Of a stretch of 38,352 nucleotides of DNA, positions 1-38,352 are shown one piece after another. The position numbers and the translations under genes were made by a program. Source of the stretch: Flavisolibacter longurius (GTDB lineage: Bacteria; Bacteroidota; Bacteroidia; Chitinophagales; Chitinophagaceae); assembly GCA_014163555.1 (NCBI GenBank), contig JACJGO010000034.1, positions 1 through 38,352 of the forward strand, given 5' to 3'. A model generated the notes under the pieces. The model ran no database searches and was not told where the DNA came from. It worked only from the letters and a program-made list of their open reading frames with translations. The stretch's first letter is position 1. Each line of letters opens with the position of its first letter.

Positions 1-73
1 GAAGCAGATCGCTTACCGCTGCCCATTCACCATCGCTCAACCAAACACCACCTTGCATCACACACTTTTCCAT
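1..73 (-). CDS. Partial N-terminus of a possible IS5-like transposase
   Basis: An ATG at 73 (minus strand) opens a frame that runs off the left edge of the window after 24 codons. The visible peptide contains LSDGEWAAVSDLL. This resembles the usual N-terminal pattern of IS4/IS5-type transposases, where L-T/S-D-x-x-W-x-x-I/L-x-x-L-L is common shortly after the start. That is recollection of a pattern, not a search result. A 7-bp inverted repeat (GAGATAA 113-119 / TTATCTC 127-133) lies just upstream and could belong to the element's end. Only 24 residues are visible, so the call is weak; it could equally be a chance frame. Confidence 0.3.
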   Translation of the reverse strand, partial: MEKCVMQGGVWLSDGEWAAVSDLL

Positions 74-112
74 CCCTATCCACAAAGCCCATACCTATTC
101 AAAACCATTTTT

Positions 113-133
113 GAGATAAGCTCTAGTTATCTC
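113..133. repeat. Short inverted repeat GAGATAA-N7-TTATCTC
   Basis: Perfect 7-bp arms separated by GCTCTAG. It lies between the putative transposase start at 73 and the terminator at 144-172. No T-tract follows it on the minus strand, so it does not look like a terminator; it may be part of an insertion-sequence end or an operator. Confidence 0.3.
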
Positions 134-143
134 TCTTGTTAAA

Positions 144-172
144 AAACGGTAGCCATACAATGACTACCGTTT
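144..172 (-). terminator. Rho-independent terminator (minus strand)
   Basis: AAACGGTAG (144-152) pairs with CTACCGTTT (164-172), a 9-bp stem with an 11-nt loop. Read on the minus strand the stem is followed by a run of T (complement of the A-run 141-146). It sits 65-90 nt downstream of the small minus-strand gene ending at 237, which supports that gene being transcribed. Confidence 0.7.
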
Positions 173-236
173 CCTTGAAAAGCCCCCATAAGCAAATGAA
201 ATCCTGATGGTCTACTCTTTATTGGTTGTGACTACA

Positions 237-440
237 TCAGACCAATAAATCAGTGATCCCTGAAATATCTACCAACGATAGATACTCGTCTACCTCGTTT
301 ATGGAATACGTTGCTACAATGCCGATACTGGAAGTCGCAGCCGTCGTAGAGACCACGACATAAAATCCGTCTATGTCGTAAAGAAAATGAAAGTGTTGGC
401 CCACCCTTCGCTTGAGCAAAAAGCTTCCATGCATTTGCAC
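237..440 (-). CDS. Small hypothetical protein, about 65 aa
   Basis: A short minus-strand frame, starting at GTG 440 or ATG 434, with a stop codon directly upstream in frame. The peptide has a compact hydrophobic pattern (FHFLYDIDGFYVVV in the first third; a C-terminal YLSLVDISGITDLL). I associate this pattern with small orphan proteins that recur in Chitinophagaceae genomes, but I cannot name a family. Support comes from the intrinsic terminator at 144-172 on the same strand. No signal peptide, no membrane segment, function unknown. An alternative minus frame (250-495) overlaps and looks like a shadow. Confidence 0.45.
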   Translation of the reverse strand: MQMHGSFLLKRRVGQHFHFLYDIDGFYVVVSTTAATSSIGIVATYSINEVDEYLSLVDISGITDLLV

Positions 441-898
441 CGCAAGTCATTAAGTACCTTATTTTGCCGTACAAGCCATTGAACAACCCAGACAAGGGTT
501 TGCGCTCAAATGAAAACGGACAACTTTACAAAAATGTAGAGTTGTCCGGTCAGGTGGAGCTGAGCGAACGGTTATCGAACACTTTGTTGGAGGAGTTGAT
601 CCTTTTCTGTCAACTAAAACGTTGATTTCGTACAACTTAGAATTTTGTCCATTTCCCGCATTTGTGTTCGATAATCGTCCGGTCAACTTCCAAGGAACGT
701 TTTGACCACTGTATCTGACTTTTAAAAATCTCCGCTCTACAGGAGGTCTAGGTGCTCGATTCCGCCTCTTGAGCAGTTACTATTAAAAACAGATAATCTA
801 CACTTAACCGGGAAAGCTGTAATTTAATTTCCATCTCTAACCTTAGAAGTCTTTTTTCAGAATTACTCTTACCCTGTATAACCTCAAAGCAGAAAATT
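441..898. other. Gene-poor stretch carrying dispersed repeat copy A
   Basis: No intact gene is supported here. It holds repeat copy A (548-762). The plus-strand frame feeding into the repeat is open from 416 to the TGA at 623-625 but lacks a convincing start codon, so it reads as the tail of a decayed gene. Confidence 0.6.
548..762 (+). repeat. Dispersed repeat, copy A (coding-derived)
   Basis: Block 1 (548-625) reads GQVELSERLSNTLLEELILF, then CQLKR and TGA. It aligns without gaps to copy D (16715-16792), with mostly third-position changes and the same stop codon. The alignment continues at lower identity to about 691, including GTTCGATAAT and CCGGTCA. Block 2 (745-762, GGTCTAGGTGCTCGATTC) is a diverged version of the GGTCGAAGCGCTCGATT core seen at 3435, 15954 and 16890. 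Confidence 0.65.
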
Positions 899-3262
899 TT
901 ATTCTCTTCGCTTGACCCTGAAAATGCAAACAGCCGAATGAATAGAATTGTCCCTTTTGTTGCGGACAGGCACTGTGAGGTGTCCGGAAATATACTGTCC
1001 AATGCTGCCGCTTTCCGTCATGTAGATGGGAACTGGGTAGTCGGCTTCCCTGTCGTAGCCAGGGAAATTGAATTCATCCAGAATCAGTACATCCCCTGCG
1101 ACCGTACGGTCCAGGTCTCCCAGTAAGGTAAGTGAAATACCGTCCTGTCGTTGTGGGCTATTGGCTCTAATGTTGTTGAAATTAGCAATTCCTGGATACA
1201 GGTCTGTTTGCGTAATGTTATCATCTGGTGAGACAAAGGCGTGCGGCACACCATCCAGTATATAATGAACATATTCTCCGCTTGAAGCAGGTGTTGCGCA
1301 GGCACTGAATGCGCCCATAGTGTTGTTTCCGGAGGTTAGGCTTATATTGATCATGTTGCTGATGGTATAGGTGGCATTGCTCAACGCCAGCAAACTCACT
1401 TCCTCGGTGTTTGTGCCATTACACACCGGTGTGGTGAAGTGAAAGCTACCACCCGTACCAAGAGGTATTGAGAACGTCTTGCGGCCTTTTTTCATAAACA
1501 TATACCCACCGGTAGCGGCCTGCCCATTGCAGTCAGTAACGGTTCCACTTACTGTTGCCAGCCGGAGGCCTGTGACCGGCACTACACCCAACTGCACCGC
1601 AGCGTTGACAGAGGCAAAGGTTTGGGTAAAAGCTGGTGTGCCGCAGTTTTCCGAGCTAAACACTTCCATTAGAAAGCGGGTGTTCCGCGGTAGCTGTCCA
1701 TTGATCATTCCACTGGGACTGGGCAGATACCAAAACGGTGCATCTTGCGGACGGGAAAGATTGGACACCCGTACCCATACGTCTGGTAACGGCTGTCCGC
1801 CTGCATCCTGAAGCGTTGCAGAAAAGCTTTCCAGGAGTTCCGTGCCACAGACACTGAGTGTTCCATAATTGTTTACGCCTACTTGCAAGGTGTCCTGAAT
1901 AGCGTTTCCTGTTTGCCCGGTTGTAAGGTCCTCCGGAATGATCCGGATATAGTCTGACACCGGATCACCGCAAACCAACACGGGAAAACTGAATTGGCCT
2001 GTGCTGTTGACCATAATGCGCCCACTATGCGCCAGCATCACATAGCCGTTTGTTACCGGCTGTCCGTTGCAATTTACCAGTGTCCCGCTTACCGTTGCAA
2101 CATTTGTTGCCGGTACAACAATATTGCCCAGCGAAACATCCGAGCCGGTGGTGGTGAAACTTTTAACAACGCCTGTTGGCATACAGCCAGTATAGCGCAG
2201 GCTAAAACGCTTACCATCGGGAATAAAGCCCAATACCTGCCCGCTGGAATCGGTTACGAATGGGATGCCATCCGATTGACTGCCCACTTCTTCTAACACG
2301 ATCCATGTATACGGTATAGGCTTCAGTGAAGGATCCGTTAAGGTGCAACGAAAACGAACCAAATCATATGGCTGGGCAACGTTCCAGTTGGCAAGCGAAG
2401 ATACTTGCGCAACAAAGTAATCACCTGCTTTGATGGCTGTTCCTTGTTGTCGCCATAAGGCTTTTGCCTCGTCAAAATACCACATTGGAGCAAAAGGTGG
2501 CGCACTACTAGCAGTACCAAAGAGCAGGGCAATCTTAAGCGTTGCTGTTTTGCCAGGGGCAAGTTCCAGGGGTTCGCCGCCCGATCCTTTGCACTCAATA
2601 CTGACAACGCCGTAGCTATCCAGCCATTTGACAGCACCTAAGCTATCAATGCCCCGATCATCGCCTGGGAGCTTGGTGTATTCTCCCCCACGGCGAAGAA
2701 AATATCTAAGCTGCATGATTACGTCACCTGTATAGGGCTGCTTTGTAATGGCATGCACCATCGCGTTGCCAGGAATGGTTATGCTGATGCCATGGGTGTC
2801 ATAGTAGCCCCCACCCACGGAGGCAAAAAAGGCGCCTTGGCGGTCGACAGGAAACAGGCCCACGCGCAAAAAAGTAGCCCTCCCTTCGCTGACAATAAAA
2901 GTTTTTATCGTTTTCAGAAAGCCACCTTTCACCACGCTTAATGCTGCTGCTTCCTTCACTACCTGCACGTCCCGAAACTCAAAATAGCCATATTTGTCAG
3001 TGATGACAGTGCGGTTACCTAAGGTAACCGTGGCACCACTGATACCAGTATTGCCGTTACGATAGGTTACATAGCCATTCACCGATGTGGCAACTGTCGT
3101 GGTTAAATCTGGGGGAGCACTGGGTTGGTCTGGAGTATCAGGATTTGTATCACCAGGTTTTGAACAGGAAAGGAAGCACAGCAGTATAGCGGCCACGATC
3201 CAGGTTTTGGAAACTGAGAAAAGGATTAAGCCAGCAGTTGGTTGGTTGGTTTTGTGTATCAT
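899..3262 (-). CDS. Large carboxypeptidase-regulatory-like lipoprotein
   Basis: 787 residues. A hydrophobic N-terminal segment (about 20-32) ends in the lipobox FLSC with Cys33, followed by a Pro/Asp/Thr-rich linker, as in a Bacteroidota lipoprotein. Residues 58-135 form a carboxypeptidase-D regulatory-like beta-sandwich (VNGYVTYRNGNTGISGATVT, then YGYFEF). Two further modules near 388-472 and 568-655 repeat the pattern ATVSGT-x-x-x-CNGQ-x-x-x-x-GY and each close with a Cys (VCGT, SACA), so they arose by internal duplication. The C-terminal part (660-787) has no catalytic motif I recognise. Probable role is a cell-surface binding or structural lipoprotein. It is monocistronic on the minus strand. 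Confidence 0.8.
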   Translation of the reverse strand: MIHKTNQPTAGLILFSVSKTWIVAAILLCFLSCSKPGDTNPDTPDQPSAPPDLTTTVATSVNGYVTYRNGNTGISGATVTLGNRTVITDKYGYFEFRDVQVVKEAAALSVVKGGFLKTIKTFIVSEGRATFLRVGLFPVDRQGAFFASVGGGYYDTHGISITIPGNAMVHAITKQPYTGDVIMQLRYFLRRGGEYTKLPGDDRGIDSLGAVKWLDSYGVVSIECKGSGGEPLELAPGKTATLKIALLFGTASSAPPFAPMWYFDEAKALWRQQGTAIKAGDYFVAQVSSLANWNVAQPYDLVRFRCTLTDPSLKPIPYTWIVLEEVGSQSDGIPFVTDSSGQVLGFIPDGKRFSLRYTGCMPTGVVKSFTTTGSDVSLGNIVVPATNVATVSGTLVNCNGQPVTNGYVMLAHSGRIMVNSTGQFSFPVLVCGDPVSDYIRIIPEDLTTGQTGNAIQDTLQVGVNNYGTLSVCGTELLESFSATLQDAGGQPLPDVWVRVSNLSRPQDAPFWYLPSPSGMINGQLPRNTRFLMEVFSSENCGTPAFTQTFASVNAAVQLGVVPVTGLRLATVSGTVTDCNGQAATGGYMFMKKGRKTFSIPLGTGGSFHFTTPVCNGTNTEEVSLLALSNATYTISNMINISLTSGNNTMGAFSACATPASSGEYVHYILDGVPHAFVSPDDNITQTDLYPGIANFNNIRANSPQRQDGISLTLLGDLDRTVAGDVLILDEFNFPGYDREADYPVPIYMTESGSIGQYISGHLTVPVRNKRDNSIHSAVCIFRVKRRE

Positions 3263-3690
3263 AACGCAATTAAGGTGACAACTCCATATGCAAGGCGCGT
3301 TGTCTCAAATATAAAAATAGCTTCAATAATTAATTAACCCAAGTTGCTAGATTTAGGAAGGGCTCTGGTGCTAAGTAATTTTGAGTCACCACGGTCAGCT
3401 GTCTTACTGATCCAATCACCTACGTTCTACCAAAGGTCGAAGCGCTCGATTTGGCCCTTTACAATTGGCTATTTCACGGGTTTGGAATAACAAAAAGTTC
3501 AAAACCGGTTTTCTACATTTAGCCAAGGTTTTAGTAGTTAAAGCTAGCAGCCCTGTGCTTGGAAAAATAAAATAACATGATTAGCTTAGGAGTCTAACGA
3601 CTTTTTAAGCAGTTAGTTTTGGTTAAACCCCTTGTTTTCACAGCGGCTTCTTTATTGGAGAACGGATTTAAAGAGATGCGATTTTGTTAC
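3263..3690. other. Intergenic region with repeat fragment F
   Basis: No gene is supported. A plus-strand fragment of the dispersed repeat occupies 3391-3451. The remainder is AT-rich sequence upstream of the 787-aa lipoprotein and downstream of the 143-aa gene. The 60-aa plus-strand frame at 3619 looks like chance. Confidence 0.6.
3391..3451 (+). repeat. Dispersed repeat, fragment F (block 2 only)
   Basis: Contains ACGGTCAGCTGTCTT at 3391 and TTCTACCAAAGGTCGAAGCG leading into the core GGTCGAAGCGCTCGATT (3435-3451). The spacing from GGTCAGCT to the core is 42 nt, identical to copy D. In frame it reads YVLPKVEALDLA, matching FVLPKLEALNSVNR of copy D. Confidence 0.65.
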
Positions 3691-4122
3691 CTAATTTTTT
3701 CGTTCCATTGGCCGCACCTGGGACACTGGTATTTCTTCGTCGTAAAGGATGGAAAGTTGCGAAGGATTCGTAATCACGATCTGGGGCTTTCCTCTGAATA
3801 GTTCCACCCTTCCACTGACCTTGGCAAAGCCATTTACGTATGGCTTTTCTTCGGGTGCATACCCCAGATTTTTCCGCACATTACCCCAAATGACAATAGT
3901 GAGCAACTGGTTAGGGAATACACCGCCTACGTTGATGAAGGTAGGTGCGTTCTTAGCGGATTCCAAGTAACGTATACCAAAGACTTTACCCTTTAAGGTA
4001 ACGCTGTCACCTGTATGGTTTGAGAGTTCATTGATCTTGATATCCTTTTGTGAGTGTGAGGATATAACTGCAAAGAATGCAAAGATGGTTAGCAGTTTTT
4101 CATGACAGGAAGATAGCAACAT
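3691..4122 (-). CDS. Exported OB-fold-like small protein
   Basis: 143 residues with a plausible signal peptide (hydrophobic 8-22, ending SHS-Q). The body contains a pattern typical of small OB-fold proteins: a strand with GDSVTLKGKVFGI, then TFINVGGVFPNQLLTIVIW, then VNGFAKVSGRVELFRGKPQI followed by VITNPSQL. The last segment resembles the 'G-x-V-x-x-Y-x-G-x-P-Q-I-x-V-x-x-P-x-Q-I' tail of OB domains found in micrococcal-nuclease-associated and other exported proteins. Ligand unknown. A terminator at 4174-4203 separates it from the T9SS gene upstream, so it has its own transcription unit. Function is not assigned beyond the fold. Confidence 0.65.
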   Translation of the reverse strand: MLLSSCHEKLLTIFAFFAVISSHSQKDIKINELSNHTGDSVTLKGKVFGIRYLESAKNAPTFINVGGVFPNQLLTIVIWGNVRKNLGYAPEEKPYVNGFAKVSGRVELFRGKPQIVITNPSQLSILYDEEIPVSQVRPMERKN

Positions 4123-4173
4123 GTTTTTTTCGGGTGCAAAATTTAACGAATGGAAGTGTAAATATGCAAAATA

Positions 4174-4203
4174 ACAAGGGAAGACCCCACAGCCTTCCCT
4201 TGT
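4174..4203 (-). terminator. Rho-independent terminator after the T9SS cargo gene
   Basis: ACAAGGGAAG (4174-4183) and CTTCCCTTGT (4194-4203) form a perfect 10-bp stem with a 10-nt loop. On the minus strand it is followed by TATTTTG. It lies about 43 nt past the stop codon of the gene ending at 4246. Confidence 0.75.
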
Positions 4204-4245
4204 CTATCCGAAGTCGGTTCCTAGGTATCAGAAAACGTCCACCCC

Positions 4246-6381
4246 CTATCGCAAGGATACTTTTATAAAACTTGCCTTTACTGCATTTGTCACTATATAA
4301 TAAAGACCAGGTGTTAAACTTCGTATATCAATGCTGGTGGGTCCAGCGTTTCCAACAATATTCACCTGTTTTTTATAAACCGTCTTTCCACTGGCATCCA
4401 CCACCTGCACCAACTGTCGCCCTTCAGGCAGCTGCAGCTGAAGTGTTTCTGATGCAGGGTTGGGGAAAAGAGCAATGCGTGAATTGAAGGCCGTCTGCAC
4501 TTTACGCACCTGGCTAAAGTAAAAGTTATCCTTTTCCTCTATAATCTTCAGGCGGTAGAATTGCACACCGGCTTCCGCTTGGTGATCGGTAAACTGATAG
4601 CGGTATTCACTACTCATGTTGCGGGCCTTAGCCCGGCCAATCTCTTGAAAAGATTTACCATCACGACTGCGCTCGATCACAAAAGTCTCAAGCTGGCTTT
4701 CACCGGCAGTAACCCAGTCCAGTACAGCAGCTTTCGAAACGGTGGCAACGGTGAAGGAAAGAAGACGCACAGGCAACGTGGCCGAACTCGTAAAGGTCCG
4801 AGAGGTAAATGCACTGTAAAGTCCCTCCACCAATGTAGAAGCCTTTAATGTATGGCTGCCATCGGAAAGGGCATCTGGAACGGTGTAAGAAAAATTACCG
4901 CTCGCATCTGACGTTACTGTTGCTATTACCGCATTATCCAAGTAAAGTTCTATGGTTGTGTTGGCTGAGCCAGTACCAGTGATTACCGGTTTACCTCCTA
5001 CTAAACTTCCCTCGCCGGGTGTAATAAGTATAGGAGCTGTGGGAATTACCATACCGCCTGGTAGGACAGTGACTACACCACTACTGCCAGGCGTAGCCCC
5101 GTAACTGCTGCCATACGGTGTTGTCGGGTCTTGTTGTACACCATTAGTACCTCCTTGGGCGATAACCGAGCCTGATCCGGAACTACGCTGCAACAGTATG
5201 ATTCCACCGCCACCACCGCCACCCGGACCAATCTGCGCATCATTGATGGAGCTACCAATTCCACCCGACCCTGCAATGCTGCCAAAGGTGGCTGCGCCCG
5301 CTGTCCTCAAATAAACCATTCCGCCTGCACCGCCGCCACTGCCGCCATCAAACGAAACACTTCCGGCACTTCCTCCATTAGCTGTTATTGTACCAGCACC
5401 GCTAAGTTGGTTACAGCGTAGAAAGATCACACCACCACCTCTGCCGCCTGCCACTCCGGAGCCGTCGCTGTTATGACCGGCACCACCACCGCCACCCATA
5501 AAGAGTTGGGATAGGGCTGTATAAGTAAGTGCACCACCACCCAAGCCGCCAACATTACGTGCGCCGTCCACAAAGCCGTCGGAGCGACCGCCTCTACCTC
5601 CGGTCCCGCCATTGCCACCTCCCCCACCGCCAGATTTGTAGGCTACACCGCCACCACCTGCATTTGCAATATTGCCATAGCCAGTATGGCTGGTTCCATA
5701 TCGGCTATACACAAGCCCTTCTCCTTTTTGTGCGCCAATGGGTGGGGCTTCATCCAACCCTGTCGCCCCAAGGGCCCCGGTCATATCATTGGTAGTTTGC
5801 CCACTGCGAAATCCCACGGCAGTAGCATTGATTTGCCCATTGTTTGTAACGGTACCTGTTGACAGGAAAGCGATGATGCCCCCACACGTTCCATCCCAGG
5901 CATAAGCCGTCACCTGCCGGCCCGAGTTAATGGTAACGGTAGTATATTCTGGAACCCGGATAATCTGGGTAGCACCCGCACTATAATTTTGAATCAGCGG
6001 GGCGGTAAGGGTAAGGGTGGAACCACTGGACATGGCAATGCGGGCAAACTCCCAGCGGCCACTGGTACCCGTTGTCGTGTTGTAAGGGCCAGTAACGCCG
6101 GAGGCAGGCGCAGGATTTATTCCAGTTGCTTGCCAGATCATAATCAAGTCACCGGGCCAAAAGCCATCCGTTGCTCCCCGGAGTGTACCCATCGTGATGG
6201 TTGAACTACCGGCAGCCAGGGCACCTACTACAGCTGCATACGAATTGATAGTGATATTGGCATTGATGGTAAGTGCACCATTTCGACCGGTTCCCAAACC
6301 AAAGCGGTCTTGTTCAGCATGGGAAACAGTGCAGAAAAGTGAAAGCACAAAAAGACAAAGAAGCGGAAACATTCTTTTCAT
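4246..6381 (-). CDS. Glycine-rich T9SS-secreted surface protein
   Basis: The start is taken at ATG 6381 (MKRMFPLLCLFVLSLFCTVS), which gives a clean Sec signal peptide; an upstream ATG at 6411 would add ten residues with no signal logic. The middle third (roughly residues 200-460) is extremely Gly-rich with runs of GGGG, as in cell-surface Gly-rich autotransporter-like domains. It is followed by an Ig-like module (PILITPGEGSLVGGKPVITG to SDGSHTLKAS), then a fibronectin-like LPVRLLSF...LDWVTAGESQLETFVIERS region common before T9SS tails. The C-terminus has the type A sorting signature (LFPNPASETLQLQLP, VVDASGKTVYKK, LTPGLYYIVTN). It is probably exported by PorSS/T9SS and anchored or released at the surface. 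Substrate or adhesion role unknown. Confidence 0.88.
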   Translation of the reverse strand: MKRMFPLLCLFVLSLFCTVSHAEQDRFGLGTGRNGALTINANITINSYAAVVGALAAGSSTITMGTLRGATDGFWPGDLIMIWQATGINPAPASGVTGPYNTTTGTSGRWEFARIAMSSGSTLTLTAPLIQNYSAGATQIIRVPEYTTVTINSGRQVTAYAWDGTCGGIIAFLSTGTVTNNGQINATAVGFRSGQTTNDMTGALGATGLDEAPPIGAQKGEGLVYSRYGTSHTGYGNIANAGGGGVAYKSGGGGGGNGGTGGRGGRSDGFVDGARNVGGLGGGALTYTALSQLFMGGGGGAGHNSDGSGVAGGRGGGVIFLRCNQLSGAGTITANGGSAGSVSFDGGSGGGAGGMVYLRTAGAATFGSIAGSGGIGSSINDAQIGPGGGGGGGIILLQRSSGSGSVIAQGGTNGVQQDPTTPYGSSYGATPGSSGVVTVLPGGMVIPTAPILITPGEGSLVGGKPVITGTGSANTTIELYLDNAVIATVTSDASGNFSYTVPDALSDGSHTLKASTLVEGLYSAFTSRTFTSSATLPVRLLSFTVATVSKAAVLDWVTAGESQLETFVIERSRDGKSFQEIGRAKARNMSSEYRYQFTDHQAEAGVQFYRLKIIEEKDNFYFSQVRKVQTAFNSRIALFPNPASETLQLQLPEGRQLVQVVDASGKTVYKKQVNIVGNAGPTSIDIRSLTPGLYYIVTNAVKASFIKVSLR

Positions 6382-6902
6382 AAGGTATTGGTTATGGTAA
6401 AACAGGTGCAAGTATACAATGCAAATTCAATAACTAAAAGATCCTATCGATATAGAATGTTATGGTTCCAAAACTTTAGTTTGTAAGATAATCCAATGGA
6501 AAAGGCCAACAACTGTTTCTTGGCTCTGGGAAAACACAATTGACAGAATCACTTTTGACACGATCCAGCACACCTGTACACTTTTAATTTCCAGATGAAA
6601 ATTGTGAAAAAAGTTCTCTTGCTTTTCACCGTAGGTGTTGAATGCCTGAATTCAATTGCCGCTTCCCTGCTTTCCTGGATGAATACAGAAACGCCTTTCC
6701 TTTTTCTCTCTTACTTAGCACCAATTGCAAAATCGACAATATGCCCTTCGGTGTAACGAAGGGGTACGTTCACTATTCCACCGACAAATTAAGAAAACAC
6801 AAAACCAGGTACTTCGTACTTATCCGCGCTGTCACCTATCATCTAGATCAGCCCCGCCAACTTGAATTACTGACCTAGCTCTTTTTATGTGGGGGAGTTG
6901 AT
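6382..6902. other. Intergenic region, no gene seen
   Basis: This region separates two minus-strand genes and should hold the promoter of the T9SS gene. A 7-bp hairpin (GTGAAAA 6604-6610 / TTTTCAC 6623-6629) is the only local structure noticed. The 78-codon plus-strand frame at 6642 has no recognisable protein features. Confidence 0.5.
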
Positions 6903-9326
6903 TTATGTTTCTGGCAGTAAGACGTTGAAAGTAGCCCCTTCTCCTGGTTTTGATTCTGCCCAAATATAACCGTTGTGATTCTCCACTACCTTTTGTACAA
7001 TGGCCAGTCCGACGCCTGTTCCTTCGTAGTCAGATCTACCATGTAGCCGCTGAAATAGGCGGAAGATCCTGTCTGCATCATCTGGATCGAAACCGATTCC
7101 ATTATCTTTTACTTCGATCAGGTAAAATGAATCATTTTTTCTCTCCCCTTTTATGTATGTATTTGTTTCTATACCCTTCACCCTTTTTGAGGAAATCTGC
7201 ACCTGTGGAGGTAATTCTTTTTTATGGTACTTCAAGGCATTGCTGATCAGGTTTTGAAAGAGTTGCCGCAGCTGCCTGTGGTCACCTTTTACGCTTGGCA
7301 GATGATGCTGGTTAATAACCGCACCACTTTGAAGGATCGTGGCTTCCATATCATTCAACACCTCTTTTACTATTTGATCCAGTGCCACCTCTTCAAAGCC
7401 AATCGTACCCAGTGTTGTATTAGAATAGTCCAACAAATCTCTGATCAGTCCTTGCATTCTGCGAATCGTATGTTCTATGCGCTCCGCAATTCGTTTGTCA
7501 TTTTCAGATAGTGTAGGACCAATGTTGCTTAACAGTCGCTCTAAAAAGAACGTGATCTTTCGGAGTGGCTCCTGTAGATCATGGGAAGCCGCGTAGGTAA
7601 ACTGTTGCAGTTGTTCGTTTAGCTGTTGCAAATCTTGGGTGCGTTCCCCAACCAGCTGCTCCAGTTCAGCGGCACTTCTTCGAAGGGATTGTTCAGCTTC
7701 CAGTTCCAGGGTAATATCCCTTACTTCAATTACCGTAGCAACAGGCACACCGTCTTCAAATATGGGACTGGCTGCACAGGACACGGGAAATGAAGTGCCG
7801 TCTTTTCTAAAAAACAGATCACGGTGTGCCCGTACATCAAAATTGTCTGGGAGCGCCCGATCTAGCGGGCATTCCTCCATGGGATAAAAGGATCCATCAG
7901 GACGGTGGTGGTGAATCAGGTAATGCAGTGGCTTGGATCGGATCTCTTCCTGGCTGTAGCCAAACATCTTTTCCCCTGCTGCATTCATGAAGGTGCAGTA
8001 GCCTTTGGCGTTCATCATAAAGAGCGTAGATGTGGCATTATCCGTTATGGTGCGGATCAGTACATTCTGTGTTTCTATTTCTTCTTCTTGCTTTTTGCGT
8101 TCACTAATGTCCCGAAAATACCAGGCCCACCCATAATACAGCCCGTCTTCCGCGGTGATGGAGGTACCAAACCGTTCAATCGTGCGCCCATCTTTGAACA
8201 GAATCTGATCGTAGCTTTTCTCCCTCTTGGCTTTGTATAGTTCGGTGACACGGGCGAGGAACCCTTCTGGATCTTTAAGCATCGTCATGGCATGCCGCAG
8301 GGCCGCATCATCATCTTTGCTGTCTATGATTTCGGGAGGCATATTCCAGATCTGAGCAAAACGTCTGTTGTACAAGATGATTTTACCTTTTGCATCAACA
8401 ATGAGCACCCCGTCGGGAGTGGTTTCGTTTTGGGCTTCAAACAGTGCATTGCGAAAATTTAACCGTTCGGTCACTTCTTCCAGCTTTTTTCTGGCCAGCA
8501 CTTTATCAGTTACGTCATGCCCCACACTAATCACACCCGTGGCTTTACCTTTTGTTCCATTTTCATAAAAAGGTTTGTAAACAAAATCAAAGTACAGCAC
8601 TTCCTCCCGCCCATGCCGCACCAATGTTATAGGGTATTCATAAGCATAAAAGGCTTCGCCTGTTGTGCGGACCTGGTTCAAAAGAGTGGTCAAACCCTGC
8701 TGAGCCAATTCGGGAATGGCCACAGTCAGCGGTTTTCCGATCACGTCTTCTGTTCTTCCCCACACCTGAAGTAATCCCTCATTGGCCAGGTCTATTATAT
8801 AGTCATCCCCTCTTACGATCCCAATGATCATGGGGGCCGTCATGAAGAGGTTATACGATTTTTCAATGCCCCTGGTTGATTCTACCTTTTGCTCTGCCAG
8901 CACTTGGTCGGTTATATCAATCGCGGAATGAATGATGTAGAGTACTTCACCTGCATGGCTTAAAATGGGGGCGTTAGTGATCTTCCAGTATTTCTGACGG
9001 AAAGTGCCATCGCCGTTGGGGATGTCGTAGCGCTGCACGGGAATTCCATGTGGTTCTTTGTGCTTAATTATATACTCAAATGAAGCTCTCAGGTTTTGTT
9101 CGCCCGTGAAATTGGGATCTGATGGGCTTTTCGGAAAGACGTCAAAATGGCCCTTACCAATCACCTCTTCCCGCTTCATTCCTGAAGCACGGATAAAATC
9201 ATGGCTAACGGCTAAATGGGTATAGACAGGAGTGTCAGGCAGTACAATTACACTAATGCCAGGTGCCGCTTCGTAGCACCTAAAATCCATTGTATTGGTT
9301 GGTTGGGTTAAGGTGGTCTGATCCAT
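6903..9326 (-). CDS. Multi-PAS sensor histidine kinase
   Basis: 807 residues, no signal peptide or transmembrane segment, so a cytoplasmic sensor. Four PAS/PAC units are visible: about 15-140 (REEVIGKGHFDVFPKSP, ending YIIHSAIDITDQVLAEQ), 150-275 (ends GVISVGHDVTDKVLARKK), 285-410 (DGVLIVDAKGKIILYNRRFA, ends WYFRDISERKKQ) and 425-545 (FMNAAGEKMFGYSQEEI, ends VIEVRDITLELEAEQ). A coiled segment then leads to a HisKA domain with phospho-acceptor His582 (SHDLQEPLRKI). The HATPase domain has an N box (NLISNALKYH), a G1 box (DNGIGF), an F box (RIFRLFQRLHG) and a G2 box (GTGVGLAIV). No receiver domain and no adjacent response regulator, so its partner is elsewhere. Confidence 0.93.
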   Translation of the reverse strand: MDQTTLTQPTNTMDFRCYEAAPGISVIVLPDTPVYTHLAVSHDFIRASGMKREEVIGKGHFDVFPKSPSDPNFTGEQNLRASFEYIIKHKEPHGIPVQRYDIPNGDGTFRQKYWKITNAPILSHAGEVLYIIHSAIDITDQVLAEQKVESTRGIEKSYNLFMTAPMIIGIVRGDDYIIDLANEGLLQVWGRTEDVIGKPLTVAIPELAQQGLTTLLNQVRTTGEAFYAYEYPITLVRHGREEVLYFDFVYKPFYENGTKGKATGVISVGHDVTDKVLARKKLEEVTERLNFRNALFEAQNETTPDGVLIVDAKGKIILYNRRFAQIWNMPPEIIDSKDDDAALRHAMTMLKDPEGFLARVTELYKAKREKSYDQILFKDGRTIERFGTSITAEDGLYYGWAWYFRDISERKKQEEEIETQNVLIRTITDNATSTLFMMNAKGYCTFMNAAGEKMFGYSQEEIRSKPLHYLIHHHRPDGSFYPMEECPLDRALPDNFDVRAHRDLFFRKDGTSFPVSCAASPIFEDGVPVATVIEVRDITLELEAEQSLRRSAAELEQLVGERTQDLQQLNEQLQQFTYAASHDLQEPLRKITFFLERLLSNIGPTLSENDKRIAERIEHTIRRMQGLIRDLLDYSNTTLGTIGFEEVALDQIVKEVLNDMEATILQSGAVINQHHLPSVKGDHRQLRQLFQNLISNALKYHKKELPPQVQISSKRVKGIETNTYIKGERKNDSFYLIEVKDNGIGFDPDDADRIFRLFQRLHGRSDYEGTGVGLAIVQKVVENHNGYIWAESKPGEGATFNVLLPET

Positions 9327-9819
9327 ATGTGCTGGCTAATTTAGCTTTAAATTCAACATGTTAGTTGCCTGACACAACTGTTTGCTATTTGGCTGCTCAT
9401 GAAAAATTGAAGCAAAAACTACTATGCCTACTCTTCAAATGTATGTCCTGAAAAAGGATCAAGGAACAGTGACTGGTTCTAATCGTACAATAATTTTTAA
9501 GGCAAGTCTTCACCTTGGATCACGGGTAGTAATAATGTACCATAGTTGGCCTTTTTTATTACCGTTTTTTCTTTTTACCAATAGCACAATCAAGAACGTG
9601 AACCACCGGTAGACCGAAGGTTAACGTTTTTGATTCGCATAAGTATGTACAGACTTATATATGGGTTATAAAAAGTCGATACTTTGCTACTAGCCATGCT
9701 GTAAAGTAGGAACATGACACATTGCAACTAGCTCTGCTACTTTTAATTGAAGAAAATTTAAAGATTAAAAAAAGGAGGCGTTTGCCTCCTTTTTCTATTT
9801 ACTATAGTTGTGTTGCGGT
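9327..9819. other. Intergenic region with a bidirectional terminator
   Basis: No gene is supported. The 62-codon plus-strand frame from 9424 has a plausible start but no family features. The region includes the upstream sequence of the kinase gene and the terminator at 9769-9794. Confidence 0.5.
9769..9794. terminator. Rho-independent terminator, likely bidirectional
   Basis: AAAAAGGAGGC (9769-9779), loop GTTT, GCCTCCTTTTT (9784-9794): a perfect 11-bp stem flanked by A on one side and T on the other. It lies 26 nt past the stop of the S8 protease gene, which it should terminate on the minus strand. Confidence 0.85.
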
Positions 9820-11325
9820 TCAGTAGCTTCCCGGGTTATTGACTATATTTTGCCAGGCACTGTGTACATCCAGATAACTGCCTGTCAAACACTTTCCACT
9901 AAACTGGTTGTGGGGAACAGCTGCCTGTAAGATCGCCTTTTTTATAACGGCAGCAGTTGCAGCAGGTTTCCCCTCTTTTTGCAGCGCAGAAGCGTATAAA
10001 GCTACTGCACCTGTGACGTGTGGCGTAGCCATAGAAGTACCACTATAATTTGAATACGTATTTCCAGGAGTGGTAGACCATATTCTTTGGCCCGGTGCAA
10101 ACAAATCAACGGATTGAGCGCCATAATTAGAGAACGTTGACACAGCTTTTGTTTCATCGAGCCATAAAGACCCCACAGCAATTATGTTTGCATTGGGATA
10201 ACTGGCTGGATAGTGGGGGGAGCCATCAATGTTTTTCCCATCATTTCCGGCAGCAGCAACAAATAAAATATTGGCCTTATTCGCCCGCTCAATGGCATCC
10301 TGCAAACTCTGTGAGAAGCCACCACCGCCCCATGAGTTATTGGTAGCAACAATGTTTAACCCATGGCGTGTTTTCAGATCCGTTATATAGTCTATCGCCT
10401 TAATGGCATTGGATGTGGTGCCACCATTAAAACCTAAAAACTTAGCCGTGATGATTTTGACACTCCAAACCACACCGGCAACGCCTTTTCCGTTGTTGCC
10501 TCTTGCACCAATCGTACCCGCAACATGCGTTCCGTGGTCATCTGATGATCCATCATAGATGGTATTATTTCTTCCGGCAAAATCCCAACCGTAGAAATCA
10601 TCCACATACCCATTTCCATCATCGTCTTTTTTATTGGCTTTTGTTCCTTCTCCTGGATTCACAAAGATGTTGTTGTAGCCATTGCCAATAAACTCTTCAT
10701 GATTATACTGTACCCCTTCGTCAATGACACCAACATATACGTCATGGGAACCTGTTTGAGCAGGAAGAATATTGGCCGTTCCGGATAAATCAATCCCTGC
10801 CCAGGCTTCCCCTGCCTGGCTACCCAGTTTTGCACGGAGCGGGCTGGTTAAATCACCCATCATACCCCAAATATTATCATCTGGATTGTTGTACCTGGGA
10901 TCATTTGCCTCAGCCAATGGAATGTGACGATAAATATAATTGGGCTCTGCAAATTCAATCTCCGGCAGGCCTTTCATCTTTTCCACGGCTTGTAGGCTTT
11001 CGTTTGGCGTGCGTATAAGATAAATACCTTCATTATCACCAACACGTTGCATGGCTCCTGTTACAATATGTTCCTGTACATTGCCTGCAATTCGGGCTAA
11101 AGCATTTTGACGACCCGTTTCCGAGGCTCCTCTCCTGAACTTTACCAGCAGTTGATTGGGTACATATTTATCATCTTGATCAAAGTGGGCAGTTTGGGAA
11201 GCCTCCGATTGGAAGGGTGACTGGGAGCTTTCTGAGGCTGCTTCTTTTGCTGGGGCAATTTCTTTCACACAACCACTGAGAATAGCAATAGAAAGTACGC
11301 CAAAAGCAAGGGGTAACTTTTTCAT
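9820..11325 (-). CDS. Subtilisin-like (S8) serine protease lipoprotein
   Basis: 501 residues. The N-terminus ends in the lipobox ILSGC (Cys19) and is followed by a Ser/Glu-rich linker. Residues 55-135 form an inhibitor_I9-like propeptide (VPNQLLVKFRRGASE ... IEFAEPNYIYRHI). The catalytic triad is visible: Asp202 in VGVIDEGV, His264 in DDHGTHVAGTIG, and Ser431 in GTSMATPHVTGA. The oxyanion Asn361 lies in AAAGNDG. The Asp-rich KKDDDGNGYVDDFYGWDF (232-249) is a calcium-loop type insert common in this subfamily. It is expected on the outer or periplasmic face of a membrane, with a general proteolytic or processing role. It has its own downstream terminator and no operon partner. Confidence 0.95.
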   Translation of the reverse strand: MKKLPLAFGVLSIAILSGCVKEIAPAKEAASESSQSPFQSEASQTAHFDQDDKYVPNQLLVKFRRGASETGRQNALARIAGNVQEHIVTGAMQRVGDNEGIYLIRTPNESLQAVEKMKGLPEIEFAEPNYIYRHIPLAEANDPRYNNPDDNIWGMMGDLTSPLRAKLGSQAGEAWAGIDLSGTANILPAQTGSHDVYVGVIDEGVQYNHEEFIGNGYNNIFVNPGEGTKANKKDDDGNGYVDDFYGWDFAGRNNTIYDGSSDDHGTHVAGTIGARGNNGKGVAGVVWSVKIITAKFLGFNGGTTSNAIKAIDYITDLKTRHGLNIVATNNSWGGGGFSQSLQDAIERANKANILFVAAAGNDGKNIDGSPHYPASYPNANIIAVGSLWLDETKAVSTFSNYGAQSVDLFAPGQRIWSTTPGNTYSNYSGTSMATPHVTGAVALYASALQKEGKPAATAAVIKKAILQAAVPHNQFSGKCLTGSYLDVHSAWQNIVNNPGSY

Positions 11326-11349
11326 TTTGGTAGTTTAAGTCATTAGGTT

Positions 11350-11534
11350 TAGAGATTGAATTTATCTAAAAAAGTAATATAATCAAACATTTACATCTAA
11401 ACCGGGAACTACCCTTGTCTTGCCGGGCTAATTCTAGAATACCCACATTGCTTGAGTCTACACGGTCCTACTGAACAACTGGCAACATTGAGCGCAAGCA
11501 CCTCCGGTGTACCGGAGGTGCTTGCGTTTTTTTT
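11350..11534 (+). ncRNA. Candidate small RNA ending at an orphan terminator
   Basis: The sequence before the terminator includes a possible stem with CCGGG/CCGGG-rich segments (around 11401-11431), but I did not find a certain promoter. The call rests almost entirely on the strong oriented terminator that no annotated gene uses. The 5' end is arbitrary. Confidence 0.25.
11493..11534 (+). terminator. Strong plus-strand intrinsic terminator
   Basis: CGCAAGCACCTCCGGT (11493-11508) and ACCGGAGGTGCTTGCG (11511-11526) make a 16-bp perfect stem with a minimal loop, followed by eight T residues (11527-11534). On the minus strand the stem is followed by mixed sequence (CTCAATG), so the orientation is plus. 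Confidence 0.8.
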
Positions 11535-11789
11535 GCGTTACGCTGTAAGGTGATGAATACATTAATACTTTGCAAGTAGCCGGGGATATTACTGCATTGC
11601 ATACTTGATACCATACACCCTACCCGGCTAATTTGCAAAGCAATCGTAAGAAAAGCTAATGCATTCAAAAAGAAAAGAAGGAAACAGCACTGCCAGCTCT
11701 GTATCACTGGTGTCAATCCCTAGATTAAGCAATAAATACTGGCTGCGGATCTTTTGTGAAGTGCAGGTTAGGCTTTGTTTTGAGGGCTT

Positions 11790-12134
11790 TTATGCGCTTG
11801 CCGCGGTCACTTTTCTGGCAATGTGGTCCATCACCTCTTTGAGCTCTTTTTCAGGGCTAAAGTCCAAAAATTTAAGGTCTTTTTCTACACGGGCCGTGTG
11901 TCCAGGAGGCAGGTAAAAAACATCACCGGTAGACAGGGTTTCTTCCGACCCGTCATCGTATCGGACAACCATTTCACCTTCCACCACATACCCCCAATGC
12001 GGACAGTGGCAACTGTTATTTTTAAGTCCTTGCAACAGGGGAGAAAAATCAGTCCCCGCTGGAATTTCATTGAAGGCAACGGTCATGCCGCCATAGCCCG
12101 GCAGGCCTCGCATGGTGGTTCCCGGGGCTTGCAT
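11790..12134 (-). CDS. Cupin-domain protein with disrupted N-terminus
   Basis: 114 residues from ATG 12134. The cupin signature is visible: CHCPHWGYVVEGEMVVRYDD supplies the first motif with its His and Glu, and the second motif is GDVFYLPPGHTARV. This is a small single-domain beta-barrel, probably metal-binding, function unassigned. Upstream in the same frame the DNA reads KEDIPVT before the Met. An ATGAAGATG lies just beyond but in another frame because of a four-A run (T-run 12153-12156 on the plus strand). With three A residues the protein would begin MKMKEDIPVTMQAPGT. The first ~12 residues are therefore either frameshifted or not used. No partner gene; 282 nt of unassigned sequence separate it from the DUF2306 gene. 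Confidence 0.85.
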   Translation of the reverse strand: MQAPGTTMRGLPGYGGMTVAFNEIPAGTDFSPLLQGLKNNSCHCPHWGYVVEGEMVVRYDDGSEETLSTGDVFYLPPGHTARVEKDLKFLDFSPEKELKEVMDHIARKVTAASA

Positions 12135-12416
12135 TGTTACCGGAATATCCTCTTTTCATCTTCATGTCTCTTTATTTAAAGGTTATCGAAAATGCTGCTA
12201 AAGGTTGAACAAGTTTGGTAGATAAGTATTGTATGGTTACACTTGTAGTGTAGCGGATTTAAGCGCTAGCCATTCACTGTGTGCGAAAGGAAGTATACCA
12301 TTCTGGTTTGTGTTGCGCTCCACTTAAAATTAAGATTATGATTTATGATAGCAGAAATTGCATACGTCGGAATAAGTATTGGTGAATGAACAGGGTTTAT
12401 TATTCTACGACTGAGC

Positions 12417-13127
12417 TTATGTAGATTTTTGATGAACAGTTTCAGTTTGATTTAGAATTATTAGCTCTTCTTTTGCCAATACCGCTGTAGCGGCAGGCTT
12501 ATTGACAACTGCCTGTTTTTTTATTTTAATTCCTTGCAACAGCGCTTCCGTTATTAATAGCGGGATTGCCCAGCAAGACCAGGCTAGGATTCCACTCAAC
12601 TCGTTACCATAGACTTTGTCGCCCTGTGAAATATAGCTCGTTGTGATCAGGAATAAAATCCGGTAAAACGTAAAGCCGCAGGTGACGACATAGCTCCTAA
12701 CCATCCATTCCCGGTGTTGAACAAAGTTTCTATTCTTGATAGCCCATAACGCCATTGCCGATGTCAGGAGCCAGGCCGCCGCCAGGCCCAGCGTACCGGT
12801 TCCAAAAGCGATTCGTTTCTGCATGATAATATTGTGTTGGATAGAAAGTATGATCGCACAAATAGCACCGGCCGCTATGGCTCCCAGATACATTCGACCC
12901 GTTCTACGATGAAGCCGTGGGTTTTTTTTCCGGATCGAAGCAAAAAATTGCAAAGGGCCTATCAGCAAGGCTACCATTCCAAATACAATGTGTGCCGTTA
13001 AAAGCGGCCCCAAAGGTTTGTTCCAGGATTCGGGATTGAAATGCCGAAAGGGAAAGTTATAGATAAAATACGCATTTGTCAGGATGACCATACTCCATAA
13101 TGCAACAGAAAGAACACCTTTTCTCAT
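12417..13127 (-). CDS. DUF2306 multi-pass membrane protein
   Basis: 236 residues with about six to seven hydrophobic segments: the N-terminal VALWSMVILTNAYFIYNF, then HIVFGMVALLIGPLQFF, GAIAAGAICAIILSI, TLGLAAAWLLTSAMALWAI, VTCGFTFYRILFLITTS and ILAWSCWAIPLLITEALL. The motif RLHRRTGRMYLGAI with HREWMVRSY is the hallmark I know for DUF2306 proteins of Bacteroidota and Proteobacteria, with conserved His and Arg near membrane ends. Biochemical role unknown. It is transcribed alone, divergently from the lipoprotein gene at 13518. Confidence 0.85.
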   Translation of the reverse strand: MRKGVLSVALWSMVILTNAYFIYNFPFRHFNPESWNKPLGPLLTAHIVFGMVALLIGPLQFFASIRKKNPRLHRRTGRMYLGAIAAGAICAIILSIQHNIIMQKRIAFGTGTLGLAAAWLLTSAMALWAIKNRNFVQHREWMVRSYVVTCGFTFYRILFLITTSYISQGDKVYGNELSGILAWSCWAIPLLITEALLQGIKIKKQAVVNKPAATAVLAKEELIILNQTETVHQKST

Positions 13128-13517
13128 ACGAAAGGATTTTAGTATGGGGAAGATAAAGGCTCTTTTTTATATTAACAACTATTACTATGTGATTAAACCT
13201 GTAGTGTCCCTGAATTCACCTTTAATGTGGAGGACCTTTCCTTTCAAATCTATATGGAATAAGTTCGAGTTTTGCCCAACGGGTTTAAGACATAAGTATC
13301 AAAATCAGTCAATCCATTGCAGGGCAAAAAGTTTTTCCACAAAAGAGGTTGCGAATAAATATTATCCGTTACTTTAATATAAGATTCTATTGCCGCTGGC
13401 GCCGATCCTCCCCTCTTAAGACAAAGCTAAGACCGAAGAAAAATCACCTGTTCTCTTTCACTACCCGTTTTCTCCTTTTTTTAAAGACTACTAAATGCTT
13501 CATTAAAATCTCTCTAT
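13128..13517. other. Divergent promoter region
   Basis: 390 nt between divergent genes (DUF2306 minus, lipoprotein plus). It should hold both promoters, but I could not single out a convincing Bacteroidota TTTG/TAnnTTTG pair. The overlapping plus-strand frames 13084-13606 have no protein-like features. Confidence 0.45.
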
Positions 13518-14246
13518 ATGCAGATCGTCACTACCAAACTGAACACACTGTTGCTGGTTGCTTTCGTTTTGATCTTTACTGCCTGCCGCACAGACAGGAG
13601 CACTGAAGATTTAAGGCAAACCCAGGAAGCGGCTGGCAGTGAAAATGCCCGGGCCAAAATGGCAAAGCGGGCTTTCAAGGCATCCTTCTCTACTTGGTAC
13701 AGGTTTCATCCCCTGGAACAGCCGCAACCCGTAGCAGTTGGGGGCACTGCCTATCTGGGTATCATTGCAATACCCGGTGGCGGAGAGGGCCAGGCTACCC
13801 ATCTGGGAAAGGCAAGCACCCTTTTCAATCAAACCGGTTATGTATTACCACCTGATTTCAGCACAGTGTTGGGAACAGTGGCGGCTCCCGTAATGTCCAT
13901 AGCCACCTACCCGGTAAGTGGCACTCCCCTTCCTATGATTCAAAATGGAGATTTCAATGGAATTTCCCCGCTCCTCGCTACCCTGCAGGTGCCCACCATG
14001 GTTGGTGCCTTTCCTGTCAGTACACTTATTTACAACAAAAAAAATGAAGCCCTTTTTCTTTCGGTGGTAAGTGGAAGCCAAACGGCGATTCAAGGCACAA
14101 CAGCAACCATCAACGGAAAGGTATTGATCGTGGGAGGAACAGCAAAGTTTCAGGGTGCCACAGGAGAGCTCACCTACGTCATCACCTTTGATATTGCCAA
14201 TCCTAATGATGCCAGCTATACGCTTGAAGGGTGGATTCAGTATTGA
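13518..14246 (+). CDS. Hypothetical beta-rich lipoprotein
   Basis: 242 residues. The signal sequence LLLVAFVLIFTAC ends in a lipobox with Cys23, then a charged linker. The mature part is beta-rich and Gly/Thr-rich. Its end, VLIVGGTAKFQGATGELTYV, resembles the GGTGKFxGATGxG strand-turn seen in several small secreted beta-barrel families, but I cannot assign one. The absence of charged catalytic clusters suggests a binding or structural role. It stands alone on the plus strand. Confidence 0.75.
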   Translation: MQIVTTKLNTLLLVAFVLIFTACRTDRSTEDLRQTQEAAGSENARAKMAKRAFKASFSTWYRFHPLEQPQPVAVGGTAYLGIIAIPGGGEGQATHLGKASTLFNQTGYVLPPDFSTVLGTVAAPVMSIATYPVSGTPLPMIQNGDFNGISPLLATLQVPTMVGAFPVSTLIYNKKNEALFLSVVSGSQTAIQGTTATINGKVLIVGGTAKFQGATGELTYVITFDIANPNDASYTLEGWIQY

Positions 14247-14617
14247 TGTAATCATATGCGCTTAGAACTTGGTGGTTGTATTAATGCACATCTGGCAGCT
14301 GCGTGCAAGCGCTCAAGCGAATAGATATACCTGTCTTCGATCTATTGTAGCGAAACATCATGACCGCCTTGTTTTTCCCGAAATGTTAACCCGGTACTTG
14401 TTGATCTCTGCGGACTTTTTTGAAACAAAATACAAATACACTTTGCAACCGGCGCGGCAAGTAAAATAAATGATTACACTAGGCTTCTTCTCTTATTTTA
14501 TAGGAGACTTTTGACCTTCTCGATTCGAGGCCGTGCTGCGCAGAGGGTTACGCCTCACTCCACTCTCCCAAGCATCCAGTTGTGGAACGAGTTTGGAATA
14601 GATAATTCTTACTACGC
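14247..14617. other. Intergenic region, nothing recognised
   Basis: Mixed-composition sequence between a plus-strand lipoprotein gene and the minus-strand small gene. The 66-codon plus frame at 14269 lacks protein-like character. No terminator or repeat was seen. Confidence 0.4.
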
Positions 14618-14875
14618 TTATTCGCTTCCCGATAATGGCGACCTATATTGATGAACAACCTTGTTTCGGTGAGAATTACGGGAGCCTATTTCATCATTGA
14701 AGGCAGTTACAATTTCTGCCTGGTAAGCGTGAACCGCTAGTTCAATCTCCGCCTCCGTGCACGCGCAGGTAAGGGTGTGCTGAAGAATGGCTCGTTTGCA
14801 TGGACGGGGTTTTATTACAGAACAGAAATTCAGCAAGGAAAGGGCGGAAGGGAAGCGTAGTTTGAATGGTTGCAT
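14618..14875 (-). CDS. Small orphan protein, paralog 1 of 3
   Basis: About 85 residues from ATG 14875 (MQPFKLRF); three extra residues are possible from 14884. It contains CACTEAEIELAVHAYQAEIV. Its first ~53 residues align without gaps to the protein at 15378-15563: FKLRF with VSLKF, then shared L-x-L and F at equal spacing, then TEAEIELAVHAYQAEIV with SLADIELAERSFHAKVI. A C-[DEA]-C-[ST]-E-x-E-I-E-L-A motif is, as I recall it, typical of ~60-aa orphan proteins in Chitinophagaceae. The C-terminal 25 residues beyond the alignment may be extra. It is oriented opposite to its two paralogs. Function unknown. Confidence 0.55.
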   Translation of the reverse strand: MQPFKLRFPSALSLLNFCSVIKPRPCKRAILQHTLTCACTEAEIELAVHAYQAEIVTAFNDEIGSRNSHRNKVVHQYRSPLSGSE

Positions 14876-15140
14876 ACTGGACAAATGCTTTCATTTTTGC
14901 GGCAGGAACAGGCATTTGTTTTCACCTAGAGGCGGACTCAACTTTAAAGTAAAATAAAGCGTCTTGAGGAAATCTCCAAGGGCTTGAAGCCATCAGTTAG
15001 ACAGGCCCATTCAGTAACCCACGATTAAATAAGTAATTCCCTGTATTTGTTTGTGAAAGGAATTGTGTACTCCTTTGATTTTCACAGCAAATCTCAGTAG
15101 AATGGTTCTTTCGGAACCTTTTTTGCGGCGACTCTTTTAT

Positions 15141-15353
15141 ATGAAAAAATGTATTCTTTCCTTTCCAGACACCAGCAGCCTGGCTGATTTTATCATCAGA
15201 CATAAGGTAAAAAATGCGCAGGTGGATTCAAGCAACCAAACACTTTCGGCTTTTTTATCCGAATATGCCCTCAAATGCGCTTACAAGTCGTATGGCGCGA
15301 AAATCAAACAAGCTGCAGCATCCACCTTACCACCAAAACTTGGTAGCCTATAA
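15141..15353 (+). CDS. Small orphan protein, paralog 2 of 3
   Basis: 70 residues from ATG 15141 (MKKCILSFPDTSSLADFI). The frame is open further upstream but the alignment to its neighbour begins at this Met. The C-terminal part FLSEYALKCAYKSYGAKIKQA matches the family helix (x-x-x-ELA-x-x-x-Y-x-A-x-V). It is followed 24 nt later by paralog 3 on the same strand, so the two probably share a transcript. No signal peptide, soluble, function unknown. Confidence 0.6.
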   Translation: MKKCILSFPDTSSLADFIIRHKVKNAQVDSSNQTLSAFLSEYALKCAYKSYGAKIKQAAASTLPPKLGSL

Positions 15354-15377
15354 TTCGGAAAACACAATCCTTGTCGC

Positions 15378-15563
15378 ATGAAAAAGGTAAGCCTAAAGTT
15401 TGAAACCATTCTTCGTTTGTATGAGTTCCTAGATGTCGCTGCTATTACCTCTTACAGCATTGATAGAATCAGCAACATTATCAGGACTGAATTGAGCCTT
15501 GCCGATATTGAACTGGCTGAGCGCTCCTTCCATGCAAAAGTCATTCGATTGCACTGCGTTTAA
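15378..15563 (+). CDS. Small orphan protein, paralog 3 of 3
   Basis: 61 residues, MKKVSLKFETILRLYEFLDV at the start and LADIELAERSFHAKVIRL near the end. It aligns to both neighbours over nearly its whole length with conserved hydrophobic positions, giving an alpha/beta small-protein pattern. It lies directly downstream of paralog 2. A 16-codon frame beginning MKKRIKLTLNG follows at 15579 and may be a decayed further gene. Confidence 0.6.
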   Translation: MKKVSLKFETILRLYEFLDVAAITSYSIDRISNIIRTELSLADIELAERSFHAKVIRLHCV

Positions 15564-15779
15564 TAAATTACCGGTCGATGAAAAAACGCATCAAACTAAC
15601 CCTTAACGGTGCAAGACAAATACTATAATATAAGTTTGATAAAAAAGCAGAGTGCTGCCTTCTTGCCGGTCACTATTTCCCATACACTTCAAAGGCAAAA
15701 TTGAAGGTTATAACCTTCGGTGCATCGAAGGCAGTGTAGCAAAAAAATCCTAAAAAGAGTGGAATTCTATTTCTTGCCC

Positions 15780-15970
15780 GGTCAGGTGGAGCTGACTGAA
15801 CAATTATCGAACCACATATACGAATATTTACTAACGCTTACCCGCGTAATGAGTGATTTCAAACAAAATAGTTCTTCTTTTATTTCTATAAAGGTGGTTT
15901 GACTTCTGTCCAGTTGTCTTTCCCACTCTCCTGGCCGCCTACGACAAATCGCAGGTCGAAGCGCTCGATT
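15780..15970 (+). repeat. Dispersed repeat, copy B
   Basis: Block 1 begins GGTCAGGTGGAGCTGACTGA and reads GQVELTEQLSN before diverging. GTCCAGTTGTCTT at 15908 corresponds to CCGGTCAGCTATCTT of copy D. The core GGTCGAAGCGCTCGATT (15954-15970) lies 174 nt from the block 1 start, against 175 nt in copy D. Block 2 is open as VEALDSANDVRS then TAA. Confidence 0.7.
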
Positions 15971-16038
15971 CTGCCAATGATGTAAGAAGTTAAACCAGCG
16001 AGATAGATAAGTGATGAAAACTGATACTCTGTATTCAG

Positions 16039-16066
16039 CCCGAACGGTTATCGAACACTTTGCTGA
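16039..16066 (+). repeat. Dispersed repeat, fragment C (block 1 only)
   Basis: CCGAACGGTTATCGAACACT followed by TTGCTG matches the centre of block 1 of copies A and D (ERLSNTLL). The frame then ends at TAA within a few codons. It lies 70 nt after block 2 of copy B and just before the lipoprotein gene at 16132. Confidence 0.6.
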
Positions 16067-16131
16067 GAAAATATTAATTTAATGTATTAAATGGAGTGTA
16101 GGTTTTGCTTAGTGCCTTAAATTTTCAAGAC

Positions 16132-16611
16132 ATGTCTAAAATATTGCTGTTAGCGTTGGTGTTGCTGCATTTCGCTTGCAAGAAAGAAGGACAACCGTCA
16201 CCTCCAGAGTACAAAAATTCTTTTACCGCCAAAGTCAATGGAAAGGTGTTCGAGGCCGTAGAAATTAAGTCCCTCATTCTTCCGCTCTACATCCTCTCTG
16301 GGCCGCCATCTTATTATGTTAGTGGGACGGACACTAGTGGCTTAAGCATCAGTCTGACTTACTACCCTTACAACAATGCTCCTGTAAGTGCCCCTATTAC
16401 GTATACCAGCAACGCAAACGAAGCGTTTGGATCGGTTTATCTTAATGGGCTTCTGCAGGTAAATTTTATGGCGGGTCAATTCACAATTACTACGGTCGAT
16501 AATACTACTTATAAATATCACTCAGTCATTTCGGGTGTATTCGAGTGTTCAAATTTGCAAGCTTCCCCAAATTATATTATCACAGAAGGCAAGTTTTCTG
16601 TGAAGAACTAG
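16132..16611 (+). CDS. Small lipoprotein, DUF6252-like
   Basis: 159 residues from ATG 16132 (MSKILLLALVLLHFACKKEG), chosen because it gives a lipobox HFAC with Cys16; an ATG-independent extension upstream adds nine residues without logic. The mature protein starts with FTAKVNGKVFEA, the opening strand of a common Bacteroidota lipoprotein family with a ~150-residue beta-sandwich, and ends with the ISGVFECSN and ITEGKFSV strands. Function unknown. It is bracketed by repeat fragments (copy B/fragment C before, copy D after), which suggests insertion or rearrangement around it. Confidence 0.7.
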   Translation: MSKILLLALVLLHFACKKEGQPSPPEYKNSFTAKVNGKVFEAVEIKSLILPLYILSGPPSYYVSGTDTSGLSISLTYYPYNNAPVSAPITYTSNANEAFGSVYLNGLLQVNFMAGQFTITTVDNTTYKYHSVISGVFECSNLQASPNYIITEGKFSVKN

Positions 16612-16714
16612 TTGCTGCTAACAGAGCTATTGTTGGCGTATTATCTTTTGACAAATCCGGATAACCCGAATCTTCTTTTTCTTCAATAAAAATCGAAGGT
16701 CCTTAAACCGGCGA

Positions 16715-16906
16715 GGTCAGGTGGAGCTGTCCGAACAGTTATCGAACACTTTGTTGGAAGAATTGGTGCTGTTTTGCCAGATAAAACGCTGATAATGTGC
16801 ACCTTACTTCTCAATCCATTTTCTCGGATTGAGTTCGATAATGATCCGGTCAGCTATCTTATTTCTGCATTTGCCTTCGTTCTACCGAAGCTCGAAGCGC
16901 TCAATT
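16715..16906 (+). repeat. Dispersed repeat, copy D
   Basis: Block 1 reads GQVELSEQLSNTLLEELVLF, CQIKR and TGA (16790-16792). Against copy A, most differences in block 1 are synonymous and the stop is shared. Ungapped similarity continues to about 16858 through GTTCGATAAT and CCGGTCA. Block 2 core is GCTCGAAGCGCTCAATT (16890-16906), within a frame reading FVLPKLEALNSVNR. Confidence 0.7.
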
Positions 16907-17010
16907 CTGTAAATAGGTTTCGTGTAAATACGATAGATCTAACAATCGGCAAGCGTAAATACTTTGTACTGATCCCAGGAAAATGATATTGAAAGTAAAA
17001 TAAAACAAAT

Positions 17011-17031
17011 GAAACATTTTTACAGAAAAAT
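17011..17031. promoter_or_regulatory. Possible operator upstream of the DeoR gene
   Basis: ATTTTT-ACAG-AAAAAT (17016-17031) is a small inverted repeat inside an A-rich stretch with TGAAAG (16990) and TGAAAC (17010), about 40-75 nt before the start codon. DeoR-family regulators commonly autoregulate from such repeats; that this is one is inference. Confidence 0.3.
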
Positions 17032-17067
17032 AAAATTCAATAGTATTATTGTCTGAAGGGCGAAAAC

Positions 17068-17832
17068 ATGACTATAACTGAGCGACATCAATTGATTTTG
17101 CAAAAGCTGCAGGAAGCCGGAAAGGTCGACATCCAGGAACTGGCAGAATCCATGCAGGTTTCAGGAGTAACAGTACGCAAAGACCTGAAGCTGCTGGAAG
17201 AAAAAAACCTCCTTTTCCGCACCAAAGGCGGCGGCTCTGTAAAAAATCCGTATACCACAGAAAAGCCTATCAACGAAAAAGAATTCATCAACGTTGAACA
17301 AAAGAAAAAGATTGCAAGGGCGGCGGTTCCCTTTACGGCCCAAACAGATTCAATCCTGATTGGTTCGGGCACCACTGTATTTGAGCTTTCTCGCTTCCTG
17401 TTCCCGAGCAAACATTTATTTGTAATTACACCCGCCTTAAAGGTGGCCCTAGAACTTTACAACCGGCCCAATGTAGAAGTGCTGCAACTGCCAGGACTTA
17501 TTCACCAAAGTTCAGCATCCGCTGCCGGCTCCTTTGCCGAACGCATATTAGACGATATTTCCTGTGACATTTTATTTCTGGGTGCCGACGGCATAGACCT
17601 GGAGCATGGCCTTACCATCACAAACCTTACAGAAGCAGGTTTAAACCAGAAAATGATTCAACTGGCGCAAAAGGTGGTGATCATGGCCGATAGCACCAAG
17701 TTTGAACGAAGAGGCATCGGTAAAATCTGTATGCTTGATCAAATTGATTGTATCATTACCGACGAAGGCATTGCCCCGGATCTATTAAAACAAACTGAGG
17801 AAAGAGGTGTGCAGGTGATCGTGGCAAAATAA
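17068..17832 (+). CDS. DeoR/GlpR-family transcriptional regulator
   Basis: 254 residues. The N-terminal HTH (1-57) has the DeoR signature: ERHQLILQKLQEAGKVDIQE, LAESMQVSGVTVRKDLKLLE, then LLFRTKGGG. The C-terminal DeoRC sensor domain (about 75-235) carries IGSGTTVFELSRFL, the phosphate-sugar-binding type loop, and LFLGADGIDLEHGLTITNL with MADSTKFERRG. Members usually repress sugar or polyol catabolic genes and respond to a phosphorylated intermediate. It is convergent with, and only 99 nt from, the last gene of the catabolic island. It is the only regulator next to that island, so it is the natural candidate to control it. The effector may be a product of one of the two FGGY kinases (inference). 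Confidence 0.93.
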   Translation: MTITERHQLILQKLQEAGKVDIQELAESMQVSGVTVRKDLKLLEEKNLLFRTKGGGSVKNPYTTEKPINEKEFINVEQKKKIARAAVPFTAQTDSILIGSGTTVFELSRFLFPSKHLFVITPALKVALELYNRPNVEVLQLPGLIHQSSASAAGSFAERILDDISCDILFLGADGIDLEHGLTITNLTEAGLNQKMIQLAQKVVIMADSTKFERRGIGKICMLDQIDCIITDEGIAPDLLKQTEERGVQVIVAK

Positions 17833-17931
17833 AAGGCCAAGACACGGTTGCACCAAACCCGAATTCAGGCTACCAATGCCCGTTATAAAGATCATCCATT
17901 ATATCAACTGCGTTGCGGTAAACCAGGCTTG

Positions 17932-18813
17932 CTAATTTTTCAAAGCGATTGCTACGTCTACCGGTAGATCCGATTCCAAAATATCAGCGCCTTGCTGAAA
18001 GGTTTCACGGTACGCAGCGGCTCGTTTCTCTGCCGTCTCCAGTTTATCATACACCGGTGCGGCAGAGATCATACACATCACCTGCCTCTGGTGCAACAGA
18101 TTGAAAAGTGTTTGATTTTCCGGCTTGTTGACCGAACCAATGTAAGCGATCATGTTCGTCCAGGGAACGCCTGATGCTTCGTATTCACGGAACGCTTTTT
18201 CTGTTTTTATGTGCGCCGACAGCATGCGGTTGTTATCATCATCGTAATAAAAACGGGCCTGTTCCGCATTGTGTACGGTCACCATCACAAAAGCACCGGC
18301 GTTGTGTTTGCGAATGATATCGGCCGTCATTTGAAACGGTACGTCTTTTTTGTCCAGATTCAGGACGGTTTTACCCCGGGCCCATTCAATGGCTTCGGCC
18401 AATGTGGGAATGCGGTAAGGCGTTACCTTGCCAAGGTGATCTTTCAGGCGCAGCTTTTTTACTTCCTCCCAGGTATAGTCCGAAAGTTTTCCCTTCCCCG
18501 TGGTGGTGCGGTCCAGGGTCGCATCATGCAGCAAAACAATCACACTGTCTTTGGTCAGTCGCGGATCAATTTCAAAAAACGCCGGTGTGTGGCGCAGCAC
18601 CTGTTCCATGGCTTCAATGGAATTCTCCGGGTATCCTTCCACCGCACAGCCCCTGTGGCCGCTGATTATCCGTTGCCCGTTGCCGGTATAGCGAAAATAG
18701 GCCTGCAGATCTTTTTCCGTTTTCGGACGAATCACCTGGAGTTTTGGTGAACAGCTTAGTGCAAAGGCAGCGAAAAAAAATAAGGGAACGATGGTTCTCA
18801 GTTGTCTCATCAT
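17932..18813 (-). CDS. Glycerophosphodiester phosphodiesterase lipoprotein
   Basis: 293 residues. The lipobox ALSC (Cys21) marks it as a lipoprotein. The GDPD TIM-barrel motifs are visible: GHRG (His53, Arg54), PENSIEAME, FFEIDPRLTKD (Glu81, Asp83) and LLHDATLDRTTTGKG (His96). Later, IPTLAEAIEWARGKTVLNLD supplies the remaining metal-site strand. Family members hydrolyse glycerophosphodiesters or polyol-phosphate polymers to sn-glycerol 3-phosphate or related products; some distantly related ones act on other phosphodiesters. It is the last gene of the island. Its ATG shares one base with the stop codon of the phosphatase gene before it (TGATG), so translation is coupled. Confidence 0.92.
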   Translation of the reverse strand: MMRQLRTIVPLFFFAAFALSCSPKLQVIRPKTEKDLQAYFRYTGNGQRIISGHRGCAVEGYPENSIEAMEQVLRHTPAFFEIDPRLTKDSVIVLLHDATLDRTTTGKGKLSDYTWEEVKKLRLKDHLGKVTPYRIPTLAEAIEWARGKTVLNLDKKDVPFQMTADIIRKHNAGAFVMVTVHNAEQARFYYDDDNNRMLSAHIKTEKAFREYEASGVPWTNMIAYIGSVNKPENQTLFNLLHQRQVMCMISAAPVYDKLETAEKRAAAYRETFQQGADILESDLPVDVAIALKN

Positions 18814-19418
18814 CAGCGAAGTTTAGCATTCAGAAATTGAAGCGTGAACACCCCCTTTTCATCCAGGGTAAATTGCGTGATGGCCGAATTCAGTTGCACC
18901 AACTGGCGATAATTCCGCAGGGGCATTCCCAATTTATGCGCCATGTAGAGGCGATTCACGCCATTGTGCGCAACCACCATAATGTTTCCGGAGCCATGTT
19001 TCGTCAACATCTCGCCAAAAAAATGATCAACCCGCTGCACCACCTCCATCCCGGTTTCGCCGGTGCCCCCTGCCCTTGCCGTAGCGGGGTCTCTCATCCA
19101 GGCTTCCCAAAGGCCTGGGTCTTCCGCCATAAATTCTTCCTTGGTCTTTTTTTCCCAGCCCCCGAAATCGGCCTCAATCAAACGCTCATCGGTCGTTACA
19201 TCTTTGCCCGATGCAATTTGTGCAGTTGTGAGGGCACGTTGCAACGGTGATGAATACACGCTGTCGAAATGGACACCTTCCAGTTGTTCACGAACGAGCT
19301 GCGCCTGTTGCAAACCCTGTTCAGTTAACGCTATATCGGTGCGACCGCAGTAGCGGTTGTTGTCGGCATTCCAGGCGGTTTCACCGTGCCTCAGTAAGGT
19401 AACTGTCAATTCTTTCAT
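18813..19418 (-). CDS. Histidine phosphatase (phosphoglycerate-mutase-like)
   Basis: 201 residues, no signal peptide. The catalytic RHG motif is at 10-12 in LLRHGETAWN, followed by RTDIALTEQGLQQA and SSPLQRALTTAQIA. The acid Glu lies in IEADFGGWE and the second His in MVVAHNGVNR. The size and the [T/N]DxxLTxxGxxQA layout fit the small cytoplasmic alpha-ribazole-phosphatase/CobC-like group, which includes sugar-phosphate phosphatases. Its start overlaps the upstream kinase stop by 4 nt (ATGA). Tight coupling to two sugar kinases suggests it removes phosphate from an overproduced or toxic sugar phosphate (inference). Confidence 0.92.
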   Translation of the reverse strand: MKELTVTLLRHGETAWNADNNRYCGRTDIALTEQGLQQAQLVREQLEGVHFDSVYSSPLQRALTTAQIASGKDVTTDERLIEADFGGWEKKTKEEFMAEDPGLWEAWMRDPATARAGGTGETGMEVVQRVDHFFGEMLTKHGSGNIMVVAHNGVNRLYMAHKLGMPLRNYRQLVQLNSAITQFTLDEKGVFTLQFLNAKLR

Positions 19419-20857
19419 TCGGGGATGTAACCTTTTTGTTTTAGTACATGGATAAATTGCTTGTAACCGTCGGCATATTGAGCGACCAATGATTTTTCCG
19501 GCAAGATAACCTTCTCGGCCTGTATCATCACTCCCGCTGCTTCAACGATGGTGGAATAGTGCGTTCGCGACGCTGCCAGAACAGCAGCACCAGCGGCACC
19601 GGAAACGTTCTTCATTTTGCGCAGCGGCAGGTTTAACACGTTGCTCCGGATAGTAAGCCAGGTATCGCTGTTGCTGCCGCCACCTGCGGTAAACACCTGT
19701 GCTACGTCCTCTCCTGAAAGCGCCTTGATGCGCTCATAGGCATAACGCTCTATGTAGGCCACACCTTCCATGTAGGCCGCAAAAAGCGCAGCATCAGATA
19801 AGCTCTCCGGCGCAAAGCCTTTGGCATCCGGCGCTACAAAAGGAAACCGCTCTCCCGTCTGCAACAGGGGCCAGGCGCTGTATGTAGTTGGAATCAGCGT
19901 TGCTACTCTTTCATTCAAAGCGTTTATATCCGCATTGCCAAACAGGCGGCTCACCCAGTCGGCACCCGTATTGCTGGCGCCACCGGGCATCCAGTAGCCC
20001 TGCGGGTGGCGGTGACAATAGATGGCTCCCGCCGGATCATTGATCTCTGTTTTAGTCACTCCTTTTACCACGAGTGTAGTCCCAATGGTCGTGTTCCAAT
20101 CGCCCAGATTCACGGCGCCGGAAGCTACCTGTGAGGCACAACCGTCGGTCATGCCGGCTGTTATTATAACTGTTGGCGGCAAACCTGTAGCAAGCGCAAG
20201 CTCTTCCCGTAAAACGCCGATTGGCTCACCGGAGGGCACAACGTTTTGCAGCCATTCCTTTTGTATAGGAAGGGCTTTAAAAATATAGTCCGGCCATTGC
20301 AGGCGGTGCAGGTCAAAACCCGATTTCAGGGCATTGGTATAATCAGTAACGGAAAAGTTGCCACTCAGCCGCCCGGTAATAAAATCGGCTGCGTGAATAA
20401 AGCTTCCGATCTGCGAAAATTTCCCGGGATATGTGTTGATAAACCAAAGCATTTTGGGCAACCCGCAGGAGGCGTTGAACGAAGAAAAGGCCCTGGTGCC
20501 GGAAGCCTTAGAAGCTTCTTTGCACACGGCGGCTTCGGCTGCCGACCGGCCATCGCTGTACATGATGGCGTTGTGCAACGGCTGCATTTGTCTGTTCAAC
20601 GGAATGATAGTGCCAGACGTAGACGTAACGCCGATTGCCTTTACGGCCCGCAGGTCAATGCTGCTTTTTACATCCTGGCAAAGCGCTTTGAGCGAAGCCA
20701 GGCAAGATGTCCACCATTGTTCCGGTGATTGCTCTTCCCGCGACTGGCTGTTCAGGGGAAACACTTCTTCTTTTGTTGCCACGGTATTTCCCACGGCATC
20801 CATCAACACAACCCGTGCTCCCTGGGTACCGATATCTATTCCAATAAAATACGCCAC
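19415..20857 (-). CDS. FGGY kinase, D-ribulokinase-like
   Basis: 480 residues. The N-terminal ATPase motif is GIDIGTQGARVVLMD (5-19). It has TSTSGTIIPLN (78-88), LMYSDGR-type IMYSDGRSAAEA, ADFITGRLSG and SVTDYTNALKSGFDL. AGMTDGCASQVASGA carries the catalytic base Asp238, then NTTIGTTLVVKGV and WMPGGASNTGADWV. The C-terminal half has VAYIERYAYERI and FTAGGGSNSDTW. From memory, TSGT, DYTNALK-x-G-x-D and GGASNTG match the AtXK-1/cyanobacterial D-ribulose kinase branch more than xylulokinase or glycerol kinase. Probable product: D-ribulose 5-phosphate or a related ketose phosphate. It lies 2 nt after the other FGGY gene. Confidence 0.88.
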   Translation of the reverse strand: MAYFIGIDIGTQGARVVLMDAVGNTVATKEEVFPLNSQSREEQSPEQWWTSCLASLKALCQDVKSSIDLRAVKAIGVTSTSGTIIPLNRQMQPLHNAIMYSDGRSAAEAAVCKEASKASGTRAFSSFNASCGLPKMLWFINTYPGKFSQIGSFIHAADFITGRLSGNFSVTDYTNALKSGFDLHRLQWPDYIFKALPIQKEWLQNVVPSGEPIGVLREELALATGLPPTVIITAGMTDGCASQVASGAVNLGDWNTTIGTTLVVKGVTKTEINDPAGAIYCHRHPQGYWMPGGASNTGADWVSRLFGNADINALNERVATLIPTTYSAWPLLQTGERFPFVAPDAKGFAPESLSDAALFAAYMEGVAYIERYAYERIKALSGEDVAQVFTAGGGSNSDTWLTIRSNVLNLPLRKMKNVSGAAGAAVLAASRTHYSTIVEAAGVMIQAEKVILPEKSLVAQYADGYKQFIHVLKQKGYIPE

Positions 20858-20859
20858 TA

Positions 20860-22317
20860 CTATTCTCCTTTATTCGTTTGCCGGAAAAATTCTCTTGCTT
20901 CTTTCCATTGGACATACAGCTTATCAAACTGCGCATCTTTCTGCGGACTGACGGTATCTACATCGTCGTTCAACTCCTCGTTGTTCAGCCCCAGTGCCGC
21001 ATTGCAAAGTAAGGCACCGCCTACGGCAGATGACTGGTGAAAGCCATGCCGCACTTTTACCTCTTTGCCAATGGCGTTGGCAATGAACTGCCGCAACGTT
21101 CTGCTTTGCAGTCCGCCACCGCAGGCCCACACATATCCGGGTTTGTGTTCCGATACTTCGTGCAGCACCCTGTAATTCTCCGCAATGGAAAAGGCAATAT
21201 CAAGAAGCGTTGCTTTGACAAAACAGCTTCGTGTCAGCTCGTGCGACACAGGCACAGGAAAAAGAAACCCGCCACGAATGACCGGCGTTTTTTCGCTTGC
21301 GATCAATGATCCAAGGGCTGCGGAACAATGCGTGTATGCATTTTCCGCAAGTTCTTTTTCAATAACATCATAATCTTCGTTCGGATAAAATACTTCTTTG
21401 AGCCGCTGGTAATTAAGGCCTGTAACGCCGGCATTGGCTTCAAAAACAAAACGGCCTTTTTCAATGTCTCGGCTCGTCCAGGTGCGTTCATCCGTATCCG
21501 TTATATAGGCATCCACCAGTTTTACAATGGGTGTGGTGGTGCCCGAAACAATAACGACGTCTTCTACCGCCGGCTGTGTGCTTCGAATGGCCAGCTGCGT
21601 ATCGCCACCGCCTTTTACGGCCACAGCGCTTTCGTTTATACCCCAGTCGGTGGCTGCTTGGCCTGTTACCGTACCCACTACGGATGCCGAATAGGTTAAC
21701 GGTGGAAGCAGCTCTTTTGTAAACCCAAAAACGTCCAGCAATTCAGTACTCCAATCATTCTGTGCAACATCAAACAACAGGGTTTCAGATGCATGGGAAT
21801 GTTCGTACGATGCAATTCCTGTTAACATGAATTCTGCCCAGTCGCTGATGCTTAAAAAGAAAGTTGTTTCTTCCCAGATGTCCTGCCGGCGTTCGCGAAT
21901 GCCCACCAGTTTCAGGGCCGAAAACAGGGACGTAGGATAACGGCCGGTTAACTGATAAACGCGGCTTTTGTCGGCAATGATGTTTTCCCATTCGCGGCCA
22001 CGGTGATCAATATTGGGCAGGCCAATCAGCGATTCACCGTTCTTTCCAATCAAGACAATACCTTCCCGCTGGCTGGTGCTGGTAACGGCTCTTATGTTCA
22101 CACCTCCTGCCTGTTGCAGGGCGGCTTTTCCTAATCCAATTAACTGCTGCCAGAGTTGTGTCGGGTCAAAATAGATGGAATCGGTATAGCGTTCATCGCG
22201 GTGGTACTGAATGTCACCTCTCGCCTCGCCCAGGATCGCGCCGCTGCTGTTCACAATCACTACTCTCACGTTCCCGGTACCAATGTCGATAACCAAATAA
22301 GCTTCGTTTGTTTGCAT
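20860..22317 (-). CDS. FGGY kinase, LsrK-like
   Basis: 485 residues, DIGTGNVRVVIVNSSG at 11-26. It shares with LsrK-type kinases the motifs TSTSQREGIVL (79-89), NIDHRGREWE, SISDWAEFMLTG (156-167) and VKGGGDTQLAI, with catalytic Asp239; the resemblance is from memory. LsrK phosphorylates the quorum signal AI-2, but the broader subfamily includes kinases for short polyols and ketoses, so the AI-2 role is not claimed here. C-terminal WACGGGLQSRTLRQFIANAI closes the FGGY_C domain. It is preceded by the dehydrogenase gene (6 nt) and followed by the second kinase (2 nt). Two adjacent kinases of different subfamilies imply two substrates or two steps. Confidence 0.87.
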   Translation of the reverse strand: MQTNEAYLVIDIGTGNVRVVIVNSSGAILGEARGDIQYHRDERYTDSIYFDPTQLWQQLIGLGKAALQQAGGVNIRAVTSTSQREGIVLIGKNGESLIGLPNIDHRGREWENIIADKSRVYQLTGRYPTSLFSALKLVGIRERRQDIWEETTFFLSISDWAEFMLTGIASYEHSHASETLLFDVAQNDWSTELLDVFGFTKELLPPLTYSASVVGTVTGQAATDWGINESAVAVKGGGDTQLAIRSTQPAVEDVVIVSGTTTPIVKLVDAYITDTDERTWTSRDIEKGRFVFEANAGVTGLNYQRLKEVFYPNEDYDVIEKELAENAYTHCSAALGSLIASEKTPVIRGGFLFPVPVSHELTRSCFVKATLLDIAFSIAENYRVLHEVSEHKPGYVWACGGGLQSRTLRQFIANAIGKEVKVRHGFHQSSAVGGALLCNAALGLNNEELNDDVDTVSPQKDAQFDKLYVQWKEAREFFRQTNKGE

Positions 22318-22323
22318 GCTGTA

Positions 22324-23334
22324 TTAAGGTTGAATACGTACGGTTAAAACATCTTTGTTGGCAAGACGATGCATTGATTTCTGGTCGTGCACAAACCAAT
22401 TGACCAGGCATTCGTTCAGGATGTCAACATGATGGTCTTCTACTTCAAACGTGGCACCGGCAATATGCGGCGTAGCCAGCACATTGGGCAAGTCAATGAT
22501 CTTGTAATCGAGCTCACTCGGCGGCTCTTCATCAAAAACATCGATTATGGCGCCTTTGATTTTGTTTTGTTTCAATACTTCGTAAAGATCGTTGGTGTTG
22601 ACAACCACCGCACGGGCCGTGTTTACGAAAATGGCGCTTTCCTTCATCCGGCCAAAAAGCGATTGATCAATCATTCCTTTTGTTTCTTCGGTAACTGGCA
22701 GGTGAATGGAAACAATATCACTGGTAGAAAAAACCTCCTCCAGCGACAGGCTGTTGTAAGCAGGGAATTGTGAAGCATCCACAAAAGGATCGTAATACTG
22801 GATCTTACAGGGATAGCCTTCAATCATCCGGGCAATCAATTGCCCGATGGCACCAAAGCCTACCATACCAACGGTTTTGCCGGCCAGTTCGCAACCCTTA
22901 AATTCCAGGTATGAAGTATGGGCGCCTTTGTCCCACTTCCGGTCTATCAGCCACTGACGGGCCGGTATGGTGTGGCGCATAAAGGCAACCACGTTGGAGA
23001 TGAACATTTCGGCAACCGCCTGCGCATTACGTGCCGGTGTATAAAAAACGGGAATACCGTTTTTGGTAGCTGCTTTCAAATCAACATTGGATGGCGTACC
23101 GCGACAAACACCAATAAATTGCAGGTGTGCATTGGCGTTAATAACGTTTGCCGTTACATGATCGTGTTCGGTGATCAGGGCTTCGGCTTCTGTTTCGTAT
23201 AGCAGGTGCAGTAGTTCTTCTTCGTTGTAAGCTCTGTCGTTTGCTTTCCAGGGTTTGTACACAACTTCACCAAAGCTTTGCTTCAGGTCAAAAAGGCCCT
23301 TTTCATTATAGGGTGCTGTAACTAAAATTTTCAT
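22324..23334 (-). CDS. D-2-hydroxyacid dehydrogenase, NAD-dependent
   Basis: 336 residues. The Rossmann loop is VGMVGFGAIGQLIARM (155-170), with D-isomer-specific catalytic residues Arg241 (NTARA), Glu270 (DVFDEEPP) and His290 (TPHIAGAT). The N-terminal substrate half includes CRGTPSNVDLKAA (77-89) and TPARNAQAVAEM, as in SerA/HPR-type enzymes. It probably interconverts a 2-hydroxyacid and a 2-ketoacid, possibly phosphorylated, in the cytoplasm. In this cluster it may act on an aldonate or a 2-keto derivative formed from the imported polyol (inference). A 5-bp hairpin (CCGGC 23350-23354 / GCCGG 23360-23364) sits just before the start, in a 71-nt gap after the transporter gene. Confidence 0.92.
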   Translation of the reverse strand: MKILVTAPYNEKGLFDLKQSFGEVVYKPWKANDRAYNEEELLHLLYETEAEALITEHDHVTANVINANAHLQFIGVCRGTPSNVDLKAATKNGIPVFYTPARNAQAVAEMFISNVVAFMRHTIPARQWLIDRKWDKGAHTSYLEFKGCELAGKTVGMVGFGAIGQLIARMIEGYPCKIQYYDPFVDASQFPAYNSLSLEEVFSTSDIVSIHLPVTEETKGMIDQSLFGRMKESAIFVNTARAVVVNTNDLYEVLKQNKIKGAIIDVFDEEPPSELDYKIIDLPNVLATPHIAGATFEVEDHHVDILNECLVNWFVHDQKSMHRLANKDVLTVRIQP

Positions 23335-23405
23335 GGTTATTATTTTTACCCGGCATAGGGCCGGATGATTTCAACTTCTGATTCTATGTGCAACTGTTAT
23401 TTCGT

Positions 23406-24695
23406 TTATGTTTTTTCAATTGTTCGAAGCGGTTCCAGGGTGGTGACAACTGGCTCCTTTGTTAGTTCTGACGAAGCGTGAACGGGAAGGGTGATGAACC
23501 GTGTAAGAATGGCACTTACCAGGTAAAGGCCAGCCAGTATCCAGCACACGCCTTCTGCACCTACCGCACCAAAAAATAATCCTACGATTAGCGGTCCCAC
23601 AAACACGGCCAGGCCAGCACCAAGGTTCAGTATCGCCATGGCCGCACCTTTGTCTTTGCGCACCAGCGAAGGCACCAGGGCCGAAAGCGGCACGTAGCCG
23701 GCAAGACAGGCACCCCAAAGTATTCCGGCCGTCATCACCGCCGCATAGCTGCCGCCGGAAAATTGGGGCATATAAAACAGCAGCAAGGTGGTTATTGCAC
23801 AGCCCACGCCGCCAAACCATTGAACGGTTTGCCGCCAGCCAAGGCGGTCGCCAACAAAGCCAAATATCAGGTTGAACAGGATGTTACTGGTAAAGATGGT
23901 GCCCCAGATGTACAGCCATTCTGTAGTGGAAAAACCATACGCGGCCATGTAGGTAGGAAGAAAAACCGGGAAGGCAAATTGCGCCGTGGTGTTGATCACC
24001 CGGACAATACCACCAAGCAAAACCTTGGGTTCTTCTTTTACAATGGTGAGGCCTTTGGCCAGTTCGTTCCAATGGCTTTGTGCGGAGACGCTTTTTTCAA
24101 ATTTTGCTTTGTTCAATACCAGCGCAAACAGGGCGCCAACCAATACCCAAAAGATAGAGCTCCACAAGGCGTTGATATGCCCCAGTTCGCGAATGGCCCA
24201 ACTGGAATAAAAAGCACCGAGTACGTTCAACCCGCCGGTAAACACAAACCAAAACCAACCCACGGCCCGGCCCAGCATAGACTTAGGCGTTGCATACGAG
24301 ATCCACACCAGGAAAGAGTAGGCAAAGAGCGGATAGCCAAAGCCGCGTACTGCATAGGTGGCCAGCATTACCCCATAATTGAGTTCCGCCACGCCAAAGG
24401 CGATAAAACCCACGGTACCCAGGAGGTAAAGCAGCAAGCCGGCCGCCATTGTTTTTTTCGGTCCGAAGGATTGCGCCAATACACCCGAAAACCAGGAAGA
24501 AATGGCAATGGTGATGCCGTAAACGGAAAACAGGGAAGCCGTCTGCTGAATGCTCATGCCCCTGTCAACGAGGTAAGGACTAAGCCAGCCTACTTCCATG
24601 CCGTCTCCCATCATAAAAACAAGTATTCCCAAATAACCATACAGGAGCGATGGCGGAATACCGAGTTTACCGGCAAATGTGTTTGTTGTATTCAT
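23406..24695 (-). CDS. MFS polyol transporter, RbtT/DalT/CsbX type
   Basis: 429 residues, 12 hydrophobic segments. The start LLYGYLGILVFMMGDGMEVG aligns by eye with the ribitol/arabinitol permeases (LLWGYVAIAVFMTGDGFELA), and the similarity continues through YAVRGFGYPLFAYSFLVWI, GRAVGWFW and GGIVRVINTTAQFAFPVFLP with STTEWLYIWGTIF. This family (polyol permease) imports ribitol, D-arabinitol or similar acyclic polyols by proton symport. It is the strongest clue to the island's substrate. It is the middle gene of the distal half of the island, 71 nt before the dehydrogenase gene and 144 nt after the metallophosphoesterase gene. Confidence 0.92.
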   Translation of the reverse strand: MNTTNTFAGKLGIPPSLLYGYLGILVFMMGDGMEVGWLSPYLVDRGMSIQQTASLFSVYGITIAISSWFSGVLAQSFGPKKTMAAGLLLYLLGTVGFIAFGVAELNYGVMLATYAVRGFGYPLFAYSFLVWISYATPKSMLGRAVGWFWFVFTGGLNVLGAFYSSWAIRELGHINALWSSIFWVLVGALFALVLNKAKFEKSVSAQSHWNELAKGLTIVKEEPKVLLGGIVRVINTTAQFAFPVFLPTYMAAYGFSTTEWLYIWGTIFTSNILFNLIFGFVGDRLGWRQTVQWFGGVGCAITTLLLFYMPQFSGGSYAAVMTAGILWGACLAGYVPLSALVPSLVRKDKGAAMAILNLGAGLAVFVGPLIVGLFFGAVGAEGVCWILAGLYLVSAILTRFITLPVHASSELTKEPVVTTLEPLRTIEKT

Positions 24696-24839
24696 GCTGT
24701 CGACTATTTTATATTTTTTGGGACGAAGGCTTCTGCCGTATTGCTAAAGGCCGCAGTTCTTCTATTGGTGCCGATTGGCCCTTTTGATTTTACACCGCCA
24801 TAGAAGATGCTTGCTTCACTCCACAGCTATTTTTACCTG

Positions 24840-25949
24840 TTAGTCAAACTGAATGGTGTATTCATTCCTAACGTCTCTTTTCCAGGCATGTTGCTGCGTG
24901 GTTGGCGAGATCCCAAAGAGCGGGGAAAAGGTTTTCACTTTTACTGTTTTTCCATCGGGGAAGAACTCCAGGATACGCAGCCAGCCGTCGCCGCCATTGC
25001 CATCGCGGTGGCCGCCACCCATCGACTGGGCATCGAAAAGAATCTGGTGGACGGATTTGTCCGATCTGTTTTTTTCTACCCGGTAGCCTTCGCCGGAAAT
25101 ATGACCGCAAAGCACCATCTCAATATTCGATGATGGCTGTACAAGTTTTTCCCAAATGCCTTTGCCGTTGTTGGCAGTTGGCAGCTTGATCTTCGGCGAT
25201 TTTTGAATTTGGTTGTTGATGTTGTAAGGCTCCCAGTACAGCCAGGAAATTTCGCCGCTGGTTAGCGCCCCTTTTGTATTGATGTATTCGTGTGTTGCCA
25301 GGATGACCCGGTGGTTTTTATACTGGTCCATGGCCGCAACTTTTTTAGCCCATGTCAACACCGTGTCCCGCGGTCCGTATTCAACCGTCATAAAAAGGTA
25401 GTCTTTTCCGTTCAGTCCTTTTATTTCGTAGGCGGCATTTTCCAGTGTTGGCTGTCCTTGTTCGTTCCGGGTGTTTTGCACCAGGATCTTTTGGTTCAGG
25501 TGGTTTTTGTCAATGGTAAAAAAATCGCTGTACAAGGATGTACGGTTGCCCTGCCGGTCAATGCTGTAATCGTGGTTACCGGTGGCGGCAATGTAAGGTA
25601 CCTTTCCATCGAGCCGGGAAAATGCATTGGCGACAGACTGCCATTGGCTCTTTGTTGTCTGGTCTCCATCGTAATCGTTCGTGATTTTTTCATTGTTCTG
25701 CACCAGATCGCCAACGCCCATCACCATTTTAATGTTAAGCGTGTCGATGTTGTCAACGATCCAGGCCATCATTAGGTCCATCAGCGGCTGGTTTCGGCCC
25801 CATTTTGTGTAATTCTGAAGGTCAGGAATCATAACCAGCGACCAGGAGCCTTTCTGCTCCAGCGCCGGTTTTTGATAGGTTTGCTGGGCAACTGCCTGCA
25901 GGGTGACAAAAAGCCACAGCCATGCACAAACGAAAATTTTTCTCTTCAT
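24840..25949 (-). CDS. Secreted calcineurin-like metallophosphoesterase
   Basis: 369 residues with a Sec signal peptide (1-22, ...LQAVAQQ). The metal-site motifs are in order: PDLQN (Asp43, Gln45 in place of the usual His), GDLVQNN (Asp81), GNHDYS (Asn125, His126), ATHEYI (His220) and CGHISGEGYR (His283). The D-x-Q first motif is found in a secreted subgroup of this family. The expected activity is hydrolysis of a phosphomonoester or phosphodiester in the periplasm or outside. It follows the second EEP gene by 9 nt, so the two are co-translated and likely act on the same substrate. Confidence 0.9.
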   Translation of the reverse strand: MKRKIFVCAWLWLFVTLQAVAQQTYQKPALEQKGSWSLVMIPDLQNYTKWGRNQPLMDLMMAWIVDNIDTLNIKMVMGVGDLVQNNEKITNDYDGDQTTKSQWQSVANAFSRLDGKVPYIAATGNHDYSIDRQGNRTSLYSDFFTIDKNHLNQKILVQNTRNEQGQPTLENAAYEIKGLNGKDYLFMTVEYGPRDTVLTWAKKVAAMDQYKNHRVILATHEYINTKGALTSGEISWLYWEPYNINNQIQKSPKIKLPTANNGKGIWEKLVQPSSNIEMVLCGHISGEGYRVEKNRSDKSVHQILFDAQSMGGGHRDGNGGDGWLRILEFFPDGKTVKVKTFSPLFGISPTTQQHAWKRDVRNEYTIQFD

Positions 25950-25958
25950 AGTTTTTGA

Positions 25959-26879
25959 TTATTCCGCCACAAAATCGGCTTGTAAAAAAAAGTGGTCGCT
26001 GGGGTAATGGCCGTTGATAGCATCCTTTATGATGGTTGCGCCAACCGGCTTTATGCCGCCGCGGTACCAGATATAATCGATCTTTCCTTTGGAGGCCGCT
26101 TTCTCGTATTTCACACCCTGGAACTCATGACCGGTATGGCCGGCCTCTCCCGTCCCGTGAACCGTTTCATAGCTTTCCTTCCAGCCCGCCTGCCGAACTG
26201 ATTCAAAGACTTTGCTGTCGTGACGGGTATTAAAATCGCCGGTCAGCACCTGGATGAAACCAGGCTGGTACTGCGCACTTTCTGTTACAACAGTTTTGGC
26301 CTGCTCAATTTTGGCTTCGCCGGAAACATGGTCAAGATGCAGGTTAATAATCCGTAATTCCTTGCCGCTGGCCTTTTCCCGGAGTCGCACCCAGTTGGCA
26401 TGGCGGGCTCTTGCCGTATCCCATGACTTGCTTCCCGCTACCAGGGGTGTTTCTGAAAGCCAGTAGGCACCTCCGGTCAGCAGTTCATACCGTTCTTTTG
26501 AAAAAAGAATAGGATTTTTGGCAATGCCATGATAGCCGGTAGGATGGGCATCCATCTCGGGGCCTTCAAACCCAAATAACTGGAAGGATGGAAAGGCTTT
26601 TCTAAAATCATCTGCCTGCACTTTCAGCACTTCCTGCAACGAGATAATGTCCGGCTTTTTGTCGCGGATGATCTTCAGGCAAATATCCCGTCGAACCGAC
26701 CAGCCCACACCTTTGGCTTCATCTTCATCAAGCGCCACACGGATATTGCAACTCAGGATGCGATGCTGGTTGTTCTTATTGGAACCCTCACGCTGCAGAT
26801 GGCTGCCCCATGAGGGAAGAACCGGCGCCAACGCAAGGCTGCCAATTCCTTTAATAAATTTCCTTCTGCTGTCAGACAT
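25959..26879 (-). CDS. Tat-exported EEP-family phosphatase/nuclease
   Basis: 306 residues. N-terminal SRRKFIKGIGSLALAPVLP has a twin-arginine (Tat) signal. EEP-fold motifs: SCNIRVA (Asn), SLQEVL (Glu), RIINLHLDHVSG (His), TGDFNTR (Asp, Asn), KIDYIWY (Asp) and PSDHFFL (His). Family members include DNase I, sphingomyelinases, inositol-polyphosphate 5-phosphatases and many secreted Bacteroidota enzymes of unknown target. A phosphodiester or phosphoester outside the cytoplasm is the likely substrate. It lies in the island 9 nt before the metallophosphoesterase gene and 55 nt after the sulfatase gene. Confidence 0.9.
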   Translation of the reverse strand: MSDSRRKFIKGIGSLALAPVLPSWGSHLQREGSNKNNQHRILSCNIRVALDEDEAKGVGWSVRRDICLKIIRDKKPDIISLQEVLKVQADDFRKAFPSFQLFGFEGPEMDAHPTGYHGIAKNPILFSKERYELLTGGAYWLSETPLVAGSKSWDTARARHANWVRLREKASGKELRIINLHLDHVSGEAKIEQAKTVVTESAQYQPGFIQVLTGDFNTRHDSKVFESVRQAGWKESYETVHGTGEAGHTGHEFQGVKYEKAASKGKIDYIWYRGGIKPVGATIIKDAINGHYPSDHFFLQADFVAE

Positions 26880-26934
26880 AACAGAATTGCTTAAAAAATT
26901 ATCCAGTAAAACATTCGATCCGCTTATTTTACCA

Positions 26935-28467
26935 TTAGCTGTCGGTTTTCTCCTGCCTTATGTTCACTACGTTTATTTCTTTTTTCAACTGCTTTAACAG
27001 GTTCGCCTGTATTTTCAATTTGTTGGGTTTATCAGCTAGGTTGAGGTTTTCCTCGGGATCATTTCGATGGTCATAAAGCTCAAGTACTTCTTTTTCTCCT
27101 TCCTTTACCCAACACACCAACCGGTAACGATCGGTTCGTATAGAATAGCCGGTTCGGCTACCGCGTATACATTGTGTGTAGGCAGCCGGTTTGCCTTTTG
27201 TGTTGGATTTTTTTAGCAGCGGGACAAAACTTTTCCCTTCAACATGAGCAGGAATGGGAATACCTGCCAGTTCAGCGAGTGTGGGATAAATATCGATCAA
27301 CTCCACCAATCCATTGACTTCACTATTCGTTGGAAATCCGGGCACACGAACCATCAACGGCACTCGTACATCCAACTCAAAATTTGACGCTTTTCCCCAA
27401 CCACCATGCTCACCCAATTTAAAGCCATGATCGCCCCAGAGAACAACGATCGTATTTTCGGCTAACCCTAAGCGTTCCAGTTCGTTTAGCACCCTTCCTA
27501 CCTGCGCATCTACAAAACTCACGCAGGCATAATAGCCATGCCGCATCTTACGGGCATAATCGTCGGGTACCGGCCGTAACTGGGGCACATCGGTATACGT
27601 ATAAAACTCTTCCAATGGACCCAATGCATAGGGAGCATTTTCAGGAGGGGTTTTATTTTGCGCAACCTGGATGTTTTCACTTTCGTACAAGTCCCAATAT
27701 TTTTTAGGGGCAACAAAGGGCAAGTGCGGTTTGTTAAATCCAACGGCAAGAAAAAATGGTTTTTCTGCTAACCTCAATTGCTGTAACGCTTTGATGCTTT
27801 CTAACGCAATTTTTCCATCGGTCAATGAATCATCCGGCAAGTCAGTGATCTCATAAGCTGGTCCCCGTTGCGTTCTTTCCAGCGCTGAACCAATGAGTCC
27901 TGCTTTTTTGCCTTCTTCAAATTTTTTCCATCCCGCTTCATTCAGGGCGACGTTGGCATACGGTGCACGGGGTTGAACGGCTGCAGGTCCAAATTTTTCC
28001 GCCGGGTAATCTACTGACCAGGATTGCACATCGTCAACATGAAAGATTTTTCCAAACCGGTTCGTAAAAAATCCATTGTCTTTAAACAGCTGCGGCAACG
28101 ACTGGATGTTGGGCAGCGCCACCCGGAAATCGGTGTACAAGCCAAATACCTTGGTAGAATTGGGTCTTGTTCCTGTCATTAAACTGGCCCGCGAAGGGGC
28201 GCAAACAGGATATTGACAATATGCCTTGTTAAACAGGGCACCGGTACTCGCCAGCTTATCCATATTTGGGGTGATGGCATGCCGGGCACCATAGGCGGAA
28301 AGCTCGGGCCGCAAATCGTCAACAGCGATAAACAAAACATTCATTCGTTTGCCGGTTGCACTTCGTTTTGCGGAAGGCTTCGTAGCGGAATGTTTTTGTT
28401 GTGCTACCGCTATATGACAAAAAATGAAAACTAAAAGAAGCAGGAAAAATGGCTTCCTTTTTTTCAT
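26935..28467 (-). CDS. Secreted sulfatase, iduronate-2-sulfatase-like
   Basis: About 510 residues from ATG 28467 (MKKRKPFFLLLLVFIFCHIA), chosen for its signal peptide; ATG 28506 would add 13 residues. In the 523-residue numbering the maturation motif CAPSR (102-106) carries the Cys converted to formylglycine, and the metal site begins at VDDLRPELSAYG (62-73). TPNMDKLASTGALFNKAYCQ and VVLWGDHGFKLGEHGGWGK are the S1-family signatures, with the iduronate-2-sulfatase flavour of FGLYTDFR and KPHLPFVAPKKYWDLYE. It should release sulfate from a glycan or polyol ester outside the cytoplasm. Maturation needs an anaerobic or FGE-type modifying enzyme encoded elsewhere. Upstream gap to the FAD gene is 84-123 nt. 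Confidence 0.93.
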   Translation of the reverse strand: MKKRKPFFLLLLVFIFCHIAVAQQKHSATKPSAKRSATGKRMNVLFIAVDDLRPELSAYGARHAITPNMDKLASTGALFNKAYCQYPVCAPSRASLMTGTRPNSTKVFGLYTDFRVALPNIQSLPQLFKDNGFFTNRFGKIFHVDDVQSWSVDYPAEKFGPAAVQPRAPYANVALNEAGWKKFEEGKKAGLIGSALERTQRGPAYEITDLPDDSLTDGKIALESIKALQQLRLAEKPFFLAVGFNKPHLPFVAPKKYWDLYESENIQVAQNKTPPENAPYALGPLEEFYTYTDVPQLRPVPDDYARKMRHGYYACVSFVDAQVGRVLNELERLGLAENTIVVLWGDHGFKLGEHGGWGKASNFELDVRVPLMVRVPGFPTNSEVNGLVELIDIYPTLAELAGIPIPAHVEGKSFVPLLKKSNTKGKPAAYTQCIRGSRTGYSIRTDRYRLVCWVKEGEKEVLELYDHRNDPEENLNLADKPNKLKIQANLLKQLKKEINVVNIRQEKTDS

Positions 28468-28590
28468 TTCGAAAGGCAATGATTTGAATACCTTTTTGCA
28501 CGCCATAATGATTAATTCAAACTCCGTTTGTTATTGAATTGCGATGATAAACTCCCCCTGGTGACAGCACCTTTTGAAGGCATTTAATGA

Positions 28591-29997
28591 TCAATCCTGC
28601 GATACCGGCTCTTCTTTTCCAATACGCAGGTAAGCACCTTTGACCAGCAATTCATGTTGCAATTCTTTTACGTCAATAGCTGCCGGTTGTACGCTTTGCC
28701 GTACCGCTATTTTCGCCGCCCTGCCGGCCGCTTCGCCCATGGCCATGCAGGGCGCCATCACGCGGATGGCCGACATGGCTTCGTGGGTTGTGGAAATGCA
28801 ACGCCCCGCCACTAACAGGTTCTTTACTTTTTGCGGAACGAGTGATCGATAGGGAATATCGTAACAGTCACCACACCAAACCAGCGTACAGCCCCCACCC
28901 TGCGGGTGATGAATATCCAGCGGGTAACTGGCTACGGCAATGGCGTCATCAAATTTCTGGCAGCTTAACACATCTTCCTGTGTCATTGTATATTGACCTT
29001 TTATTCTGCGGGTTTCGCGAATGCCCAGGAACGGCGCTGTTTTTAAAAAGTAGGCGTTTTCAAATCCCGGCACGTATTGAATGAGGTATTGCTGGATGTC
29101 GTGTATCTGCTGGCGGCCTTCAATTTCGCCCTGGGTCAGGCTTACGGGATCAGTGCCGTTTACGCCGTTCACACGGGTCATGTTCACCCACACTTCGCCT
29201 TTGCGCAAGCCGGTGATAAGAATGGTACGTTCTACCGGCAGGATCAGGCCATCTTCTTTTGCCCGTTGAATGTGGCTGCGCAGGCCAACGAGCACATACT
29301 GGTTATTCTGGCCAAAATATTCAGCAGGGATAAAATCCGTGAGGTAGGTCCGCGGTTCTTCGGCTATGCTTAACCGTAATTTATCGGTATCCACACCGCC
29401 AAGGCAAAACATCAGCGTGGGTGGCTGTACACCGCCGGCTTCGTTGCCGTATTCGCAGGGAACACCGGCACGATAGGCAACATCGGCGTCGCCGCTGCAA
29501 TCGATGATCACTTTTGCCAGGATCACTTCGCGGCCCGCTTTGCTTTCAATGATCACGCCTTTGAGTTCATCTTCTTCTTTTACCACACCGGCGCAAAAGG
29601 TATAAAACTGCACATCCACACCAGCTTCCACCAACATCTCCAGCGCAACGGTTTTTACCGCTTCCGGTTCTACCAGCGTAAGACTCATGTGCAAAGGACA
29701 AGGACGGTGCTCACTGGAAGCGTCTACCGCTTTTAGCCGGTCGATCAGCTTTTGCGGCAACCCTTTGATGATCTGGTTTCCTTTCTGTCCTAAAAAGCCA
29801 AGGATGGGCAAGCCAATGGTCATGTTGCCCCCCACAAAGCTGCGGCTTTCCAGCAGTGTTACACGCAATCCGTCTTCAGCGGCTGCCAATGCGGCAGTTA
29901 TACCCGAAGGACCTCCACCCACCACCAGCACATCCACTTCTTTTCGCACGAGAAGTTCTTTTTGCGGCTCTGTGATAAACTTTTTTTCTGTCTGCAT
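28591..29997 (-). CDS. FAD-dependent oxidoreductase (FAD_oxidored type)
   Basis: 468 residues, no signal peptide. The dinucleotide loop DVLVVGGGPSGITAALAAAE (22-41) is followed by ESRSFVGGNMT, an internal strand DCSGDADVAYRAGVPCEYGN, and the C-terminal FAD motif LLVAGRCISTTHEAMSAIRV then MAMGEAAGRAAKIAV. This layout is the FAD_oxidored (PF12831-type) family, often found in Bacteroidota carbohydrate loci, with unknown oxidised substrate. It probably oxidises a hydroxyl or amine of an imported unit. It lies 19 nt after the ACS-type transporter gene, so the two are co-expressed. Confidence 0.9.
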   Translation of the reverse strand: MQTEKKFITEPQKELLVRKEVDVLVVGGGPSGITAALAAAEDGLRVTLLESRSFVGGNMTIGLPILGFLGQKGNQIIKGLPQKLIDRLKAVDASSEHRPCPLHMSLTLVEPEAVKTVALEMLVEAGVDVQFYTFCAGVVKEEDELKGVIIESKAGREVILAKVIIDCSGDADVAYRAGVPCEYGNEAGGVQPPTLMFCLGGVDTDKLRLSIAEEPRTYLTDFIPAEYFGQNNQYVLVGLRSHIQRAKEDGLILPVERTILITGLRKGEVWVNMTRVNGVNGTDPVSLTQGEIEGRQQIHDIQQYLIQYVPGFENAYFLKTAPFLGIRETRRIKGQYTMTQEDVLSCQKFDDAIAVASYPLDIHHPQGGGCTLVWCGDCYDIPYRSLVPQKVKNLLVAGRCISTTHEAMSAIRVMAPCMAMGEAAGRAAKIAVRQSVQPAAIDVKELQHELLVKGAYLRIGKEEPVSQD

Positions 29998-30016
29998 TAT
30001 TTAAGTTTTTATGAGA

Positions 30017-31285
30017 TTAATTTGAAATAACCACTTTATCCGCCGCCGGTTGAACCGATGCCTCGCGGGGCTTTTCCGGCCGCACCATGGTCCAAAGTAT
30101 CAGCACCGAAAGCGGGTGCAGCAAGGCCATGATGATGAAGATCTGTCCTGCACCGATGGTTCCTATTAACTGCCCGACAAAATAGTTGAACACCACCGCG
30201 CCGATGGCGCCAAAACCACCGGAGATGCCCATTACACTGGCAACGTTCTTTACCGGGAATACTTCGGAGCCCAGCACCGGCAGGGTAAATACCCAGCTCA
30301 GGCAAACCATGGCCACGATACTAAACAAGGCAATGGTAGCAAAGCCATTGGGCATGTACGTGGTGAGAATACAAAGCGGCGCAAAAAACGCGGTAACGGT
30401 TAACATGATGCGTCTTGCCTGGAAGGGTCTTTTTCCCCGGCGCACCATACGGTCAGACCAGGCCGAGGTTCCAATGGCACCCAAGTCGGCGGCGAGAAAA
30501 GGGATCCAGCCAAACATGCCCACCTGCGCCAACGTAAGCCCGGATTCTTCCTGCAGGTAACCAGGCAGCCAGAACAGGCAGAAATACCAAACCGGGTCGC
30601 TGATAAAACGAATGAGTAAAATGCCGTAAAGGCTCCTGGTTTTCCATAGTTGTCCCCAGGTAAAGGAGGCGCTTGTTGCCGGGCCGGCCGTGTGCACAGC
30701 TTCTTTGGCTATGTGAGCTGGCGGATCTTTGTAAACAGCCCGCCATAAAAAGGCAATGAGCAAACCAACGGCACCGCCCACAAAAAACACGGCATGCCAG
30801 CTAAAGGAAATAGCGATCCAGGCTACCAGCGGTGGGGCAATGATGGCGCCGATGGAACTACCGGCTACGCACAGACTATTTGCCGTTGCACGCAGCTTCC
30901 CGGGAAACCAAACGGTAACCACTTTCAACTGCGAAGGAAAATTAGTCGGCTCCGCCATGCCAAGCAGGGCCCGGAAAAAACTAAACTGTGCAGCCGTTTT
31001 TGCAATGCCGCCGCCAATGCAGGCAACGGCCCAACCAATCACCCCCCAAAACATCACTTTTTGCGGACCAAACCGGTCTACCAGCCAGCCGCTCACAGGA
31101 TACATGAGAGCATAACAAATGGTAAAGGCATTGATGACCCAGGCATAACCGGCATCGGTCAACTGGTACTCTTCTTTCAACACTGGTTTCAGAATCGAAA
31201 CAATCTGACGGTCGAAATAATTAAAGACGATAGCAATAAAAATTACGGCAACAATTAACCACCTTCTTTTTTCCGGCTTCATCAT
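30017..31285 (-). CDS. MFS transporter, ACS family (hexuronate-type)
   Basis: 422 residues, 12 hydrophobic segments. FIAIVFNYFDRQIVSILKPV at the first helix, SGWLVDRFGPQKVMFWGVIG, and RALLGMAEPTNFPSQLKVVT followed by WFPGKLRATANSLCVAGSSI are the anion:cation symporter (ACS) signatures shared with ExuT/GudP-type hexuronate and glucarate carriers. It probably imports an organic acid such as a uronate or aldonate. This is a second inner-membrane carrier in the island, so two chemically distinct products may be taken up. It lies 29 nt after the first EEP gene. Confidence 0.9.
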   Translation of the reverse strand: MMKPEKRRWLIVAVIFIAIVFNYFDRQIVSILKPVLKEEYQLTDAGYAWVINAFTICYALMYPVSGWLVDRFGPQKVMFWGVIGWAVACIGGGIAKTAAQFSFFRALLGMAEPTNFPSQLKVVTVWFPGKLRATANSLCVAGSSIGAIIAPPLVAWIAISFSWHAVFFVGGAVGLLIAFLWRAVYKDPPAHIAKEAVHTAGPATSASFTWGQLWKTRSLYGILLIRFISDPVWYFCLFWLPGYLQEESGLTLAQVGMFGWIPFLAADLGAIGTSAWSDRMVRRGKRPFQARRIMLTVTAFFAPLCILTTYMPNGFATIALFSIVAMVCLSWVFTLPVLGSEVFPVKNVASVMGISGGFGAIGAVVFNYFVGQLIGTIGAGQIFIIMALLHPLSVLILWTMVRPEKPREASVQPAADKVVISN

Positions 31286-31314
31286 TCCTTCTTTGCTTTT
31301 TTGTATTGCTGCGA

Positions 31315-32223
31315 TTAGTTACGCGGTACAGTCCCCAGCGTCATGATCACCGGGTAATGATCAGACAAGGTATGCGTTTCTTCATCCTGTACAATGTCAA
31401 CGGCTTTTACCTGCTTTGCCAGGGCGTTGTTTACCCATACAAAATCAATGCGGCGAATCTTTGAGTTTTTAGTAGCGTGCCCTTTGGTGGGCACGCTGTT
31501 CTTAAACGTTCTGTTTGTGAGATAAAAAGCATCATTGAAGCCTGCGACGATCATCTTGTTCGTAACGGTGTAGTCCATCTTGCCGTTGTCAAGGTTGTTA
31601 CGATAGATGGTTTTTCCTTTTACAATGGGTAGCCCGCTTTTGGGTTCCCGCCGGCCCTCCGAACGGCGCATGGCAGTTAACAGATCCTTACCGTAGTGCG
31701 CCGAATCTTTTGCCGCCACGGCGTTAAAGTCGCCGGCAATAATAACACCTTCCCCTGCCGGCAACTGCTTTGCTTTTGTAAGCAACAGGTCCACATCCTG
31801 TCGCCTTAGCTTTACTTCAAACGGCGAGAGGTGCGTTACAAAAACATGAAGGCCGTTTATGTTGCCATATAGATAAGAATGCCACATCTTCACCGTTTCT
31901 CTTTGCACATTAGTAATGGGAAAACGGGATGTCAGGCCAATAGGATGCGTTACATCGGTATTGATAGCTACGTAAGCGTGACCATAACGTTTTGCCAATG
32001 CCGCTAACCGTTCTTCTGTAAAACCATTTAGCTCCTGGAAGGAAAAGATATCGGCGCCCTGCCGCTTGGCCCAATCCACAAACCTGTTTTCCAGCAGGGA
32101 ATCGTTGTTAAAGCCATGCAGCACATTATAATTAATCATCTTCATCCCGCCGTTAACAGTTTGCTGTGCCGCAAGCCAGCAGAAGCTAATTAAAAAAGCA
32201 AAGGAGAGAAAGAATCGACGCAT
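31315..32223 (-). CDS. Secreted EEP-family phosphatase/nuclease
   Basis: 302 residues with a Sec signal peptide (1-20, SFCWLAAQQ). EEP motifs: INYNVLHGFN (Asn), FSFQELNGF (Glu), FVTHLSPFE (His), IIAGDFNAVA (Asp, Asn), RRIDFVWVN (Asp) and LSDHYPVIM (Asp, His). It is a distant paralog of the EEP protein at 25959. It is the third gene of the island, 73 nt after susD, the place normally taken by a glycan-degrading enzyme in a polysaccharide locus. It probably acts on a phosphoester of the imported ligand at the surface or in the periplasm. Confidence 0.9.
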   Translation of the reverse strand: MRRFFLSFAFLISFCWLAAQQTVNGGMKMINYNVLHGFNNDSLLENRFVDWAKRQGADIFSFQELNGFTEERLAALAKRYGHAYVAINTDVTHPIGLTSRFPITNVQRETVKMWHSYLYGNINGLHVFVTHLSPFEVKLRRQDVDLLLTKAKQLPAGEGVIIAGDFNAVAAKDSAHYGKDLLTAMRRSEGRREPKSGLPIVKGKTIYRNNLDNGKMDYTVTNKMIVAGFNDAFYLTNRTFKNSVPTKGHATKNSKIRRIDFVWVNNALAKQVKAVDIVQDEETHTLSDHYPVIMTLGTVPRN

Positions 32224-32296
32224 AGTGGAACCACATTTAGTTTACCCACAGTTATAAAATTGAACCCAACAACACAACGCAAATCACCTTAACGGC

Positions 32297-33967
32297 TTAC
32301 CAGTTCGGGTTCTGCTGCAGGGCCTTGTTCGTTTGTAATTCAACCGGGTGAATCGGCCACAGGTAATGCTTGTTCGGGTCAAACACCATGGTTTCAATCA
32401 CACGCAGGATATTCTTATTGGGTATGTTGGAATAATCCGGCGTGGTGTTTTCATCCAATGTTGGCGGAGCCACCAGGAAAGCGGTCTTGCTGTTGCCATA
32501 ACGCGGGCCATTCATTACTTCATCCGCAATTTTCCAGCGTCGGATATCAAACAGGCGACGACCTTCCAGCGCCAATTCTATTTTTCTTTCACGTCTTACG
32601 ATACTGCGCAATTCCGCCTGCGTTCTTCCCTGCGGAATAGCAGGCATACCCACCCTGCTACGAACCGCATTCAGCGATGTGTAAACAGAATTATCAATAT
32701 CGTTGGCTTCGATCTTTGCCTCCGCATACATGAGTAGCAGGTCGGCATAACGCATCAGGATAATATCACCGGCGTTTTCCTGTGTAAAGCCCATGTCTTT
32801 TGAATCCGTCCACTTGCGCCACAGGTAACTGGTAAAGGTGGCAAATGCATTGGTGGCATCGGTATTGTTTACCCGCACGGCCGGATTGACGTTATAGTTC
32901 CAGACTTTTGTGCTATCCGGATGCGTCTCAAACTGAAAACCATGATAAATAGTACCGGGAACGGCAATGGTCATGTGTAAACGAGGGTCGCGGTTCGCAT
33001 ACGGTTTTTGCGGATTGTACAGAGGCGATTTGTCGATTGTTTGTCCGTCGGTACATTCATAGGAATCCACCATCGCCTGTGTCGGCACTTCATTTGACAC
33101 ACCAGCTACCAGGCGCGACCCGAACTGCCGGAAGATGATATGTACATTGACGCCTCTTAAATACTGCATGGAAAAAATGCGCTCTTTCGAGGTTTCGCCA
33201 TCATAGGTAAAAAGCTGGGCATAGTTGGGATGCAGGCTGTAATGGCCTAAATCCATGGCTTTTTTGGCAGCTTGTGCAGCGATCGTCCACCGGCTATCGC
33301 AAAGCGCTGTATAGGCTTTCAGGAAATAGGCGGCAACGTTTGTTGCCCGGCCGGAATGCCCGGCGTATGAAAGTGGCAGATCCGGGGCTACCGCATCCAT
33401 TTCTGCCAGTATCCAATCAACAATTTGTGTTTTTGGCGTGCGGGGCATCATCGCTTCGTCCAGCGTGATGCTTTTGGTGATGAGCGGAACGTCGCCAAAG
33501 AAACCGGTCAGGTAAAAATAACTGTAAGCCCGTAAGAATCTTGCTTCTGCAACCACCTGCCGGATGTAATCATCCGCTACATTTCCTTTGGCGTTATCAA
33601 TATTATCCAATAGAAAATTGGTTCTCGCGATGACTGCGTAAAAGTCTGACCATGCATTTTGCGCGGTTGCATTGTCGCTGGCGGCCGTCCCGTTCCCCAG
33701 AGAGCCGATCGGCGATGCATCGCGGTTCCAGTTGATATCAGTGGTACAATCCAGCGAAACAATCCAAGGCATAGCGCCTTTAAGGCTGATTCTGTTGGTT
33801 AGTCGTCCATAACATCCGAGAATACCCATGTCCACCTCCGTTTTGTTATTAAAGAAAGAAGCAGAGGAAGGACTGTCCAGCGGAAGTTTATCCAGTATAT
33901 CTTTTTTACAACCGGTAGCAAAAAGCAAAGATGACAGTATTATGCTACAGAGGAATTTCATTTTCAT
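32297..33967 (-). CDS. susD: SusD/RagB-family nutrient-binding lipoprotein
   Basis: 556 residues; LFATGC with Cys20 is the lipobox. SusD features: the LDKLPLDSPSSASFFNNKTE opening, helical TPR-like core with VAEARFLRAYSYFYLTGFFG and DVPLI, and the C-terminal signature YADLLLMYAEAKIEAND, RSRVGMP, RERKIELALEGRRLFDIRRW and LWPIHPVELQTN. It sits on the cell surface as the lid of the SusC transporter and binds the ligand. The gene follows susC by 20 nt. The subfamily (and so the ligand) cannot be read from the sequence alone. The symbol is generic. Confidence 0.96.
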   Translation of the reverse strand: MKMKFLCSIILSSLLFATGCKKDILDKLPLDSPSSASFFNNKTEVDMGILGCYGRLTNRISLKGAMPWIVSLDCTTDINWNRDASPIGSLGNGTAASDNATAQNAWSDFYAVIARTNFLLDNIDNAKGNVADDYIRQVVAEARFLRAYSYFYLTGFFGDVPLITKSITLDEAMMPRTPKTQIVDWILAEMDAVAPDLPLSYAGHSGRATNVAAYFLKAYTALCDSRWTIAAQAAKKAMDLGHYSLHPNYAQLFTYDGETSKERIFSMQYLRGVNVHIIFRQFGSRLVAGVSNEVPTQAMVDSYECTDGQTIDKSPLYNPQKPYANRDPRLHMTIAVPGTIYHGFQFETHPDSTKVWNYNVNPAVRVNNTDATNAFATFTSYLWRKWTDSKDMGFTQENAGDIILMRYADLLLMYAEAKIEANDIDNSVYTSLNAVRSRVGMPAIPQGRTQAELRSIVRRERKIELALEGRRLFDIRRWKIADEVMNGPRYGNSKTAFLVAPPTLDENTTPDYSNIPNKNILRVIETMVFDPNKHYLWPIHPVELQTNKALQQNPNW

Positions 33968-33987
33968 TTTTCAGTTTTTTGTAATGG

Positions 33988-36900
33988 CTAAAATCTCAGG
34001 TCAACACCAAGGGTAAATGTTTTCACCATTGGGTAATTGGTTCCGGTTCCGACGGGTGTCTCCACATCAAAACCGTCCCAAAAGCTGTCAAATGTTAACA
34101 GGTTTAGGCCGTTTACATAAACACGTGCCTGCTCAAGGTTCAGCCGGGATAAGAATTGCTTGGGAAGATTGTAACCAAGTTGAATGTTTTTTAGCCGCAG
34201 GTAAGAAGCGTCTTTCATCCAGAAGCTGGAATGCTGGTAATTGTTGCCCGCATCGCCCCAGGTTAAACGCGGAAAACTTGCATTCCTATTCGCTTCTGTC
34301 CAATAGTCCTTGTGTTGTTCGTAGGTAGACGCGCCGCTAAAAAACGGTTGTATGGCCCGCCCATATAAGTAACCATCTGCTTTTCCAACACCTTGCAGAA
34401 ATGCATTGAATGTTATATTCTCAAATTCAGCGTTCAGGTTCAAACCATAGGTAAACCGGGGAATGGTGCTGCCCACAATCTTATAATCATCCGCATTGAT
34501 GATGTTGTCTTGGTTTTGGTTTACGTACCGGATATCCCCGGGCGCCAGCACACCAATTTGTGCCACGTGTTTTGCGATTTCTTCGGCCGACTGGAAATAA
34601 CCATCTGCCTCTAACGCAAAGATGGAATTCATTGGGTAGCCTTCCCGACTGACCTGCAACCCCGACTGACTGACCCCGCGCAGATCCAACACAGTATTTC
34701 TTACATCTGACAAATTGAAAGCAATCCCGTAGCGGAACTGCCCGGCCACACCTTTGTAATTCACCGTGGCATCCCAACCCCGGTTCTGCACTTTACCGGC
34801 ATTTTGATACGGCGCTGACAGCCCAATACTGGTTGGAATATCGAGTCGCAGCAGGATATCATAGGTGATCTTGTTGTACCAATCAAAACTCACCGACAGG
34901 TTTTTCAACAGGGTGGCATCAAAACCAACGTTTGTCATTTCAGAGGTTTCCCACGAGATCTGTTCATTGTTCATTTCATTCAGTGCCGCAATCTGCAGGA
35001 TTTGTCCGCCCAGCGTGTAGGAACCCAAACTCAGCGTGGAGGCAAAGGGGTAATTGCCAATGTTCTGATTGCCCAAACGGCCCCAGGACCCGCGGATCAT
35101 CAGGTTATTGATAGCGCTTAGATCCATCATAAAATCTTCAGAAGACAGGCGCCATCCTGCGGAAACAGATGGGAAGAAGCCGAAGCGGTTGCCTTTGGCA
35201 AACCGGGAAGAACCGTCGTACCGGCCATTTACTTCAATCAGGTATTTCGAATCAAAATTGTAATTGAGTCGACCAAAAAACGACTGCAGTGCCCATTCCG
35301 AAGCATTGCCTGATGCTTCCCGGTTATCCTGCAAGCCGGCGTCAAGGACACGGTAGTCCGGGAAGGTAAACCCATCGCGATAGGCCCTGAAATTCCGGGA
35401 GAGATAGGTTTCCACGGAAGAGCCGAGTAAGAGCTTAAACCCATGCCGGTTGATGGTATGGCTTGCTGTTAAGTACCCGTAATAGTTGCCGTACATATAG
35501 CGGATACTCCTGTTGGCAAGGGTGCTTCTTTCCGGCCGGATAAACAACGGGCTTCCGTTTTGCTGGTAGGTTTGAATAGCCCGGTTATAATTATCGTTGT
35601 AAAGTTCTTCGTACCTCGGTTGCGCCAAGAGCTCTGCGCTCAGCCACTGGGTCGGCTTGTAATTCAGAACGAACCGACCCAGAAGTTTCGTCAGTTCTTC
35701 AATTTGCGATCCGCCGTCTGGTCCGGAGAAGGCAATTGGATTTTCACCGTTCCAGGCTTCGCCATATAAACCATTGGAATAGCGTCCCGGCTGTATGGCC
35801 GGAATCCGGTTCATCTGTAGGAATACAGAACTTAAACCGCTTCCCGGCTCTACGGTTTTTGCTTTTATCAACTGTACATCCGCCTGAAGGCTCAGCTTGT
35901 CGCTGATGGTAAAGTCGGCATTGTTGCGGAAGGTATAGCGTTTGAAATCCGAGGTTTCAATGATGCCTTTTTGATTTAGGTAACTGGCCGTGGTCAGCAA
36001 ACGGAATTTACCCCCACCAGTGTTGATAGATAAATTATGGCTATGCATCAGGCCAGAGCCTCTTAAGACTTCTTTCTGCCAGTCTGTATTCGGATACAGG
36101 TCCGGGTTAGCGGCCATGTTCTGCTTGTAATTTTCAATATGCGCCTGCGTAAACAAGGGAGACGCACCGGAATTTTTGTGGGCCAGGTTGATCATTTCCA
36201 TATGATCGATGGCGTTCACTTTCTGTGGCAGATCGGTGGGCTTTTGAACACCCACATACGTATGATAGTTGATCTTGAAACCACCCGAAGCCCGTTTTGT
36301 GGTGACTAGGATAACCCCATTGGCGGCACGGGAACCGTAGATTGCCGCGGACGCAGCATCTTTCAGTACGTTTATGGAAGCGATTATGTTCGGATCGATC
36401 GTGTTCATATCACCTTCCACCCCGTCTATTAAAACCAGCGGATTGGAATTGTTCAATGTTCCGATACCCCGTATCCGGATGGCCCCTTCACTTCCAGGTG
36501 CCCCGGAAGAATTAGTAACCGTTACACCGGGTGCAAGACCCTGCAAAGCGCTGGCTGTAGAGGAAAAAGGGCGTGAGCCAAGGTCGCTGGTCTCGATCAC
36601 TGTTACTGATCCGGTTAGGTTTGCCCGTTTTTGCGTACCATAACCTACAACCACAACTTCATCCATTTTGGATACGACTTTCTGGAGGGTCACGTTGACG
36701 TTGGATTGACCGTTTACCGGGATCTCCTGTTCAACATAGCCTACATTTGAAAACACCAATACGCCTTTCGCAGAAGGCATGGTCAGCCGAAAGTCGCCTG
36801 TCTCATTCGTTGTTGTTCCCGCACTTCCACCTTTTACCGCAACGCTGACACCGGAGAGTGGCAGATTGTTTTCATCCGTGACTTTGCCTTTCACTTCAAT

Positions 36901-37068
36901 GGCCTGAAAATAGCCATTGGCAAACGTTGCATTGGAAACCAATAAAATGATCAATAGGATTTTGGCAACCCAATAATAGGACCGCCACCCTTTTGGCGTT
37001 TGTGGCACAGCCGGGAAAGGCCGTGTCCATCGATTTCGTAAAACAGTCATTTTCATACTTTTTAGCAA
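33988..37068 (-). CDS. susC: SusC/RagA-family TonB-dependent outer-membrane transporter
   Basis: 1026 residues. A hydrophobic signal segment (32-50) ends before a CarboxypepD_reg-like domain (57-130, VKGKVTDENNLPLSGVSVAV). Then come the TonB-box region MDEVVVVGYGTQKR (135-148), a plug (about 149-260) with the SusC hallmark AAIYGSRAANGVILVTTK, and a C-terminal 22-strand beta-barrel ending TLGVDLRF. It imports a large or bulky ligand in partnership with SusD. It is the first gene of the island; no ECF sigma factor, anti-sigma factor or hybrid two-component gene lies next to it. ATGs at 37056 or 37050 are alternative starts. Confidence 0.96.
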   Translation of the reverse strand: MLKSMKMTVLRNRWTRPFPAVPQTPKGWRSYYWVAKILLIILLVSNATFANGYFQAIEVKGKVTDENNLPLSGVSVAVKGGSAGTTTNETGDFRLTMPSAKGVLVFSNVGYVEQEIPVNGQSNVNVTLQKVVSKMDEVVVVGYGTQKRANLTGSVTVIETSDLGSRPFSSTASALQGLAPGVTVTNSSGAPGSEGAIRIRGIGTLNNSNPLVLIDGVEGDMNTIDPNIIASINVLKDAASAAIYGSRAANGVILVTTKRASGGFKINYHTYVGVQKPTDLPQKVNAIDHMEMINLAHKNSGASPLFTQAHIENYKQNMAANPDLYPNTDWQKEVLRGSGLMHSHNLSINTGGGKFRLLTTASYLNQKGIIETSDFKRYTFRNNADFTISDKLSLQADVQLIKAKTVEPGSGLSSVFLQMNRIPAIQPGRYSNGLYGEAWNGENPIAFSGPDGGSQIEELTKLLGRFVLNYKPTQWLSAELLAQPRYEELYNDNYNRAIQTYQQNGSPLFIRPERSTLANRSIRYMYGNYYGYLTASHTINRHGFKLLLGSSVETYLSRNFRAYRDGFTFPDYRVLDAGLQDNREASGNASEWALQSFFGRLNYNFDSKYLIEVNGRYDGSSRFAKGNRFGFFPSVSAGWRLSSEDFMMDLSAINNLMIRGSWGRLGNQNIGNYPFASTLSLGSYTLGGQILQIAALNEMNNEQISWETSEMTNVGFDATLLKNLSVSFDWYNKITYDILLRLDIPTSIGLSAPYQNAGKVQNRGWDATVNYKGVAGQFRYGIAFNLSDVRNTVLDLRGVSQSGLQVSREGYPMNSIFALEADGYFQSAEEIAKHVAQIGVLAPGDIRYVNQNQDNIINADDYKIVGSTIPRFTYGLNLNAEFENITFNAFLQGVGKADGYLYGRAIQPFFSGASTYEQHKDYWTEANRNASFPRLTWGDAGNNYQHSSFWMKDASYLRLKNIQLGYNLPKQFLSRLNLEQARVYVNGLNLLTFDSFWDGFDVETPVGTGTNYPMVKTFTLGVDLRF

Positions 37069-37663
37069 TGTTAGAATGTGAGTGTTGTGGAATTATTAGC
37101 AAACAAAGAAACTACTGTTAAGGCCGGGTCGGTTGCAACAACCTTCCGGGGAGCCTGTAAGATTAGCATACGTTGTTGTGTAGACATTATCACCTTAAAG
37201 TGCCTGTCCTGAGAGCAGCAATCGATGTTCATACGGGAATGAAGTTGTTTTGTTCGTGGCGTTTTTTGATTGATCACGAATCCAAACCGCTGACAACACC
37301 GGTTAAAAAAATTAACCATCCCTTCCATTCACGAATCAATATTATGAACTTTTTAAAGCAAAAAAAAGTTTTTTCAATAAAATTAAAGTCTGATAAAAGA
37401 AAAATTAAATTTGCCACATATTTCTGTTAGAGTGCCTGTTTTCGCCTTTGGAAGGAAATTTCAGCAGGGTCAAGTGACCGAGCTCGTTATCATAGTTCGA
37501 TGTTATATGAAAATTAAAAGGGCTAAAATTAAAAGGGTTACGCGGCTTAATTGCTTAAATGACCAGAGAAGTAAATTACATGTAACGATAGAATTTCGTG
37601 CTAGATGCAAATAACTACGTGGCTACTTACCCTCCATTTTGCGGACCTGAAGTTAACTGGCTC
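37069..37663. other. Intergenic region before susC; likely promoter
   Basis: No gene is supported. AT-rich sequence at 37340-37410 and an inverted repeat at 37301-37317 are candidates for the promoter/operator of the island. The plus-strand frames 37173-37614 lack protein-like character. Confidence 0.5.
37301..37317. promoter_or_regulatory. Inverted repeat GGTTAA-N5-TTAACC, possible operator
   Basis: Perfect 6-bp arms around AAAAA, about 235 nt upstream of the susC start. The size and symmetry suit a dimeric repressor. No matching copy was found before the DeoR gene, so the link to that regulator is weak. Confidence 0.3.
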
Positions 37664-37692
37664 TGTAAGCTCCCCCTTATTTAGTACCAGGG

Positions 37693-38276
37693 TCAGTTAG
37701 AGTTTTCAAATGTAAATGTCTTTTGTTTTCGCACCGCTTTATCCACTACCGGCGGCGCTTCAATTTGATTTGATTTCTCGCTTGCCGGTGTGGATAAAGC
37801 TGCCTGCCGCCAGTGCGCCTGAGCATATTTCAACGGGGACAAATAGCCCAATGACTTATGTGGCCGTTCGGTGTTGTAATCGATTCTCCATTCCTCGCTC
37901 AATACTCGTACTTCATTAAGGCTGCCAAACATGTAGGCATTCAGGAGCTCACGTCTGATGCTGCCATTCTTCCGTTCGATGTAGGCATTTTGCATCGGCC
38001 TTCCAGGCTGGATAAACTGCAGGTTGATCCTGCGGGTTGCATGACTGCACCACGCTTCCAACTTGTGAGAGATGAACTCCGGGCCATTGTCGCACCGGAT
38101 ATTCGCCGGACACCCTCTTTGCGCTACCAGCTTTTCCAGCACCCGGATCACCCGAAGGCAGGGAAGTGAGGTATCCACTTCAATGGCCAGCGATTCCCGA
38201 TTAAAGTCATCGATTATGTTTAGTATGGAATCTTACGCTCACAAACTATCTCCTCGGTTAATTGCCTTTTGGTGGC
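37693..38276 (-). pseudogene. IS3-type transposase orfB, internally deleted
   Basis: The start of orfB reads ATKRQLTEEIVCERKIPY and stops at TAA (38220-38222). The frame resumes out of phase as NIIDDFNRESLAIEVDTSLP, the part of the rve integrase core after the first catalytic Asp. RCDNGPEFIS gives the second Asp and AYIERKNGSIRREL the Glu. RPHKSLGYLSPLKYA is the usual tail. Compared with complete orfB proteins (about 270-280 aa as I know them), roughly 90-100 residues with the HTH_21 region and first Asp are missing. The enzyme is therefore inactive. Confidence 0.8.
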
Positions 38277-38352
38277 AGGGCCCAACCTTTTTTTGTGAAC
38301 AGGTCTCTGAGAATCTCGTTATCCATCGCCAGGTTGGCGTACATACGCTTCA
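38258..38352 (-). pseudogene. IS3-type transposase orfA, C-terminal end only
   Basis: KRMYANLAMDNEILRDLFTK followed by KGWALPPKGN and TAA (38258-38260). This is the standard end of the leucine-zipper part of IS3 orfA. It overlaps the orfB start in the -1 frame arrangement expected for programmed frameshifting. The rest lies beyond the window. Confidence 0.75.

Follow-up and report, generated by a model that had tools for sequence, protein, structure and literature searches.

SusCD systems are usually taken to be glycan importers. What does such a pair import when the genes behind it encode phosphoesterases? The question is raised by an island in the window studied here, which is the whole stretch of DNA analysed (38,352 nucleotides, Flavisolibacter longurius). 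According to the open reading frame calls and the Pfam and NCBIfam scans, 14 co-oriented genes run on the minus strand from 37068 to 17932, from susC through the GDPD gene. An earlier note had put the number at thirteen-plus, and every gene family that it named was found. Its range starts at 17068, because a plus-strand DeoR regulator gene, unmentioned in that note, lies there. Assignment of signal peptides, lipobox and twin-arginine leader was by eye. The features, in island order from 37068, are as follows.

33988..37068, minus strand, SusC/RagA TonB-linked outer membrane transporter (TIGR04056, 920 bits, cut-off 368)
32297..33967, minus strand, SusD-family outer membrane lipoprotein (PF07980, PF14322), within the module A SusD clade (SH-aLRT 99)
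31315..32223, minus strand, EEP1, endonuclease/exonuclease/phosphatase protein (PF03372), exported as judged by eye, local addition
30017..31285, minus strand, ACS-type MFS carrier, module A (PF07690; TIGR00893 217 bits and TIGR00881 137 bits, both below cut-off)
28591..29997, minus strand, FAD-dependent oxidoreductase (FADox), module A, no visible leader (PF12831, 439 bits)
26935..28506, minus strand, sulfatase with a C-x-P-S-R motif (PF00884, PF16347), exported as judged by eye, local addition
25959..26879, minus strand, EEP2, module A phosphoesterase (PF03372), invariant arginine pair in the leader (alignment of 9)
24840..25949, minus strand, MPE, calcineurin-like metallophosphoesterase, module A partner (PF00149, 25 bits, cut-off 21.5; alignment of 13), exported as judged by eye
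23406..24695, minus strand, RbtT/DalT/CsbX polyol permease, module B (TIGR00897, 547 bits, above the curated cut-off of 375)
22324..23334, minus strand, HADH, D-2-hydroxyacid dehydrogenase family (PF02826, PF00389)
20860..22317, minus strand, FGGY1 kinase, nearest LsrK/XylB (PF00370/PF02782; autoinducer-2 kinase 5ya0, 112 bits)
19415..20857, minus strand, FGGY2 kinase, nearest AtXK-1 and the D-ribulose kinase SePSK (PF00370/PF02782)
18813..19418, minus strand, HisP, histidine phosphatase superfamily branch 1 (PF00300, 187 bits)
17932..18813, minus strand, GDPD-family phosphodiesterase, module B, lipoprotein-like leader (PF03009 82 bits; 3mz2 316 bits)
17068..17832, plus strand, DeoR-family repressor (PF00455, PF08220), convergent with the GDPD gene

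Elsewhere in the window, a PAS-type histidine kinase is encoded at 6903-9326.

The susC and susD genes are adjacent, separated by a 20-base gap and co-oriented with the enzyme genes, as in a PUL-like SusCD utilisation locus. None of the 14 island proteins matched a glycoside hydrolase, a polysaccharide lyase or another CAZyme among the Pfam families at E<=1e-3, so that the earlier note's claim of a locus free of CAZymes, which a single CAZyme would have overturned, holds for these genes. A polysaccharide utilisation locus in the strict sense carries at least one CAZyme; by the same Pfam scan the 14 proteins include none. The layout, SusCD with phosphoesterases exported as judged by eye and no CAZymes, is that of the phosphate utilisation systems (PUS) of Flavobacterium, described in 2020 as loci whose SusCD pair is accompanied by phosphoesterases and not by CAZymes (PMC8115612). 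The earlier note knew of no described locus of this set, and in this respect it has to be corrected. The kind of locus is already known in general. The dedicated catabolic regulon is the new part, and because of it the island is a new version of the known kind. In the literature searched, we found no description of this gene set including a kinase and dehydrogenase pathway of its own.

Cross-genome comparison divides the island into two modules. Module A consists of the ACS carrier, FADox and EEP2, often with MPE and SusCD; module B consists of RbtT, HADH, FGGY1, FGGY2, HisP, GDPD and DeoR. According to the related loci and the family genomes, EEP1 and the sulfatase are local additions outside the conserved set. 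Two of 41 related loci contain an EEP1 homologue, at 56% and 48%, and the best other relative in the 195 family genomes reaches 36%. A sulfatase homologue is present in 3 of the 41 loci; in two of them it lies on the opposite strand, and the co-oriented one has 29% identity. Other relatives in the 195 genomes reach 47% at most. A ligand held by sulfate bonds, which the earlier note had raised as a possibility, was rejected because the sulfatase is local.

The five closest islands, in further genomes (G085, G161, G077, G002 and G003), all keep DeoR, SusCD, ACS, FADox, EEP2, MPE, HADH, FGGY1, FGGY2 and HisP; RbtT is kept in four and GDPD in three. Among 41 FGGY1 loci, some of them truncated, GDPD was found in 31 (absent from 10), RbtT in 36 (absent from 5), HADH in 37, FGGY2 in 39 and HisP in 37. 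FADox is present in 19 of them, accompanied by ACS in 18, EEP2 in 17 and SusC or SusD in 12, SusCD being absent from 7. Terrimonas ginsenosidimutans and Pseudoflavitalea rhizosphaerae are examples of cultured relatives that have both modules. FADox is the most conserved island gene, with 71-87% identity in Bacteroidota relatives. Its PDB sequence search gave weak FAD-domain matches only, and its predicted structure was poor (pLDDT 52) and was set aside. At least one of GDPD, EEP or MPE stands alongside the catabolic genes in 36 of the 41 loci, across many genera. In other genomes further phosphodiesterases adjoin the same modules, namely PF01663 and PF04185 with a phospholipase C C-terminal domain.

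The modules also occur together across genomes. In 195 family genomes, FADox was found in 12 (the island's own genome included), FGGY1 in 13 and both in 12, compared with about 0.8 expected under independence. In three of the 12 (G022, G071 and G150) the two genes lie on different contigs or 1 Mb apart. Module A is missing from 22 of the 41 loci; FADox is absent from 8 of the 11 such genomes checked, so module B is also of use without module A. Glycoside hydrolases (GH106, GH35) stand next to GDPD or in its place in some module B loci, in relatives from Niastella, Flavitalea and Mucilaginibacter and also in G071, so the module B substrate may also derive from glycans. No CAZyme was noticed inside the linked A and B sets, in which part of the neighbouring reading frames were identified.

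In the SusD tree, 18 of the 19 SusD proteins adjoining module A genes form one group (SH-aLRT 99), separate from the 29 other SusD encoded in the same genome and from 7 adjoining module B alone. The exception is the SusD of G018, which adjoins ACS and FADox and groups with SusD adjoining module B in two Chitinophaga. The enzymes of the five closest islands have 58-87% identity, whereas SusCD beside module A has 30-61%, apart from an outlier at 25-30%. As to a consistent linkage of the phosphoesterases to this susCD pair, on which the earlier note made its reading depend, the exact pair is the least conserved part. The note's phosphate-ester ligand fares well: the phosphoesterases in 36 of 41 loci, the extra phosphodiesterases elsewhere and the SusD clade all support it.

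In the five closest islands deoR is divergent from susC. A DeoR-linked motif was learned from 31 regions upstream of deoR, the regions of the window lying outside this training set. The initial motif corresponded to the start of the deoR coding sequence; it was discarded, and coding bases were removed before re-learning. Two weak matches lie in the window.

16990..17009, plus strand, upstream of deoR, 11.1 bits, best of 13 intergenic regions
37384..37403, plus strand, upstream of susC, 8.6 bits, second of 13 intergenic regions

The motif is AT-rich, and the window sites all score below 14 bits. In six of six module A segments lying apart from module B, the top score falls in the intergenic region directly preceding module A (first of 19, 15, 18, 6, 9 and 12 regions). 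These six tests are not all independent: G071 and G150 share a genus, module A of G579 is accompanied by a deoR of its own, and the training regions included those of the module B deoR in G578, G579 and G582. The segments of G172 and G015 and the module B region of G071 contain no hit above 14 bits. In G018 there are three such hits, of which one falls within the ACS gene; the top score of G582 is 8.8. We infer that DeoR binds this motif. The deoR gene argues for control by carbon.

These results bear on the view that the island is a phosphate-scavenging system of the Flavobacterium type, in which phosphate gain is the purpose and the carbon genes dispose of leftovers. The shared layout of SusCD and exported phosphoesterases (PMC8115612) speaks for it, as does G015: there, SusC, MPE and a FecR-type gene accompany a SusD of the same clade, and the genome lacks FADox and FGGY1. 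However, the DeoR repressor of the island is of the sugar type, and seven of its carbon-pathway proteins exceed the SusCD pair in conservation. FADox and FGGY1 occur together in 12 of 12 genomes, and no PhoB- or ECF-type regulator was found among the 20 window reading frames scanned with Pfam. We consider this view unlikely.

The closest models of the ACS carrier are those for D-galactonate and PgtP, both under their cut-offs, and its substrate is probably an organic anion, a sugar acid or a phosphate-like compound. The nearest solved relatives of EEP2 include 3g6s and the mannosyl-6-phosphatase 4c1r; the PDB sequence search with EEP1 gave nothing useful. That with MPE gave no match. The predicted MPE structure (pLDDT 83) best fits calcineurin-like folds (Lmo2642, purple acid phosphatases and acid sphingomyelinase among them, with TM-scores no higher than 0.56), and because these are general calcineurin-like enzymes, no substrate is derivable from it. 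The GDPD family would be compatible with a GlpQ-like activity, which bears on a possible hydrolase for polyol-phosphate polymers in teichoic acid utilisation. In HADH, R241, E270 and H290 are invariant in an alignment with 11 relatives including that of Enterococcus raffinosus. We know of no 2-hydroxyacid dehydrogenase family member that oxidises polyols or polyol phosphates, and a classical polyol dehydrogenase is absent from the island. FGGY2 matches 5htr (187 bits) and 5htn (154 bits), which we take to be the AtXK-1/SePSK kinases, and XylB 2itm (139 bits); its closest solved sequence relatives are thus of the SePSK/AtXK-1 type. According to the published study, SePSK uses D-ribulose and AtXK-1 responds only weakly to it (PMC4880283).

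The RbtT permease and the kinship of FGGY2 with AtXK-1/SePSK favour a polyol substrate. The reading that we prefer, and hold to have an even chance, is that the island serves carbon utilisation from a phosphate-linked compound with a pentitol-like polyol as its alcohol part. The phosphodiester would enter through SusCD in the outer membrane. GDPD, EEP2 and MPE, exported and here aided by EEP1 and the sulfatase, would cut the diester and remove phosphate. Two carriers would import the products, RbtT the polyol-like one and the ACS carrier a second, probably anionic one, which the cytoplasmic FAD oxidoreductase would ready for the same pathway. FGGY1, HADH, HisP and the D-ribulokinase-like FGGY2 would then lead to a pentulose 5-phosphate. 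The end-point is suggested by the FGGY2 relatives and by a Neorhizobium FADox operon with an FGGY kinase (TIGR01315 pentulose kinase, strain SOG26). DeoR would repress both modules until released by a pathway intermediate. The sequence itself shows the gene families, the two modules and how they occur together, the SusD clade and where the motif lies; export, the sequence of reactions, the pentitol and the binding of DeoR are inferred.

A narrower form is unlikely: the ligand may be a pentitol-phosphate glycopolymer such as a ribitol-type teichoic acid. In that case FGGY1 would phosphorylate the pentitol at one end, HADH would oxidise it to a pentulose 1-phosphate, HisP would take off the phosphate, and FGGY2 would re-phosphorylate the product to D-ribulose 5-phosphate. 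No such pentitol route is known to us. Rhamnose would then be stripped from such polymers by the GH106 rhamnosidase that other genera encode beside module B. Inositol ranks low as the polyol because the 14 genes include no known inositol gene.

The ligand could instead be a phospholipid headgroup or glycerophosphodiester (e.g. glycerophosphoinositol or glycerophosphoglycerol), from which GDPD would yield glycerol 3-phosphate and an alcohol. The presence of GDPD in 31 of 41 loci is in line with this, as are a phospholipase C-like protein (PF04185 and PF05506) beside FADox in G018, PF04185 in G172 and the below-cut-off PgtP match of the ACS carrier. But the 14 genes include none for an inositol, choline or ethanolamine pathway, and a glycerol product needs neither the D-ribulokinase-type FGGY2 nor two FGGY kinases; we regard such a ligand as improbable. 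A phosphorylated glycan that the phosphoesterases merely trim, its glycosidases being encoded elsewhere, is very unlikely. The relation of EEP2 to 4c1r and the GH106 or GH35 genes adjoining module B in other genera speak for it; against it stand the lack of CAZymes in the island and among the identified reading frames of the linked sets, and module B enzymes of pentulose or polyol type.

The preferred reading, a carbon-utilisation locus for a phosphate-linked polyol, can be placed among known systems. The Klebsiella ribitol (rbt) and D-arabitol (dal) operons share with the island an RbtT/DalT-family permease and an FGGY pentulose kinase. Unlike them, the island lacks the usual families of ribitol and arabitol dehydrogenases and has HADH, a second FGGY kinase and a phosphatase instead; it also adds outer-membrane uptake and phosphoesterases. 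An Enterococcus raffinosus megaplasmid cluster, which we take to be of the 5-deoxyribose/methylthioribose (DHAP shunt) type, has HADH (44% identity) next to FGGY1 (33%) near a DeoR gene, like the island, whereas its class II aldolase, iron-type alcohol dehydrogenase, MtnK and MtnA are not shared; SusCD, the phosphoesterases, FGGY2 and HisP have no homologue in the 21 kb examined. FADox relatives on Neorhizobium/Microvirga plasmids are 70-75% identical. The Neorhizobium operon comprises LacI, a sugar ABC transporter, the FAD oxidoreductase, an SDR and, as in the island, an FGGY kinase; it differs in ABC uptake and in the SDR replacing HADH, and no phosphoesterase is named in the annotated operon of NZ_CP147997.1.

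That the island is kept across several genera is an argument for a SusCD lineage specialised on a phosphoester and wired to carbon catabolism beyond phosphate gain. Should the ligand be a teichoic-acid-like polymer, Bacteroidota would have a locus dedicated to consuming wall polymers of the Gram-positive bacteria around them. The compact gene set and likely regulator should make the substrate findable by growth and expression work. PUSI and PUSII (PusCD) of Flavobacterium johnsoniae (PMC8115612) combine, like the island, a SusCD-like pair with exported phosphomonoesterases or phosphodiesterases and no CAZymes, and PUSI has a PF00149-type enzyme. PUS are induced by phosphate depletion (PMC8115612), whereas the island has a DeoR repressor and a carbon pathway, and keeps together a polyol permease, an ACS carrier, two FGGY kinases, a dehydrogenase, an FAD oxidoreductase and a phosphatase.

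The genes considered here are located in the window, within a host genome of 5.66 Mb, as follows.

37068 to 17932, minus strand: 14 co-oriented genes from ORF calling (the island)
17068 to 17832, plus strand: DeoR-family repressor gene

According to Pfam and NCBIfam, the first part of the island encodes SusC, SusD, the PF03372 phosphoesterase EEP1, an ACS-type carrier (ACS), an FAD oxidoreductase (FADox, PF12831), a sulfatase, a second PF03372 phosphoesterase (EEP2) and a metallophosphoesterase (MPE). The second part encodes an RbtT-family polyol permease (RbtT), a 2-hydroxyacid dehydrogenase (HADH), two FGGY kinases (FGGY1 and FGGY2), a histidine phosphatase (HisP) and GDPD. The widest intergenic gap, between MPE and RbtT, is 144 bases; the other genes overlap or are separated by less than 85 bases. 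All the families named in the earlier note were found. A CAZyme domain in these genes would have spoken against its claim, and no CAZyme family was detected by Pfam in the 14 proteins at E ≤ 1e-3. The SusCD island built on phosphoesterases is thus confirmed. As judged by eye, export leaders are predicted for EEP1, MPE, the sulfatase, SusD and GDPD, and the leader of EEP2 is twin-arginine-like. The residues that are catalytic or metal-binding in these families are invariant across 9 aligned rows of EEP2 and 13 of MPE. Outside the island, the window encodes a glycine-rich protein with a type IX sorting domain (4246–6411) and a subtilase-family protease (9820–11325). A 2.8 kb stretch without an identified gene (14247–17067) contains a 168-aa frame at 16105–16611.

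MPE relatives occur in 13 of the 195 family genomes, own genome counted (E ≤ 1e-30), and up to 40 kb was compared around 16 of the 17 MPE matches outside the window. A near-complete set recurs in five relatives (genomes G085, G161, G077, G002 and G003), where deoR is divergent from susC, followed by SusD, ACS, FADox, EEP2, MPE, RbtT, HADH, FGGY1, FGGY2, HisP and GDPD. RbtT is absent from the G003 operon, GDPD from the G003 and G077 operons, and EEP1 and the sulfatase from all five. In G071 and G150, SusCD (57–61% identity to the window pair) lies with MPE, ACS, FADox and EEP2, without sugar genes. In G022, ACS, FADox, GDPD, EEP2 and MPE lie together without SusCD. The remaining, more distant matches are MPE relatives in different surroundings. 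Because gene order in relatives separates them, the island is, on this comparison of sequences, divided into module A (ACS, FADox, EEP2, often MPE and SusCD) and module B (RbtT, HADH, FGGY1, FGGY2, HisP and GDPD, with DeoR). In G015 (loci L015 and L016), SusC, SusD and MPE are the only members of the set, behind a FecR-type gene, and neither FADox nor FGGY1 was found by a search of that genome. This trio looks like a minimal phosphate-type version. An approximately 850–870-aa protein follows the module A EEP2 in G071, G150 and G582 (L031, L034 and L144); its sole Pfam match in G071 and G582 is a weak one to ShlB near the C-terminus.

Own genome counted, FADox is present in 12 of the 195 family genomes (E ≤ 1e-150) and FGGY1 in 13 (E ≤ 1e-100). 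All 12 FADox genomes have FGGY1, and only G098 has FGGY1 alone. About 0.8 shared genomes are expected under independence against the 12 observed, which is not a clean test given shared ancestry, although the 12 genomes span 10 genera. A distance of 1 Mb separates the two genes in G022, and in G071 and G150 they are on separate contigs; in G196, outside the family, both are present and close together.

A scan of named genomes with the FGGY1 alignment gave 42 loci, of which 41 were counted after exclusion of a Spirochaetales-bin locus (25% identity). By title they belong to Chitinophagaceae, Sphingobacteriaceae and Hymenobacteraceae. Several are clipped by contig ends or the 10 kb flank, and five (L044, L047, L048, L052 and L076) are not independent of the synteny genomes. 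The numbers of loci with window homologues (>60 bits) are given below.

Window homologues in the 41 FGGY1 loci
Module B: FGGY1 40, FGGY2 39, HADH 37, HisP 37, RbtT 36, GDPD 31, DeoR 26
Others: SusC 20, SusD 18 (one more in L074), MPE 14, sulfatase 3, EEP1 2

FADox at >60% identity is present in 19 of the 41 loci, with ACS in 18 of these, EEP2 in 17, and SusC or SusD in 12. Among the 22 loci without module A, 11 genomes were checked, and FADox was not found in eight (E ≤ 1e-60). Since FADox tracks FGGY1 but not the reverse, the flow seems to run from module A into module B, which can also serve other sources. The record of L076 is titled Williamsia sp., an actinobacterium, yet carries this Bacteroidota island; the title looks wrong.

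Of the 41 loci, 36 encode one or more of GDPD, EEP and MPE, so that the phosphoester-bonded ligand proposed earlier is well supported by comparison. Further phosphodiesterases, of family PF01663, are encoded by L062 and L072 (two copies), with similar proteins in L073 and L080. In G018 a phospholipase C-like protein (PF04185 and PF05506) adjoins FADox, and G172 has PF04185 and a second GDPD. The sulfate bonds also suggested for the ligand are unsupported, the sulfatase being found in 3 of the 41 loci and in none of the five closest operons.

Conservation within the set is lowest for SusC and SusD. SusD trees were built by a quick method without bootstraps, fragments of less than 400 aligned residues (L045) being excluded. 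In the smaller tree, the 16 SusD adjoining module A genes (MPE alone in G015) lie together on one side of a branch with SH-aLRT 99. In the larger tree, from which four repeat rows were dropped and where three rows fall in no group, three more module A SusD are included, and 18 of the resulting 19, that of G015 among them, group in a single clade (SH-aLRT 99) that excludes 29 of 33 other own-genome SusD and seven SusD beside module B alone. Therefore, the transporter lineage mostly travels with the phosphoesterases. The outlier, from G018, groups with SusD adjoining module B in two Chitinophaga; that stretch (L105 and L106) combines module A genes, the phospholipase C-like protein and SusCD of another lineage.

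A motif was learned from the upstream regions of 31 deoR genes. The first motif found was the start of the coding sequence; it was discarded and the motif retrained. The 24-base run gave TAAAC..AATTAAACAAAATTAAA, an AT-rich direct repeat with a 10-base period, and the 20-base scanning matrix was T.AAAC..AAT.AAACAAAA. In all six module A segments apart from module B and outside the training set, the highest score falls in the intergenic region immediately preceding module A (ranked first among 19, 15, 18, 6, 9 and 12 regions, with 19.1, 14.5, 15.1, 8.8, 15.6 and 15.0 bits, respectively). One genus contributes two of these segments, one segment carries its own deoR at that place, and three come from genomes whose module B deoR region was part of the training set. 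Six matches exceed 14 bits; every one precedes module A, and they are spread over five of these segments. The 99th percentile of single-base shuffles of the training regions is 12.5 bits. No match above 14 bits was found in the G071 module B region or the G172 and G015 segments. These negatives and the three matches in G018 (inside the ACS gene, by the SusC/SusD junction and upstream of RbtT) count against the motif. The best two of 13 regions in the window are upstream of deoR (11.1) and susC (8.6), scores weakly consistent with a DeoR-linked motif at both genes.

The score of RbtT exceeds its curated cut-off by a wide margin, and the nearest PDB relatives of FGGY2 are 5htr and 5htn, AtXK-1 and SePSK. 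SePSK is reported to use D-ribulose, to which AtXK-1 responded only weakly (PMC4880283). Neorhizobium plasmids carry an FADox of 70–75% identity together with genes for a sugar ABC transporter, an SDR and an FGGY kinase; the kinase of strain SOG26 matches TIGR01315, a pentulose kinase model, at 704 bits (cut-off 409). A Microvirga plasmid carries such an FADox too, with LacI and ABC genes. On the Neorhizobium sp. EC2-8 plasmid (L100), FADox is annotated as two adjacent pieces; it is a single frame in two other Neorhizobium copies. In Enterococcus raffinosus, adjacent HADH and FGGY1 relatives share a cluster with a class II aldolase, MtnK and MtnA, which suggests that the pair makes a ketose 1-phosphate. 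From these observations, we infer that the substrate would be pentitol-like and that the reactions would run in the order FGGY1, HADH, HisP and FGGY2.

Niastella, Flavitalea and Mucilaginibacter relatives, as well as G071, carry GH106 or GH35 beside module B; the families were assigned by Pfam in L059, L058 and G071 and by similarity elsewhere. The module B of L058 (Flavitalea sp. BT771) belongs to a glycan-type cluster that also encodes GH35, GH106, a beta-helix protein and a different SusCD pair. A rhamnose-type operon lies beside module B in three Pedobacter loci (L068, L070 and L078); it encodes RhaT, an aldolase/dehydrogenase fusion, an isomerase-like protein and an FGGY kinase, with a GntR regulator, directly before module B. 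Bacterial polymers include rhamnose joined to ribitol phosphate. The GH106 and rhamnose neighbours would fit such polymers, and plant or other glycans equally. We give the overall mechanism as proposed about an even chance.

No description of this gene set was found in the literature covered, which lacks most subscription journals. SusCD with phosphoesterases and without CAZymes is already described as the phosphate utilisation system (PUS) of Flavobacterium, whose clusters respond to phosphate depletion (PMC8115612). The island is likewise SusCD with phosphoesterases without CAZymes, but, unlike PUS, it also encodes a repressor together with seven proteins of a carbon pathway (RbtT, ACS, FADox, HADH, FGGY1, FGGY2 and HisP). 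Because these are kept in the island, its gene content points to a role in carbon use. Thus, we rate the SusCD/phosphoesterase layout as known from PUS, and the repressor and carbon pathway joined to it as new.
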